Part shown: positions 1 through 64,000 of the stretch, piece by piece
Numbering within the stretch: the stretch's first letter is position 1
How the letters are laid out: each line of letters starts with the position of its first letter
Notes under the pieces: model-generated
Told to the model about the DNA's origin: nothing
Seen by the model: only the letters and a program-made list of their open reading frames with translations
The model's database searches: none
Origin: an uncultured Muribaculaceae bacterium
GTDB lineage: Bacteria; Bacteroidota; Bacteroidia; Bacteroidales; Muribaculaceae
Direction of reading: 5' to 3'
Length of the DNA stretch: 64,000 nucleotides
NCBI GenBank assembly: GCA_947632485.1
Contig: CANRPJ010000006.1
Coordinates: 1 to 64,000, forward strand
Made by a program: the position numbers and the translations under genes

Positions 1-1118
1 GCGAGAAGGAAGGCCCCGGTGCCGAAGTTGGTTACCGAAGCGGCATCCACCGTCTGGCCCGGTTCGGCGCGCTCTCCTATCGGCTGCACATAGCCTACCG
101 TGCCATCAGGCTGCAAGGCGGTGCCGGTAAGATAGTTCCACCCTTTCAGAGCCACCGGCAGATACTCCGCGCGGTCAAGCAGCCCGTGGCGGATTCCCCA
201 GAGGAGTCCGTAGGTGAAGAAAGCGGTACCGCTCGTTTCGGGTCCGGGTGCTTGCTCAGGGTCAAGAAGAGAGCGGGTCCAGTAGCCCTCCGGCTGCTGG
301 CAATCTTTTACGGCTGCCGCCAGCTCGCGGAAGCGCTGCTCATACTGCGCGCGCTCAGGGCGGTCGGCCGGCAAATCCGTTAGCACACGAGCCAGGGCAG
401 CGAGCACCCAGCCGTCGCCGCGCGCCCAGAAATCCTTCTTCCCTGAAAGGGTCTGATGCTTGGGGAAGATATATTTCCCGTCGCGGTAATAGAGATGGGC
501 ATCAGTATCATACATCAGGCTGTCGGCATAGCTCCAATACTGATGCATCTTGTCGAGATAGCGCCCGTTGCCGGTTATCTTGTAGAGACGCGTCATGACA
601 GGCATCGCCATATAGAGGCCATCGGCCCACCACCAGTAGTCCGTCTGCGGCGTACCCATCTGATACTCCATCACCTCCTTCGCGCGGGCTATGCGCTTCT
701 CCTCCGGCTGAACTCCGTAGAGATCGGCATATACCTGGAAACAGGTCTGCCAGTCGCCGAAGAGCGCGAAATCATCGGTTTCGCCGTAAGAATATTTCCA
801 GCGCGACGTATCGGTGCCCTTCGCTCCCTGCCAGCCGTTGCGTTCAGCCCAATCGAGCGAATACTGAAGGAAATCGGGACACCCGGTCAGCTTCCAGGCC
901 TCCATATTCCCCGTGTGATAGGCTGAGTTATCCCAGAAAGCACGTCCATGCTCCGGGTGAGCCTTCTGCCAGGTCTCGTTGACCTTCTCCAGAATCCCGA
1001 CCACCTCCTCGCGCGCCGGCACCTTCAGCTCGCTCACCGACGCATTCTGCGCCATCACCCCGAAGCAACCGACCGCAGCAGCCGTAACCACCGCCACTAT
1101 CACAATATTCCTTTTCAT
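1..1118 (-). CDS. GH105/GH88-like unsaturated glucuronyl/rhamnogalacturonyl hydrolase, 3' part outside window
   Basis: The minus-strand frame is open from an ATG at 1118 to the window edge, so the C-terminus is missing. An N-terminal signal peptide (MKRNIVIVAVV..., ending near VMAQN) indicates export. The following sequence has the alpha/alpha-barrel pattern of GH88/GH105 enzymes: an early FWDNSAYHTGN motif, a WKYSYGETDDFALFGDWQT segment, YWWWADGLYMAMPVM, and FWARGDGWVLAALA. Family members act on unsaturated uronic acids released by polysaccharide lyases, normally in the periplasm. The acidic residues in the GETDD and WADG segments are where the family places its catalytic and binding Asp residues. 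No polysaccharide lyase or SusCD pair is visible here, so the substrate is not known. Confidence 0.85.
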   Translation of the reverse strand, partial: MKRNIVIVAVVTAAAVGCFGVMAQNASVSELKVPAREEVVGILEKVNETWQKAHPEHGRAFWDNSAYHTGNMEAWKLTGCPDFLQYSLDWAERNGWQGAKGTDTSRWKYSYGETDDFALFGDWQTCFQVYADLYGVQPEEKRIARAKEVMEYQMGTPQTDYWWWADGLYMAMPVMTRLYKITGNGRYLDKMHQYWSYADSLMYDTDAHLYYRDGKYIFPKHQTLSGKKDFWARGDGWVLAALARVLTDLPADRPERAQYEQRFRELAAAVKDCQQPEGYWTRSLLDPEQAPGPETSGTAFFTYGLLWGIRHGLLDRAEYLPVALKGWNYLTGTALQPDGTVGYVQPIGERAEPGQTVDAASVTNFGTGAFLL

Positions 1119-1355
1119 AATCCGAACCGTAAACTTATTATATCAAACCTTAAATCAGTTATCTCGACAGTTTATCGCAAAGGTACAAAATAAACCGTTA
1201 ACTTATCCAAAGCCCGTAAAGCTGGTCCATGACGGATCTGCAACTGCAGGTATTATTTGAGTTTGTCACAACGTAAAAATTGTCATCGGCTACCACCTCG
1301 GTGCCGAGGGCAACTTACTCTCTACTTGACTCCTGCTTGTACACTTGGCTGATTC

Positions 1356-1580
1356 CTACTTGACTCCTACTTTATCCTTACTTACTCTCACTTTATTAGT
1401 GCTTACTCCTACTGTGTCCTTTTCGGGATCTACTATGTCCTTTTCGGGGGCTACTGTGTCATTTACGAAACCGTCAGGAGTCCATTTCGACATATCAGGT
1501 CGCTTGAACACAATGCGAACAAAGTTACCAAAATCTGGATTCGGTGAGCCGTCATTTACCCTGCCGTATGAGCCCCGGAG
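1356..1580 (-). pseudogene. C-terminal remnant of an AlbA_2/AAA_4-type ATP-binding protein with decayed tandem repeats
   Basis: A 74-codon minus-strand stretch, open from just after a stop at 1581-1583, reads NDGSPNPDFGNFVRIVFKRPD and then a repetitive tail (VAPEKDIVDPEKDTVGV...VKVGVK) before a TAG at 1356-1358. The NGSP-P-F...FRVVFKRP pattern resembles the C-terminal part of AlbA_2/AAA_4 putative DNA-binding ATPases, which in Bacteroidales often end in VGVN-like repeats. There is no start region and the preceding sequence is the tRNA-Lys terminator, so I read it as a gene fragment. The degenerate repeat continues beyond the stop to about 1310. Family assignment is from a short segment and is tentative. 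Confidence 0.45.
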
Positions 1581-1595
1581 TCAGCGCATCTCCCT

Positions 1596-1628
1596 AAAAG
1601 AAAAAAGAGATAACCCTGAGGCTATCCC
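1596..1628 (-). terminator. Rho-independent terminator of tRNA-Lys
   Basis: On the minus strand the sequence GATAGCC, a TCAG loop and GGTTATC form a 7-bp stem with one G-U pair, directly followed by TCTTTTTTCTTTT. It starts about 10 nt after the tRNA 3' end. Confidence 0.75.
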
Positions 1629-1637
1629 TTCTCGAAG

Positions 1638-1710
1638 TGACCCCGGTGGGGCTCGAACCCACGACCCAATGATTAAGAGTCATTTGCTCTACCAACTGAG
1701 CCACGGAGTC
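1638..1710 (-). tRNA. tRNA-Lys (anticodon CTT)
   Basis: The minus-strand cloverleaf is complete: acceptor GACTCCG/CGGGGTC with discriminator A, D-arm with AGTTGGTAGA, anticodon loop CTCTTAA and T-arm GGTTCGAGCC. CCA is not encoded. Confidence 0.95.
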
Positions 1711-1721
1711 ATTTGCGAGTA

Positions 1722-1752
1722 CAAAGGTAGAGCTTATTTTCGATTCAGCAAA
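1722..1752 (-). promoter_or_regulatory. Bacteroidetes-type promoter of tRNA-Lys
   Basis: Minus strand: TTTG (1749-1752), 19-nt spacer, TACCTTTG (1722-1729), ending 12 nt before the tRNA 5' end. Confidence 0.7.
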
Positions 1753-1780
1753 ATTTTCCCGTCTTTTTTCTGCAAAATTT

Positions 1781-2614
1781 TTAAGCCTCCTCCTTTAATC
1801 TCCTTACGCTCTGCCTCTTATAACTTATCTTTTTTATTACCGAACCTACTATGTAGAATGCCACCAGGAGCAATACTATTGCCGCCGAAGCCGGCACTGA
1901 TATTACGTAGGCCAGAAAAAGTCCGCCTATTCCACCCGCTACCGACAGCAACGCCGCTGTCCATTGCACGCTGCTGTAGCGGCTCGCGGCAAGTTCAGCC
2001 GTGATCTGAGGCAGCGTCATTAGCGACATCAGCAGCATTATCCCTATCATGCGGATTGTAAGCACAATAGTTACGGCTACAAGCACCGTCATCACCGTTT
2101 CGATGGTTCTTACCGGAAGATGGCGCGTACGCGCGAAATCGGCATCGAAGCTCACGGCTATTATCTGCCTGCGGAAAGCTGCCCAGCCCGCAAGAAGCAC
2201 CGCGAGGAGAATTGCGAAGAGCCAAAGATCAAGGTGCGTGATAGTCAGCACATTGCCGAAAAGAAATGTGTTAAGTTCCGGCGCATGGCCCGGAGTAAGA
2301 AAGATGAAAAGCACTCCCAAGGCCATTCCGAGCGCCCATATTACCCCTACCGCAGTATCCTCCCGCACGCGACGCCGGCTCAGCCAGTCGGCACCGAGCG
2401 AACCGCCCACGGCGAATACAGTAGCCATCAGCAGCGGGCTTATTCCCAGAAAATACCCAAGTCCGAGGCCGCCGAAGCAGGCGTGGGTGATGCCGCCGCT
2501 TATGAATACCATGCGCCGCGTAGCTATATAAGTGCCTATTATTGCGGTGGCTACCGATATCAGCACCACCCCTGCGAGCGCATTGCGGAAAAAGGCGTAT
2601 TCCAGTATCTCCAT
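1781..2614 (-). CDS. Metal ABC transporter permease (ABC-3 family, ZnuB/MntB type)
   Basis: A 277-residue integral membrane protein with seven to nine hydrophobic segments from residue 10 to about 260. It carries the ABC-3 features TRRMVFISGGITHACFGGLG near the N-terminus and RMIGIMLLMSLMTLPQITAEL around residues 190-215. Family members form the inner-membrane channel for Zn2+, Mn2+ or Fe2+ import with an ATPase and a periplasmic binding protein. Neither partner gene is in this window, so the cognate ATPase must be encoded elsewhere. It is the last gene of the leftward block and follows the 142-residue gene after one base, implying co-transcription. Confidence 0.88.
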   Translation of the reverse strand: MEILEYAFFRNALAGVVLISVATAIIGTYIATRRMVFISGGITHACFGGLGLGYFLGISPLLMATVFAVGGSLGADWLSRRRVREDTAVGVIWALGMALGVLFIFLTPGHAPELNTFLFGNVLTITHLDLWLFAILLAVLLAGWAAFRRQIIAVSFDADFARTRHLPVRTIETVMTVLVAVTIVLTIRMIGIMLLMSLMTLPQITAELAASRYSSVQWTAALLSVAGGIGGLFLAYVISVPASAAIVLLLVAFYIVGSVIKKISYKRQSVRRLKEEA

Positions 2615-2615
2615 T

Positions 2616-3044
2616 TCAGTCTGTGCCTCCTTCGCCTTCGGATAGCATCATCATCAGCTCCTCCTTCACGATTGCCGGGAGCACCAGCCCGCGCTGATCG
2701 AGGCTCTGCGCCCAGAGCGCCACTTCATCGCGCCTCAGCGTGAGCAACACATCGCGAAATTCCTCTGTCTCAGCCTCGTCATAATCGTCGGCGCCGCGAC
2801 CGGCGAAGCGGTCAAGCTCCTCATCTTCAAAATATTCCGCCGGCTCGCCGAGCATTTTCGGCAGTCCTTTCTCACATACCAGATGGAGCCCGCAGCACAC
2901 TCCGCCTGCGCCGTGACCCTCCTGCCGGGGCTGCTCCGCGCCCTGCTCCGTCTCCGGGTGCTTCCTGCGCTGCCTGCGGTCCTGCCAGTAGAGCAGAAGA
3001 CCTACAGCTACGGTCACCGCCAGTATTATCAGTGCTCCTTCCAT
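2616..3044 (-). CDS. Small single-TM Bacteroidales protein with CCGLHLVCEK motif, function unknown
   Basis: 142 residues: one N-terminal transmembrane segment (about residues 4-20), a charged linker, then a conserved-looking core with CCGLHLVCEK (about 50-59), EYFEDEELDRFAGR (about 70-83) and a C-terminal acidic helix. I recognise this architecture from conserved Bacteroidales proteins of unknown function, sometimes annotated loosely as phospholipase. I see no catalytic motif to support that name. The paired cysteines and histidine could bind a metal, which would fit the metal permease immediately downstream, but this is inference. It begins 3 nt after the preceding gene's stop. Confidence 0.7.
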   Translation of the reverse strand: MEGALIILAVTVAVGLLLYWQDRRQRRKHPETEQGAEQPRQEGHGAGGVCCGLHLVCEKGLPKMLGEPAEYFEDEELDRFAGRGADDYDEAETEEFRDVLLTLRRDEVALWAQSLDQRGLVLPAIVKEELMMMLSEGEGGTD

Positions 3045-3047
3045 CGC

Positions 3048-4754
3048 CTACTGCCTGTTGGCCTCGCGCTGCAGATCGTTGATCACCTTGGCCGTGCTCA
3101 CATGGCGCGTATGCGCACCCGTGCGCACCGGAAGCAGCGCCTCCTGCAGGGCTGCGTAGCCGGCCAGATCGCCTTTCTCAAGAAGCTCCTTCTCCAGGAT
3201 ACGCAGCTTCTCGCTCAGCTGAATACCCTCCACCATGCGCTCATAGCGCACCGAAGAGCGCCCGTCGGGATATATGAAGTAGGTATCGCCCGGGGCAAAC
3301 AGGAAAAACCGCGAGTCTTCCAGCGGATTGTCGGTCCAGTTCATGAAGCTCCAGTGCAGGAAGCCGTCGAAACCGGTGGCACGCGCATATACCGGCAGCC
3401 ACGCATTGTCGGCCGGATCGCTGTTGGAAAACATATTAGGAGCCGGGCTGGCGCAACACGTATATAGCAGCGACTTCTTTCCCTCCGCCTTTCTGCGCGC
3501 GAGCACCTCGGCCGGGAAGAAATCTTCGATCATGAGCGTGTAGAGATCCAGATCCGGTTCAAGCTCGGGGTGATAATCTCCTGCAAGCGACATTTTTATA
3601 CCCGGCACAGCTCCCTGCGCCACTCTCCGGGCCTCTTTCATCTCCTTAAGGCCTCGCTCGTCCATGGCCACCAGCGTGCGCTCGCTCCAGCCCTTCTGAT
3701 CCAGATGATTATAGAAGTTCTTCAGGAAGTCGTTCCAGAGAGCTTCATATTCCTGGCTGCCGGCCTTGGCGTCGAGCCAGCGGTAATCTCCCGCCGCCTC
3801 GTCGAAATAGCGGAAACGCATCTCCCAGGGCACCATAGAGAAGCATTCTATCACCTCCGCTATGCCATACTCGTCGCAGAGATCCACGTAACGGTCAAAC
3901 ACCGAGTAGTCATACTTCCATGAGCCGTCTTTTGCCTTCGTCGTGGCCACCATCGGCTCAAACTTATCGTTGCTCTGCTCTCCCCAGGGTTCATAGAAAA
4001 GTATCGCCGTAGCCGACTTCTGTCCCGCTCTCGCAAGCATCTTCATATAGGGCCGCAGCGCCTCGATATGCTCAGCGCTCCAGGGTTTTACGCCTGCCCA
4101 GCGGCTCACTGAATAGGGCTGCTGCCAGAGATCGAGGAAGAAATCCGGAGTGGCGGGAAGCGTGCGGTCGAGCACCTTTACGCTCAGCGGCATCACGGCG
4201 AGCGTCTCTCCCCCGCCCGTCAGTATGAGTTCCGAGTGATAGAGGCCCGGCGCCGCTTCGCGCGGCACCTCGACCGTAACCCACACCGGCCTTACCTCAC
4301 GCGCCTTCACGTCGGCCACGCTACCGGGGAGATCGATCATATCGTTCACGGTATATTCCGGCAGCCCCTCCGGCAGCTTGCCGCAGGAGCGGAAGCGGTT
4401 GGTTATCACATAGCGCATCAGCGCAGCCTCGCTTCCAGGCCATTCTGCAGTGCGGCCCTCTGCGTCGCGCCAACCTGAAAGCTTCACACGCAGATCTTTA
4501 ATCCCCTCAGTAGTAGCTACCAGAGCCTCCAGGCCAAGCCGCTCGCCGCGCCAGGCGGTCACGGTCGTATCGCCCGGTGCTGCCGTCAGCGAGGCCGGCA
4601 GTTCGCGCTGCCGGTAGTGAGTGTCCTTGCTTACCCACCCCGAATACGTGCCGGGAGCAAGCGCATTCCATGCAGCCTGGTCCGTCGTCGTGGTGTCTGC
4701 CGGTTCCGTATAATTGAATGCGGCCATTACCGCCGCCAGCAATATTCCGTTCAT
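3048..4754 (-). CDS. DUF4091/GH123-like glycoside hydrolase
   Basis: 568 residues, with a short hydrophobic N-terminus that may be a signal peptide. Residues about 60-195 form a beta-rich domain (WRGERLGLEALVAT, VWVTVEVPREAAPG, LYHSELILTG). From about 200 a TIM-barrel-like domain follows, with WQQPYSVSRW, ILFYEPWGEQ and a DE pair at residues 365-366 (VAMDERG). An adjacent Asp-Glu pair is the catalytic dyad in GH123 N-acetyl-beta-galactosaminidases, which use substrate-assisted catalysis. The C-terminal part (LLYTCCASPAPNMFSNSDPA, GFLHWSFMNW) is typical of DUF4091. Substrate is inferred only from the family. It starts 6 nt after aroA stops, an odd partner for a shikimate gene. Confidence 0.8.
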   Translation of the reverse strand: MNGILLAAVMAAFNYTEPADTTTTDQAAWNALAPGTYSGWVSKDTHYRQRELPASLTAAPGDTTVTAWRGERLGLEALVATTEGIKDLRVKLSGWRDAEGRTAEWPGSEAALMRYVITNRFRSCGKLPEGLPEYTVNDMIDLPGSVADVKAREVRPVWVTVEVPREAAPGLYHSELILTGGGETLAVMPLSVKVLDRTLPATPDFFLDLWQQPYSVSRWAGVKPWSAEHIEALRPYMKMLARAGQKSATAILFYEPWGEQSNDKFEPMVATTKAKDGSWKYDYSVFDRYVDLCDEYGIAEVIECFSMVPWEMRFRYFDEAAGDYRWLDAKAGSQEYEALWNDFLKNFYNHLDQKGWSERTLVAMDERGLKEMKEARRVAQGAVPGIKMSLAGDYHPELEPDLDLYTLMIEDFFPAEVLARRKAEGKKSLLYTCCASPAPNMFSNSDPADNAWLPVYARATGFDGFLHWSFMNWTDNPLEDSRFFLFAPGDTYFIYPDGRSSVRYERMVEGIQLSEKLRILEKELLEKGDLAGYAALQEALLPVRTGAHTRHVSTAKVINDLQREANRQ

Positions 4755-4760
4755 ATCTTC

Positions 4761-5978
4761 TTAGTTTTCTTCAAGTTGACGCAACGCGCGCGAAAATTGC
4801 TCCCAGAAATCGGGAAACGACTTCTCCACCACCTCCGGACGCTCAATTCTCAGTCCGGGGCGCTTTAGCCTCACCGGGGCAAACGCCATAGCAATCCGAT
4901 GGTCGTCGAAAGTCTCTATCAGGGGATCCGCCTCCGGCTCGCAAAGCTCTCCTTTCCAACCCCATACGCCGTCGGCATATTCGGTTACGAAGCCCAGTTT
5001 CCGCAGATTCCGCGTCATCGCCTCGATGCGGTCGCTCTCCTTTATTTTAAGATGCTCTACTCCGAGCATACGGAATTTCACCCCTCTAATGCAGAGCGCC
5101 ACGCTCAGCGCCGGCACCATATCGGGCACTCCCGCCATATCTATCACCATCTCCTGCGGCACCTCCGCGCCCGTCTGCCTCAGCTTCGTGCCCTCCAGCT
5201 TCACTCCGAGGCGCCCGAACAGATCTTCGGCCAGAGCATCGCCCTGCACCGACTCCTGAGCTGGCGTAAGAGCCTTAAGCTCAATCACCTGTCCCGGTTT
5301 CGCAAGAGCTACCATCTCGAAAAAGAATGCAGCCGCGCTCCAGTCGGGCTCTATGCGAAGCGTTCCCTCGCGATAGGCTCCCGGCCTTACTATCAGCACG
5401 TCGCCATGATCTTCCACGTCGATTCCCGCCCGGCGCATCATAGCTACCGTCATGTCGATATATCCGCGGCTCACCTTCCGCCCCTTCAGCCTGAGTCGCA
5501 ACCCGTTGCGCATGGTAGGGCCTATCAGAAGCAGAGCCGACACATATTGCGAGCTCATAGAAGCGTCAATGTCGATCTCTCCTCCCTCCAGACGCTTCCC
5601 TCTGATTTTCAGGGGAGGAAAGCCTTCCTTGCCGGCATATTCTATCTCCGCACCCGCCTTTCGGAGAGCCTCCACAAGAGGCCCCACGGGGCGCTCCAGA
5701 AGGCGAGCCACCCCGGTGAGCGTGCCCTCCCAGCCGGGAGTAGCCGCCGCGCACGCCGCATAGAGGCGCATGGCGGTGCCCGAAGCGCCCAGATGCTTGC
5801 TGCCGCGCGCCACGGCCTCCGTGAGCACCTCGGCGTCCTGGCATTCAGCCGCTCCGCTTATTTCTATATTGCCTCCTGTCAGAGCGCTTATAATCAGGGC
5901 TCTGGCAGTCATGCTCTTCGATGTTGGAAGCGCCACTGCATCAACAGATGCGCGGGCGCAGCAGGCAGGCGTCGCCAT
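4761..5978 (-). CDS. aroA: 3-phosphoshikimate 1-carboxyvinyltransferase (EPSP synthase)
   Basis: Transfers the enolpyruvyl group of PEP to shikimate-3-phosphate in aromatic amino acid synthesis. Recognisable motifs are PTSKSMTARA near the start, LGASGTAMRLY, SSQYVSALLL, PDMVPALSV (catalytic Asp), LKIKESDRI (PEP-binding Lys) and FDDHRIAMAFAPV. I place the start at the ATG at 5978 (MATPACC), which puts about 14 residues before the PTSKS motif as in other family members. The longer in-frame opening to 6044 would lie deep inside queA. With this start the gene is 405 residues and overlaps queA by 38 nt, suggesting translational coupling. Confidence 0.93.
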   Translation of the reverse strand: MATPACCARASVDAVALPTSKSMTARALIISALTGGNIEISGAAECQDAEVLTEAVARGSKHLGASGTAMRLYAACAAATPGWEGTLTGVARLLERPVGPLVEALRKAGAEIEYAGKEGFPPLKIRGKRLEGGEIDIDASMSSQYVSALLLIGPTMRNGLRLRLKGRKVSRGYIDMTVAMMRRAGIDVEDHGDVLIVRPGAYREGTLRIEPDWSAAAFFFEMVALAKPGQVIELKALTPAQESVQGDALAEDLFGRLGVKLEGTKLRQTGAEVPQEMVIDMAGVPDMVPALSVALCIRGVKFRMLGVEHLKIKESDRIEAMTRNLRKLGFVTEYADGVWGWKGELCEPEADPLIETFDDHRIAMAFAPVRLKRPGLRIERPEVVEKSFPDFWEQFSRALRQLEEN

Positions 5979-7161
5979 AGGATAGGAATCTATAGCCGCC
6001 ATCGAGCGCCTCGCGGTATATGCGGCGCCACTGGGGCTCCTCACCGCTGCCCTCGGGCTCCAGGAAAGAGCTCACGAGCAGCAGAAGCGTAGACTGCGGC
6101 TGGTGGAAATTAGTTATTATCTGCCCGGTGATCTTCCAGCGGAAACCGGGCGCTATCATGATTGCCGTAGATCCGCTGATCTGCTGCAATTCGTTGGTTC
6201 TCATATAAGCTTCGAGCCATTCGAGCTCCGTGAGGGCATCTATCCGGTCGCCACTGTACGCCTCCCATTGGCCTACATGGGGCTCCCGGCCCTCCCTGAT
6301 GGCGCGGCTCAGATACGGCAGCGACTCCAGGGTGCGCACCGTCGTGGTGCCTGCGGCCGTCACTGTCCGGCCCTCGCGCAGGGCGCTGATCAGAGCCTGC
6401 ACCAGACTGCGGCTCACGGAGAAGGTCTCCGTATGCATCGGGTGGTCGCCGATCCTTTCGCTTTTCACGGGCTGAAACGTGCCGGCGCCCACATGCAGCG
6501 TCAGCTCCTGCGTCTCCACGCCCCGGCTGCGGAGCTCCGAAAGCAGCCCGGAGGTGAAATGCAGTCCCGCCGTAGGAGCCGCCACCGACCCCTTCACCTT
6601 GGAATATACCGTCTGATAATCAGTGCTGTCGGCCTCCTTGCTCTCCCGGTTCAGGTAGGGTGGTATCGGTATCCTGCCGGCCGCCTCCAGCACCTCCGCA
6701 AATGAGGCCTCGGCCGGAGTCCACTCCAGCTCCACCTCATCGGGTCCTGCCATCTGCGCCCTCAGCACCGCAGCACCTCCCTCGAGCTCCTTCTCCAGTT
6801 TGCCTTCCTTCCAGCGCTTCCTGTTGCCTACCAGGCATTTCCAGCGGCACCTGCCTTTAGCGGCGAAATTCAGGGCATAGTCGGCCGGCTCCGACGGTTC
6901 GAGCAGAAACACCTCGATCCGCGCACCCGTAGCCTTATGAAACTCAAGCCGCGCGTTGATCACCCGCGTATTGTTCATCACCAGAAGGCCTCCGGGCTCC
7001 AGCAAGCCGGGAAGATCGCGGAAACGATGATGGGCAATAGCGCCGTCAGGGCCGCTGCTTATGAGCCGGCAGCCCGCGCGGTCCGCCTCCGGGTGGAGGG
7101 CTATCCTGCTGTCGGGCAGCTCATAGTCGAAGTCAGCGATCCGGAGGTCGGCCGTGGCCAT
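5941..7161 (-). CDS. queA: tRNA preQ1(34) S-adenosylmethionine ribosyltransferase-isomerase
   Basis: 406 residues with the QueA pattern: DFDYELPDSRIALHPEADR at the N-terminus, LLVMNNTRVINARL, the GSVAAPTAGLHFTSGLL core, LTLHVGAGTFQPVKSE and TNFHQPQSTLLLLVSSF near the C-terminus. It converts 7-aminomethyl-7-deazaguanine in tRNA to epoxyqueuosine using SAM. It follows purB after 3 nt and overlaps aroA, so purB-queA-aroA form one transcription unit. Confidence 0.95.
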   Translation of the reverse strand: MATADLRIADFDYELPDSRIALHPEADRAGCRLISSGPDGAIAHHRFRDLPGLLEPGGLLVMNNTRVINARLEFHKATGARIEVFLLEPSEPADYALNFAAKGRCRWKCLVGNRKRWKEGKLEKELEGGAAVLRAQMAGPDEVELEWTPAEASFAEVLEAAGRIPIPPYLNRESKEADSTDYQTVYSKVKGSVAAPTAGLHFTSGLLSELRSRGVETQELTLHVGAGTFQPVKSERIGDHPMHTETFSVSRSLVQALISALREGRTVTAAGTTTVRTLESLPYLSRAIREGREPHVGQWEAYSGDRIDALTELEWLEAYMRTNELQQISGSTAIMIAPGFRWKITGQIITNFHQPQSTLLLLVSSFLEPEGSGEEPQWRRIYREALDGGYRFLSYGDACLLRPRIC

Positions 7162-7164
7162 TGC

Positions 7165-8508
7165 TCAGAAACCGGTATAATTGAGCGGGGTGAGGGCGTG
7201 GAGCTCACGCTTCACCTGATCGCTCACCTTAAGGCTGTCGATAAAGTCGGATATGCTCTGCTCCGTCACCGCCTCATTGCGCCGCGTGAGAGCCTTAAGA
7301 GCCTCATAGGGCTTCTCATAGCCCTCGCGGCGCAGAATGGTCTGGATCGCCTCGGCGAGCACATTCCAGCGCCCGGCCAGGTCAGCGTCGATCGCCTCGC
7401 GGTTGAGCAGCAGCTTCTCCAGGCCGCGCAGGGTGCTGGAGAAGGCTATCATCGAATGCGCCATCGGCACTCCCACGTTGCGGAGCACCGTGGAATCCGT
7501 CAGGTCGCGCTGCAGGCGGCTCACCGGCAGCTTCTGAGCCAGATGATCCAGCAACGCGTTGGCTATGCCCAAGTTACCCTCCGAGTTCTCATAGTCGATC
7601 GGGTTCACCTTATGCGGCATCGCCGAGCTGCCCACTTCGCCCTCCTTGATCTTCTGCTTGAAATATTCCATCGAAATATACTGCCAGAAGTCTTTATCGA
7701 GGTCCATCACGATCACGTTGATGCGGCGCATGGCGTCGAAGAGCGCGGCCAGGTTATCGTAGTTGGAAATCTGGGTAGTAAGCATCTCGCGGCCAATTCC
7801 GAGCTTCTCCTTCAGGAATTTTTCGGCGAAGGCAGGCCAGTCCACGTGGGGATAAGCGGCGCGGTGGGCGTTCATATTGCCCGTTGCGCCACCAAACTTA
7901 CCCGTCACAGGCACCGCTTTGAGCTGCTCGATCTGGCGGCGCAGGCGATAGGCGAACACCCCTACCTCCTTGCCCAGGCGCGTAGGAGTGGCCGGCTGGC
8001 CGTGGGTGCGCGCCAGCATCGGTATGTCGGCCCAGTCGTGCTGAAGCCCTTCGAGCACCGCCAGAAGCCTCTCCAGACGAGGCAGATAAGCCTCCTCGAG
8101 AGCATCTTTTATCGACATCGGCACTGCCGTATTATTGATATCCTGACTGGTGAGACCGAAATGGATAAACTCTTTATAATCAGAGAGTCCCATCTGGTCG
8201 AATTTCTCCTTCAGGAAATATTCCACGGCCTTCACGTCATGGTTCGTCACCGACTCAATCTCCTTGATGCGGCGGGCGTCGTCGAGCGAAAATTCCTTAT
8301 ATATGTCACGCAGTTTCTCAAAAACAGCCGCACGCACTCCAGCGAGAGCCTCGAGACCGCTTTCGCAAAGGGCAATGAAATATTCCACCTCTACCTTCAC
8401 GCGGTAGCGGATCAGGGCATATTCTGAAAAATAGTTGTCGAGCGAAGCGCACTGGCGGCGGTAGCGTCCATCGACAGGCGAAATCGCAGTGAGTTGAGTC
8501 AATTCCAT
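7165..8508 (-). CDS. purB: Adenylosuccinate lyase
   Basis: 447 residues of the fumarase/aspartase superfamily. Visible motifs are TSQDINNTAVPM, ARTHGQPATPTRLGKE (general acid His region) and the signature SSAMPHKVNPIDYENSEGN. It cleaves SAICAR and adenylosuccinate in purine synthesis. First gene of the leftward operon; a -7-like TACTTTTG lies upstream on the minus strand (about 8572-8579), in the same gap as the rightward tRNA-Val promoter. Confidence 0.96.
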   Translation of the reverse strand: MELTQLTAISPVDGRYRRQCASLDNYFSEYALIRYRVKVEVEYFIALCESGLEALAGVRAAVFEKLRDIYKEFSLDDARRIKEIESVTNHDVKAVEYFLKEKFDQMGLSDYKEFIHFGLTSQDINNTAVPMSIKDALEEAYLPRLERLLAVLEGLQHDWADIPMLARTHGQPATPTRLGKEVGVFAYRLRRQIEQLKAVPVTGKFGGATGNMNAHRAAYPHVDWPAFAEKFLKEKLGIGREMLTTQISNYDNLAALFDAMRRINVIVMDLDKDFWQYISMEYFKQKIKEGEVGSSAMPHKVNPIDYENSEGNLGIANALLDHLAQKLPVSRLQRDLTDSTVLRNVGVPMAHSMIAFSSTLRGLEKLLLNREAIDADLAGRWNVLAEAIQTILRREGYEKPYEALKALTRRNEAVTEQSISDFIDSLKVSDQVKRELHALTPLNYTGF

Positions 8509-8586
8509 ATCTTTTTTATTGTCAATGCTTTATAGCAACAATCGCAATATTTTCCGAAAAAAGTTTCACAAAAGTAGCAAAAAAAT

Positions 8587-8617
8587 TTTGCACAATCTGA
8601 AATCCTGCCTAACTTTG
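8587..8617 (+). promoter_or_regulatory. Consensus promoter of the tRNA-Val pair
   Basis: TTTG (8587-8590), 19-nt spacer, TAACTTTG (8610-8617). The first tRNA begins 12 nt further on. This is a textbook Bacteroidetes housekeeping promoter. Confidence 0.85.
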
Positions 8618-8628
8618 CAACCGCATTC

Positions 8629-8703
8629 GGGCGATTAGCGCAGCTGGTTTAGAGCATCTGCCTTACAAGCAGAGGGTCGGGGGTTCGAATCCCTCATCGC
8701 CCA
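8629..8703 (+). tRNA. tRNA-Val (anticodon TAC), copy 1
   Basis: Acceptor GGGCGAT/ATCGCCC, anticodon loop CTTACAA, T-arm GGTTCGAATCC. CCA is encoded at 8704-8706. Confidence 0.96.
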
Positions 8704-8737
8704 CCAGAGCACTTTTAATAACTTTTTTCAGAACATC

Positions 8738-8812
8738 GGGCGATTAGCGCAGCTGGTTTAGAGCATCTGCCTTACAAGCAGAGGGTCGGGGGTTCGAATC
8801 CCTCATCGCCCA
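8738..8812 (+). tRNA. tRNA-Val (anticodon TAC), copy 2
   Basis: Identical to copy 1 over the mature 75 nt, 34 nt downstream, co-transcribed. Here the 3' CCA is not encoded; the flank reads CCC. Confidence 0.96.
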
Positions 8813-8824
8813 CCCACCTCCCCC

Positions 8825-8871
8825 GACGCGGTCAAGACTCCTTACGGAGAGCGGCCGCGTCATTCTTTTTT
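8825..8871 (+). terminator. Terminator of the tRNA-Val unit
   Basis: Outer stem GACGCGG (8825-8831) with CCGCGTC (8855-8861), an inner CTCC/GGAG hairpin, then ATTCTTTTTT. It ends 14 nt before cdd, so cdd may receive read-through. Confidence 0.7.
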
Positions 8872-8885
8872 ACACTGCTTCGTAT

Positions 8886-9353
8886 ATGACTGAAAAAGAG
8901 ATCCGCTGCCTCGTCCGGGAATACGCGCCGGAAGAACTGCCCTCAGGGCTGAAGGCTATAGTAGATAAGGCCAAGGAGATGACCTCCACCTCCTACGCTC
9001 CGTATTCCCGCTTCCGCGTGGGAGCCGCCATTCTGCTCGAGTCGGGAGAGATCGTGGGAGGATCCAACCAGGAGAACGCCGCCTTTCCTGCCACCATGTG
9101 CGCCGAGCGCAGCGCCGCCTTCTGGGCCGGGGCCAACAGGCCGGGTGTGGCATTTCGCAAGATAGCGATCGCCGCTGCCACCGACGAGGGCTTCCAGCAG
9201 CAACCGATCTCACCCTGCGGCACCTGCCGGCAGGCGCTTCTGGAATACGAAAAGCGCTTCGGCCCCATAGAGGTGGTGCTCTACGGAGCCGCACGCATCT
9301 TCGTGGTGCCTTCCGTCAGCGACCTGATGCCGCTGAGCTTCACCGAGTTTTAA
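8886..9353 (+). CDS. cdd: Cytidine deaminase
   Basis: 155 residues, homotetrameric-type CDA. Substrate-binding YAPYSRFRVGAA, then GSNQENAAFPATMCAERSAAFWA with the catalytic C-A-E motif, and the zinc ligands in PCGTCRQALLEY. It hydrolyses cytidine and deoxycytidine to uridine in pyrimidine salvage. Its stop codon overlaps the stop of the convergent lipoprotein gene by 4 nt. Confidence 0.95.
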   Translation: MTEKEIRCLVREYAPEELPSGLKAIVDKAKEMTSTSYAPYSRFRVGAAILLESGEIVGGSNQENAAFPATMCAERSAAFWAGANRPGVAFRKIAIAAATDEGFQQQPISPCGTCRQALLEYEKRFGPIEVVLYGAARIFVVPSVSDLMPLSFTEF

Positions 9354-9829
9354 GGTATCGACTCGATTTTCTGGTACACGTAGGTCACTACCTTGTTGGC
9401 TCTCTGGTCAAACCATTGCAGCCATAGGTCGCCGTCGGTAAACCAGTAGCCCATAGTGGCCGAGCTATGCACGTCGTCGTCATACTGGATATTGATCTGC
9501 TTGCCGCTCTCCGTTGAGTCAGTGGTCTGGCACCAGTAGCGTATCTCCTCGCGGTCCAGCTCGCCTTCATCATAGGCATAGTAGAAGCCGGTTCCGTTGG
9601 TGTAGAAGGTCATATAGTTGGTGCTGAAGCCGGTCACGTCTCTGCCGTCGGCCTGCACAAGCTCCCAGGAGCCCGCCAGCTCGCGGTCGAAAAATGTGTT
9701 CCAGCCCTGCGGAGGGGTGCCCCACCAGCCATCATCGTCGTCGTCATCGTTGGAGCAGGAGGTGAAGCCGATAAGCGGCATCATGAGGGCCATTGCGGCC
9801 AGAGTCTTGAATAGGAAGCGATTCTTCAT
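9350..9829 (-). CDS. Lipocalin-like lipoprotein, function unknown
   Basis: 159 residues. A signal peptide ends in a lipobox (GFTSC, Cys 25), followed by SNDDDDDDGWWG, an acidic stretch after the lipidated Cys that is common for surface-exposed Bacteroidetes lipoproteins. The rest (LAGSWELVQADGRDVTG, YMTFYTNGTGFYYA) looks like the lipocalin-like beta-barrel that starts with G-x-W. I cannot assign a ligand. Convergent with cdd, sharing 4 nt at the stops. Confidence 0.75.
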   Translation of the reverse strand: MKNRFLFKTLAAMALMMPLIGFTSCSNDDDDDDGWWGTPPQGWNTFFDRELAGSWELVQADGRDVTGFSTNYMTFYTNGTGFYYAYDEGELDREEIRYWCQTTDSTESGKQINIQYDDDVHSSATMGYWFTDGDLWLQWFDQRANKVVTYVYQKIESIP

Positions 9830-9846
9830 AGCATCTGAGGGTTTCT

Positions 9847-9878
9847 ATAGCAGCCCGGCACCATTACCGGGCTGCTAT
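9847..9878 (-). terminator. Strong 12-bp hairpin downstream of the portal operon
   Basis: Perfect inverted repeat ATAGCAGCCCGG / CCGGGCTGCTAT with an 8-nt loop. It lies 26 nt past the stop of the 791-residue phage-related gene. The U-tract is weak on both strands, so it may protect the 3' end as much as terminate. Confidence 0.6.
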
Positions 9879-9904
9879 TTCAACCCCACAGCTCCCCGCA
9901 AGGT

Positions 9905-12280
9905 TCATTTAAGAGGAAAATCTACCTCCATCAGCCTCACAGCCAGCAGCTCTCCGAAGCTTCCTTCTACCCTGACTCTCAGCCGCGGCCTGATACCGCG
10001 CTCCGAAGGGAGCATCAGCGCCCGCCGGGCGGCCACCTCTCCCTCGCCGCTCACGCTGAAGCGCAGCGCGCCGGCGGCTCCGGAAGGGGTCTCCATCTCC
10101 ACGGTCACCATAGCCGCCACCGGGTCGCGAAGCCTCACCTCGCATACGGCCGCACCACGCATATCCGACTCCTCCCAACCCGACTGCCATCGGGCCGGAA
10201 GGCGCTCTTCGGAGGCAGCCGACGCGAGATAGAGGGTGCGCCGCAGAGCGTCGGTGCGCATCGGCACCGGCCCCTGTAGCAACCACTGCTCACCCACTTC
10301 CGTGCGCTCGGAAAGCTCCTCGCCGCCAAGGCCGCGCAGGGAATAACTCCCGCCTTCGAGACCTATCAGCAGCTCATCGCCGCTCTCGCGCCAGGCCAGA
10401 CTCCGCGCGCCCGGAAGGCCGCGCAGGCGCCGGCTCACGCGCGCATCGGATATAACCAGAAGAGCTCCCGAATCGGAGAGCGCGGCTACACCGCCGTCGA
10501 AGCCCACCACGCGGCTGCGCTCGCCCACACAGGCCTCCGAGATGCGGCGGCAGTTGGTGTGCCGGCCGGCTACATCGTGGGTCAGCGCCATCACTCCTTC
10601 AGGCGTGAAGGCATAGATGAACTGGCGCGTATAGGCACCGCCGCCCGTGCGCTGCGCCTCGATCAGAAGCACCTCGCCGCCCACATCGCCCGTTTCCGCG
10701 TAGGCCGTCAGGGGGTTGCCGCGTGCCGAAGTGATCAGCGAGCGGGGCCGGGAGGCGGTGACGCTCCCTCCCGCTTCCGGCGCCACCATCGAAGCGGGTC
10801 CCTCCTGAAGCCCTACCGGCTCAAGGCCGGGCGCGAGCCAGAAAGCGGCATTCTCGCCGCGGGGAGCCGCCGAAAGAGGAAACCGATAGCTGAAGGTGCC
10901 TTTGGAGCTGCTCAGGTTCACTGTAAGGGCAGAAGCCCTCCTGTCGGGATACCATTGCAGGGGTGCCAGCTCATCGGCAGCTCCCGTAAAGCTCCCTGAC
11001 GCAGTAATATAGGTATCGCCTCCGGGACCGGAGAGAGTGGCCATAGCCTGCCACTGCACCGGCTCATCGCCCGGAGCCGGAAGCGGAGAGGGCAGAGGAG
11101 CGGGCACCGAGAGATTTCCCAGATGCAGGAAACCGGCATAGCCGAGCAGTGCCTCGGCCCTCATTCCGGCCATCGCCACGCCGGGGGCGGTCAACACCTC
11201 CGGCGTAGCCGCCGGCGGACGCTTCACCCTGGCCTGAGCCTCGCCCACCGTAGCCGCGGGCACCATCGGCGCCTCCAGCAGCGCGGAAGCGAGCTCGCCG
11301 CGGTCGCGCAGCCTGGAGATCACTCCAAGCCTGTAAGGGTCTGAATGATAGCTCACCGAGGCATCGGCTGAAGAGCTGAAAGGCTCTGCGGCATCGGCTG
11401 TCCAGATCTCGAAAGCGGAAATCACCCCTCTCCATTGAGGGGAAATTCCGGAATCTACCTTCACGCGCAGGCTGAATGCCTGAGCCGATACGGTGCCTCC
11501 GGAGATGCCCATAAACGCTCCTGACGCATTCCTCTCAAGCGGAAGCTCCACCCGCTCAGCGCCTTGCCAGCCGCGCGGCGACACTATGCGAGGAGCACTC
11601 ACGCCGAGAAGCGAGCCGTCCCAAAGCCTTACGGCAAGCCTCACCTTCACCGGCTGGATCCATCGGCCCGACACGCGCGCCTGGTCAGCGAGGTCGAGGC
11701 GCGCCGAAGCTACCGCCGAAGCCGCCTTTGCCGACACATCGGCAGGCACTCCGGCCCGCATATCGGCCACGGGGCTGCGGAAAGCCACCGCCTCCACGGG
11801 GGCCGAGAGGGTAACCTCGTCGGCCACCTCTACGCTCAGTCCGGGCATAGCCGGAAGGGCGCCGAGCCAACTATAGCCGCTCCCGGAGAAGTGCAGGAAG
11901 ACCATCGGCCCCTGCTGCGGAGTGATCACGAAGAAATCGCCAGCACCGGCCCAGGCCTTGGGAAGACCCTGAAGCTCACCGAGCGTCGAGGCGTGCACCT
12001 CAAGCGAGCCGTCGGGCGCTACGCGTCCTTCGCATCTGAGCACACCCTCCTCTACCGAGAAGAGCCAGAGCGAGCCTTCGCGCCAGTCGGTCATCGCCAC
12101 GGGTCGCGGCAGGGTGCCCAGCTCCTCAGCCTTCTCTACAGCCACAAGGCGCCCCGGCCAGTGCTCACGCAGGTTGCGGGCCTCCACACCGTCGGCGCTC
12201 ATCAGAGGCAACCTGCCGCCCGCACGCTCCGGACTGCGCATGGCCCGGAGGGGAAATTCCAGAGAGTCACGCCGCTTCAT
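9905..12280 (-). CDS. Large beta-rich protein translated with the portal; putative virion-associated protein
   Basis: About 791 residues, rich in Ala, Gly, Ser and beta-type sequence, no signal peptide, no transmembrane segment and no recognisable catalytic motif. I place the start at the ATG at 12280 (MKRRDSLEF), which sits after a GGAAAGGAGGG run and overlaps the portal stop by 14 nt; an upstream in-frame ATG at 12310 is possible. Repeated short beta segments (residues about 60-160 and 480-700) suggest a propeller-like or multi-domain beta structure. Tight coupling to a portal gene suggests a head-completion, stabilisation or tail-hub role. That is inference from position only; I do not recognise the family. 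Confidence 0.6.
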   Translation of the reverse strand: MKRRDSLEFPLRAMRSPERAGGRLPLMSADGVEARNLREHWPGRLVAVEKAEELGTLPRPVAMTDWREGSLWLFSVEEGVLRCEGRVAPDGSLEVHASTLGELQGLPKAWAGAGDFFVITPQQGPMVFLHFSGSGYSWLGALPAMPGLSVEVADEVTLSAPVEAVAFRSPVADMRAGVPADVSAKAASAVASARLDLADQARVSGRWIQPVKVRLAVRLWDGSLLGVSAPRIVSPRGWQGAERVELPLERNASGAFMGISGGTVSAQAFSLRVKVDSGISPQWRGVISAFEIWTADAAEPFSSSADASVSYHSDPYRLGVISRLRDRGELASALLEAPMVPAATVGEAQARVKRPPAATPEVLTAPGVAMAGMRAEALLGYAGFLHLGNLSVPAPLPSPLPAPGDEPVQWQAMATLSGPGGDTYITASGSFTGAADELAPLQWYPDRRASALTVNLSSSKGTFSYRFPLSAAPRGENAAFWLAPGLEPVGLQEGPASMVAPEAGGSVTASRPRSLITSARGNPLTAYAETGDVGGEVLLIEAQRTGGGAYTRQFIYAFTPEGVMALTHDVAGRHTNCRRISEACVGERSRVVGFDGGVAALSDSGALLVISDARVSRRLRGLPGARSLAWRESGDELLIGLEGGSYSLRGLGGEELSERTEVGEQWLLQGPVPMRTDALRRTLYLASAASEERLPARWQSGWEESDMRGAAVCEVRLRDPVAAMVTVEMETPSGAAGALRFSVSGEGEVAARRALMLPSERGIRPRLRVRVEGSFGELLAVRLMEVDFPLK

Positions 12281-13628
12281 GGCTACCCTCCTTTCCTCTT
12301 TCGGCCGCACGACGGCAACCGGTTATGAAATCTTCGAAAGCGCTCAGCAGATCGAGCATGGCGAGCGAGGCGCGCTGGCTGTCGGCTTCGAGAGCCTCGG
12401 CGCTCACGCTTCTGCCGCCCGAACGGAGGGGAGCCGGCATGCCCGACACCTCCTGAAAGAGACTCAGCTGAGTATCAAGCAGCTGAGTGGCTCCGGCAGC
12501 TGCCGGAGCTCCCTGCACCTCGCGCGGCATCACCGATTTAGACGTGCGCTTGAAGGGGAGAATGCTGCCCGGGGTGCTCCACATGCGGCGCAGATCGCTC
12601 CAGGTCATGCCTTCGGGAATCTGGTCGGTAGGATAGAGCACCACACCCTTAGCGGAAGCGGCGAGCATCTCGTCGAGCATGGTCACGAGGCGGTTCACGA
12701 GCTTCTGCTGCGAAATCACATCTTCCACGAGGCTATGCACCTCGCCGTCGATCATCGGATAGAACCGTAGCCTCAGCGCTGGCGAATCGCTTTCCGCGAG
12801 GCGCTCGCGGAGCAGCACTTCTCCTCCGGGTCCGAGCCAGGTATGCTCCCAGCCATCGTCGACCCGGATATGATATTTCAGAGGCTGCCTACCCTCCGCC
12901 ACACGGCGTCGGCACAGCTCTTCGAGGCGCCCTCGCGCTCCGCGGGTGCACTCTCCTTCCACCAATGATCCGGAATCGGGGTCAAATACCTTGAGCAGCG
13001 TGACCGGATTGCGGCGCCACACCTCAGCCACCCGGAAAAGTCCATCGGGAGCCTCCTCACCGTATTCCCAGCGCGGAGGAGGAGTAAAGGCGTATGGCTC
13101 AACCGGCTCGCGGAGGGCAAAGACGTCCCAAACCGCTTCCGGATCGCGCCCTTTGGCGAAGCGCCGCAGCAGCTCGGCGGGGCTGAAATCATGGAGCATG
13201 CCCAAGAGGCGGCAGTCGGACGCGTCGGATTCGAGAAACGGGGAATAGAAGATGCGCTCAGGCGAGATATTGGCCATAGCGGGCCCCTGCGGATCGCCCG
13301 CGGCGCGCACCCTCACCGCAGCCATGCCGCTGATGAGGAACTCCTCGAGCGCCCGCGCCTCACACTCAGCCGTATCAGGTCTCAGCGACCGAAACCGCCC
13401 TACCACGGTCTTCACCATCTGGCGGATCAGATTGTTGGTGACAGGTGAGCGTCCCTGCTGCCACATCGCCTCTCCTTCGGATAGCCGCCTGGAGGCGGAA
13501 AAGCTCACGGGATCGTCCCACTGGCGCCCGTAGGTGAATTTTTTCAGCCTGGCACGGCTGAGCCGCATCTTGTAGAGATCCATATAGAGCCTCTGACAGC
13601 GGTTGTTGAGTTTTTCGTCGATAGTCAT
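12267..13628 (-). CDS. Phage portal protein, P22-like architecture
   Basis: 453 residues in the order expected of a portal: N-terminal helix with FTYGRQWDDP, SPVTNNLIRQMVKTVVGRFR (about 60-80), FLISGMAAVRVRAAGDP, NISPERIFYSPF...SDASDCR, VAEVWRR, then DGEVHSLVEDVISQQKLVNRLVTMLDEML (stem/crown helices, about 285-315) and a C-terminal helical part. Portals form the dodecameric DNA channel at one capsid vertex. At 453 residues it is compact compared with many P22-type portals. Preceded after 34 nt by the 170-residue gene, it overlaps the downstream gene. No tail, integrase or replication genes are nearby. Confidence 0.75.
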   Translation of the reverse strand: MTIDEKLNNRCQRLYMDLYKMRLSRARLKKFTYGRQWDDPVSFSASRRLSEGEAMWQQGRSPVTNNLIRQMVKTVVGRFRSLRPDTAECEARALEEFLISGMAAVRVRAAGDPQGPAMANISPERIFYSPFLESDASDCRLLGMLHDFSPAELLRRFAKGRDPEAVWDVFALREPVEPYAFTPPPRWEYGEEAPDGLFRVAEVWRRNPVTLLKVFDPDSGSLVEGECTRGARGRLEELCRRRVAEGRQPLKYHIRVDDGWEHTWLGPGGEVLLRERLAESDSPALRLRFYPMIDGEVHSLVEDVISQQKLVNRLVTMLDEMLAASAKGVVLYPTDQIPEGMTWSDLRRMWSTPGSILPFKRTSKSVMPREVQGAPAAAGATQLLDTQLSLFQEVSGMPAPLRSGGRSVSAEALEADSQRASLAMLDLLSAFEDFITGCRRAAERGKEGSHEAA

Positions 13629-13662
13629 GATGATTGGTAATTAAAATGGTTAAACTTCTTTT

Positions 13663-14175
13663 TCAGAGCTTTAGCAGCGACTGATCGAGTGAGTAAGAGC
13701 CATCGTCCGGGCGGGCTACCATCAGCAGCTCCTCAATCTGAGCTCCGGCGGGGAGGGCTCCGTAGACCCGCACCCGTCCCGGCAGGGCTATAGCCACCGG
13801 CATCTCCGCTCCGGCTCTGGTGAGAGGATAGCGCTGGAGACGCGCAATGTCGGACTCCGGGCTATGGAAAGTTTCAATCGGCTCCTGCGAGGTGGTGAAG
13901 AGAAGGCTCACGGGCCTTACTCCTCTTTCGGGCCACCGGATTTCGGTAATGTCGGGGGCCAGCCGCTTGAGCGTGGATCCGATCGTAAGGTTTTCTACCG
14001 GCAGCAGCTCTACGGGAGCCGACTGCATCAATTCGCAGTACCACGCTTCAATCTCAGCTTCCATGCTGAGGCGCAGCCCGGTAGCATCTTCGGCATCTGC
14101 CGAAAAGAGGGGGAGGATGCCCCGGCGGGCGCACCAGAGCTGAAGCATTTCTTCATTGTTGAAATTCTTAATCAT
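13663..14175 (-). CDS. First gene of the portal operon, unknown function
   Basis: 170 residues from the ATG at 14175 (MIKNFNNEEMLQL). The frame is open further upstream, but the promoter -7 box lies at 14223-14230, so only the 14175 start can be on the transcript. The sequence has an N-terminal helical part (LQLWCARRGILPLFSADAED), an acidic middle (MEAEIEAWYCELMQ) and a beta-rich C-terminal half (VRVYGALPAGAQIEELLMVA). No known domain recognised. As leader gene of a portal operon it could be a head-tail adaptor or small-terminase-like factor; this is inference. Confidence 0.65.
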   Translation of the reverse strand: MIKNFNNEEMLQLWCARRGILPLFSADAEDATGLRLSMEAEIEAWYCELMQSAPVELLPVENLTIGSTLKRLAPDITEIRWPERGVRPVSLLFTTSQEPIETFHSPESDIARLQRYPLTRAGAEMPVAIALPGRVRVYGALPAGAQIEELLMVARPDDGSYSLDQSLLKL

Positions 14176-14222
14176 AATTCCTAGTTCTTTAATGGTGAAA
14201 CATTGTGTCTTGAAAGACGATG

Positions 14223-14254
14223 CAAAGTTATATAGAATTTTCTTAGCTTCCAAA
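14223..14254 (-). promoter_or_regulatory. Phage-set promoter A (portal operon)
   Basis: Minus strand: ATTTGG with TTTG at 14251-14254, 20-nt spacer containing AAGAAAATTCTAT, TAACTTTG at 14223-14230, followed by CATCGTC. About 36 of 40 bases match promoter B at 18287-18318. Confidence 0.85.
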
Positions 14255-14255
14255 T

Positions 14256-14535
14256 TATTTTGAAAGAAATTTTCAAAAGAGCCACAACCATTTTATATAA
14301 GTCTTATTATTAGATATTTATCATAGTAAAATTTTATGTTTAAGTAGATTATATATGATAGATAAAGATTATTTAACAAAACAAAGATAGAATATAACAG
14401 GCAAACAATAAGTTATATTCTTAATAATTCAATTAACATTAAAGAGTTAAAGTTGTTAAAGCACAAACAAAAAGCATACGGAATATTTGGAAATTGCAAC
14501 TAATTATCTTAAATTTCGCCTCTCAATAACCTAAC
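14256..14535 (+). other. AT-rich divergent intergenic region
   Basis: 280 bp of very AT-rich DNA between the portal operon promoter and the protease gene. It holds the likely protease promoter (TTTG at 14486-14489, 20-nt spacer, TAAATTTC at 14510-14517). No ORF or stable RNA structure was seen. Confidence 0.6.
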
Positions 14536-15795
14536 ATGAAAACCATGAAGAAAAAGTTCCTGTATTCGCTTTGTCTTCTATTAGCAAGCTGCGCAGCTAA
14601 CGATTTGCCTGAACTAAAGGAAGAGAAGTTGCCTCAAGGAGCGATAGCTCAATTTAGGAACCCGCAGGAGGTACTCGAGCTTGCTATGGAGGCTCTTCAG
14701 GAATATTATCCTACCACCAGGACTTCAAGAGAGGTGACGCAGAAAGACGTCAGCTTTCTGACTTACTCAAAAACACGTGGATCCGCTTCAGACAGCCTAT
14801 TATATGTGGTGAATCTGCCAGATGACGGAGGATTCATACTGGTGCTGGGAAACCGTAATTTCACGACTCCGGTTTTAGCAGTCACAGAAAAAGGGAATCT
14901 GACGGATATTGAATCTATCGAGATTCCTGGGTTGAAGATGTATGTGGAAGACGCTTTAGTCTATGCCTCGACTCCTGCTACACCTCCAACTCCTCCTACA
15001 CCAAACCCGCCCCAACCGCCAACGTCTGAACTAAGAAAATATATCACTTACCAGAAAGAAGAAAAAGTTGATCCGAGAGTTAAGGTAAAATGGTCACAAA
15101 GATATCACGCAGGCATGTATTGCCCTAACCAAATTGCAGGGTGCGTTATGATTGCAGGAGCGCAAGCTTTAAGCTATTTCAAACAACCAACATATGTTGA
15201 TTTAACTTATCCTGGGAAAGATAAAGAACGGGTTTTATTTGATTGGAACGAGATGCTGAAAATTGTACCAAGTACAAATATCTCTGATCCAACCACTCTT
15301 GAAGCTGCTAAAGATTTAGGAAGACTATGCCGAGAAATAGGTTATTCAATTCAAGCCTCATACAATCCTACATCAACTGGAGCATCAACTTCTAAACTCA
15401 GGACCTGGATCATTAATCATGCTACTCAATTATCTATTTCAGAATATAAATATGGTTTTCCTGACGCTATGAAAGAGTTAGGAGAAGGTATAATTGTAAT
15501 GAGAGCTGAAGATATATATTCTGGTGATGGTCATGCATTTGTGGTAGATGGGTATAGCTACATATATTCAGAATATAAAGAACAAATTAGAGCCGCAGGA
15601 AGTACGGTTTGGGAAGATACAGGAGTTACAGGTAGCACCATAGACTATAAACATTACATCAACTGGGGTTGGGGCGGAACCGGTGATGGGCCATTTTCAA
15701 TGGAGTGGCTGAATCCCTCTGTTCCAAGCTCTACAGGATATAAGTATTACCACTTTAGAAACGATCCAGCATATTTTATAATCAAAAAGAAATAA
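14536..15795 (+). CDS. C10 family (streptopain-like) cysteine protease lipoprotein
   Basis: 419 residues. Lipobox LLASC (Cys 19) after a basic N-terminus, so probably lipid-anchored. A Spi-type propeptide (about 25-145) precedes a proline-rich linker (TPATPPTPPTPNPPQPP) and the peptidase domain. The nucleophile is Cys 203 in NQIAGC, the catalytic His is 333 in GDGHAFVVDGY, and INWGWGG lies near the C-terminus, all as in C10 peptidases such as SpeB. Related Bacteroides proteases (Bfp, Btp) are secreted and often paired with a small inhibitor; the next gene could be one. Codon use is much more AT-rich than its neighbours, a sign of recent transfer. Confidence 0.88.
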   Translation: MKTMKKKFLYSLCLLLASCAANDLPELKEEKLPQGAIAQFRNPQEVLELAMEALQEYYPTTRTSREVTQKDVSFLTYSKTRGSASDSLLYVVNLPDDGGFILVLGNRNFTTPVLAVTEKGNLTDIESIEIPGLKMYVEDALVYASTPATPPTPPTPNPPQPPTSELRKYITYQKEEKVDPRVKVKWSQRYHAGMYCPNQIAGCVMIAGAQALSYFKQPTYVDLTYPGKDKERVLFDWNEMLKIVPSTNISDPTTLEAAKDLGRLCREIGYSIQASYNPTSTGASTSKLRTWIINHATQLSISEYKYGFPDAMKELGEGIIVMRAEDIYSGDGHAFVVDGYSYIYSEYKEQIRAAGSTVWEDTGVTGSTIDYKHYINWGWGGTGDGPFSMEWLNPSVPSSTGYKYYHFRNDPAYFIIKKK

Positions 15796-15803
15796 ATAAG
15801 AAC

Positions 15804-16370
15804 ATGAGTTCAATTATTAAATATATTTCAGTAGTATGCTTGCTTATGAGCATAGGAGTGGCAGGGTGCACTAAAGATGAAGTACCTGAGTGGAATATTA
15901 ATATCGATGAAGATGACGACAAAATAGAAAATAACGACAATTCGGAACCAATTGATATTGCCAAAATACTTTTTCGGCTAAGCGGCGATTACGCACAATA
16001 TGTGCCAGTTCGATATTATCCTGGTGGCTACAATAGTCCAGGTCCGAATAATCCGGATCCATGGGTTCTTGATGAAGGCTACTATTACTCACCATGGGGT
16101 TGGGTGTCAACAGATCTTGATATTTATATAAATCTCACATGGGAGGAGTATAGAAATAACGAATTTTTGATTTCATCTCGTTATAAAGACATAATACCTG
16201 AAGCGAAAGTGATTCGAACAGTTATTTTGCCTGAAAACATCGAAGAAATAGCGCTAGAGCGGCATCCGGAGTTTTTTGAAAATAAAATAAGCTATGATGA
16301 TGCCCTTAAAGAGACCATGAACTGGCTGATATCCGAAGGACTTCCGGATTGCATAGTCAAAGACTTATAA
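15804..16370 (+). CDS. Acidic lipoprotein paired with the C10 protease; possible inhibitor
   Basis: 188 residues, signal peptide with lipobox (VAGC, about Cys 22), then an acidic, Asn-rich linker (DEDDDKIENNDN) and a C-terminal domain with aromatic-rich (YYSPWGWVSTDLDIYINL) and helical parts. It starts 8 nt after the protease stop and shares its low GC content, so the two were probably acquired and are expressed together. In Bacteroides, C10 proteases are co-transcribed with staphostatin-like or propeptide-like inhibitors, and position suggests such a role. I see no sequence similarity that proves it. Confidence 0.7.
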   Translation: MSSIIKYISVVCLLMSIGVAGCTKDEVPEWNINIDEDDDKIENNDNSEPIDIAKILFRLSGDYAQYVPVRYYPGGYNSPGPNNPDPWVLDEGYYYSPWGWVSTDLDIYINLTWEEYRNNEFLISSRYKDIIPEAKVIRTVILPENIEEIALERHPEFFENKISYDDALKETMNWLISEGLPDCIVKDL

Positions 16371-16393
16371 TCATAAGAATATTAGATTAGTAG

Positions 16394-16434
16394 TAGCGGG
16401 AAGCGGAAGAATTTGCCGCTTCCCGCTATTTTCT
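16394..16434 (+). terminator. Bidirectional terminator between protease pair and capsid gene
   Basis: A 13-bp stem TAGCGGGAAGCGG / CCGCTTCCCGCTA with a 9-nt loop, followed on the plus strand by TTTTCT. It also lies just past the stop of the minus-strand capsid gene. Confidence 0.85.
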
Positions 16435-16452
16435 AATGGGCGAACCTCGTGG

Positions 16453-17676
16453 TTACATTCCGATTACGCGTGCGTGGGCTCCGGGGTAGCGGAGGGTGAG
16501 GCAGCTTGCCTCGGTGAGCACGACGGCCTCGGTGTTGCGCTGGCCGGAGCCGCGCAGGTCGAGGGTTTCGGCGGAAAGGGGAATGAAGACGTGCTTCTGA
16601 AGATAATCGGGGTCGATGATGAGACCGGAAGAGGCCATGCCCATAGTATCGAACACCTCGTCGAAGACCACGAAGAGCCTTCCGAACTTGGAGCAGATCT
16701 CCGAGAAGTCGATGCCCCAAGCGGTCATCTTATCGGCCGGAGTGGCTACTCTCTGCACGTCGAGCTTATTGAGGGCGGCGATGAGCTCGCTTCCGGCCAC
16801 GAGCACCTTTCGGCGCGATCCGCTGTTTTCGGTGAAGGCCTGTCGCATCATGTCGACGAGCTGCGTGCCGTCGAGCGTGCTCAGGTCGAGAGCAATCTCC
16901 TTGGCGGCCTGGCTCCAGATGCCTTGCGTGAGGGTGACGTTCTCGCCCTTCAGATGATCATAGACCTTCATCTTCTTTCCGAAGAGAAACTGCTTCTCCA
17001 TTCCGAGGCGCATATCATAGAGGGCGGCCTCCTGCTGGTCGGTGAAATCCCAGCCTATCTCCTTGTGAGACAGGCGCATCACGGCACTCTGCTCCACCTG
17101 CATCTTGAAGATCTGGCAATAGTTGGTCATCTTCTGAGGCAGGGCGTTGAACTGGGGCGACTGCACATCGAGCTGAGTGGCTGCACGCCCCATGCGCACT
17201 ACCGATAGCGAGCTGCGCGAGGAGAGGGACTCGTCGGGGCAGAGAAACTGCACCGTCTTATCCTGCACGGCCACCACGTAGGCTGTCATCATGCCCAGTG
17301 CGCCAGCGGAATAGCAGAATGACTCCGAAACTTCGAGCCTCGGCGACGACTCGCCTTTCAATTCGGCTGAATAGAGGCGGTTGCCGAAACCGTCGCCTCC
17401 GTCGGGAATCTCCTGGAGCGCCGTGAGGCTGATGCGCTCGCCGCGGGTATCGACGCTGTAGTAATCTACATTTAGACTATCGACGCGGCGCACATGGCCG
17501 AGGCGCGAAATCTGGTCGACGGGGGTAGACATCGGCCGGATCTTGGTGATAGCCTGATCAACGGCATTGGTGAGCAGACCCGGGGAAGCGGCTTCCGCCA
17601 CATCGGTGGTGAGGGGCTGGGCGGAGGAATGAAGACCTCCGGCTACTCCAGCAGCAAGTTTAATTTCCTGATTCAT
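16453..17676 (-). CDS. HK97-fold major capsid protein (SU10/DUF5309-like)
   Basis: 407 residues, no signal peptide. Early TPVDQISRLGHVRRVDSL and VDYYSVDTRGE, then KMTNYCQIFKMQVEQSAVMR, HKEIGWDFTDQQEAALYDMRLGMEKQFLFGKK (the long spine-like helix), and a C-terminal beta-rich part with LVAGSELIAALNKL, RLFVVFDEVFDTMGM and FIPLSAETLDLRGSGQRNT. This order matches SU10-type capsid proteins. It follows the Pro/Glu-rich gene after 63 nt of leader containing three AACCATTA-type repeats and has no separate promoter. No protease, decoration or tail gene is adjacent. Confidence 0.75.
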   Translation of the reverse strand: MNQEIKLAAGVAGGLHSSAQPLTTDVAEAASPGLLTNAVDQAITKIRPMSTPVDQISRLGHVRRVDSLNVDYYSVDTRGERISLTALQEIPDGGDGFGNRLYSAELKGESSPRLEVSESFCYSAGALGMMTAYVVAVQDKTVQFLCPDESLSSRSSLSVVRMGRAATQLDVQSPQFNALPQKMTNYCQIFKMQVEQSAVMRLSHKEIGWDFTDQQEAALYDMRLGMEKQFLFGKKMKVYDHLKGENVTLTQGIWSQAAKEIALDLSTLDGTQLVDMMRQAFTENSGSRRKVLVAGSELIAALNKLDVQRVATPADKMTAWGIDFSEICSKFGRLFVVFDEVFDTMGMASSGLIIDPDYLQKHVFIPLSAETLDLRGSGQRNTEAVVLTEASCLTLRYPGAHARVIGM

Positions 17677-17739
17677 AATAGTTTTGGTTTTAATGGTTAA
17701 TGATTGGTTTTTAATGGTTAATTACTAATGGTTTTTTTA
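17677..17739 (-). promoter_or_regulatory. Repeated AACCATTAAAA leader ahead of the capsid gene
   Basis: On the minus strand AACCATTA occurs three times in 63 nt, the last as AACCATTAAAACCAAAAC just before TATTATG. Similar leader sequence precedes the terminase (CATTAAAACCAAGATTATG) and other genes of the phage-like set. A-rich leaders favour initiation in Bacteroidetes. Confidence 0.6.
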
Positions 17740-18228
17740 CTAAAAGTCAGAGTCCCAGACGCTTTTTCTTCCTACAAAGGGGGAGGTAGCGGGATCGTCG
17801 AGGCCCATTCTGGCGAGGGCTTCGAGCGATGCGGGACTGGGATCGGTCCTGTCAATCCAACAGGCCTCAACAGCTTCTGCCCTGCCTCTGAGATAGCCGA
17901 TTCTTTCCCTCTCTTCGAGGAGGGCCTCGATATTATCAGAGGTATCAGGTGGTTCCGGCTCCGGCTGCACTTCGGGTTCAGGCTCCGGTAGCGGTTCCTC
18001 TTCGGGAAACTCCGGTTCCGGCTCCGGCTGCACTTCGGGTTCAGGCTCCGGTAGCGGTTCCTCTTCTGGAAGCTCCGGTTCCTCTTCTGGGAGCTCCGGT
18101 TCCGGTTGCTCCAGTAGTTCTTCAGGGAAGCCGGCTGCTACTTGAAGTTCGCCCGTGGGAACGGCACTCACAATGGGACTGGTTGACGCCTGATTGCGCC
18201 GGCGTCTGGCGCGTCTTGATTTGCTCAT
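17740..18228 (-). CDS. Pro/Glu-rich protein preceding the capsid gene; putative scaffold or assembly factor
   Basis: 162 residues. A basic start (MSKSRRARRRRNQ) is followed by a Pro/Glu repeat region (about 40-95) and a C-terminal helical domain (NIEALLEERERIGYLRGRAEAVEACW, about 98-125). The repeat is encoded by two 63-bp units (17951-18013 and 18014-18076) that differ at two positions, plus a partial third. Position immediately ahead of the capsid gene in the same transcript suggests a scaffold or internal protein, a role that tolerates low complexity. No family recognised. Confidence 0.65.
   Translation of the reverse strand: MSKSRRARRRRNQASTSPIVSAVPTGELQVAAGFPEELLEQPEPELPEEEPELPEEEPLPEPEPEVQPEPEPEFPEEEPLPEPEPEVQPEPEPPDTSDNIEALLEERERIGYLRGRAEAVEACWIDRTDPSPASLEALARMGLDDPATSPFVGRKSVWDSDF
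17951..18110 (-). repeat. 63-bp tandem repeat, 2.5 copies, within the Pro/Glu-rich gene
   Basis: Units 17951-18013 and 18014-18076 match at 61 of 63 bases; a shorter related copy follows to about 18110. The unit length keeps the reading frame and adds 21 residues per copy. Confidence 0.9.
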
Positions 18229-18286
18229 CTTGAGTAAAAATTAATGATTAAACACTCTGTCTTCTTCTTTTCTTTTGAAGACGATG

Positions 18287-18318
18287 CAAAGTTAGATAGA
18301 ATTTTCTTACCCACCAAA
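18287..18318 (-). promoter_or_regulatory. Phage-set promoter B (capsid operon)
   Basis: Minus strand: ATTTGG with TTTG at 18315-18318, 20-nt spacer containing AAGAAAATTCTAT, TAACTTTG at 18287-18294, then CATCGTC. Similarity to promoter A extends well beyond the two boxes. Confidence 0.85.
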
Positions 18319-18381
18319 TATTTCAAGAAGAAATTTCAAATTATTTTTGCCATCTATTCTAACTAAGGACTGATTTTTATA

Positions 18382-18409
18382 GAAAAAGCCCCACCTAAAA
18401 GGCAGGGCC
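18382..18409 (-). terminator. Terminator of the M28 peptidase gene
   Basis: Minus strand: GCCCTGCC, loop TTTTA, GGTGGGGC, then TTTTTCT. The stem is 8 bp with two G-U pairs. Confidence 0.75.
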
Positions 18410-18444
18410 TGAGAGATTTCATGATGTTAAGGTAAGGAAGAAAA

Positions 18445-19962
18445 TCAGCGGGCTCCGGCTTCGGGATAACCGGGCTTCACTGGAATGCGGGCATCGTCCA
18501 TGGCGGCGCAGTAAGCCAACCAGGCTGCTATAGCGGCATTTACCTTCAGATCGTCGAGCTCGAGACGCTCATAGGTGTCCATACTCGTATGGTAGGTGCG
18601 AAAATACTCGAGCATATCCTGAATAAACTGATAGGAGGGCAAACCGAGGTAGGAGAAGCTCTGATGGTCGGTGCCACCGCTCGACTCAGGCGAGATAGTG
18701 GTGAATCCGATGGTTTCCAGAGGCTTACCCCAGGTTTCGAAAAATGGGCGCGCCATATCGTTCTCCTCCAGATAGATGCCACGGAAGCGTCCGGTGCCGT
18801 TGTCCATATTCAGATAGAGGGCGAAATCGTCGAATCCGGGGAGCTTCTTTTTCTTCTCGCCGTCGTAAAGATTATTGGTGGCGTATCCGCGCGATCCGCA
18901 GAGACCGAGCTCCTCTCCGCCCCAGAGCGCGAGACGGATAGTGCGCCGCGGCTTGATACCCAGCTCTTTGAGAATGCGCATAGCCTCGATCATGGTGATG
19001 CAGCCCGATGCATTGTCGGCGGCGCCGGTGCCTCCCTGCCAGGAATCGAGATGGGCGCCAAGAAGCACCACCTCATTCTTGAGCTTCGGGTCAGTGCCGG
19101 GGATTTCGGCGATGATATTATTGATTACCTTGTTGGGAGTGAAGGAGTTTCTTACGTCGAGCTCCATCTCCACCTTGTTGCCTCCTCGCAGGAGACGCAC
19201 CATTCGGCCGTGGTCTTCAATCGGCAATACGATTTCAGCTACAGGCTCGGGGTCGCCGGAATTGTAGCGCACGCTCCTCGACTCGGGAATATTGTAGGCT
19301 CCGTCGCCTGAAATCACCGCCAGCGGCTTCTCGGCCTTGATCAGCGAATCCATAGCCTGGCGCACGGGGTTGGCTCCCCAGCCGCGCCACGAGCGCTTCG
19401 GGAGGGGACGCTTGTCGGTGGTCATCGCCTTGAGCTCTTCGTCGGTATATCGGTGAGCGAGAGGCTCAAAGGAGAGTTCATGCTTCTTGCCCTCCGGCAT
19501 GAGCACGATCTTTCCTGCGAGCTTGCCGGAATATTTAGGAATGTCGGAAAGCTCTGTAACATCGAGCACAATGCACTCTCCGCTCACGGGTCCGGCCGTG
19601 CTGCCCGACCAGGCCTTCGGCGTGGCGGCGAAGTTGCAGTAGTAAGGGGCAGTCATGGCCACATAGGTGCGCTCATTGTCCCAACCGCCTCTGTTAAAGT
19701 CCATTGCAAACTCCCTACGCGGATTGGAGAGTCCGAGCGAGTCGAGCTTCTGCATTACCATTTCTTCAGCGCGGAGCTTGAGCTTCGAGGCCTCCAGACG
19801 CGGCCCGAGCAGGTCGGTGAGATACTCCGAGAGCGCCTCCACCTGCGAGTGATTGAAAGCCTGGTCTTTCACCTTGAAGGCCATGGCATCTGACTGCGCC
19901 GTCTGGGCGCCGGCATTTATCGCAAATGCCAATGAAACTAAAGGTATTAGCACGCGTTTCAT
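18445..19962 (-). CDS. Secreted M28 family zinc peptidase (carboxypeptidase Q-like)
   Basis: 505 residues with a signal peptide (to about AGAQ). A PA-like insert spans about 130-275 and the M28 catalytic domain follows: GAHLDSWQGGTGAADNASG supplies the first zinc His and bridging Asp, LWGGEELGLCGS the catalytic Glu pair, and YHTSMDTYERL the last His. Members release amino acids or dipeptides in the periplasm or outside the cell. Single gene with its own terminator; a minus-strand TAAATTTG (20000-20007) is the likely -7 box. Confidence 0.92.
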   Translation of the reverse strand: MKRVLIPLVSLAFAINAGAQTAQSDAMAFKVKDQAFNHSQVEALSEYLTDLLGPRLEASKLKLRAEEMVMQKLDSLGLSNPRREFAMDFNRGGWDNERTYVAMTAPYYCNFAATPKAWSGSTAGPVSGECIVLDVTELSDIPKYSGKLAGKIVLMPEGKKHELSFEPLAHRYTDEELKAMTTDKRPLPKRSWRGWGANPVRQAMDSLIKAEKPLAVISGDGAYNIPESRSVRYNSGDPEPVAEIVLPIEDHGRMVRLLRGGNKVEMELDVRNSFTPNKVINNIIAEIPGTDPKLKNEVVLLGAHLDSWQGGTGAADNASGCITMIEAMRILKELGIKPRRTIRLALWGGEELGLCGSRGYATNNLYDGEKKKKLPGFDDFALYLNMDNGTGRFRGIYLEENDMARPFFETWGKPLETIGFTTISPESSGGTDHQSFSYLGLPSYQFIQDMLEYFRTYHTSMDTYERLELDDLKVNAAIAAWLAYCAAMDDARIPVKPGYPEAGAR

Positions 19963-20106
19963 TTCAGTGCGTATTAATTATTAATAGTAAAATAATACGC
20001 AAATTTACAATAAACATTTCATTTACCAATACATTTTCATATATAATAGAAGAAAAAAATGATATAGAAAATTCGCGCAAAGTTTTAGAATATGGAGATT
20101 ATTTGC

Positions 20107-20147
20107 TATCTTTGCACTATCAGAAACCATTAAAATTTATCAAAGCA
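20107..20147 (+). promoter_or_regulatory. Promoter and ACCATTAAAA leader of the frameshifted small gene
   Basis: TATCTTTG at 20107-20114 is a good -7 box; the -33 region holds only TTTT (20083-20086). The leader AAACCATTAAAA matches leaders of the capsid and terminase genes. Confidence 0.5.
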
Positions 20148-20424
20148 ATGAAAGAGACGGCTTTTAGGCCTTTTGGGAGGCGGAGTGCTGGTGCAGGCGC
20201 TCAATGTAGTGGCCACGATGAGGCCGACGCGCAGAAAAGTAGACGCCGATGCTCTCGGCGCCGAAGTGACGGCCCTGGAAAGGACCATAAACCTTATTTA
20301 CAGTAAATTCGAGGAATCGGAGCGGCGTGCGGCGGAGCGGGAGCAGCGGCTGCAGGCGGAGATAGAGCGGCTGCGCGCCCGCGTGCGCGAGCTCGAAGAC
20401 CTCATCGCTGCAACGCGGCGGTGA
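20148..20424 (+). pseudogene. Small membrane-anchored coiled-coil protein with a +1 frameshift at its start
   Basis: The ATG at 20148 has a good promoter and leader, but its frame gives a low-quality basic peptide. Removing one A from ATGAAAG gives MKRRLLGLLGGGVLVQALNVV, a clear basic-plus-hydrophobic membrane anchor, followed by a convincing coiled coil (TALERTINLIY..., RAAEREQRLQAEIERLRARV) to the stop at 20424. In that frame the only downstream start is a TTG at 20173, which cuts into the hydrophobic segment. I read this as a one-base insertion, a sequencing error or slippage. The 3' end overlaps rsmA by 23 nt. Spanin-, holin- or anchor-like roles are possible, none proven. Confidence 0.6.
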
Positions 20425-21232
20425 GGGTGATGAAGTCGCTTACGGAGAGCTGCTCGGGTCGCAAGGACATCACTTCGAGGCCTTTGAGAGTCTCGGCACA
20501 GGCCTGGGGATCGGGCTTCGAGGCGGCCGCGGAGGCGATCAGCGACGACAGGGAATTGCGGAGCGTCTTGCGCCGCTGGCCGAAAGCGGTCTTTATCACC
20601 GTCTTGTAAAGCTTCTCGGATACGGGGAGCTCGGTGCGACCGTTGCGCACCAGCCTTATCACCGCACTCTGCACCTTGGGAGGCGGATTGAAGAGCTCGG
20701 CGCCGACCGTGAAGAGATACTGGCACTCATACCAGGTCTGAAGTAGCACGGAGAGAATGCCATATACCTTCGATCCGGGGCCGGCGCAGATGCGCTGCGC
20801 CACCTCGCGCTGAAGCATTCCGGCGCATACGGGAATCCGGTCACGCTCATCGAGCACCCGGAAAAAAATCTGCGACGAGATATTGTAGGGGTAATTTCCG
20901 ATGAGGGCAAAGGGTCCCTCAGGCATGAGCTGCGAGAAATCAACCTTCAGGAAATCAGCCTCTATCACATCGAGATCGGGCATGGCCCGCTTGAGATAGG
21001 CCACACTTTCGGAATCGAGCTCCACGGCCTTGAGCTGGCGCCCGGAAGCGAGCAGATATTTTGAGAGCATGCCGGTGCCCGGTCCAATCTCGAGCACGGG
21101 CATCTCTCCCCAAGCCTTCTCGCCAGCAGGCAGCTGATCGGAAGAGATGGCTTCGGCGGTGCGCCGCGCCACATCTTCGGAGGTCAGGAAATGCTGCCCC
21201 AGGGCTTTTTTTGCTTTTACAGGCGAATTCAT
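20402..21232 (-). CDS. rsmA: 16S rRNA dimethyladenosine transferase (KsgA/RsmA)
   Basis: 276 residues, Rossmann methyltransferase: KKALGQHFLTSEDVA, motif I LEIGPGTGMLSKYL, acidic VELDSES, and the catalytic NYPYNISSQIFF. It dimethylates two adjacent adenines in helix 45 of 16S rRNA. The start at MNSPVKAKKALGQHF follows the der gene start region by convention; der stops 1 nt upstream of this start codon's opposite side, indicating tandem arrangement era-der upstream and rsmA after der. Confidence 0.95.
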   Translation of the reverse strand: MNSPVKAKKALGQHFLTSEDVARRTAEAISSDQLPAGEKAWGEMPVLEIGPGTGMLSKYLLASGRQLKAVELDSESVAYLKRAMPDLDVIEADFLKVDFSQLMPEGPFALIGNYPYNISSQIFFRVLDERDRIPVCAGMLQREVAQRICAGPGSKVYGILSVLLQTWYECQYLFTVGAELFNPPPKVQSAVIRLVRNGRTELPVSEKLYKTVIKTAFGQRRKTLRNSLSSLIASAAASKPDPQACAETLKGLEVMSLRPEQLSVSDFITLTAALQR

Positions 21233-22549
21233 CTACTTATCGCGCATGAAGATGGCAATAGGAGTTCCGTGGAAGTCCCAGTGTTCGCGTATCTTATTCT
21301 CGAGGAAGCGGCGATACGGCTCCTTTACCCACTGCGGAAGATTGCAGAAGAACACGAAGGTAGGAATCACCGAATCCTTAAGCATGGTGACATATTTGAT
21401 TTTCACAAACTTACCCTTATTGGAGGGGGGCGGCGTGACAGCTATCTGCTCGAGCATATAGGAGTTGAGCTGCGAGGTAGGCACGATGCGCTTGCGGTTC
21501 TGCCATACCTCCACGGCGGTTTCCAGCACCTTATAGATGCGCTGCTTGGTGAGCGCCGAGGTGAAGATGATGGGGAAATCTACGAAGGGCGCGAAGCGGT
21601 CGCGGATAGCTTTCTCGAAGGCTTTCTGCGCGTTCAGGCTCTTGTCGGTCACGAGGTCCCATTTATTGACACAGACCACGAGACCCTTCCTATTGCGCTG
21701 AATGAGGCCGAAAATATTGGCGTCCTGGCCTTCGATGCCGCGGGTGGCGTCGATCATGAGGATACAGACGTCGCTCGCCTCGATGGCGCGCACGGAGCGG
21801 ATCACGGAATAGTATTCAATATCCTCGTCGACCTTCTGCTTCTTGCGGATTCCGGCGGTGTCGATAAGGTAGAAATCGAAACCGAACTTATTGTAGCGGT
21901 GGTAGATGGAATCGCGTGTGGTGCCGGCGATGTCGGTCACGATGTGGCGCTCCTCGCCGATGAAGGCGTTGATAAGGCTCGATTTGCCGGCGTTAGGGCG
22001 CCCTACGATGGCGAATTTCGGTATGTCGCCTTCCGGCTGGTCATCTTCCGACGGTTCCGGCATATCGGCCACTACGAGGTCGAGCAGATCGCCGGTGCCA
22101 GATCCGTTGGCGGAAGAGATCTCCACCGGATCGCCCAGTCCGAGAGCGTAGAACTCGGAAACATTGAAGCGGGCATCGCCCACATCGCATTTATTTGCCA
22201 CCACGATCACCGGCTTCTTGGAGCGGCGCAGGATAGCGGCCACATGATCGTCGAGGTCGGTGGGGCCGGTAGTGGCATCGACCACGAAGAGGATCACGTC
22301 GGCCTCCTCGATGGCTATTTCCACCTGCTTATTTATCTCTTCCTCAAAGACATCGTCGGAATTTACCACCCAACCGCCCGTATCTACGATTGAGAACTCC
22401 TGACCCTGCCAGTCTACATGACCATACTGGCGGTCGCGCGTGGTGCCCGCCGTAGGGTCTACTATCGCCCTTCGGCTCTGCGTAAGGCGGTTGAAAAGCG
22501 TGGATTTACCCACATTCGGGCGCCCCACGATGGCAATTAATTTTCCCAT
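21233..22549 (-). CDS. der: Ribosome assembly GTPase Der (EngA)
   Basis: Two tandem GTPase domains: [14 protein letters not shown] with DTGGW, then [14 protein letters not shown] with DTAGI, and NKCD/NKWD specificity motifs. A C-terminal KH-like domain follows. It acts in 50S maturation. I place the start at the ATG at 22549 ([12 protein letters not shown]), the usual Der N-terminus; the longer frame to 22582 would overlap era. That leaves 25 nt between era and der. rsmA starts immediately after the der stop. Confidence 0.96.
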
Positions 22550-22574
22550 CTTTACTGAATTTTTGCGTCCGCTC

Positions 22575-23504
22575 TCATTCAATGTAGCCGAAGGCGCGCA
22601 GCTTGTTTTCGCGGTTGCGCCAGTCCTTCTCTACCTTCACGAAGAGCTCCAGATATATTTTTTTGTCGAAGAATTTCTCCATATCCTGGCGGGCCTGAAT
22701 GCCTACCTTCTTGATTTTCTCGCCTCCCTTTCCGATTATGATGCCTTTCTGCGAATCGCGCTCCACGTAGATCACGGCCATTACATGGATCGTCTTCTCG
22801 CTTTCCTCGAATTTCTCCACCACTACCTCGGAGCTGTAGGGCACCTCCTTGTCGTAGTCGAGCAGCAGCTTCTCGCGGATTATCTCGGTCACGAAGAAGC
22901 GGGCCGGCTTATCGGTAAGCGCGTCTTTACCGAAATAGGGCGCAGCCACGGGCAGCAGCTCCTCGATGCGGCGGCGCAGCTGATCGGTATTGAATTTCTC
23001 CAGGGCGCTGGTGGGGAAGATCTCAGCCTTCGGCAGGCGCTTACGCCATTTCTCCTCGATTTCGAGCAGCTCCTTATTGCCGCCCTGCAGGAGGTCGATC
23101 TTATTGATTACCAGCAGCACCGGCACCTCTTCCTTGGCCACGCGGTCGAGGAAGTCGGCGTTTTTCTCCGGATCTTCCACTACATCGGTCACGTAGAGGA
23201 GCACGTCGGCATCGGTCAGGGCTCCTTCGGAATAGCCGAGCATCTGCTCCTGAAGCTTATATTTTGGCTTAAGCACGCCCGGGGTATCGCTGAACACGAT
23301 CTGCGCGTCGGGCGTGTTTACGATGCCCAGAATGCGGTGGCGGGTGGTCTGCGCCTTTGAGGTTATGATCGAGAGGCGCTCGCCTACCAGATCGTTCATC
23401 AGGGTAGACTTACCTACATTCGGATTTCCAACGATATTCACGAACCCGGCTCTGTGTTTCTTCTCCTCCGCGGGGTTCTGCGGGGTCATAGTGTTATCTT
23501 GCAT
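22575..23504 (-). CDS. era: GTPase Era
   Basis: 309 residues: G1 [14 protein letters not shown], switch TTRHR, G3 DTPGV, G4 NKIDLL, and a C-terminal KH domain with [11 protein letters not shown] that binds the 3' end of 16S rRNA. Acts in 30S maturation. It lies upstream of der and rsmA, so era-der-rsmA form a ribosome-assembly cluster. An N-terminal extension of about 18 residues precedes the G domain. Confidence 0.95.
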
Positions 23505-23544
23505 AGCTTTCTATCGTTTGTTCTTTAGGATTAAAACGCTCAGA

Positions 23545-23574
23545 GAGCCGTCCAGGTTCCCCCGGACGGCCCTC
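23545..23574 (-). terminator. GC-rich hairpin between fabH and era
   Basis: GCCGTCC (23547-23553) pairs with GGACGGC (23564-23570). On the minus strand, the direction of fabH transcription, a short GTTTTAA follows after about 12 nt, so termination may be partial. Confidence 0.45.
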
Positions 23575-23594
23575 CTTGTGCATTTTCAGCTCCT

Positions 23595-24587
23595 TCAGCT
23601 CGGATCGAAGGCCCAGATCAGATACATGGCTCCCCATGTGAATCCGGCTCCGAAGGCGGTCATCAAAATCTTGTCGCCCTTCTTTAGGCGCCCCTTGAAC
23701 TCGTCGAGACAGAGCGGTATGGAGGCAGCCGAGGTGTTGCCGTAGTGCTGGATATTTACGAGCACCTTCTCTTCGGCAATCTTGGTGCGTCCGGCCACTG
23801 CCTCGATGATCCTGAGGTTAGCCTGATGGGGCACGAGCCAGTCTACGTCCTGCACCGCGAGATTATTGCGCTTCATCACCGAGAGGGTGCTGGAGAGCAT
23901 ATCGCGCACGGCGTGCTTATAGACGGTGCGTCCCTCCTGGTAGATGTAGTGCTCGCGCGCCTCCACGGTCTCTTTCGTGGCGGGCTTCACGGATCCTCCG
24001 GCCTTCATCAGCAGGTGGGGCAATCCGGAGCCATCTACATGGAACTCTGCATCAATCACTCCCACAGGCTCTTCCGTAGGCTCGACGAGCACACATGCAG
24101 CCGCATCGCCGAAGAGGGGGCACGTAGCGCGGTCCTGATAGTCGGTCATGCTCGACATCTTTTCGGCGCATACTACAATGACCTTCTTCGCGAGCCCTGC
24201 CTGGATATAGGCTCTTGCAGCCTGCAGGGTCACAATGAATCCTGCGCAGGCAGCCTGGATATCGTAGGCGTAGGCGGAGGTCAGGCCGCATTCGTGGGCG
24301 ATCACCGAGGCCGTAGAGGGGAAGCGGTAGTCGGGGTTTGAGGTTGCGCAGATAAGCATATCGACAGCCTCCCGGGGCGTGGAAGTCTCCTTCAGGAGCT
24401 TTTCTACGGCCTGGATTCCCATCCATGAGGAGCCTTTACCCTCCTCCTTGAGTATGCGCCTCTGCTTGATTCCGACGCGGGTAGTGATCCACTCGTCGTT
24501 GGTGTCGACCATGCGTGAGAGCATGTCGTTGTCGAGCACTTCGTCGGGCACGTAAGAAGCTATCCCGCTTATTTTTGCGTTAACCAT
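23595..24587 (-). CDS. fabH: 3-oxoacyl-ACP synthase III (KAS III)
   Basis: 330 residues of thiolase fold. Catalytic triad is visible as Cys in QAACAGF, His in VPHQANLRI and Asn in QHYGNTSAAS; TRVGIKQRR is the N-terminal CoA-binding loop. It condenses acetyl-CoA (or branched acyl-CoA) with malonyl-ACP to start fatty-acid synthesis. It follows rpmF and yceD, the common Bacteroidetes order, although plsX is absent between rpmF and fabH. Confidence 0.95.
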   Translation of the reverse strand: MVNAKISGIASYVPDEVLDNDMLSRMVDTNDEWITTRVGIKQRRILKEEGKGSSWMGIQAVEKLLKETSTPREAVDMLICATSNPDYRFPSTASVIAHECGLTSAYAYDIQAACAGFIVTLQAARAYIQAGLAKKVIVVCAEKMSSMTDYQDRATCPLFGDAAACVLVEPTEEPVGVIDAEFHVDGSGLPHLLMKAGGSVKPATKETVEAREHYIYQEGRTVYKHAVRDMLSSTLSVMKRNNLAVQDVDWLVPHQANLRIIEAVAGRTKIAEEKVLVNIQHYGNTSAASIPLCLDEFKGRLKKGDKILMTAFGAGFTWGAMYLIWAFDPS

Positions 24588-24667
24588 TTGGTGGTTTCGC
24601 CCAGTTGTGGGTGATTTTGTTTGTTAAAGAACCGGCGTGGGCGCCGGCCCGGATATTTACTCTACGC

Positions 24668-24847
24668 TCAGACAGCTTTCTCGATGGCTACTTTACCACG
24701 ATAATAGCCGCATTCGCCGCATACGTAGTGGTACATGTGCCATGCTCCGCAGTTGGGGCAGATGGCTAGCGTCGGGATCAGAGCTTTGTCGTGAGTGCGG
24801 CGCTTTGCGGTGCGCGTGTGGGATTGTCTGCGTTTAGGATGTGCCAT
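24668..24847 (-). CDS. rpmF: 50S ribosomal protein L32
   Basis: 59 residues, read directly from the minus strand: MAHPKRRQSHTRTAKRR at the N-terminus, then CPNCGAWHMYHYVCGECGYY, a four-Cys zinc ribbon of the C+ form of L32. Lies 35 nt after yceD and 80 nt before fabH. Confidence 0.96.
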   Translation of the reverse strand: MAHPKRRQSHTRTAKRRTHDKALIPTLAICPNCGAWHMYHYVCGECGYYRGKVAIEKAV

Positions 24848-24882
24848 TTTCTATCTCCTTTCTTCTTTATTTCCAGTTGATT

Positions 24883-25425
24883 TTATTCTTGTGAATCATC
24901 GTCGGGGCCCTGAGATTCGGCCTCTTCGAGAGTTTCTTCTGCAAGCTGCTCGTCGTCGGCATCGCCTCCGCCGGGGTGGCGGTGGGAGCGGAGCATGGCG
25001 GTCATGGCGCGGTTGCATTTTCCGGGCGCATGCACGTGGCGCAGCGGAATGGTGAGCATCAGCGTATCGTAGATCATATAAGCTACGTTGAGCGATGTAT
25101 CCTCGTAGGGAATCACGAGCACATCGTCGGCCTCGTCGGAGTAGGTAGGCCCGTATTTCACGGTCACTTCAAAAGTGGTGTCAACGGGTATCTCCACCGG
25201 ATCGAGGCAACGGTCACACGGCACCTGAAGCTGCCCTTCGCATTTGAGACTCAGATGGTAAGCGTCGTGCTTATGGTCGATGGTAAGAAGCACACGCACG
25301 TCGGCGGAGAGCACGTCGGTGTTCTCCATGTTCTTGAAAAACGCGGTGTCTACTTTCATCTCCTGCTCAAACCTGCCTTCCTGAAGGCCGGCGAGCTGCA
25401 CCTTGTATGCCGTGAATTTGCCCAC
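24883..25425 (-). CDS. YceD/DUF177 family protein (23S rRNA accumulation factor)
   Basis: DUF177 protein with the CDRC motif (VPCDRCLDPV). Linked in many genomes to rpmF and implicated in 23S rRNA/L32 expression. I choose the GTG at 25425 (MGKFTAYKVQLAG). The longer ATG frame starts at 25479, but a promoter lies there: TTTG at 25477-25480, 20-nt spacer, TAACTTTG at 25449-25456. A transcript from it would begin near 25442, after that ATG. The resulting 180-residue protein starts like other Bacteroidales DUF177 proteins (MGKF). The C-terminus is strongly acidic (EETLEEAESQGPDDDSQE). Confidence 0.88.
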   Translation of the reverse strand: MGKFTAYKVQLAGLQEGRFEQEMKVDTAFFKNMENTDVLSADVRVLLTIDHKHDAYHLSLKCEGQLQVPCDRCLDPVEIPVDTTFEVTVKYGPTYSDEADDVLVIPYEDTSLNVAYMIYDTLMLTIPLRHVHAPGKCNRAMTAMLRSHRHPGGGDADDEQLAEETLEEAESQGPDDDSQE

Positions 25426-25448
25426 TGTTCGGTTTTTATAAAACGCTG

Positions 25449-25480
25449 CAAAGTTAGTCAGTTCCGGCGGTTTAGCCAAA
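25449..25480 (-). promoter_or_regulatory. Promoter of yceD-rpmF-fabH that decides the yceD start
   Basis: Minus strand: TTTG (25477-25480), 20-nt spacer, TAACTTTG (25449-25456). Positioned 24 nt upstream of the GTG start and downstream of the longer ORF's ATG. Confidence 0.8.
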
Positions 25481-25498
25481 TCCTGACTGCATTGATCG

Positions 25499-25570
25499 TA
25501 CCCCCGAGGAGAATCGAACTCCTATCTAAAGTTTAGGAAACTTCTATTCTATCCGTTGAACTACAGGGGC
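25499..25570 (-). tRNA. tRNA-Arg (anticodon CCT)
   Basis: Minus strand: acceptor GCCCCTG/CGGGGGT, discriminator A, D-arm GTTCAACGGATAGA, anticodon loop TTCCTAA, T-arm GAGTTCGATTC. CCA not encoded. A TAACTTTG -7 box lies upstream at 25614-25621. Confidence 0.93.
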
Positions 25571-25646
25571 TTACACTCTACGCTGCTCCTCTCGCGAGGG
25601 CGCGTAAGCGCTGCAAAGTTACTAAAACTTTTTCAATTTCAAGGCT

Positions 25647-26747
25647 TCAGACTGCAAAGCGGAAGTGCATGATATCGCCATCCTGCACTACATAGTCCTT
25701 CCCCTCTACCGACATTTTTCCCGCTTCCTTCACCGCCGCCTCGGAGCCGAGGGTGGTGAAATCGTCGTATTTTATCACCTCGGCGCGAATGAAGCCGCGC
25801 TCGAAGTCGGTATGGATTATTCCGGCAGCCTTAGGAGCCTTGGTGCCGCGGCGGAAGGTCCAGGCCCGAACCTCGTCGGGACCAGCCGTGAAGTAGGTCT
25901 GAAGGTCAAGCAGAGCGTAGGCGGCGCGGATAAGGCGGCTTACTCCGCTCTCTTCCAGCCCTATGCTCTCGAGAAATTCCTGACGCTCCTCATACGTGTC
26001 GAGCTCGGCTATCTCGCTCTCGGTACGCGCGGCCACTATCATCATGCCCGCGCCCTCAGCTGCCGCAGCTTTCGCCACTTCGGCGGTATAGGCATTGCCC
26101 TCCACGGCCGCATCATCGTCGACATTGCACACGTAGAGCACCGGTTTGGAGGTGAGCAGAAACAGCTCGCGCGCGAATTTGCGCTCATCTTCTGTCTCCA
26201 GCTCCACGCTGCGAGCCGGCTTGCCAGCCTCCAGAGCCTCCTTGAAAGCCTGGAGCACCCCGGCCTGAAGCTTCGCCGCCTTATCGCCTGCGGCTGCCGC
26301 CTTCTGGGTCTTTACCAGGCGCGAGGTAACCGTCTCGAGATCTTTCAGCTGAAGCTCATAGTTGATTACTTCGAGGTCGCGCACGGGATTTACGGAGCCG
26401 TCTACGTGGGTTATGTTGTCATCGTCGAAGCAGCGCACTACGTGGAGAATGGCGTCGGTCTCGCGTATGTTGGCAAGAAACTTGTTGCCGAGTCCCTCTC
26501 CCTTTGAAGCGCCTTTCACGAGGCCTGCAATGTCTACAATCTCTACCGTGGCCGGCACCGTGGAGCGCGGCTGGCACATCTCCACCAGCCTGGTGAGCCG
26601 CTCATCGGGCACCGAAATCACGCCCACATTGGGCTCGATAGTGCAGAAAGGAAAATTGGCCGACTGAGCCTTCGCATTGCTCAGACAGTTGAAAAGGGTG
26701 GACTTGCCTACATTCGGAAGTCCCACTATGCCGCATTTAAGAGCCAT
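25647..26747 (-). CDS. ychF: Redox-regulated ATPase YchF (OLA1 family)
   Basis: 366 residues. G1 [14 protein letters not shown] at residue 8, [20 protein letters not shown] (G3 plus family signature), and a C-terminal TGS domain with [37 protein letters not shown]. It hydrolyses ATP rather than GTP and binds ribosomes. Length is typical. Confidence 0.96.
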
Positions 26748-26772
26748 TATATATGGAAATTATCTAAACAAA

Positions 26773-27285
26773 TCAGGGAAATATCACTTCGCAGCCTTTC
26801 AGTCCGGAGCGGATCAGGGCGTTGACGGTCGCAGTATCGGAAGCGGCCTGGGAGGGAGTCATGGGAAGACGCACTATCCTTACCACCTTTCCGGGCCCCA
26901 CAGCCTTAAGCAAATCGCCTGTAGAGGGAGCCGAAGGAAGCGCCGAATAGTCGGAATAGGTGTAGGTGGTGAAAGCGGAGGTGGGAGTTATTCCCCGGCG
27001 GTCGAGCAGCCAGCCGTCGATCAGCGGGAGCGGCTGCTGGTTCTTCACGTCGGAAGGAGCGGGATAGCTTATCACCTGACCTGATTCCGACAGCTGGATA
27101 GGCACCCGGTCGGCCACCGGTTCCGATGTCTTATAAATCTGCGCACGCATCACGTAGGCGGCCGCTTTCTGCCCTCCCGCGGCGGGGCCAGGAGCAGCTG
27201 AAGGAGCTGATACGGAGGTTTTGGGCGAACAACTGCCCAAGAGGCCGGTCAGAGCCAGCATGATAGCCATAGTCTTCTTAATCAT
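26773..27285 (-). CDS. Conserved Bacteroidales lipoprotein, function unknown
   Basis: 170 residues. Signal peptide with lipobox LLGSC (Cys 19), Ala/Pro-rich linker, then a compact domain with YVMRAQIYKTSEPVADRVPI, PLIDGWLLDRRGITPTSAFT and a C-terminal ALIRSGLKGCEVIFP. I recall similar proteins of unknown function across Bacteroidales, without a known role. Its ATG is 26 nt downstream of nothing coding; it stands alone between ychF and pgi and probably has its own promoter. Confidence 0.75.
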   Translation of the reverse strand: MIKKTMAIMLALTGLLGSCSPKTSVSAPSAAPGPAAGGQKAAAYVMRAQIYKTSEPVADRVPIQLSESGQVISYPAPSDVKNQQPLPLIDGWLLDRRGITPTSAFTTYTYSDYSALPSAPSTGDLLKAVGPGKVVRIVRLPMTPSQAASDTATVNALIRSGLKGCEVIFP

Positions 27286-27320
27286 GGCGCAAAGTTAGCC
27301 AAAAATTCCCGTTATGAACT

Positions 27321-27362
27321 AAAAAGTGCGCCTCCTGCCGGTTGCGGAGCGGTAGGAGACGC
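27321..27362 (-). terminator. Terminator of pgi
   Basis: Minus strand stem GCGTCTCCTACCG / CGGCAGGAGGCGC (one mismatch, one G-U) followed by ACTTTTTAG. Confidence 0.8.
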
Positions 27363-27388
27363 AGAATCAAATGCTTTCAGTCGGAATT

Positions 27389-28729
27389 TCAAAGTCTCTT
27401 CTTCAGCTCCTCGCCGGCTGCCTCATAGCCGGGCTTGCCGAGAAGGGCAAACATATTTTTCTTGTAGGCTTCCACACCGGGCTGGTCGAAAGGATTCACT
27501 CCCAGCAGATAGCCGGAAATTCCGCAGGCTTTCTCGAAGAAATAGATCAGCGCGCCGAGGGTATTCTCGTCGAGGGTAGGCACATTGATGCGCACTACCG
27601 GCACTCCGCCATCTTCGTGAGCAAGACGCGTGCCTGCCTCGGCCATCTTGTTCACCTCATCTATTCTCTTGCCGGCTATGTAGTTGAGTCCGTCGAGATC
27701 CTGCTGCTCCTGAGGTATGCGCAGCGCGTCGAAAGGACGCTCCACACTCAGCACCGTTTCAAAAATAGTGCGCTCGCCTTCCTGGATATACTGGCCCATG
27801 GAGTGGAGGTCGGTGGTAAGGTCTACTGCAGCCGGGAAAATTCCCTTGCCTTCCTTGCCTTCGCTCTCGCCATAGAGCTGCTTCCACCATTCGCCCAGAT
27901 AATGGAGCTTCGGGTTGAAGTTAGCCAGAATCTCGGTCTTCTTTCCGGCCTGATAGAGAGCATTGCGCACACATGCATAAGTCTCGGCCACATTATCGGG
28001 ACCGGGGTGGCGGGTAGCCTCCATCATCTCGCGCGCACCGGCCACGAGCTCACGCACATTGAATCCGGCCACTGCTATCGGCAGCAGACCTACCGGGGTG
28101 AGCACCGAGAAGCGGCCGCCCACATTATCAGGAATCACGTAGGTCTTCCAGCCTTCGCTGTCGGCCATAGTGCGGAGAGCACCTTTCTGAGCGTCGGTGA
28201 TGGCTACAATGAGCTTCTTGGCCTCCTCCTTTCCTACCTGCTTCTCAAGCTGATCGCGCAGCAAGCGGAAAGCGATAGCGGGCTCAGTAGTGGTGCCGCT
28301 CTTCGATATCACGATGATACCGAATTTCTTACCCTCAAGAAGTTTCTGGAGCTCAGCCAGATAATCTTCACCTATATTCTGGCCGGCAAAGAGCACATGG
28401 GTCTCCTCCGGTTTAATTTTCTTATAAGCAGCAAACTGATCCTGCAAAGCCTCGATCACCGCTTTAGCGCCCAGATAGCTGCCTCCGATGCCTACGCATA
28501 CTACATAATCGCAAGCCTCCCTGAGCCCCTTCGCTGTAGCCTCGATATCAGCCAGCTGAGCCTCGGTTATATCTTTGGGAAGGTTCACCCAACCCAGAAA
28601 ATCGGCACCTGCTCCTGTGCCATTCTCAAGCTTTTCAATAGCCCCTACAGCCTCCTGCTGAAGGGCATTATACTTATCTTCGCCAGCGAAATATACGGCG
28701 TGATCAATTTCTACCTGAATATTTTTCAT
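27389..28729 (-). CDS. pgi: Glucose-6-phosphate isomerase
   Basis: 446 residues, bacterial short form. Sugar-phosphate binding [14 protein letters not shown] and [31 protein letters not shown], and the C-terminal [12 protein letters not shown]. Interconverts glucose-6-phosphate and fructose-6-phosphate. It lies 65 nt downstream of gpsA on the same strand. Confidence 0.96.
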
Positions 28730-28794
28730 TGTCTTTTGGGTTTTATATTGTCCTATAGTCTAAAATACTTTAGACTCCCTGAAAGTTCGGTCTT

Positions 28795-29796
28795 TCAGGT
28801 GAAATTTTCCGCTGTGGCGGCTATAGTGGCGCGTACAGGAGCGTTTTCATAGAGAATCTTCCATACGCAGTCGAGCAGCGGCATGTGGATTCCACGGTCG
28901 CGGCATAGCTCATGCATGCATTTGGTGCCATACCAGCCCTCGGCCGTCTGCGCCATCTCCATGCGGGCGGCGGCCACACTGTAGCCCTTGCCGATCATGG
29001 AGCCGAAATTATGATTGCGCGAGAAGCGGCTGTAGCTCGTCACGAGCAGATCGCCCAGATAAGCTGAATCGCATATATCGCGCTTCTCCGGCGCCACGAC
29101 ATCGAGAAACGCATTCATCTCCTTCACGGCGTTGCAGGCCAGCACAGCCATGAAATTATCGCCACTCTTCAGGCCGTTGACGATTCCCGCAGCTATGGCA
29201 TACACATTTTTCAGCACCGCGGCATATTGCAGACCGAGCACATCGCAGCTCGTGATCGTCTTCATTCTCTTCGATGCCAGCAGCTTCGAGAAGGCTTCGC
29301 TTTTCTGGAGATCGCGGCAGGCTATGGTGAGATAGCTCAAGCGGTCGAGCGCCACCTCCTCGGCATGGCAGGGACCGCCTATCACCAGCATATCTTCCTC
29401 ACGGCAACCCAGTTTGGCGCACATCCAGCTCGTTACCGTCTCGTTGGCTTCAGGCACCATACCCTTCACCGCCGAAGCTATATTCTTGCCTTCCAGGCTT
29501 ATGGTGATTTTCTCGGCATGGCTCAGAAAATAGGGCGAAGGCACAGCCACCACAATAGTTTTGGCGGCAGAGCATATCTCGTTGATATCACTGCTGAAAT
29601 GAATGCGCTCCGTATCGAATCCCACATCGCTGAGATACACCGGATTATGCCCCAGCCTCTTGAATTCGGCAATTCTGTCGGGACGCCGCATATACCAGAG
29701 GATATTGTCGCAGTTCTTCATCAGCAGCTTGGCCAGCGCGGTAGCCCAGCTGCCTCCTCCTATCACCCCTACAGGGCCAAGATCGGAAGTCATCAT
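28795..29796 (-). CDS. gpsA: NAD(P)H-dependent glycerol-3-phosphate dehydrogenase
   Basis: 333 residues. Rossmann motif [31 protein letters not shown], and the catalytic region [21 protein letters not shown]. Makes sn-glycerol-3-phosphate for phospholipids. Its ATG overlaps the lysS stop by 4 nt, so lysS-gpsA are translationally coupled, and pgi probably belongs to the same transcript. Confidence 0.95.
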
Positions 29797-31358
29797 ACCT
29801 CCTCGGAATTTGCAGCTTCCTCCTTTTCAGTATCTTCCGATTTCTGACGCTTCTCAGGGCGCATCTGCGGGAAGAGAAGCACTTCCTGAATAGCCTCCTG
29901 GCCGGTCATGAGCATAGTGAGGCGGTCCATACCGATTCCCATACCTGATGTGGGAGGCATTCCGTATTCAAGAGCGCGGATAAAGTCGCCATCTATTATC
30001 ATCGCCTCGTCGTCGCCCTTGTCGGCAAGACGCATCTGCTCTACAAACCTCTCATACTGGTCGATAGGATCGTTGAGCTCTGAATAGGCATTAGCCAGCT
30101 CCTTGCCGTTTACCATCAGCTCAAAGCGCTCCGTAAGCTCCGGATTGTCGCGGTGACGCTTCGTGAGGGGCGACATCTCGATCGGATAATCTATTATGAA
30201 AGTAGGCTGGATATAGCTTCCTTCGCATTTCTCTCCGAAAATCTCGTCGATAAGCTTACCCTTGCCGTAAGACTCATCTACCTCGATACCCTCCTGCTTG
30301 CAGAAGGCGCGCAGCTCCTCCTCGCTCTTGCCGGTGATATCGAAACCTGTCTTGTCGAGGATAGCCTGAGTCATGGTTACGCGCGGGAAAGGAGCCTTGA
30401 AAGAAATAGTGTGGTTGCCTATCTTCACCTCGTCGGTACCGTTTACGGCTACGCATATCTTCTCGAGAAGCTTCTCCGTGAAGCTCATCATCCACTTGTA
30501 GTCCTTATAAGACACGTAGATCTCCATGCAGGTGAACTCCGGATTGTGGGTGCGGTCCATGCCCTCGTTGCGGAAATCTTTCGCAAACTCATACACTCCC
30601 TCGAAACCTCCCACTATGAGACGCTTCAGATAAAGCTCATTGGCGATGCGCAGATATAGCGGAATGTCGAGAGCGTTATGATGCGTGATGAAGGGGCGCG
30701 CCGAAGCTCCGCCGGGAATCGACTGAAGAATCGGGGTTTCTACCTCCATTATGCCATGCTCGTTGAAATATTCCCTCATGGTATTGAATATCTTCGTGCG
30801 CTTCAGGAAGATATCCTTAATGCCTTGATTCACTACCAGATCCACATAGCGCTGGCGATAGCGCTGCTCCGGGTCGGTGAAGGCATCGTAGGCCTTGCCA
30901 TCTTTCATCTTCACCACCGGCAGCGGACGCAGGCTCTTCGAGAGCACCGTAAGCTCCTGAGCGTGAATAGTAATCTCGCCCATCTGGGTGCGGAACACGT
31001 AGCCCTTCACTCCTATAAAATCGCCTATATCGAGAAGCTTCTTTACAACTGTGTTGTAAAGAGCCTTATCTTCGCCGGGGCAAAGCTCATCGCGGCTCAC
31101 ATACACCTGAATGCGGCCCGTAGAGTCCTGAAGCTCAATGAAAGTGGCCTTGCCCATCACGCGACGGCTCATCAGGCGACCGGCTACACTCACCTCTCTC
31201 TTCTCCTCGGCCTCATCGCGGAAATTTTCTTTTATCTCGGCGGCGTGGCCCGTCACTACATATTCTGCTGCAGGATACGGCTCGATGCCCATCTCCCTGA
31301 GCGCCTCCATGCTGCGGCGGCGCACTATCTCCTGTTCCGAAAGTTCCTGATTTGCCAT
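29793..31358 (-). CDS. lysS: Lysyl-tRNA synthetase, class II
   Basis: 521 residues. OB-fold anticodon-binding domain with [22 protein letters not shown], class II motif 1 region, motif 2 [20 protein letters not shown] and motif 3 [13 protein letters not shown]. The C-terminus adds a short acidic tail ([17 protein letters not shown]). Its likely -7 box TAATTTTG sits at 31381-31388. Confidence 0.96.
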
Positions 31359-31449
31359 GGTCTCAAATATGTTTAAGTTGCAAAATTAGCATTTTCTCCC
31401 GAATTCCCTCAATCCCCATTGCAAAGAGTTAATTATCAATAGCTAACAT

Positions 31450-32313
31450 TTAATCATCTTTTTCATTCATATCCAAATTCTTTGATTTCAACAGCTTTTG
31501 CTCTTTTCTTTCCAGTTTCTTTATGCTTTCTACCGATGGAAGATCCTCTGGCATGGTTCCACCTATGCTCTTAATAGCTCTACGAACCTTAGTTCCTACC
31601 TCTTTATGCACTTTATTAGCATTTTCTTTACCTACTATATTTTCTTTTCTCAACACCTCTTCGGTTTGAGTAGCCCGGAAAAGATTTGCTGCAAGCTCAG
31701 TACTTCCCATGTGATCAAGGATATTTTGAGATTTACCAAGTCCTTTTCTTTCATGGATATCCGCACTTGTAAGGCCTCCATATAATCCCTTATACCCTTC
31801 ATTCTGGAAAATTGCGTAGTCCCTATTGCTTACCACACCAGCTTTCTGTGCTGCTCCTGCAAGCTGAGAATTATGCTTTTTCATTTCTCCTCGCAGTAGA
31901 AGCCTGCGCCTTTCTTCTTCTGAAAGATGTATATTATCAAGTAATATTTCAGATCTTCTTGTTTGGATTGCAAAATAGGTTTTAGCCTGAGCTACAATAG
32001 TTTTAGTAGGATCGGCATTGAGTACAATTAAGTAACACGCATAGCGCGATAACTTAATATTATCTACCTTTCTCTCAGCGCCTTTACCTAAGGTTATCAT
32101 ATCGCTAAACGGAGCGAAATGATCATTGGGATTTATTCCACTATTTTTACAATTATACCAAGCTTTACGTGCCACTGGCAGAAACTTACCATACTCTACA
32201 TATCCGAGTACTCTATAAAGATCTCGAGCTGTCCAGTATTCTTGTCCTTCCTCATCTCTCTTTTTTATATTCTCGAAAATTTCTATCGCTTTTTTCGTAA
32301 GTCTGGCACTCAT
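31450..32313 (-). CDS. dinD: DinD-like DNA damage-inducible protein D
   Basis: 287 residues from the ATG at 32313 (MSARLTKKAIEIFENIK). The N-terminal half is a Bro-N-like/DinD domain (YWTARDLYRVLGYVEYGKFLPVARKAW...NHF), the centre has KLSRYACYLIVLNADPTK and YFAIQTRR, and the C-terminal half has GLTSADIHERKGL and MGSTELAANLFRATQTEE. E. coli DinD binds RecA filaments and inhibits strand exchange. Upstream lies a consensus promoter, so the longer frame to 32460 is not transcribed. GC content is much lower than neighbouring genes, a sign of transfer. No clear LexA-type operator was recognised. Confidence 0.85.
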   Translation of the reverse strand: MSARLTKKAIEIFENIKKRDEEGQEYWTARDLYRVLGYVEYGKFLPVARKAWYNCKNSGINPNDHFAPFSDMITLGKGAERKVDNIKLSRYACYLIVLNADPTKTIVAQAKTYFAIQTRRSEILLDNIHLSEEERRRLLLRGEMKKHNSQLAGAAQKAGVVSNRDYAIFQNEGYKGLYGGLTSADIHERKGLGKSQNILDHMGSTELAANLFRATQTEEVLRKENIVGKENANKVHKEVGTKVRRAIKSIGGTMPEDLPSVESIKKLERKEQKLLKSKNLDMNEKDD

Positions 32314-32339
32314 AGTAGCATCTTTAGGTTTTATTTCTA

Positions 32340-32370
32340 CAAAAGTAATAAAAGTTATAATAGAAACAAA
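32340..32370 (-). promoter_or_regulatory. Promoter of dinD
   Basis: Minus strand: TTTG (32367-32370), 19-nt spacer, TACTTTTG (32340-32347). Puts the transcript start near 32333. Confidence 0.75.
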
Positions 32371-32460
32371 TATTTTCAAAAACTTCAGATGAGTATGGAA
32401 CCTTTTTATTTTATTTAGAATAAATTTAAGATTATATAAATTTATAATGATCATCAACAA

Positions 32461-32790
32461 TAGCTGTAGATTCGTACAATAACTTTTTCCTCCCTCTCTT
32501 GCTTTTTTGAGTTATGGGTTAAGTGAGCAGGGTTATTTATAGATTACTTACAGGCTCTTTTTCTGAATTTATAAATAGTTACGAAGATTATCTACATGCT
32601 GTGCATAATCCCGGCGTCAATATATTTTTCGCCGGTTTCTGTCCGTTTCGATGTAGCTAACCCCCGGAAGAGGTGTCGATAATCTCGGGTCCCGGAAATT
32701 CAGATATTCATTCCTTTTTCTCTCTACAGCCTTCTCTCCCGCTTCTCTTCAGGTTATCTACAGCCTTATCTACACCTGAATTTACGGTTG
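32461..32790. other. Cluster of DnaA-box-like 9-mers with adjoining AT-rich DNA; candidate oriC or DnaA-binding locus
   Basis: The non-coding gap between dinD and the TonB receptor holds TTATCTACA three times in forward orientation (32588-32596, 32754-32762, 32766-32774), and on the other strand TTATGCACA (32600-32608), TTATCGACA (32674-32682) and a weaker TTAGCTACA (32652-32660). The flank toward dinD (about 32320-32460) is very AT-rich. DnaA consensus is TTATCCACA; single changes at the fifth position are tolerated. No ORF or tRNA is present here. Genes do not switch strand sharply at this point, so origin function is uncertain. Confidence 0.5.
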
Positions 32791-32795
32791 CATTG

Positions 32796-32830
32796 TAAAA
32801 GCAGAGGGCGCATTTAAGTGTACCCTCTAC
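32796..32830 (-). terminator. Terminator of the interrupted TonB receptor gene
   Basis: Minus strand AGAGGG (32828-32823) pairs with CCCTCT (32808-32803) around a 14-nt loop, then GCTTTTAC. Confidence 0.6.
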
Positions 32831-32863
32831 TATTATTATATTGAAGACCAGATATATAATATG

Positions 32864-35173
32864 TCAGAGCGACAGTTGCACTCCCACCTTTATGGAGCGC
32901 GGTTGAGAAGGACCGTAGATATAGCCGGAGTCGCGGAGATATCCCAGATCGAAGTCTTTCTGATAAGAATTAAGAATATTGGTTACTCCGGCTGTGATAT
33001 CGGCCGTAACGCGTTTCAGAATCTTGAAAGTGTAGACTATGCTCAGGTCAGCATCAAAGAAAGTTGGGGTTTTCACGGCTACATCGACCGGAGTGCCCGA
33101 CCCTTCGAGATGCTGCACCGTCATGGGGCCCGTCAGAGTGCCGTTGAGACGCGCCTTCCAATGTTTGTTGATATTATAATTAGCTGTTATATAACCATAT
33201 ATATCAGGAGTGCGAAACATCTTCTTCACCGGAGCCACGTCCGGGTTATCGCTCCAATACTCCGGCTTTTTATAGCGGCTACTCTGCAGCGTGAGTCCGA
33301 GCTGAGTATCAAAACGATTGGAAAAGAATACCTTTGCTTCGAGATTCAATCCTGCCACAACCGCACCCGAGCCATTATAGCGCTCCAGAATAGCGTTGCC
33401 CATGGCATCGGTCTGGTCGAGTTGCCGCAGTGCAAACACATCGCGCAGATCCGTATAGAAGCCCTCTATAAGAAAATTAGTCTGCACGGTTCCGATAGGA
33501 AGATATATATCGGCTGAGGCGCTGAAGCTGTTGGAGCTTTCCTGTTTAAGGCCCGGAGCCAGCACTGTCACTACCCTCTCGCCGCCAACTATAGCCACGT
33601 GGAAATCCTCGTCGTAAGCCTGCGGAGAGCGGAAGCCGGTAGAATAAGAAAGCCGGAAATTAAACTTTTCGGAGGGATTGAACCGCACATTGGCGCGGGG
33701 CGACACAATCACATTCTTTATGAGGGAGTGCTTGTCAAGACGCGCGCCGATGAGAAATCCCCACCGCTCGTCGCGCCATTCATTCTGGGCGTATGCGCTG
33801 TAGATATTCACATTTTGAAGAATATCATGCGCATAGCCTACCGTTACATCGTGGAGCCTGTTGTAAGAATACTCCAGACCTCCCACGAATTGAGAAGGCA
33901 TGAAAAGCAAGCGTTTGAAATTGTGAGTGTATTGCGACCCGGCTGTCACCACCAGATCCGTAGTGCGCCCGTAAGCGTCGGGATCCATCTCCGACCCGTA
34001 ATAGCTGTTGCGCTTTATGGCCTGCGTGGCGGCAAACGCCGTAAAGTGGCCTTTATTATCGTCAAGCCAGAGGTTATAGGATACCTCGCCGCCATGAATA
34101 TTGTGTTCCGTCTGCTCGGCCACCATCGCCAGGTGAGGAGGCTGATCGAGCTTATCGCCACCGCGCCGGTATTCATGAGTGGTGTGATATTCCAGAGCGA
34201 GGCGCGAGCTGCCCGTAGGGCGTGCAAACATTCTTGCTCCGATAGTCTGGCTGCTCAGGGCGGCTATTTCGGTATAGCCGTCGCCATTGGCGTCGTAGCC
34301 GTCGCGGTTGCGGCTCTGACCGTAGGCCATAAGTCCCGCTTTATGGGTATCTGTCACCACCGAGGCATTGAATGTAGTGTTGTTGTCAAGGCTTCCCGAT
34401 GGCCCTATCGAAGAGAGCGTATGGCTTATCTGGGCTGAATTGACCACAGGATCTTTGGTTATAATGTTGATGGTGCCTCCTATCGCCGACGAACCGAAGA
34501 GAGCCGACCCTCCGCCGCGCATCACCTCGATGCGGTCGATCATATTGGCCGGAATCTGCTCGAGACCATACACTCCCGCCAACGCCGAAAATACTGGACG
34601 CTAATTCATCAGGATCTGGGAATAATGGCCGTCGAGACCATTGATGCGCACCTGTGTGAAGCCGCAGTTCTGGCAATCGTTTTCTACCCTCACGCCCGGC
34701 TGAAAATCAAGACCGTCGGCCAGCGAGCAGGCTCCCACCTGGGTAAGCAGTTTGCCGGTAGTCACATTCACCAGATTGGCGCTTTCCCGCCTTTTGGTTT
34801 CGCTTTTCGAGGAGGTTACCACTACCTGGTCGAGCATGAAATTGTCGGGAACAAGGTCAAATTTCACCTCTATAGTCTTATCTGGCAACACTTTGGCCGG
34901 AAGTTCCTGAGTTTTATAGCCGGCAAAGGAAGCTTCGAGTATATACTCTCCCGGTTCTACGTCGTGGATTGCGAAATGACCGGAGGCATCAGTCATGCAG
35001 CCGATTGAAGTGCCTTTTATTTTCACCGTGCAGTAGGCAAGATGTTCGCCGGTACTTCTGTCTACCACATGGCCTACAATGTGGGAATCAGTGTTATGCG
35101 TTGCTCCCTGGGCACCCGCGCTCCAGATGGCTACAGCAAGAGCCATAGCCAAAACTTTTATGATTTTGGACAT
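32864..35173 (-). pseudogene. TonB-dependent receptor interrupted by an in-frame amber codon
   Basis: One reading frame of about 769 codons, broken only by TAG at 34601-34603. The N-terminal part has a signal peptide, a carboxypeptidase-regulatory-like domain (IVGHVVDRSTGEHLAYCTVKI), the TonB-box-like LDQVVVTSSK and a plug domain to SQILMN; after the TAG the same frame resumes RPVFSALAGVYGLEQIPANM, the normal plug continuation, then the barrel to PRSIKVGVQLSL. Intact relatives read NSRPVFSAL, so a Ser codon has become a stop, consistent with one substitution (TCG to TAG). The plug has a Cys pair (ENDCQNCGF) known in metal/cobalamin-type receptors. A His-rich protein gene lies upstream. Confidence 0.85.
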
Positions 35174-35245
35174 AAATTTTGTTATAAGATATTTACATAC
35201 AATGTCTTGCCCCGGATTCTATCCGAGGTTGGAGGAGAGTATGAA

Positions 35246-35599
35246 TTATCTTATCGCGGGCGGAGCCCTAAGGGAGTAAATCCGGTATTGCGGATTGATG
35301 AGCCTCTGCGGCGCCTTGCAGAGATAGTCGATGGCTATCAGGCTGGATATCGCGGCAAGAAATATTGAGGCGATACCCTGGAATGCCGATGCGGCGCTGT
35401 TGAAGCCCGATATGAGGGAGAGAAGAGAGGTGGAATGACTGTGAGAGGTAGAAGGCTGGTAAGGGTGGGAGTGGCTCATCAGAGAGCCGTCGGCCATACG
35501 GTGAGTATGCGTAAACACCGTGTTCACAAACATAAAGTTTACGAACAGGCCTATCAGCGCTACTGCGAAAAACTTTCTTATCAGGTTTTCCTTCCGCAT
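35246..35599 (-). CDS. His-rich membrane protein upstream of a TonB receptor; putative metal-related
   Basis: 117 residues from the ATG at 35599 (MRKENLIRKFF); an in-frame ATG at 35632 is possible. One N-terminal transmembrane segment, then the histidine-rich stretch FTHTHRMADGSLMSHSHPY and SHSHSTS (residues about 30-52), a second hydrophobic segment (about 62-90) and a basic tail. Similar HTH...HSHP proteins lie ahead of TonB receptor genes in other Bacteroidales, where a role in metal (Zn, Ni or Cu) sensing or transfer is plausible. It precedes the broken receptor by 72 nt. Function is inference. Confidence 0.65.
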   Translation of the reverse strand: MRKENLIRKFFAVALIGLFVNFMFVNTVFTHTHRMADGSLMSHSHPYQPSTSHSHSTSLLSLISGFNSAASAFQGIASIFLAAISSLIAIDYLCKAPQRLINPQYRIYSLRAPPAIR

Positions 35600-35687
35600 T
35601 TCGCGGCCAAAATTACTAAAATAACCCGACATTTCCCCCTTCCACTGATTATTTGAAATTTATGAGTTTCTGTAGGGACAGAAGCCC

Positions 35688-35753
35688 TCAATTCTCTGAG
35701 GAAGAAGTATTTTCGATATAATCTTCAGCTATTCTTATCAGGTCATAAAACAT
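35688..35753 (-). CDS. 21-residue ORF coupled to the 63-residue gene
   Basis: Minus strand ATG at 35753 overlaps the preceding stop as TAATG. It encodes MFYDLIRIAEDYIENTSSSEN and then a TGA. It may be the surviving start of a longer partner gene or a genuine small peptide. No family can be assigned. Confidence 0.35.
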   Translation of the reverse strand: MFYDLIRIAEDYIENTSSSEN

Positions 35754-35944
35754 TAGACGTCCAGATGCGCTTTATTAAGCATACGGCGGAGCTTGGCAAA
35801 TCCTCTTTCAAGAGCTTCTGCCTCAGCTTTTTTCTCCTGCTCACTGCGATTGAGGTTGCGCTGGTAGTTGTTTTGTGCCTCTGTCTCAAACCGGTGAGCC
35901 ACTTCTCCGGTTAGAACCGGTATGGACGCTATTGGTAATGCCAT
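35753..35944 (-). CDS. Small Bacteroidales protein, possibly antitoxin-like
   Basis: 63 residues: MALPIASIPVLTGEVAHRFE then a charged helical region (RSEQEKKAEAEALERGFAKLRRML). The start P-I-x-x-x-P-V-L-x-G-x-x-A-x-R-F resembles short Bacteroidetes proteins that accompany a toxin or acetyltransferase partner. Expression is supported by a consensus promoter (TTTG at 35994-35997, 20-nt spacer, TAACTTTG at 35966-35973). The downstream partner here is only 21 codons, so the pair may be a degraded toxin-antitoxin unit. Confidence 0.6.
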   Translation of the reverse strand: MALPIASIPVLTGEVAHRFETEAQNNYQRNLNRSEQEKKAEAEALERGFAKLRRMLNKAHLDV

Positions 35945-35965
35945 GGCTATATCCTTTTATTATTG

Positions 35966-35997
35966 CAAAGTTAATACAAACATATAAGATTATCAAA
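35966..35997 (-). promoter_or_regulatory. Promoter of the 63-residue gene
   Basis: Minus strand: TTTG, 20-nt spacer, TAACTTTGC. Full match to the Bacteroidetes consensus. Confidence 0.75.
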
Positions 35998-36059
35998 AGA
36001 TTATCGCGATGCGAGGGAAGCGCACCGGGATATCACATGATTGATCAGCTGTCTCAGCC

Positions 36060-37808
36060 TTACTTCTTCCCCTTTTTATCAGCTTTTTGCGTAGGGAATT
36101 TCACATTGTCGGAGTCCGTAGCTACAAAATTGCGGGTCTCCTCGCGGCCATACACATAGGCATCGGTCATCTCGATCTTATTGTCAGGGGTAAATTCAAA
36201 CCCATCTACACAATATATGTTGATGATTCTCGGATCAAACACGCGGAAAGTGTTGCCGTTCACCTTGATATTCTTGTGGTAGCGGCAGTTTTCGCGCTGA
36301 GGGATTCCGCTGCCTACAGAGATGCAGGCGCTGCCCCATGTAGGAGAGCCGTAGTTGCCGTTCTCAAACACGTTGTTGCGGATCGTCACATCGCGCACTC
36401 CCGACTGCTCCCACCAATAGTTGCCGTCGCCTTCGAAAAGAATCGCGGAGCCCGGAATGTGGAAATAGCAATCTTCAATCACCGTCTTGCCTCTCGAGCC
36501 CAGGAGCAGGCCACGGGCGCGGTTACCGCTGAAATGGCAGCCTTTTATGAGCACTTCGGGATAGTCGTCGTCAGCCGCTACTACGTGGCGCTTCTTCACT
36601 CCCTCCGGAAGAGGCTCCGTAAGAGTCACTTCAGTGAAGATCTTGTTAAGACGCTTCACATCTTTCACCTCCCTGCGGGCATACGTGTTAAGATTCTCAT
36701 TGTCAACAAGCTCAAGCGTCATGCCGGGACGTATGAAATCTACTCCGTACTGCCCCGAGTTGTGCCAGCGCACCATCATCTTGTCGGGAGCCATCACGGA
36801 ATCTACTGCCATATAGAGGCCGTGGATATTGGTAGCGTCATCTTTCTGATTCTTAAACGTGCAGTCGATCATGCGCAGATAGCCGCCGCAGTTCACGAAG
36901 TGGGTGGCGTCAGCCGTAGCCGATACCATTCTGCCCGCCGGGGGCACCACATCTACCTTATTGAGCTCGATATCGCGGCTTCTCTGGGCTATCACTCCCA
37001 TGCCCCCGCAGTGGTAGATATTGATGTTTTTGAGAGTCACGCCGTTGCAGTCGGCCAGAGTGAAAGCGGGATTATAGCGGGCCAGAGCGCCGAAAATCAT
37101 GATATTGCCGGGAGTGCCCACCTTGTCCTTGCCCGTGAAGCGGAAGCTGCCGTCTTCATTCTTGGTTACAGGCATTCCGCCCCAGATCCATATATCCTGA
37201 GCATAATAGGCTGGTTCGCGTTTATTTACGTCAAACTCCAGCATGCTGCCGTAAGGATAGGTCGTGCCTTCTTTATCGCGGAAGCGGAGAAGACCGTTGT
37301 TTACCTCGGCGCCATATTCAGGAGCGAAGGAAATGTCGAAGCCGCCGTCGAACACATTGGTGATCGTACCCTCCGAATGAAACGTGCGTGTGAAATCGAT
37401 GCTCAGGTTCTCGATGGTAATGTTAGTGCAGTCCTCAAGATTGAAGGGAGAGATGAATCCGGTGAAGATTAGCTCCGTGCCATTGCCCTCGATAGTAAGG
37501 TTATCGAAGCCGTCGAGCTGGAAAGCTATCCGCTTAAGGCTTTCGTCGTTGTTGGATATAAACTGATACTTCTCGAAGGCCTTGTCGGGGCGCACGCGCA
37601 GCTTTCCTCCGGGGAGCACGAGCTTGGAAGCCTTCGACTCTTTCGCTGCCTCCAAGGCTGCCCGGATAGCCGGCTGGGCATCAGTCTGAGCCTCACCGGG
37701 AGATAGAAAATCACTGATATATACGGTTTTGCCATCATTTGCACCGAAGGCGGAGCAATAAGAAAGAAGGCACAGTCCGAATACCTTTAAAAATCTGTTT
37801 GGTTTCAT
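36060..37808 (-). CDS. Alpha-1,3-galactosidase (GH110)
   Basis: 582 residues with a signal peptide (to about AFGAN), then a right-handed parallel beta-helix seen as repeated short strands (NLTIEGNG, NITIENLSIDF, GVTLKNINIYHCGGMGVIAQ, VRDVTIRNNVFENG). DATNIHGLY and RGLLLGSRGKTVIEDCYF are typical of GH110 enzymes. Family members remove terminal alpha-1,3-linked galactose from blood-group B or linear B glycans, fitting host mucin foraging in the gut. Single gene with its own promoter (TAACTTTG at 37846-37853). Confidence 0.9.
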   Translation of the reverse strand: MKPNRFLKVFGLCLLSYCSAFGANDGKTVYISDFLSPGEAQTDAQPAIRAALEAAKESKASKLVLPGGKLRVRPDKAFEKYQFISNNDESLKRIAFQLDGFDNLTIEGNGTELIFTGFISPFNLEDCTNITIENLSIDFTRTFHSEGTITNVFDGGFDISFAPEYGAEVNNGLLRFRDKEGTTYPYGSMLEFDVNKREPAYYAQDIWIWGGMPVTKNEDGSFRFTGKDKVGTPGNIMIFGALARYNPAFTLADCNGVTLKNINIYHCGGMGVIAQRSRDIELNKVDVVPPAGRMVSATADATHFVNCGGYLRMIDCTFKNQKDDATNIHGLYMAVDSVMAPDKMMVRWHNSGQYGVDFIRPGMTLELVDNENLNTYARREVKDVKRLNKIFTEVTLTEPLPEGVKKRHVVAADDDYPEVLIKGCHFSGNRARGLLLGSRGKTVIEDCYFHIPGSAILFEGDGNYWWEQSGVRDVTIRNNVFENGNYGSPTWGSACISVGSGIPQRENCRYHKNIKVNGNTFRVFDPRIINIYCVDGFEFTPDNKIEMTDAYVYGREETRNFVATDSDNVKFPTQKADKKGKK

Positions 37809-38022
37809 AAATCGTTACATTGGTTTAGAAAAGAAAACTTGCTTACAAAGTTAATACAACCCCGACAATTTCAAAACCACTTAAGAAAAATCCCCTCATA
37901 CCTTCCACCGATTAAAGGGCTATCAGCTTTTTTGTCCAGGCCTTTGAGCTTCAGCTCAAAGCCTTGATCTCCTTGAAAGCTCTGTTCCCCACTCAGCCGC
38001 GCAGTGGCGATATTATTTTTAA

Positions 38023-38050
38023 CCCCAGGTCAGCGGAGCGCTACCTGGGG
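38023..38050 (-). terminator. Second hairpin downstream of gap
   Basis: CCCCAGGT (38023-38030) pairs with ACCTGGGG (38043-38050), with an inner AGCG/CGCT stem. On the minus strand TTAAAAAT follows, so it backs up the first terminator. Confidence 0.6.
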
Positions 38051-38082
38051 ATAAAAAACCTGCGAACTTCACAGCCCGCAGG
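38051..38082 (-). terminator. Terminator of gap
   Basis: Minus strand CCTGCG, 12-nt loop, CGCAGG, then TTTTTTAT. Confidence 0.8.
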
Positions 38083-38119
38083 AAAACAAAGTATGAAAAC
38101 AATTATTAAACGTCCTTTT

Positions 38120-39181
<1,062 letters not shown>

Positions 39182-39187
39182 TTACCG

Positions 39188-39219
39188 TTTGTATAACACA
39201 CAGATTGTGCGTATTTTTG
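39188..39219 (+). promoter_or_regulatory. Promoter of mscL
   Basis: TTTG (39188-39191), 20-nt spacer, TATTTTTG (39212-39219). Confidence 0.8.
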
Positions 39220-39283
39220 CATCGGCTTTGGAGTTTTAACTCTCCGGAGTGCAAATTTAAGAATTTTTTCGCAATTAATCACT

Positions 39284-39733
39284 ATGGGAAAATTTCTCGC
39301 AGACTTTAAAGAATTTGCCCTTAAGGGTAATGTGATCGACATGGCAGTGGGTGTTATCGTCGGCGGAGCGTTTGGAAAAATCGTTTCTTCGCTCGTCAAC
39401 GATATTCTCATGCCCGTTATCTCAATCGTGACAGGAGGTGACGGCTACAAGAACCTGAAATATGTGATCACACCCGGACATGAGGCTACCGCCGACGGGG
39501 TGGCTGCGGTTGAGGAAGTGGCTATCAACTATGGTCTCTTCATTCAGAATATCGTAGACTTCGTCATCATCGCGCTCAGCATTTTCGTGGCTCTCCGCTT
39601 CGCTGTAAAGCTCAAGAAGAAAGAGGCTGAGCCCGATCCCGCGCCTGCGCCCGATCCGGAGCCTACCAAAGAAGAAGTTCTTCTGACAGAGATCCGCGAC
39701 CTTCTGAAATCCGAGGCCGAGGCGCGCAAGTAA
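39284..39733 (+). CDS. mscL: Large-conductance mechanosensitive channel
   Basis: 149 residues. N-terminal amphipathic helix, TM1 with [29 protein letters not shown], periplasmic loop, TM2 ([21 protein letters not shown]) and a C-terminal helix after a Pro/Asp/Glu linker ([13 protein letters not shown]). Opens under membrane tension in hypo-osmotic shock. The last 71 nt overlap the 3' end of the convergent terminase gene. Confidence 0.95.
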
Positions 39734-40772
39734 GCCCCGCAGAGGTGCCTATGGCTTCTATGCTCCGGAGGCGATGGCTGTCGGCTATCGCTTCTGAGGG
39801 GTTGAAATCGGGTGCCGTGCATGAGGCCTCACCGTTGAGAAACGCCTCTTCGGGAGTTGATGGAAATTCCGCCATCATCGCCTCGTGTGTGGGATATTCC
39901 CGGCGCTTCCGGTGATACCAGGCTATCCGCTCCGCCTCGATGCCGGTGCGGTCCATCAGCTGGAGCTCATAGCCGTCAAGATCTTTTCTGAGCTTCTCCA
40001 CCTCCGAAGGTGAGAGAGGCTCAGTTTTATATATGTCGATCTCATACCAGGGCACGAACACCGCCCTCTTGTCGCTCTTTTCCGCGTGCGCGCGTTTCCA
40101 TTCCTTGTAGAAGTAATTGTCGCGGCCGTTGGCGGTCGATTCCATCACTATCAGCGAGTCGGCGCAGAGAGGCACCGTGCCGCTTACCGTGCGCACTATC
40201 TTCTCGGCGGCCTCGCTCTCACCCTCTCCCCAGAAGGCTACCTCCGAGAGGTGGGCCATGTGGAAATTGAATCCCCTCACCGAATCGGGCGCCTGTGCCG
40301 AAGCTATGCCCAAAAGGCTGCCCCGCGCGGCTATCCAGGCCATCGATCCGGTTTTCTCGTAGGGTTGAAGAGTCCAGGCTTTCGGGTCGGGACGGAGATT
40401 GCCCTCGGAATCGAAAGTGGTCTTGAGCCGGTCGGGATAGTTGCGCAGCAGCCGGCTGTAGGTGCCGCGGATTCCTGCCGACGCATCTTTTACGTGGGCG
40501 CATACGAGCGCGTTCCAGCCCTCGCGGCGCACGAGCTGCATCCATGCCATATAGGTCTCTATCAGCGTGCTTCCGCCCCATTGCCTCGCCTTCAGCATTA
40601 TCAGGCGGATCGGCCGCCCGGCCTGGCGCATGCTCTCGAGCTCCGCGAGCACCCGCTTCTGGGGCTTGTTGAGCCTGAAGGGCACCTGCATGCCGCTCAT
40701 CTTGTCGGTTATGGCTACGCATTCGCGTGCCCACAATTCGAAATCTTCGAAATAATCTTTGAAATTGCTCAT
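39663..40772 (-). CDS. Phage large terminase, ATPase domain only
   Basis: 369 residues. An N-terminal helical part ([15 protein letters not shown]) precedes the deviant Walker [12 protein letters not shown] (residues 60-70, lysine at the early position), Walker B-like [10 protein letters not shown] (172-181) and coupling motif [11 protein letters not shown] (211-221). ATPase sequence runs to [10 protein letters not shown] (about 320); the remaining 40 residues are unlike a nuclease, and the gene ends inside mscL antisense sequence. Typical large terminases are 450 residues or more and carry an RNase H-like nuclease. It stands alone between mscL and a peptidase, with a promoter like that of the capsid and portal operons. 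Confidence 0.82.
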
Positions 40773-40834
40773 AATCTTGGTTTTAATGGTTTCTGTTCCG
40801 ATTTAGTAGATTCCCTTAGCGCAGAAATCTGATG

Positions 40835-40866
40835 CAAAGTTAGCTTCTTTTATTGAAATATCCAAA
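40835..40866 (-). promoter_or_regulatory. Phage-set promoter C (terminase)
   Basis: Minus strand: ATTTGG with TTTG at 40863-40866, 20-nt spacer, TAACTTTG at 40835-40842, then CATC. Same boxes, spacing and flanks as promoters A and B, though the spacer differs. The leader ends GAAACCATTAAAACCAAG before ATTATG. Confidence 0.8.
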
Positions 40867-40872
40867 TTTAAT

Positions 40873-40954
40873 TTTGCGGTTTCAAAAATAATATCTAACT
40901 TTGCAGCGCAAACGAGAGAAATGAAAGAAGCGCCAACCTTTCGGTCAGCGCTTC
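40873..40954 (+). ncRNA. Divergent promoter with a short hairpin transcript; candidate small RNA
   Basis: A plus-strand consensus promoter (TTTG at 40873-40876, 19-nt spacer, TAACTTTG at 40896-40903) points into the gap between terminase and the peptidase. The only ORF is 15 codons (ATG 40921, stop 40966-40968). Its sequence is dominated by a 12-bp hairpin (40927-40954) that also serves as terminator for the peptidase on the other strand. A small RNA or a leader peptide is possible. Confidence 0.35.
40918..40954 (-). terminator. Terminator of the C1B peptidase gene
   Basis: Minus strand GAAGCGCTGACC, GAAA tetraloop, GGTTGGCGCTTC (12 bp with two G-U pairs), then TTTCATTTC. Confidence 0.75.
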
Positions 40955-41006
40955 GGCACGGAGCCTGAGGCTCCTCAATCAGTTTAGCCTTGAAATTTGA
41001 AATTTC

Positions 41007-42209
41007 TTATTTCAGCTTCTGGGCAAGATCAGCGGGAAGGGCGTTCTTGTTCACCATCATAGTGGTGGTCTTCTCCAGCATATAAGGAACGCTCATGTAG
41101 AAGAAACCTCCGTATACCTGGTTGGTATCCCAGGAGTTCTTCACCTTATAATATTTCTCGCCGTTCTGGTCCTGGGCGATACCTACGATCACCATGCCGT
41201 GGTCATCGGTCGTCTCCTTATTGTCGAAGGCTGCCTGACGGCTTTCCTGGGTCACTTTCTTACGCTTGTAGTTAGGACCGGTCACCTGGTTGCGTTTTGC
41301 TTTCTCCTGAGGAGTGAGCTTCACCCAGCGGGAGAGCTCGGTGCCCTCGAGGTCATTTTCGGTGATGGGCTCGTTGAGCACTGCGAAGCCCTTGTTGTAC
41401 TGGAAGCCAGGCTCACTCACGTCGGCACCCCATGCTACGGTGTAACCGTTTTCAATGGCGTTGTCTACGATGCGCTCCATATCTTCCATCTGCACGTTCC
41501 AGCTCGGAGCCCACAGCCAGTTGTCGGATACCTCCAGAGGGAACTGGGTGTAGAAGGGGTGGTGGGTAAAGCTCGTGATCGATACATAGTCATCGGGGTT
41601 GAGCTTCATCACCTCGTCGGCGAAGGTGCGCGGGGTGTAGGTTTTGCCTTCATATACGAAGGTTTCGGGCAGCTGGCCGAAATATGCGTCGAGAATGCCG
41701 CCAAGACCGTTCTTCCAGGCTGTGGTGCGCTTGCGGCCACCCTTGCGGACGCCGTCGATGTAGCCCTTCACGCCTGATTCGAGCTCACCGTGGTCGTGCT
41801 TCTTCTCGCCATAGTTCAGGCCCGGATAAGCCGATTCGGGCACGAAGCCGTAGGTGCGGAGCACATAGATCACGTCTTCAGCGGCACCGCCTTGGGAAAG
41901 GTTGCTGTTTACGCCGTCCGTGCGCACGTACTTGATCGACTTGTCGTTGTAGCAGTGACGTACGGGCCACATGTCGGCCAGGTCGAGTTCCGGACCGCCT
42001 TTGCGCATCACCTCATCTTCCAGGAAGGAGGTGGTGGAGAAGCTCCAGCACGTGCCGCTCTTGTTCTGGTTCTTCACGGGAGTGGTCTTGACTACCTTCA
42101 CGTCGGTGAACTTGAAGGTCGAGTCAGCCGCCTCTTTCTTCTGCTTGTTGGCAGCGCTTACCGAAAATACGGTGCCTGCTGCAAGCGCGAGGATAAATAT
42201 TTTCTTCAT
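41007..42209 (-). CDS. Secreted C1B-family aminopeptidase (bleomycin hydrolase/PepC-like)
   Basis: 400 residues with a signal peptide (to about VSAAN). Papain-fold residues: Cys in PVKNQNKSGTCWSF, His in DDHGMVIVG, Asn in VKNSWD. PepC/bleomycin hydrolase enzymes are normally cytosolic hexamers; the signal peptide indicates a periplasmic version, as is common in Bacteroidetes. A TAAATTTG -7 box lies at 42242-42249. Confidence 0.92.
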   Translation of the reverse strand: MKKIFILALAAGTVFSVSAANKQKKEAADSTFKFTDVKVVKTTPVKNQNKSGTCWSFSTTSFLEDEVMRKGGPELDLADMWPVRHCYNDKSIKYVRTDGVNSNLSQGGAAEDVIYVLRTYGFVPESAYPGLNYGEKKHDHGELESGVKGYIDGVRKGGRKRTTAWKNGLGGILDAYFGQLPETFVYEGKTYTPRTFADEVMKLNPDDYVSITSFTHHPFYTQFPLEVSDNWLWAPSWNVQMEDMERIVDNAIENGYTVAWGADVSEPGFQYNKGFAVLNEPITENDLEGTELSRWVKLTPQEKAKRNQVTGPNYKRKKVTQESRQAAFDNKETTDDHGMVIVGIAQDQNGEKYYKVKNSWDTNQVYGGFFYMSVPYMLEKTTTMMVNKNALPADLAQKLK

Positions 42210-42275
42210 GATGATGATAGGAAAAAAGTATTGTCTGAGTGCAAATTTACTAATTTTTTAACAAAAAAACCAATT

Positions 42276-42674
42276 ATGTTTGAGAAAGATTTTTTGAAAG
42301 TGAACGAAATGGCCTGCCAGATTATGGCTGCCGAGTATTTTTTCTGTGCTCCCGCCAGCGGCGAGAGGGCTCCGAAGGTGTGGCGCTCACCTGTGGTCAC
42401 TCCTTCGCAAACGGCTCTTACGGAGCCGTTTGTAAGGGTCGAGCTGGCTGCGGTGGAGGCTGAGTTTGCCGCCTGGAAGGACCAGGCTCCGGAATGGCTG
42501 CCGGAGATGGGCAGAATGCTGGCATCGGAGCGCGCCGTGGCCGCCATGCTACGCACATCCTCGCCTGAGGCCGCAGAAAAACATGCGGCGCAGGCCGATG
42601 ACCTGCGCCACACGATAATGTGTATGCTTCTCGATCAGGAGATTGAATCCGAAAGCGGCTTGCGCGCCCTGTAG
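42276..42674 (+). CDS. Small acidic protein of unknown function, possible member of the dispersed phage-like set
   Basis: 132 residues from the ATG at 42276, which follows a leader (AAAAAAACCAATTATG) like those of the capsid and terminase genes. The frame is open upstream into the antisense of the peptidase gene, which I discount. Content: helical throughout (MFEKDFLKVNEMACQIMAAEYF; VELAAVEAEFAAWKDQAP; AAEKHAAQADDLRHTIMCML). No domain recognised. The 3' end overlaps ubiE by 40 nt. I see no good promoter on this strand. Confidence 0.55.
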   Translation: MFEKDFLKVNEMACQIMAAEYFFCAPASGERAPKVWRSPVVTPSQTALTEPFVRVELAAVEAEFAAWKDQAPEWLPEMGRMLASERAVAAMLRTSSPEAAEKHAAQADDLRHTIMCMLLDQEIESESGLRAL

Positions 42675-43432
42675 CTTACCACGGTGCCGGGCGCAAGCGA
42701 GCGCCACGCCACTTCGCGGAAGCCGGCGGAATTTATGAGCTGCGCCATCATCTCTCGGTCGGGGCAGGCGGCGATGCTTCGCGGAAGATAGGTGTAGGCT
42801 TGCGGATCGCCGGTCACGCATTTGCCCATGGCCGGCACAAGGAAGCGCGTGTGAAGGTTATAGCCCAGGCGCATAAGCAGATTGCGCGGTTTCGCAAGCT
42901 CGATCACCAGCAGCGTGCCTCCGGGTTTCAGTACCCGAAGCATCTCCGAATAGCCTTTGGCGAGGTTCTCGAAGTTGCGCACGCCGTAGGCCACGGTCAC
43001 CGCATCGAAGCTATTGTCAGGAAAAGGCAGATCCAGACAGTCGGCCTGAATGAACCGGATTTTATCCGATAAGCCCTCGGTGCGCCTCAGCCGGCCTTGG
43101 GCTTCGGCAAGCATGCCCTCGGAAAGGTCGATGCCGGTCACTGAGGCGGCGCCATATTTTTCGGCGAGCCGGAAGGCGAGGTCGCCCGTTCCCGTTGCCA
43201 CGTCGAGCACGTCGGCCCCCTTCAGCCTGTCCCTGATGGAGCGCAGCGCGCTCTCCCGCCAGAAGCGGCAGAGACCTAAGGTCATGAGCATGTTCATCTT
43301 ATCATAGCCGGGAGCTATGATATCAAACATGCGCCTCACCTGCCCCCCCTTCTGCTCTCCTGCCTCCTCTACGGAGTAAGGCAGAAGGTGTTCGGGGCTG
43401 GAGGAACCGGTATTTTGCGGGTGCTGGTTCAA
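42635..43432 (-). CDS. ubiE: Menaquinone biosynthesis C-methyltransferase (UbiE/MenG)
   Basis: 265 residues, SAM methyltransferase: [15 protein letters not shown] at the start, motif [36 protein letters not shown] and [14 protein letters not shown]. It methylates demethylmenaquinone, the quinone of this phylum. Overlaps the purC stop by 4 nt (ATGA), so the two are coupled, as in other Bacteroidales. Confidence 0.94.
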
Positions 43433-44373
43433 AGCTGGGCGAGGCAGGCCTCTACATTGTCGTAGATGCGCGTCTTCAGATCCTGTTCGGGTGCGGGTTC
43501 AAACTTATGACCCGTGATGTGCTCGTAGAGCTCGATGTAGCGGTCGGATACCTCCTTGCAGTATTCGGGCGTCATCTCGGGCACCTTCTGGCCGGGCTTG
43601 CCCATGAAGCCATGATCGATGAGCCACTGGCGCACGAACTCCTTCGAGAGCTGCTTCTGCGGCTCTCCCTTGGCCTGACGCTCCTCGTAGCCCTCGGCAT
43701 AGAAATAGCGGGAGGAGTCGGGGGTATGGATTTCGTCGATGAGGATCACGGTGCCGTCGGGGAGCAGACCGAACTCATATTTGGTGTCGACCAGGATAAG
43801 ACCCTGGCGGGCTGCCATCTCGGTGCCGCGCGCAAAGAGCTGGAGGGCGTAGCGCTCCACCTGCTCATAGACCTTCTCGGGCACGATACCCTGCTTGATG
43901 ATCTCCTCGCGAGAGATGTTCTCGTCGTGGCCGGCATCAGCTTTGGTGGTAGGCGTCAGAATCGGTTCGGGGAGCTTTTCGTTCTCCTTGAGGCCTTCGG
44001 GCAGCTTCACACCGCAGATTTCGCGGGCACCTTTGGCATATTCGCGCCATGCGCTGCCGGCGATGTAGCCGCGCACGATCATCTCGATCTTAAGGGGCTG
44101 AGCCTTAACGCCTACAGTCACCATCGGATCGGGTACGGCTATCTTCCAGTTGGGCACTATATCAGAGGTGGCCTCCAGGAAATGAGCGGCTATCTGGTTG
44201 AGAACCTGGCCTTTGTAAGGTATTCCTTCGGGAAGCACCACATCGAAGGCGGAGATGCGGTCGGTAGCTACCATTACGAGATAGCGGTTGTCGATGTCGT
44301 ATACGTCGCGCACCTTGCCGTGATAGAGCGACTGCTGGCCGCGGAAGCTATAGTCTGTGTCGGTAAGAACCAT
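43429..44373 (-). CDS. purC: Phosphoribosylaminoimidazole-succinocarboxamide synthase
   Basis: 314 residues, long-form SAICAR synthetase: [52 protein letters not shown] and [15 protein letters not shown]. Couples CAIR and aspartate in purine synthesis. First gene of the purC-ubiE unit. Confidence 0.96.
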
Positions 44374-44428
44374 TGTGGTTTAGAATTTTATTATTTAAAT
44401 TAAAAACGCTATGAATCAAAGTTTTATA

Positions 44429-45568
44429 TCATTTTGAAGGAGCCAGCTCTTTGGCATACGAGCGGCGGCGGCGATGCTGCCGGCGGCTGAAATAGTCCCA
44501 TTGGCTCTGCACCTTTGCGTTGGTCTCCAGTTCCGGGTTGGATTCTGCCCAGCGGTAGCCCTTCGCTATATAGTGAGGAATAAGATCCTGAAATAGGAGT
44601 GCATTTACGCCTTTGCTCTGGTATTCAGGTTTCACCGCAACCAGAAACAGGTCAACGCGGTCGTTGGGTCCGTTGAGACCTTTAAGCAGATGGCGCCAGC
44701 CCATCGGGAAAATCTTTCCTTTCGATTTCTGAAGGGCCCGGCTCATGGAGGGCATCGAGATGCCTACGCTTACGAGGCGGTCATCGCGGTCTACCACCAA
44801 GGTGATCAGGTCGAGGTTGAGCATCGACAGATACATCTTGATATAATAGTCGATCTGGCGCTGGGTGAGAGGCGAATAGCCATAGAGGCCGGCATAGGTC
44901 TCGTTGATGAGCTCGAAGAGGGCATGGCCGTAATCTTTGCGGAGCTGCTTCTTGGAGGTGTATTTAAGCACCCTCAGACCATATTTCTTCTTCACGATCT
45001 CGGCGATGCGGTCGTATTTCTCCGGAATGCGCTCCGGCACGTCCATCACATACTCGAGCCAGTCGCTATCTTTCTTATATCCAAGCTCTTCGATGCGGGC
45101 CGAATAGTAAGGATAGTTGTAGATGGTATTCATGGTCGAAAGCTCCTCGAAGCCTTCTACAAGGCAGCCTTCCTTATCGAGATCGGTGAAGCCGAGGGGG
45201 CCTATCATGCGCTGCATTCCTTTGGAGCGCGCCCACTCCTCGGCTGCCTCGAAGAGAGCTTTCACTACCTCCGGATCGTCGCAGAAATCAACCCAGCCGA
45301 AACGCGCCGTGTGGGTGCCCTGCTTTTCGTTGAGTTGCCTGTTGATGATGGCTGCGATCCTGCCGGCGGGCTTGCCGTCGCGGTAGGCCATGAAATATTC
45401 TGCCTCACAGAAATCGAATGCCGGGTTCTTCTTCGGGTCGAGCGTGTTGAGATCGTCGAACACCAAGGGGGGTACATACCAGGGCGATCCCTTGTAGAGG
45501 TCGATCTGAAACTGGGTGAACTTCCTGAGCTCCCCGCGCGAAGGCTTAATGCGTTTTATTTCGATCAT
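44429..45568 (-). CDS. GNAT-fold acyltransferase-like protein
   Basis: 379 residues. N-terminal YKGSPWYVPPLVFDD and EAEYFMAYRDGKPAGRIAAIIN; central RMIGPLGFTDLDKEGCLVEGFE; C-terminal FLVAVKPEYQSKGVNALLFQDLIPHYIAKGY, which matches the GNAT acetyl-CoA binding beta4-alpha3 region; and NPELETNAKVQSQW. Conserved in Bacteroidetes, with no known substrate. Its start overlaps the pseudokinase stop by one base (TGATG), so the two are translated together. Confidence 0.8.
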   Translation of the reverse strand: MIEIKRIKPSRGELRKFTQFQIDLYKGSPWYVPPLVFDDLNTLDPKKNPAFDFCEAEYFMAYRDGKPAGRIAAIINRQLNEKQGTHTARFGWVDFCDDPEVVKALFEAAEEWARSKGMQRMIGPLGFTDLDKEGCLVEGFEELSTMNTIYNYPYYSARIEELGYKKDSDWLEYVMDVPERIPEKYDRIAEIVKKKYGLRVLKYTSKKQLRKDYGHALFELINETYAGLYGYSPLTQRQIDYYIKMYLSMLNLDLITLVVDRDDRLVSVGISMPSMSRALQKSKGKIFPMGWRHLLKGLNGPNDRVDLFLVAVKPEYQSKGVNALLFQDLIPHYIAKGYRWAESNPELETNAKVQSQWDYFSRRQHRRRRSYAKELAPSK

Positions 45569-46329
45569 CAGCTTCTTGAAGTGAGCCAGACGAGCATGGC
45601 GATTAGCACCACGAGCGCCAGGCAGAGAAACATATAGATTTGCGATGCGCTCCTGCGCTCCATGGCGAGCTGCACATCGGGCACCGAATGGAACTGGCCT
45701 TCAGAGCATTTGCGGGCCACCTTGCGCAACTTCGGCAGCGAGGTGGGCAGCGCGTCGAGCACCTCTTCGAGAATCCGGCCGTAGGCGCGGATATCTTCCT
45801 CGGCATCAGCCGGGGTGAGACGCTGCGACTGGTCGTAGCCTACGTTGAGAAGCTTGAGGTTCTGGTTATATTCAGTGAAGATGATGCTTTCGGGAGTGAG
45901 CGGACGATGAAGCAGATGGTTTTCCTGAATGTAGGCCAGGGCATCGAGCATCTGCGTCTGGAGGCGCTCCACGATTACGGGCGTGAGGCGCTTCTCATCG
46001 ATCAGGCGGCGAAGGGAATAGCCGTAGACATCGTCGGTCACGATGGCCTGCCCGATTCCGGGAATATCCTCGAAATCATTGACCATCACTATATTGGGGT
46101 GAGCCAGCTGATATCGCACCTCAAACTCCTTTCTGAGCCCGGCCTTGCGCTCGGGATCGGAGGCATACTCCTCCTTGAGAGCCATGCACATCACCCATTT
46201 GCCGTGCTTCTTCAGCGTATATACGTTGTAGAACGGTTCCTCCCATTCGGGCAATAGGGTGAGGTCTGACCATTTTCCGGTCGGATCGTTGATCGGGATT
46301 TTTTTCTCTTCTTTGCTGCTGTAGCGCAT
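45568..46329 (-). CDS. Membrane-anchored protein pseudokinase
   Basis: 253 residues with a Ser/Thr kinase-like layout: the ATP-site Lys is probably Lys 52 (CMALKEE), helix C Glu near 68, hinge about 97-103. The catalytic loop reads HRPLTPESIIF (141-151), so the HRD Asp is Pro, and the metal-binding DFG reads NVG (162-164). Both catalytic Asp residues are therefore lost, and the protein is probably an inactive binding or scaffold kinase. A single TM helix (about 231-249) closes the C-terminus. It is coupled to the GNAT-like gene downstream and starts 16 nt after serS. Confidence 0.8.
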   Translation of the reverse strand: MRYSSKEEKKIPINDPTGKWSDLTLLPEWEEPFYNVYTLKKHGKWVMCMALKEEYASDPERKAGLRKEFEVRYQLAHPNIVMVNDFEDIPGIGQAIVTDDVYGYSLRRLIDEKRLTPVIVERLQTQMLDALAYIQENHLLHRPLTPESIIFTEYNQNLKLLNVGYDQSQRLTPADAEEDIRAYGRILEEVLDALPTSLPKLRKVARKCSEGQFHSVPDVQLAMERRSASQIYMFLCLALVVLIAMLVWLTSRS

Positions 46330-46345
46330 GGCGGAGTTGTGATGG

Positions 46346-47620
46346 TTAGTTGATTATATCGAAACCGGTATATTTTCGCAGGCATTCCGGCACTACGATA
46401 CCCTCCGGAGTCTGGAAATTCTCGAGCAGCGCGGCCACGATGCGGGGAAGAGCCAGAGCTGAACCATTGAGCGTATGGCAGAGGTGGATCTTCTTGTCGG
46501 CCGGATCGCGGTAGCGGCATTGCAGGCGGTTGGCCTGATAGCTCTCGAAATTGCTCACCGACGACACCTCCAGCCAGCGCTCCTGAGCGGCGCTCCACAC
46601 CTCGAAATCGTAGGTGATGGCGGAAGTGAACGACATATCGCCGCCGCAGAGGCGCAGAATGTGCCAGGGCAGACCGAGCTTTTCCAGTAGGCCCTGCACG
46701 TGAGCCTTCATCTCCTCGAGAGCGGCATAGGAATCTTCCGGACGCTCGATGCGCACGATTTCCACCTTATCAAACTGGTGGAGACGGTTAAGACCACGCA
46801 CGTCTTTGCCATAGCTGCCGGCCTCGCGACGCCAGCAAGGACTGTAGGCGCAGTTTTTCTTAGGCAGGTCGGCGGCGGGGATAATTACATCGCGGTAGAT
46901 GTTGGTGACCGGTACCTCGGCCGTAGGTATGAGGTAGAGATTATCAAGCGTAACATGGTACATCTGACCCTCCTTGTCGGGGAGCTGGCCAGTGCCGTAG
47001 CCGGAGGCTTCGTTTACTACGAACGGGGGCTCCACCTCAGTGTAGCCAGCCGCCCAGGCTTCGTCGAGGAAGAACTGGATCAGGGCACGCTGCAGCCGGG
47101 CTCCTTTGCCTACATAGAACGGGAATCCCGCTCCGGTAACCTTCACACCCAGCTCAAAATCTATTATGCCGTATTTCTTGGCGAGCTCCCAGTGAGGAAG
47201 GGCATCGGGGCCGAGCTCAGGCATCTTGCCGCCGGTAGCGGTAACTACATTGTCGGCTGCCGTAAGACCCTCGGGCACATCGGCGCAAGGAAGGTTGGGC
47301 ACCGTGAGCAGCAGCTCGCGCATCTTCGTCTGGCATTCTTCAAGCCTCTCTTGCAGCCCTTTGGAGGCGCCTTTGAGATCGGCCACCCGCTGCTTGGCCT
47401 GCTCAGCCTCCTCCTTTTTGCCCTGCTTCATAAGGGCGCCGATGGAGGCAGCCAGCTTCTTTAGCTCCGAAGCATCGGAATCACACTTCTGCTGGAGGCG
47501 GCGGCGCTCGGAGTCGATTTCAAGAATCTCGGCTATCACGGCTCTGCCGTCGAAGCCTTTCACGGCCAGACGCGAAATAACAAATTCGGGGTCAGCCTTT
47601 ATCGTTTGAAGCGTAAGCAT
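46346..47620 (-). CDS. serS: Seryl-tRNA synthetase
   Basis: 424 residues. N-terminal long coiled-coil arm (about 25-105), then class II motifs: TAEVPVTNIYRD, CWRREAGSYGKDVRGLNRLHQFDKVE (motif 2), and NGSALALPRIVAALLENFQ (motif 3). Length is normal. It follows yqeY by 7 nt. Confidence 0.96.
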   Translation of the reverse strand: MLTLQTIKADPEFVISRLAVKGFDGRAVIAEILEIDSERRRLQQKCDSDASELKKLAASIGALMKQGKKEEAEQAKQRVADLKGASKGLQERLEECQTKMRELLLTVPNLPCADVPEGLTAADNVVTATGGKMPELGPDALPHWELAKKYGIIDFELGVKVTGAGFPFYVGKGARLQRALIQFFLDEAWAAGYTEVEPPFVVNEASGYGTGQLPDKEGQMYHVTLDNLYLIPTAEVPVTNIYRDVIIPAADLPKKNCAYSPCWRREAGSYGKDVRGLNRLHQFDKVEIVRIERPEDSYAALEEMKAHVQGLLEKLGLPWHILRLCGGDMSFTSAITYDFEVWSAAQERWLEVSSVSNFESYQANRLQCRYRDPADKKIHLCHTLNGSALALPRIVAALLENFQTPEGIVVPECLRKYTGFDIIN

Positions 47621-47627
47621 TAAGAAA

Positions 47628-48080
47628 TCAAGAATTTAAGATTGATTTAACAAGAGCGGCCACGGCGGAGCCATCGGCGCGTCCGGCCAGTTCTTTTGAG
47701 GCTGTGCCCATCACCTTTCCGAGGTCTTTGGGACCGGAGGCACCGAGGCGCTCTATAATGGCACGCACTTCCGCCTCCAATTCAGCTCCTGAAAGCTGCT
47801 TGGGCAGGAACTCGGCGATAACCTCAGCTTCGGCGAGCTCATTTTCAGCCAGTTCGGGACGATTGGCATCGGCATATATCTTTGCGCTCTCCTTGCGCTG
47901 CTTCACCATTTTCTGGAGAATCTTCACGGCAACTGCGTCGGGAAGCTCTCCTGCAGCCCCCTTGGCAGTCTTGGCCTCCAGGAATTCCTTTTTCACCCCC
48001 CTGAGGGCTTCGAGCCTCACTTTCTGGCGCGCCAGCATCGCCTTCTTGATTTCTTCGCTGACGGTATCAAACAGATCCAT
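47628..48080 (-). CDS. GatB/YqeY domain protein
   Basis: 150 residues, the YqeY fold: LFDTVSEEIKKAMLARQKVRLEALRGVKKEFLEA, KMVKQRKESAKIYADANRPELAENELAEAEVIAEFLPKQLS and GKVMGTASKELAGRADGSAV. Related to the tRNA-binding tail of GatB; exact role unknown. First gene of yqeY-serS-pseudokinase-GNAT, with TAAATTTG as a likely -7 box just upstream. Confidence 0.9.
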   Translation of the reverse strand: MDLFDTVSEEIKKAMLARQKVRLEALRGVKKEFLEAKTAKGAAGELPDAVAVKILQKMVKQRKESAKIYADANRPELAENELAEAEVIAEFLPKQLSGAELEAEVRAIIERLGASGPKDLGKVMGTASKELAGRADGSAVAALVKSILNS

Positions 48081-48267
48081 ACTTTAATCTTAATCTTAAG
48101 ACTTGCGCAAATTTACAAATTTTTTCGCTTTTATCGTCAAGTACGAGTAATAAGAGGTATAATCGGAAAGAATTTCGTAACTTTGCAGACAGCATAGACC
48201 CTCAGTCATTCTCAATAGAATATGAAGGTCTGTGAACCGCTAACTTAAAGGATATCCTGAACTTGAC

Positions 48268-50856
48268 ATGATGAAATTGAAATCAATACTTATAGCTACG
48301 ATGGTAGGACTCGGTGGGGTGCTCTCTGCCGCCGCCATGACCGATGCCGAAGTAGTAGCTTATATAAAGGCCCAGAGCGCTGCTGGAAAGTCGGAGCAGC
48401 AGATTGGGCGCGAACTGATGGCTAAGGGCGTGACGCAGGCTCAGGTGCAGCGCATTAAAGCCCAGTATCAATATCAGAATCAGTATCAAAATCAGAATCA
48501 GACCCAAAAGAAGGAGGATGCTTCTTCGTCAGATAAAAATTCCCGTACGCGTACGAGAAGCAGAATAGATTGGGATAATAAGACTATAGATACGGATAAG
48601 CAGCGCGATGCGTCGGGTAATACACAACGTAACGCGCAACGTAACGCGCAGCGTAACACGCAATATCGTAATGCCAAGCAAACGAAAGGCACTACGAATA
48701 TGCAAGGCGAAACGGATTTTTACGGGTTCCCATATTTGGATTTAGGAATAGAAAACGATAGCACGTTTATGTTTGAGGATATCCCCGACATACCTGAACG
48801 CGAGATATTCGGACATTCCTTCTTCAATAATCAGGAACTTACATTTGAGCCTAACGAAAACATGGCTACTCCACAGGATTATAGACTTGGTCCTGGTGAT
48901 GAGGTAATAATCGATATATGGGGAGCTTCAGAAGATCATTTGCGAGAAATTATCTCCCCTGAGGGTAGTATAATGATAGCTCAGTTAGGTCCTGTTTATT
49001 TGAATGGCAAGACAATACAGGAGGCTAACAAGCATATACGCAGCGCTTTTGCTCAGAAATATGCCGGTGTAGACACCGAACAGAGCGATGTAAATGTAAC
49101 TCTTGGTGAAATCCGGTCAATTCAAGTAGATGTAATGGGTGAAGTGACCGCGCCGGGTACATTCCGCCTGTCGCCTTTCTCCAATGTGTTTCATGCTCTA
49201 TATAGAGCGGGCGGTATCAATGACATAGGTACGCTGAGAAAGGTGCAGGTGCTCCGCAACGGACGCACAATCAGCACAGTGGATCTCTATGATTATCTTT
49301 TCAAGGGCAAGCAGACGGGCAATGTAAGGCTTCAGGAGGGCGATGTGATTATAGTAGCTCCGGCCGAGACGCTGGTAGAAGTGGAAGGCGGAGTGAAGCG
49401 TCCGATGTGGTACGAGGTTAAAAATGGAGAAACCTTGGCCGATGTTCTGAAATATGCCGGTGGTTATTCAGGAGGGGCTTATACGGGAATGGCTACAGTA
49501 TCTCGCCAGAATGGTAAAGAGAATGAGATGCACAATGTGGCGAGCGGAGATTTTTCATCATTTGCCATGCGCGATGGCGATCTCGTAGCTATAGGAATTA
49601 CAAATGAAAAATTTACTAACCGCGTAGAGCTCCGGGGAGCAGTGAATCGTCCCGGATTCTTTGCTTTGGATGCCGGTACCAATACGATAGGAAAGCTAAT
49701 CCGCTCTGCTGAAGGAACGAGTGATGATGCCTTCGAAGAGCGCGTAGTGATTTATCGCGAGGGTCAGGATATGATTCCCGAGGTGCTGTCGGTAAATCTT
49801 AAGGAGATACTTTCAGGTAAGGCGGCTGATGTGGCGCTGCAGAAGAATGATGTGGTCATAATCAGCAGTACTCTTGAAATCGAGGAAATGGGTATGGTGA
49901 GCATAAGCGGTTTTGTAGCCTTCCCCGGAGAGTATTCCTATGCCCGAAAAATGACGATAGAAGATCTTATCATGAGGGCAGGAGGATTGATGCAAGGAGC
50001 CTCGACCGCGAAGGTAGAAGTGAGCCGGCGCATTGATGATCCTGCGGCGGTAACTGAGTCACAAAATATTGCGCAGGTTTATAGCTTCTCGCTCGAGAAT
50101 GGCCTCGTGAAAGATGCAGCTGAGGATTTTTATCTCGAGCCTTACGATATAGTAGAGGTTCGTAAGAGCCCTACCTATATGGAGCAGCAGTTGGTGAAGG
50201 TAGAGGGCGAAGTGCTTTTCACCGGCCAATATGCGCTGCAGACGCGTAATGAGCGCCTGAGTTCGCTTATAAAGCGCGCCGGCGGAATTATTGACGGTGC
50301 TTATGTTAAGGGAGCTTCGCTAAGGCGCAAACTATCCGATGATGAGAAGCTTGCGCGCGATGAGATGTTGCGTATGGCTCGTATGAGTGCCTCCGGCGAA
50401 GACTCAATCTCGGTAGCTAAGATAGATGTAAGCGACTATTATAATGTAGGTATAAATCTCGAGGAGGCGCTTAAGAATCCGGGCAGTTATGCCGATCTTG
50501 TGCTTCGTGACGGCGATCAATTAAACGTGCCTCAGGAGGTTACGACAGTACGGATTTCCGGCGATGTGCTTTATCCTAATACAGTGGCGTATGTGCCCGG
50601 AAAGAACCTGAAATATTATATAGATCAGGCCGGTGGTTATGGACAGCGTGCCCGTAAGGGTAATATATATGTAGTCCAGATGAATGGATCTGTATCCAGA
50701 GGAAAGAAAGGCGATGTTGTAGAACCGGGTTCCCATATAGTGGTTCCAAGTAAGGAGAAGAGTAATACAGACTGGGGACGCATCTTAAGTATGTCAACAT
50801 CGTTCGGCTCGCTTGCAACGATGGCGGCAACTATCGCAAGCCTCTTCCGTAAATAA
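48268..50856 (+). CDS. Outer-membrane polysaccharide export protein with multiple SLBB domains (Wza-like)
   Basis: 862 residues. After the signal peptide a helical part (about 25-65) leads into a Gln/Asn-rich stretch (QYQYQNQYQNQNQTQ) and short NTQRNAQR-type repeats (about 65-140). The Poly_export domain follows (YRLGPGDEVIIDIWGASEDHLREIISPEGSIMI, about 205-290), then about five SLBB domains (for example VTAPGTFRLSPFSNVFHALYRAGG, VNRPGFFALDAG, VAFPGEYSYARKMTIEDLIMRAGG), and a C-terminal hydrophobic/basic end. It probably forms the export channel for a capsular or exopolysaccharide. First gene of a four-gene coupled operon. Confidence 0.92.
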   Translation: MMKLKSILIATMVGLGGVLSAAAMTDAEVVAYIKAQSAAGKSEQQIGRELMAKGVTQAQVQRIKAQYQYQNQYQNQNQTQKKEDASSSDKNSRTRTRSRIDWDNKTIDTDKQRDASGNTQRNAQRNAQRNTQYRNAKQTKGTTNMQGETDFYGFPYLDLGIENDSTFMFEDIPDIPEREIFGHSFFNNQELTFEPNENMATPQDYRLGPGDEVIIDIWGASEDHLREIISPEGSIMIAQLGPVYLNGKTIQEANKHIRSAFAQKYAGVDTEQSDVNVTLGEIRSIQVDVMGEVTAPGTFRLSPFSNVFHALYRAGGINDIGTLRKVQVLRNGRTISTVDLYDYLFKGKQTGNVRLQEGDVIIVAPAETLVEVEGGVKRPMWYEVKNGETLADVLKYAGGYSGGAYTGMATVSRQNGKENEMHNVASGDFSSFAMRDGDLVAIGITNEKFTNRVELRGAVNRPGFFALDAGTNTIGKLIRSAEGTSDDAFEERVVIYREGQDMIPEVLSVNLKEILSGKAADVALQKNDVVIISSTLEIEEMGMVSISGFVAFPGEYSYARKMTIEDLIMRAGGLMQGASTAKVEVSRRIDDPAAVTESQNIAQVYSFSLENGLVKDAAEDFYLEPYDIVEVRKSPTYMEQQLVKVEGEVLFTGQYALQTRNERLSSLIKRAGGIIDGAYVKGASLRRKLSDDEKLARDEMLRMARMSASGEDSISVAKIDVSDYYNVGINLEEALKNPGSYADLVLRDGDQLNVPQEVTTVRISGDVLYPNTVAYVPGKNLKYYIDQAGGYGQRARKGNIYVVQMNGSVSRGKKGDVVEPGSHIVVPSKEKSNTDWGRILSMSTSFGSLATMAATIASLFRK

Positions 50857-50859
50857 ATT

Positions 50860-51978
50860 ATGGCTATGAAAGAGACTGAAGATAAGGATCTCCAGGTAGG
50901 TCCGGAAGCTGAAGAGCAGGAGATAGATCTGATAGAGCTTGCCGCCAAACTATGGAAGCAGCGTAAGAAAATAGCTCTCTGGGGCCTGTATGGCGCCGTT
51001 TTGGGTCTGATTGTAGCTTTCAGTATTCCTCGTGAATATACAGCTACTATCAAGCTTGCTCCGGAGGTTTCCGATGGCAAGAGCGCTTCGGGTATAGTTG
51101 GTGCGCTTAATGCAATGATAGCAATTAGCAGCAGTGGCGGTGCCGGTGCCGGTGCCGGTGCCGATGCTGTATATCCGCAGTTGTATCCCGATGTGGTTCA
51201 CAGCACGCCGTTTGCGGTAGGGCTGTTCACTCTTCCTGTTGTCGACAAGGAGAAGAGGCGTTTTGAGCTGCAGCAATATGTAGATGAAGAGCTTTCGGCC
51301 CCCTGGTGGAGTTTCATAATGAAACTTCCCGGTAAGGCTTTAGGTGCTCTCCGAGGTAAGCCCGATTCCGGCGATGGTAAAGGTCTTAATGCTTTTGAAC
51401 TTACTCCGGAGCAGAATGCCATAAAAATGGTGCTTGATGACCGAATTGCTGCTAATGTAGATACTAAGACAGGTGTAGTTACAATCTCTGCCACGATGCA
51501 GGATCCTATGGTTGCGGCGTTGGTAGTAGACAGCGTTGCAGCGCGTCTGAAGGCATACGTTACAGACTACCGGACTAATAAGGCTCGCGAAGATCTGGAG
51601 TATGCGGAGAAGCTAAACGATGAGGCTCGTGATGCCTATTATAAGGCTCAGCAGCGCTATGCCGACTATATGGATCGCAATCAGGGTCTGGCGCTTTATG
51701 GAGCGCAGACTACTCGCGATCGACTTCAGAATGAGGCTCAGCTTGCTTTCACTCTCTATAACCAGATAGCCCAGCAGCTTCAGCTGGCTGAGACAAAGGT
51801 TCAGGCGGTGCGTCCCGTGTTTGCTACCATTGAGCCCCCTACGGTGCCTCTGAAGCCCTCTAAACCCAGTAAGTTACTGATTCTTGTTGGCTTTGTCTTC
51901 CTGGCTTGCGTAATCCAGTGTGCCTGGATTTTATTTGGTGATAATATCCGTAAGATCAAGGAGGACGTAAAAGGGTGA
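50860..51978 (+). CDS. Wzz-type polysaccharide chain-length determinant
   Basis: 372 residues. Two TM helices (about 39-58 and 340-360) flank a periplasmic domain with coiled-coil segments (EDLEYAEKLNDEARDAYYKAQQRYADYMDRN). The PEPTPLKPSKP-like motif before TM2 (IEPPTVPLKPSKPSK) is the family proline box. No C-terminal tyrosine kinase domain is attached. A Gly/Ala run (SSSGGAGAGAGA) sits in the periplasmic loop. Starts 4 nt after the export gene. Confidence 0.92.
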   Translation: MAMKETEDKDLQVGPEAEEQEIDLIELAAKLWKQRKKIALWGLYGAVLGLIVAFSIPREYTATIKLAPEVSDGKSASGIVGALNAMIAISSSGGAGAGAGADAVYPQLYPDVVHSTPFAVGLFTLPVVDKEKRRFELQQYVDEELSAPWWSFIMKLPGKALGALRGKPDSGDGKGLNAFELTPEQNAIKMVLDDRIAANVDTKTGVVTISATMQDPMVAALVVDSVAARLKAYVTDYRTNKAREDLEYAEKLNDEARDAYYKAQQRYADYMDRNQGLALYGAQTTRDRLQNEAQLAFTLYNQIAQQLQLAETKVQAVRPVFATIEPPTVPLKPSKPSKLLILVGFVFLACVIQCAWILFGDNIRKIKEDVKG

Positions 51979-52925
51979 GACTCACCTTCCTTCTGATTTT
52001 TCTTTCCTCTGTGTTGGCAACGGCTGCCCAGTCGCTGCCCGACTTTGGTGGATTGGTAAGGGCTGTACTTGGCACAGGAGGAACTGCAGATGAAGAGGAA
52101 CAAGTGTTTGATCCTGACGTAGATATCGAGGTGCTTGGAGCTACACTCGACTATATAGACCAGGCTGCCCGGATTAATAATGCTGCCTCAGCGGCTGAAA
52201 TGGTCTCGCCGGAGCGCAGGGCATCGTGGCTCGGTTCCCTGAGGCTTCCCGGTATGGCTGCCGAGGCGTTGAGCAGAGATTTTTTCCGGCCCGTACCTGG
52301 AGTTGTCACCTCCCCCTACGGCTATCGGGCGCGGTTCCGCCGTATGCACAAAGGCATTGACCTTAACCTCTCTCCCGGTGACACTGTAAGGAGCGCCTCC
52401 GGTGGCGTGGTAAAGTCGGTAGGAAACGATCGTCGAGGCTATGGACGCTATGTAGTGGTTCTGCACCCAACGGGAGCGGAGACGCTCTACGGTCATCTGT
52501 CAGCTGTTCTGGTAGCCGAAGGTGATGCTTTGGACGCCGGGTCTCCGCTCGGACTCGGAGGAAGCACGGGCCGCTCTACCGGCCCGCATCTTCATTTCGA
52601 GGTCCGTTGGGGAGGTCTTTCGCTCGATCCATCTGAATTGTTTGATTTCGGCGCTCCGCTGCGCGTTCCTGCAAAGGCGGTTACCGTTCGCGATGTGCTT
52701 GCCGCATTGACTACGGCTGAGAGCATGATGGACTCCTCCATGCCCTCAAAGGCACTTGAGATTGAGCGGGCTGCAGAGATACCCGAATATGCCGAGGTGC
52801 TTTATGGCGATACTCCCTGGTCTGTGGCATGGCGATGGCAAATACCGCTGACCCGGCTTTGGAGACTCAATGGATTAAAGCCCTTCGAGCGGCCAAAGCC
52901 CGGCACAAAACTCAGGTTGAGATGA
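51975..52925 (+). CDS. M23 metallopeptidase with C-terminal LysM-like domain
   Basis: 316 residues from a GTG that overlaps the Wzz stop (GTGA). Signal peptide to about TAAQS. The M23 domain (about 110-225) has the zinc ligands His in RRMHKGIDLNLSPG and the HLHF motif in STGPHLHFEVRW, plus TSPYGYRARF. A LysM-like segment closes the protein (GDTPWSVAWRWQIPLTRLWRLNGL). It likely cuts peptidoglycan cross-bridges. The GTG and strict overlap point to translational coupling with the export complex. Confidence 0.9.
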   Translation: MRLTFLLIFLSSVLATAAQSLPDFGGLVRAVLGTGGTADEEEQVFDPDVDIEVLGATLDYIDQAARINNAASAAEMVSPERRASWLGSLRLPGMAAEALSRDFFRPVPGVVTSPYGYRARFRRMHKGIDLNLSPGDTVRSASGGVVKSVGNDRRGYGRYVVVLHPTGAETLYGHLSAVLVAEGDALDAGSPLGLGGSTGRSTGPHLHFEVRWGGLSLDPSELFDFGAPLRVPAKAVTVRDVLAALTTAESMMDSSMPSKALEIERAAEIPEYAEVLYGDTPWSVAWRWQIPLTRLWRLNGLKPFERPKPGTKLRLR

Positions 52926-53812
52926 GATTATTGGCGTTAACAGTTTTTTTAGTCTCGTTTCCTTATTGTTTTTCTCAGTCGGCCGACAGTCGCTGTAAAG
53001 CATATATAGAGCGGTTTGCGCAGGTGGCTATGGCTGAGCAGGAGGCTCACGGCATTCCTGCTTCCATCACATTGGCTCAGGGCATACTTGAGAGCGCCTC
53101 TGGTAGGTCTACGCTTGCCACTGAGGCCAACAATCACTTCGGAATCAAATGTGGCACCGGTTGGAATGGCGAGACTACCCTTCGCTCCGATGATGTTCCC
53201 GATGAGTGCTTCAGAGCATACGAATCGCCTGAGGAGAGCTATGCTGACCATAGCCGGTTTCTGCTCCGGCCGAGGTATGCCGCCCTGTTTGAGCTTGATT
53301 CTTCCGACTATGCGGGTTGGGCGCGAACGCTCCGGAAATGCGGCTACGCTACCGATCCAAATTATGCTGCCCGTCTAATAGCGATCATAGAGCGTTATGC
53401 CCTCTATGCTTATGATTCCGGCGGATCATTGAAGGCTGCTGAGGAGAACGCTGCCTTTATAATGGACTCTCTCAGAGCTCTCCACCCCATAAGGAGAAGC
53501 CGGGGACTCCATTATGTGGTAGCCGCTCCGGGCGATACCTATAAATCGATAGCATCGGAATTGGGGCTCGATGGAGCCGCGCTTGCTGCTTTCAACGACG
53601 CTACCTGTGCGGATTGCGAGATAAGACCCTGGGAAGAGGTGTATCTCCAGGAAAAACTTGATGCCGGCCCTGAGTCGGTAGCGAAGGCTACGATAGGCCA
53701 AGATGAGTCGATGCGGAGCATTGCCCAGCGCTATGGAATCCGCCTGGCAAAGCTGAAGGAGTATAATCCGAAGGCGAAGGATAAACCCGGAACGAAGCTA
53801 AAACTGCACTAA
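52922..53812 (+). CDS. GH73-type glucosaminidase with two LysM domains
   Basis: 296 residues from the ATG at 52922, which overlaps the preceding stop (ATGA); the longer frame from 52829 lies inside the M23 gene. Signal peptide to about FSQSA, then a mannosyl-glycoprotein endo-beta-N-acetylglucosaminidase domain (about 30-170): GIPASITLAQGILESASGRSTLATEANNHFGIKC with the catalytic Glu in LES. Two LysM repeats follow (about 195-240 and 255-296). Fourth gene of the export operon, so two cell-wall hydrolases are co-expressed with the export channel. Confidence 0.9.
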   Translation: MRLLALTVFLVSFPYCFSQSADSRCKAYIERFAQVAMAEQEAHGIPASITLAQGILESASGRSTLATEANNHFGIKCGTGWNGETTLRSDDVPDECFRAYESPEESYADHSRFLLRPRYAALFELDSSDYAGWARTLRKCGYATDPNYAARLIAIIERYALYAYDSGGSLKAAEENAAFIMDSLRALHPIRRSRGLHYVVAAPGDTYKSIASELGLDGAALAAFNDATCADCEIRPWEEVYLQEKLDAGPESVAKATIGQDESMRSIAQRYGIRLAKLKEYNPKAKDKPGTKLKLH

Positions 53813-53890
53813 CTGCAAAGTTTTGGCAGTGGGAGATGATATTTTACGCTTCCTTAACCTGCTGGATTAGGCGGCCTGCTTCCTCTGGAC

Positions 53891-53898
53891 TATCTTTG
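53891..53898 (+). promoter_or_regulatory. -7 box of recA
   Basis: TATCTTTG, 33 nt before the start codon. No clear -33 TTTG at the usual distance and no recognisable LexA-type palindrome. Confidence 0.5.
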
Positions 53899-53930
53899 CA
53901 ACAGAAAACAATAAAATACTATATAGCTTT

Positions 53931-55142
53931 ATGGCAACGAAGAAAAAACCAGCAGCGTCGCGCACCCAGATCAGCGATGCAAAAGAGAAGCTGAAGGCGC
54001 TGAGCGTAGCTACCGCTCACCTTAACAAGAGCATGGGAAAGGGCGCTATCATGCGTCTGGGCGATGAGAAGATTGAGGATATCGAGGCTATCTCCACAGG
54101 CTCGATCGGTCTTGACTATGCGCTCGGAATCGGAGGAGTGCCGCGCGGACGAATCACTGAGATCTACGGCCCCGAATCTTCCGGTAAGACCACTCTGGCC
54201 CTCCATGTGATAGCTGAGGCTCAGAAAACGGGTGGCATCTGCGCGCTGATCGATGCCGAGCATGCTTTCGACCGATTCTATGCCGAGGCGCTGGGAGTAG
54301 ACGTAAACAACCTTTGGGTGTCGCAGCCCGACTATGGCGAGCAGGCGCTCGATATTGCCGAGCAGCTTATCAACTCCGGTGCTATCGACGTGCTGGTGAT
54401 CGACTCTGTGGCGGCGCTTACGCCGAAGGCTGAGATCGAGGGCGAGATGAGCGATCAGAAGGTAGGTCTGCATGCACGCCTCATGAGCCAAGCTCTCCGC
54501 AAGCTTACAGGTACCATTTCCCGCACGCGCACGAGCTGCATCTTCATCAACCAGATGCGTGAGAAAATCGGCGTGATGTTTGGCTCTCCAGAAACCACTA
54601 CCGGCGGTAATGCCCTGAAATTCTACGCTTCCGTGCGTATCGACATCAGGCCTTCCTCGATGATCAAGAGCGGCGACGATGTAATCGGTCGTCTGGCGAA
54701 GGTGAAAGTTGTGAAGAATAAGGTGGCTCCCCCGTTCATGAAGGCTCAGTTCGACATCATGTTTGGCGAAGGCATTTCGAGGAGCGGTGAGGTGCTCGAT
54801 CTGGCTGTAGACCTTGGAATCGTGAAAAAGAGCGGTGCCTGGTTCTCCTACAAGGGTGCCAAGCTGGGTCAGGGACGCGATGCTGTGAAGGGTGCTATAG
54901 CCGACAATCCGGAGCTTTTCGAAGAGCTGCGTAAGGCGGTGGTCGATGCTCTGGAGGCCAACCGCGCGGCTGCTAAATCGGCCAAGAAGCCGAGCCCTTT
55001 CCTGCCGAGCAAGGATTCTGAGCGCGTTGATTCCGACGACGATATCGATGAGACAGATGATGAAGCCGATGACGATGGCAGCGGCTACGAGGATGCCGAG
55101 GATTTCTTCGGTGAGGATCTCGATGTAGAGATTCCTGACTGA
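53931..55142 (+). CDS. recA: Recombinase RecA
   Basis: 403 residues. Walker [28 protein letters not shown], Walker [11 protein letters not shown], loop L1 and L2 regions ([49 protein letters not shown]). The C-terminal tail from about residue 360 is unusually long and acidic ([17 protein letters not shown]...[10 protein letters not shown]). In E. coli the acidic tail restrains activity. An 87-bp stretch of this tail is duplicated at 57785-57871. Confidence 0.97.
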
Positions 55143-55161
55143 TACCCTATTGGAGCTTACA

Positions 55162-55203
55162 GGCGCCCCCGGCGGAGAGATCCTTCGGGGGTGCGCTTTT
55201 ATA
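55162..55203 (+). terminator. Terminator of recA
   Basis: GC-rich hairpin GGCGCCCCC...GGGGGTGCGC followed by TTTTAT. Confidence 0.75.
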
Positions 55204-55274
55204 AGGTGGTAACTGACGAAAAAATGCGTAAATTTGCCGTGCGTACAGAAAAATCAGGCAGCACAGGTTTATAG

Positions 55275-57305
55275 ATGGCGTTAATGAGAGGCTATATTGT
55301 TTCGGTTTCCGCGGCTTTGGCAGTCGGTATCTGTCAGGCTTCTGCCTTCCCGCAGGATATTGTCACTGAGGAGTTGGAGGAAGTGGTAGTGACAAGACCC
55401 AAAAACAGCAAGCTGCGGGCTGACGGAATGAACACTGAGCTCATCACTGCTGCCGATCTCAAGAAAGCGGCCTGCTGCAATCTGGGAGAAAGCTTCACTA
55501 CCAATCCGTCGGTCGATGTTAGTTACAGCGATGCCGCTACCGGTGCGCGCCAGATAAAGCTTCTCGGGCTTGCCGGCACCTATGTGCAGATGCTCACCGA
55601 GAATGTGCCTAATCTGCGGGGAGCGGCCGGGCCCTTCGGGCTGGGATACATTGCCGGACCCTGGCTGCAGTCAATTCAGGTAAGCAAAGGCGCAAGTTCC
55701 GTGAAAAATGGCTTCGAGTCCGTTACGGGACAGATCAATATTGAAATGCGTAAGCCGCAGCTCGAGCCCTCATTCAATCTCAATCTGTATGGGAGTCTTG
55801 AGGGAAAGGGGGAAGCCAATCTTGCCGGAAATATCCATCTTGATGATAAATGGAGCACCGGCCTTCTGATTCATGGAGAAAACTCTTTCGCGAGCCACGA
55901 CGGCAATGACGACGGCTTTGTAGACCAACCCAGAATCCGCCAGATCGCGGCCATGAACCGCTGGGCGTATCTGGGTCATTCCTACGTGTTTCAGGCGGCT
56001 GTAAAGTATCTCGACGAGAAGCGGCGTAGCGGCCAGATTCATCATGCCGAACATATAGCCGATCCCTACGTGATCGACATAAAGACCCGCCGCTGGGAGG
56101 GATTTACTAAAAACGCCTTCATTTTCGACCCTGATAATGACGGCAATATAGCTCTCATAGCTTCTGCCAATTCTCACCGTCAGGAGGCTCTCTATGGGGT
56201 GAAACTCTACGATGTGACCCATACCGACGCCTATCTGTCGGGAATGTTCGAGCGCAAATGGGCTGATGGTCTTCATGCCCTTTCCACGGGGCTTAGTCTC
56301 CTTTACGATAATTACCACCAGACCCTATCGGAAACCTCTTCCCTGGCTCTGCCCTATCTTTATCCTGCAGGCCGATACAACGAGCATGAGGCCACTACCG
56401 GCGCCTATGCGCAATATACGCTCAATGCCGATGGAAAACTGATCCTTATGGGCGGCATGCGCCTTGACCGCAGCTCGCTCTATGGCTTTATGTTTACCCC
56501 GCGCCTCCATGCCCGCTTCACCCCCTCCGATCCGCTGTCAATTAATTTCTCAGTGGGTAAGGGCTATCATTCCCCTCACCCTCTCGCAGAATATCATTAC
56601 CTGCTTGCCTCGTCGAGATCGCTTGTAATAGAGAAGAATCTGCGTCAGGAATCAGCGTGGAATGTGGGCGGCTCCGTAAGCTCCCGGCTCTATCCCTTCG
56701 GGCGGCTGCTGAATCTGTCAGCCGAATATTATTATACGGGATTCACCGACCAGCTCATTGTAGATCTCGATACTGACCCGCATTCCGCTATTATCGGCAA
56801 TCTCGGGGGACGCTCCTATTCACATACCTTCCAGATTGAAGCGAGCTACGATATAATCCGAGATCTCAATTTCGGAGTGGCGTATAGGCTTACCGATGTG
56901 CGGGCGGATTATGGTCAGGGTTTGAGGCAGAAGCCTCTCACCTCGCGCAATAAAGGACTTTTCACACTGAGCTATGCGCCCATGATGGGGCTTTGGCAGT
57001 TTGATGCCACTTGCGCTATAAGCGGAGGAGGACGCAATCCCGATCCTTATACACTCGCTGACGGCTCTCCCTCGTGGAGCAGCCGGTATACTCCGTATGC
57101 GCAGCTGAATCTGCAGATTACGCGTAATTTCCGCCACTGGAGCATATATGCCGGAGGGGAAAACCTCACCTCCTACCGCCAGAAGCACCCTATCATTGGA
57201 GCGGCTGACCCGTGGGGGAAGAATTTCGACGCCACGATGATACATGCGCCGGTTATGGGGGCAATGTTCTACATCGGTTTGCGTTATAACTTTACAAAGT
57301 TCTAA
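55275..57305 (+). CDS. TonB-dependent receptor, probably metal-related
   Basis: 676 residues. Signal peptide (to about ASAFP), a TonB box-like EELEEVVVTRPKN, plug domain (AACCNLGESFTTNPSVDVSYSDAATGARQIKLLGLAGTYVQMLTENVPNLRG) and a beta-barrel ending in the outer-membrane C-terminal motif YIGLRYNFTKF. The Cys pair AACCNLGESF in the plug and the downstream HMA-domain gene (24 nt away) suggest copper or another soft metal as cargo. That substrate call is inference. No carboxypeptidase-like N-terminal domain is present. Confidence 0.9.
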   Translation: MALMRGYIVSVSAALAVGICQASAFPQDIVTEELEEVVVTRPKNSKLRADGMNTELITAADLKKAACCNLGESFTTNPSVDVSYSDAATGARQIKLLGLAGTYVQMLTENVPNLRGAAGPFGLGYIAGPWLQSIQVSKGASSVKNGFESVTGQINIEMRKPQLEPSFNLNLYGSLEGKGEANLAGNIHLDDKWSTGLLIHGENSFASHDGNDDGFVDQPRIRQIAAMNRWAYLGHSYVFQAAVKYLDEKRRSGQIHHAEHIADPYVIDIKTRRWEGFTKNAFIFDPDNDGNIALIASANSHRQEALYGVKLYDVTHTDAYLSGMFERKWADGLHALSTGLSLLYDNYHQTLSETSSLALPYLYPAGRYNEHEATTGAYAQYTLNADGKLILMGGMRLDRSSLYGFMFTPRLHARFTPSDPLSINFSVGKGYHSPHPLAEYHYLLASSRSLVIEKNLRQESAWNVGGSVSSRLYPFGRLLNLSAEYYYTGFTDQLIVDLDTDPHSAIIGNLGGRSYSHTFQIEASYDIIRDLNFGVAYRLTDVRADYGQGLRQKPLTSRNKGLFTLSYAPMMGLWQFDATCAISGGGRNPDPYTLADGSPSWSSRYTPYAQLNLQITRNFRHWSIYAGGENLTSYRQKHPIIGAADPWGKNFDATMIHAPVMGAMFYIGLRYNFTKF

Positions 57306-57329
57306 ATCACGAAACAACAACCTATAACA

Positions 57330-57722
57330 ATGAAAAAATTAATCGTAGCAGCCTTTTGCGCACTAATGATGGCAGGTACGGCTTTTGCTAAGGAGAAATC
57401 CGATACTACAGTCGTATTCACCGTAAATCCCGTTATGACCTGTCAGAATTGTGAGAACAAGATCAAGACCAATCTGCGTTATGAGAAGGGAATCACGAAT
57501 ATCCAGACTTCTCTTAAGGAGCAGAATGTAAAGGTCACCTACAATCCGAAGAAAACCAACGTAAGCAATCTCATGAAAGGTTTCTCCAAGATCGGCTACG
57601 AAGCCAAGGAGGTGACTGGTGCGTGTCAGCCTGCCGGAAAGGAGTCGTGCGATAAAGCCGGGGATTCCTGCTGTTCCGGGAAGGATTCCAAGAAGGAATC
57701 CTGCTCAGGAAAGTGCCACTGA
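57330..57722 (+). CDS. Periplasmic heavy-metal-binding (HMA) protein
   Basis: 130 residues. Signal peptide (to about AFA), an HMA/MerP-like ferredoxin fold with MTCQNCENKIKTNLR (CxxC metal site, about residues 36-40) and a Cys-rich tail (about six Cys in KESCDKAGDSCCSGKDSKKESCSGKCH). Such proteins pass Cu+ or Hg2+/Zn2+ between carriers. Likely co-transcribed with the upstream TonB receptor. Confidence 0.92.
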   Translation: MKKLIVAAFCALMMAGTAFAKEKSDTTVVFTVNPVMTCQNCENKIKTNLRYEKGITNIQTSLKEQNVKVTYNPKKTNVSNLMKGFSKIGYEAKEVTGACQPAGKESCDKAGDSCCSGKDSKKESCSGKCH

Positions 57723-57744
57723 TAATATTTAGTCCAGATAAAAG

Positions 57745-57779
57745 GCGCTCCCTGAGGGTTTTATCCGTCAGGGAGCGCT
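57745..57779 (+). repeat. Terminator-like hairpin, direct repeat copy 1
   Basis: 11-bp stem GCGCTCCCTGA / TCAGGGAGCGC with loop GGGTTTTATCCG. A 35-nt copy with one mismatch lies at 59623-59657, on the other side of the AbiE cassette. Probably terminates the HMA transcript. Confidence 0.9.
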
Positions 57780-57784
57780 GAGTG

Positions 57785-57871
57785 CTTTCTTTCCGAGCAT
57801 GGATTCTGAGCGCGTTGATTCTGACGACGATATTGATGAGACAGATTATGAAGCCGATGATGACGGCAGTG
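57785..57871 (+). repeat. Partial duplicate of the recA 3' end
   Basis: Matches recA positions 54997-55083 at about 78 of 87 bases. It carries a 25-codon ORF (ATG 57799, TGA 57874-57876: [20 protein letters not shown]...) in the recA reading frame. Most differences are at third codon positions. It lies 4 nt from the AbiEii stop on the other strand. Confidence 0.88.
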
Positions 57872-57879
57872 CTTGAATA

Positions 57880-58887
57880 TTAATCCTTAAATAAGTTCTC
57901 TATCCTCTCTACAATTTTAAGTATCTCAGAAAAAGTCGGAACATTATCTTCATATATCATATTCGTTACCATAGTATCATAGTCGTTTTTCCATTCCTCG
58001 ATAGCGCTTTCAGGGGGAGTGAGGGTAATCCGTTTACGAATGTCAGGTGTATAGTCAACATCGCGTATTGAAGTGAATACTTCCCGATGATGGCGAATTG
58101 TTTCCCACAGTTCATCATCAGGAATAGCCTTATCAGCAATTCCTGCCTCATACATCTTGCATAGGTCATACAAGTGTCGTGATTTACGATTTGCATTAAG
58201 GCACCCATTTGTAGAGAAAAGTTCATGGAGCAGAAATGCTTTTTCGAGGAATGTCTTTTCAGCCAGAGCTGTTACAATCTTAATCTCGTGATCGTTTGAT
58301 GTAAGATGTGGGAACGTTTCTGTCACAAAGGATTCAACTTTTGCTTTGGCTGTCGGTTCAAACAGAGAACGTGCCCCAACTTCCAGCAGTATCTCATCAC
58401 GAAGATACGCATTGACGCTTGAGTGAAGCACTGATTTATAGTATATATGAATCTGTCGAGGCTCAGGGTAAGTAGCATCCCCTTCTCCATCGGGATCTGC
58501 CATTATAGTAAGGAGTTCACTTAATCCTGCTTGCTCTACTGCCGTAGTCAGGTCATTGGCAAGAGTATCCCGTACAAAAATTGATGATTCTTTTCGTAAC
58601 TTCTTCAATTGTCTCTTGGTTAAATCTCCATCTATTCCGAACATACTCCTATCTATAGCAATATCGATGTCTTCTGAAAACCGATGTATAACACCCCAGA
58701 CCTTACTAAGTGAAGTGCCACCTTTGAACACCATCTTGTCAGCGTATGGTAATGAGAAAAGAATATTAAGTATCTCCGTTACCCAAAAGTCTTTCTCAAT
58801 AGCAGCTACAGGGAGTTTTATTTTTGTAGCTATCTGTTCAAATGCTATTCGTCTCTGAGCCTCTGTTAATTTGAGAAATTTATTCAT
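57880..58887 (-). CDS. AbiEii-type nucleotidyltransferase toxin
   Basis: 335 residues of the MenT/AbiEii nucleotidyltransferase family. FKGGTSLSKVWGVIHRFSEDIDIAID (about 54-80) holds the GGTSLSK motif and catalytic D-x-D pair; EIKIVTALAEKTFLEKAFLLHELF gives the conserved Lys/Glu region; LYDLCKMYEA follows. AbiE toxins inhibit growth in phage-infected cells, some by modifying tRNA. Its ATG overlaps the antitoxin stop by 8 nt. Base composition is AT-rich compared with neighbours. Confidence 0.9.
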   Translation of the reverse strand: MNKFLKLTEAQRRIAFEQIATKIKLPVAAIEKDFWVTEILNILFSLPYADKMVFKGGTSLSKVWGVIHRFSEDIDIAIDRSMFGIDGDLTKRQLKKLRKESSIFVRDTLANDLTTAVEQAGLSELLTIMADPDGEGDATYPEPRQIHIYYKSVLHSSVNAYLRDEILLEVGARSLFEPTAKAKVESFVTETFPHLTSNDHEIKIVTALAEKTFLEKAFLLHELFSTNGCLNANRKSRHLYDLCKMYEAGIADKAIPDDELWETIRHHREVFTSIRDVDYTPDIRKRITLTPPESAIEEWKNDYDTMVTNMIYEDNVPTFSEILKIVERIENLFKD

Positions 58888-59485
58888 AAGATGTGAGTAT
58901 GATTTTACGGATCCATGCCGGAATTAGGGCAAAATCCCTTTTTATTGTATCGAATGGTACGTCTTTAATCAGCTTCCGCACTCGTGTTAATTGTTCGTTT
59001 GTAAGGTTATTTTCTCCAATCTCCCTGAGTGCAAAAGTGAGAAGCATAACGAAATCGTTTTGAAAAGCCAGGTTCTTTTTAGCTGTATGTCTGAACAGAA
59101 TTCCTCTTTCTCCGTTTAGCTTCACTTTACGGGGGGAGCCATCAGTCAGGTAAACTACATTCATCGGCAATTGCGTCGACAAGCCAAGCTTATTGAGGGC
59201 ATAGACTCCGGTTGGTACAATCTTTGCCTTGTCACGTTGAGCTATAGCAGCAGCAATTTCTTCAAAGGTGGGATATAGTACCCCCAGTCCCAAGTCTTTA
59301 TCAATTTTAGGATAACAGTATATGCCACGTGCCACTCTTATCAGCCGGTTTTTAGCCGTGAGTCGTTCAAAGGCCTTTTGAACGGCTTTTGAGTCGCCGT
59401 ATCCTGCGAAATCGAGAGGTGATATTACTGTACCCCTTCCGCGTTTTGATATGTTCGTAATTATTCTTTCTTCAAGAGATTGCAT
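58880..59485 (-). CDS. AbiEi/DUF6088-type antitoxin
   Basis: 201 residues from the ATG at 59485 (MQSLEERIITNISKRGRG); an earlier TTG lies within the operator. An N-terminal winged helix (TVISPLDFAGYGDSKAVQKAFERLTAKNRLIRVARGIYCYP, about 18-60) is followed by an AbiEi-like C-terminal domain (VPTGVYALNKLGLSTQLPMNVVYLTDGSPRKVKL). Such antitoxins bind their own promoter; a large palindrome lies just upstream. Partner of the nucleotidyltransferase toxin. Confidence 0.88.
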   Translation of the reverse strand: MQSLEERIITNISKRGRGTVISPLDFAGYGDSKAVQKAFERLTAKNRLIRVARGIYCYPKIDKDLGLGVLYPTFEEIAAAIAQRDKAKIVPTGVYALNKLGLSTQLPMNVVYLTDGSPRKVKLNGERGILFRHTAKKNLAFQNDFVMLLTFALREIGENNLTNEQLTRVRKLIKDVPFDTIKRDFALIPAWIRKIILTSYE

Positions 59486-59501
59486 TTGATTCTCAGGGTT
59501 A

Positions 59502-59536
59502 TTTTGTCGCAAATATACGATATATTTGCGACAAAA
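59502..59536 (-). promoter_or_regulatory. Perfect 16-bp inverted repeat, predicted AbiEi autoregulatory operator
   Basis: TTTTGTCGCAAATATA (59502-59517), CGA, TATATTTGCGACAAAA (59521-59536). It lies 17 nt upstream of the antitoxin ATG and includes a TATATTTG -7-like box, so a bound repressor would block transcription. Confidence 0.85.
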
Positions 59537-59622
59537 CCATGTTATGCAATGATTGATTTTTGAGCTGCGTTTGTGTTATATGACCGATGTGAAGAGTGCT
59601 GGAGGATAATCAAAAAAATTGA

Positions 59623-59657
59623 GCGCTCCCTGAAGGTTTTATCCGTCAGGGAGCGCT
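59623..59657 (-). repeat. Terminator hairpin, direct repeat copy 2; ends the oxidoreductase operon
   Basis: 34 of 35 bases match copy 1 at 57745-57779. On the minus strand the hairpin is followed by CAATTTTTTTG, making it the terminator of the downstream-reading oxoacid oxidoreductase operon. Confidence 0.9.
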
Positions 59658-59689
59658 TACTATAAAGAGATTCTAACTTGCGTAGTTGC

Positions 59690-60229
59690 TCAATGAATCA
59701 GCGTGCGGCCTTTCTCAATAGCCTGCTCGTTGAGCGGAATGAGATGGTGGTGACGCTCGGGAAGGCTCTTCTTGAGGCCTTTCACTACATTCTCCATCGG
59801 CAGCTTATATTCCATGGCTTCAAGGAGGGTACCCATCACTACCATGTTGTAGGCCTTCGAGTTGCCCAGTTCGAGAGTGGCTCCCATTGCGTCGATCGGG
59901 TAGATTTTGATGTCTGTGCGGTCGGGGCGCGTATGGATACCGTTGTTATCGTAGATCAGCACTCCTCCGGGCTTCACCTTCGGTGCAAACTTGTCGAGGC
60001 TCTGCTGGTTGAGGGCCACTACGATATCGTATTTATCGAGCACGGGCGAGGAAATACGCTCGTCGGAGAGGATCACGGTTACGTTGGCTGTACCTCCGCG
60101 CTGCTCAGGGCCGTAGGAGGGCATCCAGGTCACCTCTTTATCGTCCATCAGCCCGCTGTATGCCAGAATCTTGCCCATCGAGAGCACGCCCTGGCCGCCG
60201 AATCCGGCTATGATTATCTCTGTTATCAT
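59690..60229 (-). CDS. 2-oxoacid:ferredoxin oxidoreductase, gamma subunit
   Basis: 179 residues. N-terminal IIAGFGGQGVLSMGKILAYSGL, then WMPSYGPEQRGGTANVTVILS and YDIVVALNQQSLDKF, the pattern of the catalytic gamma domain of pyruvate/2-oxoacid ferredoxin oxidoreductases. Last gene of the operon; its start overlaps the beta subunit stop by 4 nt. Confidence 0.92.
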   Translation of the reverse strand: MITEIIIAGFGGQGVLSMGKILAYSGLMDDKEVTWMPSYGPEQRGGTANVTVILSDERISSPVLDKYDIVVALNQQSLDKFAPKVKPGGVLIYDNNGIHTRPDRTDIKIYPIDAMGATLELGNSKAYNMVVMGTLLEAMEYKLPMENVVKGLKKSLPERHHHLIPLNEQAIEKGRTLIH

Positions 60230-61002
60230 TGCTCTTTAGTTGTATCTTTAAGATCTCCAAGCGGATAGACCTTGAACATGTGCTCAGCCATCCATTCGTT
60301 GGCTTTCTCGGGGCTCATCTTCCAGCCGGAATTGCAGGTTGCCACAACCTCTACCACCGAAGTGCCGCGCTTTGCGATAGCGTTTTCGAAGGCTTTCTTG
60401 AGGCAGGCCTTGGTCTTGCGGGCGGCAGCCGGAGTGTGCACGCTCTGACGCGTCACGTAGCAGGTGCCGTCGAGAAGAGGCATCAGATTGGTTATCTCCA
60501 GCGGGTGGCCGTTGAGGTCCACGCGGCGTCCGTAGGGCGTCGTAGCGGTCTTCTGGCCGATCAGGGTGGTAGGAGCCATCTGTCCACCGGTCATACCGTA
60601 GATAGCGTTGTTTACGAACACCATCACGATATTCTCGCCGCGGTTGGCGGCATGGATACTTTCGGCGGTGCCGATTGCCGACATATCGCCGTCGCCCTGA
60701 TAGGTGAATACCACATTCTCCGGCCAGAGGCGGTTGAGGGCTGTAGCTACGGCGGGAGCGCGGCCGTGGGCAGCCTCCACCCAGTCTACATCGATATAAT
60801 TGTAGGCAAATACGGCGCAGCCTACCGGCGATACGCCTACCGTATGGTCAGTGATGCCAAGTTCGGCTATTACCTCGGAGATCAGCTTATGAACCACTCC
60901 GTGGGAGCAGCCCGGGCAGTAGTGCATGTGCACACTCTGGTCCAGCAGCTCAGGCACTGCATAGACCTTGTTTTCCTCGCGGATTATTTCTTCAAGTTCC
61001 AT
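60226..61002 (-). CDS. 2-oxoacid:ferredoxin oxidoreductase, beta (TPP-binding) subunit
   Basis: 258 residues from the ATG at 61002 (MELEEIIREENKVY); the longer frame begins with a TTG at 61020. HYCPGCSHGVVHKL, GVSPVGCAVFAYNYIDVDWVEAAHGRAPAVATAL and TYQGDGDMSAIGTAESIHAANRGENIVMVFVNN (TPP/Mg GDG...N motif) are typical. Together with alpha and gamma it oxidises a 2-oxoacid to acyl-CoA and reduces ferredoxin. Confidence 0.93.
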   Translation of the reverse strand: MELEEIIREENKVYAVPELLDQSVHMHYCPGCSHGVVHKLISEVIAELGITDHTVGVSPVGCAVFAYNYIDVDWVEAAHGRAPAVATALNRLWPENVVFTYQGDGDMSAIGTAESIHAANRGENIVMVFVNNAIYGMTGGQMAPTTLIGQKTATTPYGRRVDLNGHPLEITNLMPLLDGTCYVTRQSVHTPAAARKTKACLKKAFENAIAKRGTSVVEVVATCNSGWKMSPEKANEWMAEHMFKVYPLGDLKDTTKEQ

Positions 61003-61016
61003 TGTGTCGCAGAGGT

Positions 61017-62114
61017 TCAAGCCTCGGATTTGGGGTTAACAATCTTGTTTTCCAATGCATTGAGCACCTCTTCGGGGCTCGGTATGATGCCGCCGAGGCG
61101 TCCGAAATGCTCTACCGGCATTTTGTCGTGAACGGCGAGGCGCACGTCCTGGATCATCTGGCCGGCGTTGAGCTCTACAACCAGAATACCCTTCTTGCCT
61201 TCAGCCGCTTTGGCTACAGCCTCCGTCGGGAAGGGCCAGAGGGTGATCGGGCGCACGATGCCTACCTTGATGCCCTTTTCGGCGGCGAGCTCCTTCGCCT
61301 TGGTGGCGATACGGGCTATCGAGCCGAAGGCCACGATGAGATAGTCGGCGTCTTTCGTACCGATCTCTTCCCAGCGGGTTTCGGTGCGCTCTATTTCGGC
61401 ATAGCGGGCCTGGAGGCGTTCGTTGATCACCTCCATGCGCGAGCTCTCAAGCTCCAGGCTGGAGATGATGTTGCGCTTGCGGCCGCCGATGCGTCCGTTG
61501 CAGGCCCAGGGGCACTGCTTGCGCACCTCCTCGTCGGTGCGGCGTGGTTTCTGCTCAGGGAGCACTACCTTCTCCATCATCTGGCCTACTACTCCGTCGG
61601 CCAGAATCATAGCGGGAGTGCGGTGCTTGAAGGCCAGGTCGAAACCGAGGCCGACGAAATCCACCATCTCCTGCACCGTAGAGGGTGCGAGCACGATCAG
61701 GTGGTAGTCGCCGTGGCCACCGCCCTTGGTAGCCTGGAAATAGTCGGCCTGTGAGGGCTGGATAGTGCCCAGACCCGGTCCGCCGCGGCTCACATTGAGT
61801 ATCAGTGCCGGCAGCTCCGATGCGGCTATGTAGGAAATTCCCTCCTGCTTGAGGCTTATGCCCGGCGAGGAGGAGGAGGTCATCACGGCTTTGCCGCTGG
61901 CGGCTCCGCCATAGACCATATTGATGGCGGCCACCTCCGATTCTGCCTGGAGCACTACCATGCCGGTCGTTTCCCAGGGCATCAGCTCTTCGAGGGTCTC
62001 AAGCACTTCGCTCTGCGGCGTGATCGGGTAGCCGAAGTAGCCGTCGGCTCCGTAGCGGATGACGGCGTGGGCAATCGCTTCGTTGCCCTTCATCAGTCTT
62101 ACCTCTTCTTTCAT
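61017..62114 (-). CDS. 2-oxoacid:ferredoxin oxidoreductase, alpha subunit (VorB type)
   Basis: 365 residues. LMKGNEAIAHAVIRYGADGYFGYPITPQSEVLE, VVLQAESEVAAINMVYGGAASGKAVMTSSSSPGISLKQEGISYI and SRGGPGLGTIQPSQADYFQATKGGGHGDYH. Closest in pattern to the 3-methyl-2-oxobutanoate (VorB) and 2-oxoglutarate types; substrate cannot be fixed from sequence alone. Start could also be MKGNEA at 62093. Confidence 0.92.
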   Translation of the reverse strand: MKEEVRLMKGNEAIAHAVIRYGADGYFGYPITPQSEVLETLEELMPWETTGMVVLQAESEVAAINMVYGGAASGKAVMTSSSSPGISLKQEGISYIAASELPALILNVSRGGPGLGTIQPSQADYFQATKGGGHGDYHLIVLAPSTVQEMVDFVGLGFDLAFKHRTPAMILADGVVGQMMEKVVLPEQKPRRTDEEVRKQCPWACNGRIGGRKRNIISSLELESSRMEVINERLQARYAEIERTETRWEEIGTKDADYLIVAFGSIARIATKAKELAAEKGIKVGIVRPITLWPFPTEAVAKAAEGKKGILVVELNAGQMIQDVRLAVHDKMPVEHFGRLGGIIPSPEEVLNALENKIVNPKSEA

Positions 62115-62159
62115 CTTTCTTCGTAGGTGAGTTTATCAGGTTTTACAAATGCGGGGCCG

Positions 62160-62393
62160 TTACGCTTCAGTCTTGACGCGATAGACCTCAATGCAGGCGT
62201 CGGGGCATACCCAGGCGCACGAACAGCATCCGGTGCAGTTCTCCGGATTTGCCATGTAGGCGAAATGGTAGCCGCGGTCGTTCACCTCGGAACGCTGCAG
62301 GGCGAGGGTGCCCGTAGGACACGCCACGACGCAGAGATTGCACCCTTTGCAGCGGTCGGTATTGACCGTGACGGCTCCTCTTACTTTAATCAT
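62160..62393 (-). CDS. 2x[4Fe-4S] ferredoxin subunit of the oxidoreductase
   Basis: 77 residues. Two clusters are evident: Cys 15, 18, 21 and 25 (CKGCNLCVVACP) and Cys 53, 56, 59 and 63 (CTGCCSCAWVCP), the second with an extra Cys 57. It passes electrons from the TPP site to ferredoxin. First gene of the four-gene operon (delta-alpha-beta-gamma), 45 nt before alpha. Confidence 0.94.
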   Translation of the reverse strand: MIKVRGAVTVNTDRCKGCNLCVVACPTGTLALQRSEVNDRGYHFAYMANPENCTGCCSCAWVCPDACIEVYRVKTEA

Positions 62394-62440
62394 GGTTGGT
62401 TAGGGTTAATTATTGAGATAGGGATATTTTCAGCGTTTCT

Positions 62441-63178
62441 TTATTTCTTGTCAGCCCTTAGCCGGCGCGCAAGTTCGGCCACTCCTTTGGTGGCCGGTTC
62501 GGCTATCACCTGCAGCCCGGGCACTCCTGTCACTGCTGCCGGCCGCGGATCAATGTACCACACCGGGGTACCCGGCTTCACCTGATAGAGCAGGCCGGCG
62601 GCGGGATACACCACCAGCGATGTGCCGATCACCACGAAAATATCGGCTTGGGCGGCAAGCTCGGCGGCGGGCTCGATGTTGGGCACCGCCTCCTGGAAAA
62701 ACATGATGTGCGGGCGCATCAGGTTGCCCTTGGCTCCGCGGGTAAGCGGAGTGGTAACCGGATTGGCCGGGTCGATCGGCTCGATATCGTCAGGATCGTC
62801 TACGGCGCGCATCTTCATCAGCTCTCCGTGGAGATGGAGCACTGAGCTGCTGCCGGCCCGCTCGTGGAGGTCGTCGACATTCTGGGTGATAATCCTCACA
62901 TCGAAGTCTTTCTCCAGATCTACGAGCGCGCGATGGGCATCGTTGGGCTCGGCGTGGAGCAGCTGGGCGCGGCGTTCGTTGTAGAACCGGTGAACCAGCT
63001 CGGGGTTTCGGCGGAAGCCGTCGGCGCTGGCCACGTCCATCACCGGATAATTCTCCCAGAGCCCGTCGGCATCGCGGAAGGTGGAAAGTCCGCTCTCGGC
63101 GGAGATTCCGGCTCCTGTAGATACCACAAGCAGCGGCTTGCGCCCGGGGGCATCGGATTGGTGATTTTTTTCGGTCAT
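62441..63178 (-). CDS. cobB: Sirtuin-type NAD-dependent deacylase lacking the zinc cysteines
   Basis: 245 residues. VVSTGAGISAESGLSTFRD, TQNVDDLHERAGSSSVLHLHGEL with the catalytic His, MRPHIMFFQEAVP, and VVIGTSLVVYPAAGLL complete the Rossmann NAD site. The CxxC pairs that hold zinc in most sirtuins are absent from the segment after HLHGEL. Zinc-less forms occur in Bacteroidetes. TATCTTTG at 63201-63208 (minus strand) is a good -7 box. Confidence 0.9.
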   Translation of the reverse strand: MTEKNHQSDAPGRKPLLVVSTGAGISAESGLSTFRDADGLWENYPVMDVASADGFRRNPELVHRFYNERRAQLLHAEPNDAHRALVDLEKDFDVRIITQNVDDLHERAGSSSVLHLHGELMKMRAVDDPDDIEPIDPANPVTTPLTRGAKGNLMRPHIMFFQEAVPNIEPAAELAAQADIFVVIGTSLVVYPAAGLLYQVKPGTPVWYIDPRPAAVTGVPGLQVIAEPATKGVAELARRLRADKK

Positions 63179-63255
63179 GGGAGTGGTGAGTTTCTAATTA
63201 CAAAGATACCTTTTATTCTGCTCTCATGCAAGCCTGCGGCGAGCTCTTTTTCTTT

Positions 63256-64000
63256 TCACTCTGATTTAGGGAGCAAAAGATTTCCTAAAAGAGCGCCTAT
63301 GCGGTTTTTCAGGCGCGTATGCGAGCCGAAGAAGCTGTCCCATCTGCGCTCTGCCACCATATTGCGGCATCTCTGCGCCAGCTCCGGATTCTTGCTTCCG
63401 GAGGCCTGGAGCGCGCGGCCCACATTGAAGGCTGCCGACATCGCCCGGTCGCGGGCGGCGGGCACCAGACTGGGGTGGTGAGTGGCCATATAGGCCTCGA
63501 TGCGCGCTGTCACGTCGAGAGCGTCGGCGCGCTCCTCGCTCCAGTTGGAGCTGAAGTTGCCGCCGTGCATCCGGTAGTAGTAGAGCGGGTATTCCAGAAA
63601 GGCCACCTTCTGTGTCTTCAAGTAGAGGCGATAGAAGAGGTCGAGGTCTTCAAAGCGCGTGCCGGGGCGGAAGCGAAGGCCGCTCCAGAGGTGACGCTTC
63701 GACATCGTGCCGCTCAAGGTGCTCTCCATACCTCTGCGCTGATAAAGGGTAAGCTCCACAGCCTGAGCCGGCTCAAGCACTTCTGCGGCCGGCACCTCTC
63801 CGCGGGTCACTCTCGGCGCCTCGCCCGAAAATCTCTTCACGGGGCTTACCGCCAGCTCCACGCCGGAGGCTTCCGCCACTCCCACCAGAGTGGAGAAGAG
63901 GCGGGGGTCGCAGAGATCGTCGGCATCAATAAATGTGATCCATTGTCCCTGCGCGCGGTCGAGTGCCGCGTTGCGGGCTTCGCTCACTCCTGTGGCTGGC
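63256..64000 (-). CDS. Glycosyltransferase family 2 (GT-A), N-terminus outside window
   Basis: Open to the window edge; only the part from TGVSEARNAALDRAQGQWITFIDADDLCDPRLFS onward is present, so the nucleotide-sugar binding start is missing. The DAD (IDADD) metal site and the FEDLDLFYRLYL acceptor loop are visible, followed by a helical C-terminus (YYYRMHGGNFSSNWSEERADALDV...). Bacterial GT2 enzymes of this kind build surface glycans. The GTG at 63987 is an internal codon. Confidence 0.88.
   Translation of the reverse strand, partial: PATGVSEARNAALDRAQGQWITFIDADDLCDPRLFSTLVGVAEASGVELAVSPVKRFSGEAPRVTRGEVPAAEVLEPAQAVELTLYQRRGMESTLSGTMSKRHLWSGLRFRPGTRFEDLDLFYRLYLKTQKVAFLEYPLYYYRMHGGNFSSNWSEERADALDVTARIEAYMATHHPSLVPAARDRAMSAAFNVGRALQASGSKNPELAQRCRNMVAERRWDSFFGSHTRLKNRIGALLGNLLLPKSE

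Follow-up and report, generated by a model that had tools for sequence, protein, structure and literature searches.

The 64,000-nucleotide stretch of DNA analyzed here (the window) appears, from its sequence, to encode a six-part podovirus-type particle consisting of a scaffold, an SU10-type capsid, an adaptor, a portal, a nozzle, and a terminase, and the six genes form three units amid housekeeping genes, all on the minus strand (Table 1). These genes very likely represent an ancient domesticated phage, and a gene transfer agent (GTA) is a likely general function for the clade, less so for the window's own lineage. The reading as a whole, a domesticated podovirus-type phage kept as a GTA in several Bacteroidales families, is favored at close to the same strength. 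A podovirus-type tailed phage, akin to Bacteroides phages such as BF1-TP2, would have been domesticated in an ancestor of these families; its head, neck, and packaging genes would have been retained as host genes, usually in single copy, drifting apart under shared promoters, and its replication and integration genes would have been lost. Some cells would make small short-tailed particles, which the terminase–portal motor would fill with fragments of host DNA and which, released by lysis, would deliver this DNA to kin.

Table 1. Particle genes, promoters, and other features of the window.
Feature	Position	Strand	Details
Tail nozzle	9905–12280	−	791 aa
Portal protein	12267–13628	−	453 aa; Pfam P22_portal 3.5e-20; PHROG156 5.6e-33
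Head-to-tail adaptor (most likely)	13663–14175	−	170 aa
Second promoter copy, ahead of adaptor–portal–nozzle	14214–14256	−	43-bp repeat
Low-GC insertion, non-particle, splits operon	14536–16370	+	C10 peptidase with inhibitor domain (Peptidase_C10 4.1e-21, Inhibitor_I69 3.1e-9) and 188-aa protein; GC 0.41 and 0.38
Major capsid protein, SU10 type	16453–17676	−	407 aa; Pfam SU10_MCP 1.1e-46; phrog_26635 3.4e-69
Scaffolding-type protein	17740–18228	−	162 aa, acidic, repeat-rich; opens capsid operon
Promoter/leader of scaffold–capsid operon	18278–18320	−	43-bp repeat
Small frame, probably particle-associated	20152–20424	+	Hydrophobic start; coiled-coil-like by eye; homologues in two relatives
BRO-N gene (phage-antirepressor type)	31450–32460		
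mscL	39284–39733		Convergent to terminase, whose final 71 bp overlap the mscL 3' end
Large terminase, ATPase domain only	39663–40772	−	369 aa; Terminase_6N 1.3e-6 (28.7 bits, cut-off 22); PHROG2 1.4e-17
Two cell-wall hydrolases	51975–53812		Host-like in appearance

The portal, capsid, and terminase ATPase calls of the first-pass annotation are confirmed by Pfam and PHROG matches. Among the small genes proposed there as their companions, the one at 9905–12280 is the nozzle and that at 13663–14175 most likely the tail adaptor, its Z being modest; the portal, adaptor, and nozzle of a podovirus-type tail are all found in the window. The gene at 17740–18228 occupies the scaffold-gene position of relatives, upstream of the capsid. 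Its similarity to the same-position genes of L007, L009, L022, and L060 is weak (tblastn E 4.7e-6 to 3.5e-5), and these scores need caution because the protein is repeat-rich; the scaffold-type cluster has six members, two of which are the window itself, and the name scaffold, like the names ejection-like and fibre-like used below, is a partly interpretive reading. The proposed companion at 42276–42674 (plus strand) was discarded: the open reading frame is real, with 0 of 282 loci matched and no Pfam family. For the one at 20148–20424, homologues of the frame at 20152–20424 lie directly 3' of the terminase in G042 and G044 (E 1e-11 and 3e-9), pointing to a probable particle-associated gene, and no in-frame ATG is present at the relatives' start position. 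The statement that the GC content of these genes resembles that of the host was loose, as the particle genes have 59–67% against 54% for the window.

A Pfam scan of 54 of the 55 called window genes (the frame at 20173–20424 was left out) detected neither an integrase nor any gene for replication or phage-type lysis, as the first-pass annotation had stated, yet a BRO-N gene is present; no tail fibre or ejection gene was recognised within the window. The insertion in Table 1 separates the capsid from the adaptor, a gap of less than 200 bp in close relatives. The open reading frame caller was crude, overlooking the C10 peptidase and the portal of G064 and mis-calling the terminase region of L277. 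A phage-satellite-type element hijacking helper phages would agree with the lack of replication genes alongside the particle genes in the window; it is highly improbable, given that the system itself supplies the capsid, portal, and terminase, that their genes are spread over separate places on the chromosome, and that no integrase occurs among the scanned proteins.

The gene order in relatives shows how far the scattering extends. Among the 58 loci yielded by a reference-genome scan, the capsid, adaptor, portal, and nozzle are together in the ten closest (L005–L014; the L013 adaptor was placed by clustering only) and in L058, within one stretch of ~5–10 kb in the close clade, and the terminase is also near in 5 of these 11 loci (L005, L009, L010, L011, and L012), so part of the dispersal in the window is local rearrangement. 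The close-clade stretch is embedded in host genes and has a host gene inside it in three loci; in L010, a peptidase U32 gene lies within the stretch, before the terminase, and the same gene family occurs in L005 and L009. Scanning ten flanking proteins in three of the close loci revealed no phage gene and no integrase or replication module; fumC, an ABC-3 transporter, yceG, and a TRCF-domain gene were among these neighbors. Most of the more distant loci hold the capsid and a scaffold-type gene, sometimes with the adaptor or a small gp55-like gene, amid unrelated genes, and the distant loci L037, L045, L052, L054, and L055 retain the capsid, adaptor, and portal together. A 546-aa gene, read as a putative class I fumarase, adjoins the capsid genes in eight Barnesiella-type loci (near them in L046) and also in G739 and G706. 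A prophage would be one unbroken element that also carries genes for integration, regulation, replication, and lysis, and the particle genes do not form one. The first-pass annotation had named a contiguous prophage in related genomes as one of two outcomes that would overturn its reading of a domesticated capsid or GTA-like system; the close clade is partly contiguous, but within host genes, and elsewhere the genes lie far apart.

The dispersed genes nevertheless co-occur. Profile searches found the terminase and the portal, usually in single copy, in 53 of 53 genomes preselected for the capsid (G000, G004, G018, and the genomes behind 50 of the 58 loci; 51 distinct genomes, because coordinates show that G004 equals G046 and G018 equals G050). 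Since G049, G075, and G084 have more than one terminase, a real prophage may be present as well in a few genomes. The nozzle is found in 39 of 39 genomes, a subset of the capsid genomes together with four further ones. Outside the window's clade, the terminase and portal mostly lie on other contigs than the capsid. In G258, a single contig of 3.34 Mb, the nozzle lies at 925,684, the terminase at 936,896, the portal at 1,358,440, and the capsid at 1,893,621, the last three being separated by 0.42–0.96 Mb. The portal shares a contig with der, about 7–26 kb away, in 5 of 26 genomes (G000, G046, G052, G053, and G085). Phage-derived structural genes are held here as host chromosomal genes, as is expected of a GTA. 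That the scattered pattern is an artefact of assembly or binning might be suspected because most genomes are draft MAGs, and is the least credible of the explanations considered: the window comes from a single contig, as do the distant units of G258; in G088 and G079, about 50 and 65 kb separate the capsid from the terminase on the same contig; and the isolate drafts of Barnesiella sp. An22 and An55 also have the genes on separate contigs. An assembly artefact is ruled out by the single-contig cases.

The capsid profile matched 349 of 397 Muribaculaceae genomes (family inferred), including 208 of the 222 good ones, and the terminase profile, which may also pick up true prophages, matched 362 (210 of the good ones), each in 29 of 30 genera. 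The window's genus has 65 capsid-matching genomes, 14 strong (E < 1e-180) and 51 weak (E 4e-6 to 4e-18); its terminase matches are mostly strong, and the profile search gave no capsid match in at least 19 others of its genomes. The window-type capsid is a minority form in its own genus, the 51 weak ones being much more divergent. The weak case L276 (G016) is a related yet distinct element, with a 677-aa terminase and other genes between portal and adaptor, and weak capsid matches also occur in four genomes of another genus (G253, G261, G294, and G380). A sample of the order comprising 393 genomes gave 33 matches: seven families account for 31, at three to six each, and two additional families contribute a single weaker match apiece (E 2.5e-101 and 1.5e-63). 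Among 50,697 phage records, five match the capsid, and pattern scans of IMG/VR, which are of low sensitivity, confirmed one and five loci. A single-sequence search found 4 of 41 genomes, one at E 9e-4 only, which is misleading compared with the profiles.

The descent of these genes has been largely vertical. In 25 of 26 genomes (G064 was dropped because the open reading frame caller missed its portal), tree distances correlate among capsid, terminase, and portal (Spearman 0.92–0.94) and with those of the host gene der (0.69–0.75), and 0 of 2000 permutations reached the observed correlation for any pair, which excludes frequent transfer, not every transfer. Purifying selection is seen in eight pairs, with dN/dS of 0.035–0.155 for the capsid, 0.074–0.133 for the terminase, and 0.074–0.157 for the portal, compared with 0.011–0.040 for der; some of the pairs share a genome, and many dS estimates, being above 1, are imprecise. 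Three relatives in the window's clade have higher values (capsid 0.12–0.26, terminase 0.19–0.24, portal 0.23–0.25, and nozzle 0.40–0.44). The genes are thus inherited vertically and kept by selection, as in GTAs, but they are patchy within the window's own genus. The second outcome named as fatal, sporadic occurrence with relaxed selection, does not apply family-wide (dN/dS 0.035–0.157), although the minority capsid and the higher dN/dS in the window's genus and clade go some way toward it. The domesticated or GTA-like reading survives both tests, with gene transfer as the putative function.

The shared promoter first proposed for all the phage genes is borne out for two operons and not for the terminase. 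The 43-bp repeat occurs at two sites in the window against 0 in 100 shuffles, and its 24-base core, allowing up to 3 mismatches, has exactly two sites in the 2.6 Mb genome (control 0), which precede the scaffold and adaptor operons; placement of the terminase under this promoter was rejected, as no core site lies before it. Barnesiella-type genomes have a different promoter, TGCCATAAA-N19-TNYTTTGC, common to the upstream regions of three units. Allowing up to 1 mismatch, it has 20 sites in six genomes (reversed control 1), 17 of which lie directly before the capsid operon, portal, or terminase by coordinate comparison (3 of 3 sites in G073, G074, and G079, 2 of 2 in G078, 3 of 4 in G077, and 3 of 5 in G088), and the informative part is the near-absence elsewhere, because some of these sites served to derive the pattern. 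One motif across clades was sought and not found: no Barnesiella-type motif was seen upstream in G052, G053, and G055, and the longest substrings common to units in non-Barnesiella genomes have 7–13 bases. These patterns suggest coordinated regulation of separate loci, as in a GTA, with the window terminase as the exception. Remnants of defective or decaying prophages that were rearranged and became fixed by chance would explain the phage-like gene order still seen in the close clade, the BRO-N gene, the existence of related real phages, and the one interrupted terminase (G044). Such remnants are very unlikely, as debris would not be expected to occur throughout the family with low dN/dS, nor to have trees that agree and promoters that match between separate loci, and a broken single prophage is ruled out by family-wide dispersal and selection.

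The terminase sets the window's lineage apart. The Walker A region KARQWGGST is retained in an alignment of six close-clade terminases and, by invariant columns, is nearly unchanged in 18 diverse ones. The motifs VD.GG, ESNT, and HDD, which we take to be the catalytic motifs of the terminase nuclease, are present in 16 terminases of other clades (with EANT instead of ESNT in L086) and in phage BF1-TP2. In the window and 10 other close-clade terminases, alignment shows the nuclease domain to be absent or a motif-less remnant, so the ATPase-plus-nuclease terminase of a GTA is lacking there; L077 (G044), whose gene is interrupted by a stop, was excluded. Called lengths are 306 aa in L012, 319 aa in L011, 369 aa in the window, and 491–551 aa in three terminases with the remnant. 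A nuclease remnant 3' of the window terminase was sought by tblastn of two C-terminal domains against 39000–40000 and rejected (best E 1.3). In three relatives, the ATPase part has a dN/dS of 0.10–0.15 against 0.25–0.40 for the remnant C-terminus; in the window lineage, the nuclease is missing or decayed and the ATPase still constrained. According to PMC7947584, TerL cuts DNA before and after translocation, and as cutting brackets translocation, the window lineage would need another source of ends or a changed function. With the terminase nuclease lost, the ends of the DNA would have to be supplied by broken chromosomes or by a different nuclease, unless delivery has been abandoned. It is tentatively proposed, at somewhat less than even confidence, that a domesticated short-tailed particle belongs to the inherited core of whole gut Bacteroidales families, and that the window lineage evolved a nuclease-free motor: either its ATPase pumps DNA with ends made elsewhere, or the particle has exchanged gene transfer for a new cellular role.

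The genes for ejection, attachment, and release vary among relatives. An ejection-like protein was found by profile search in 13 of 39 genomes. Ten of the matches are strong and confined to Barnesiella-type genomes and the sister clade of these; G706 gives a weaker match, and G048 and G043, of the window's clade, match weakly. The profile found none in the window genome, which may reflect a sensitivity limit, and none in the searched genomes from other genera of the window's family. The fibre-like protein and gp55 are present in relatives from other families, and the capsid neighbors in G706, of another family, include a holin (Pfam 9.8e-8) as well as an endolysin (PHROG 2.5e-23). At E 0.01, neither the fibre-like protein nor the larger ejection-like one matches any PHROG or Pfam family; the sole match of the smaller ejection-like protein is to a PHROG tape-measure family and is weak (E 0.0028). 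We infer a progressive reduction of the particle set across families, a direction that assumes a phage as the starting point.

The retention of the portal, packaging ATPase, and nozzle and the holin and endolysin beside the capsid genes of G706 argue for a GTA. Against it count the loss of the TerL nuclease in the window's clade, the patchy ejection-like gene, the window terminase without the shared promoter, the lack of a recognisable fibre or phage-type lysis gene in the window, the nozzle dN/dS of up to 0.44, the divergent capsids in the genus, and the stop in the G044 terminase. A domesticated particle with another function, such as kin killing (tailocin-like), DNA sequestration, or aid to programmed lysis, is rather unlikely as an alternative. 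A particle that had ceased to cut and pack chromosomes would agree with the nuclease-free motor of the window's genus. The loss of the nuclease beside a constrained ATPase speaks for this alternative, and outside Barnesiella-type genomes, the sister clade, and G706, the ejection-like gene is represented by weak matches only; however, it is hard to see what purpose the scaffold, portal, and packaging ATPase would serve if DNA did not fill the heads, and the nuclease motifs are retained in the 16 other-clade terminases aligned.

If GTA particles are made, they would provide a built-in route of gene exchange in common animal-gut lineages, in a phylum without a described GTA, whether of Bacteroidales or other Bacteroidota, among the matches listed from open-licence literature without bioRxiv. 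The related families would form a domestication series, from sets with ejection-like, fibre-like, and lysis genes through a reduced, scattered set to a nuclease-free terminase, which raises the testable question of whether a terminase without a nuclease can fill heads; the promoters offer a handle on regulation, and the isolates Barnesiella sp. An22 and An55 make experiments possible.

FpGTA of Faecalibacterium, as described in PMC12946183, is likewise a GTA-like system with short-tailed-phage proteins in a gut bacterium; it has two operons ~125 kb apart in one strain, with lysis genes in the second, and its particles and packaged DNA have been observed, whereas the Bacteroidales particles are predicted from the genes. 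The latter also differs in its phylum, in its roughly three units up to ~1 Mb apart, in its presence in many genera and several families, and in the lack of a TerL nuclease in the window's lineage. The same paper places at least 23 of 25 GTA events in three Gram-positive families and reports lateral transduction in Bacteroides. RcGTA and the other alphaproteobacterial GTAs are vertically inherited chromosomal phage structural genes at more than one locus under purifying selection, as here. RcGTA is described as the descendant of a headful-packaging ancestor whose TerL cuts DNA (PMC7947584); here, the SU10-type capsid, the short-tail set, and the Bacteroidota host are different.

Related phages exist as records of 64–68 kb: in the Bacteroides phages BF1-TP2, BKO1-TP3, and BS-TP4, the capsid is 34–36% identical in all three, and in BF1-TP2, the sole one examined further, homology extends to the scaffold, gp55, adaptor, portal, and terminase. 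Unlike the window, BF1-TP2 has annotated replication genes, structural genes that lie together, and intact nuclease motifs. The same gene family is contiguous in IMG/VR 2681813420 (L063/L275) and in L272–L274; by eye, L063 looks like a prophage with an endolysin, and L272–L274 may be misfiled chromosomal clusters.

L276, a locus in a genome of the window's own genus (G016), encodes a terminase of full length along with a scaffold, a capsid (E 3.5e-26) and an adaptor, and its portal gene is set apart from these by other genes; this gene set is a divergent second form, which is possibly the one that most species of the genus have. In L282, the locus of a relative from another family with a single-contig genome (G706), holin and endolysin genes are found close to the capsid genes (L282 13585-14566). 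Three short IMG/VR contigs (L272-L274; 6-9 kb) contain terminase, capsid, adaptor and portal genes, together with the nozzle gene in L272, and could be chromosomal clusters that were entered as viruses. In another IMG/VR contig, L271, capsid-adaptor-portal is present as an inverted duplicate, which is probably an assembly artefact.

Within the window, the half of the particle operon downstream of the peptidase-containing insertion has its own promoter copy. The BRO-N gene is possibly a regulator. The M23 peptidase and glucosaminidase look like cell-wall enzymes of the host, but might conceivably play a part in release.

Further genes of the window
Feature	Position	Setting
C10 peptidase with inhibitor-type prodomain and 188-aa protein; low GC	14536-16370	inside particle operon
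BRO-N (phage-antirepressor-type) gene	31450-32460	surrounded by host genes
Beta-helix protein with GLAA-B barrel domains	36060-37808	adjoins gap
M23 peptidase and glucosaminidase genes, mutually adjacent	51975-53812	before recA
AbiEii-type nucleotidyltransferase toxin gene	57880-58887	
ORF, possible partner of the AbiEii-type toxin gene	58880-59512
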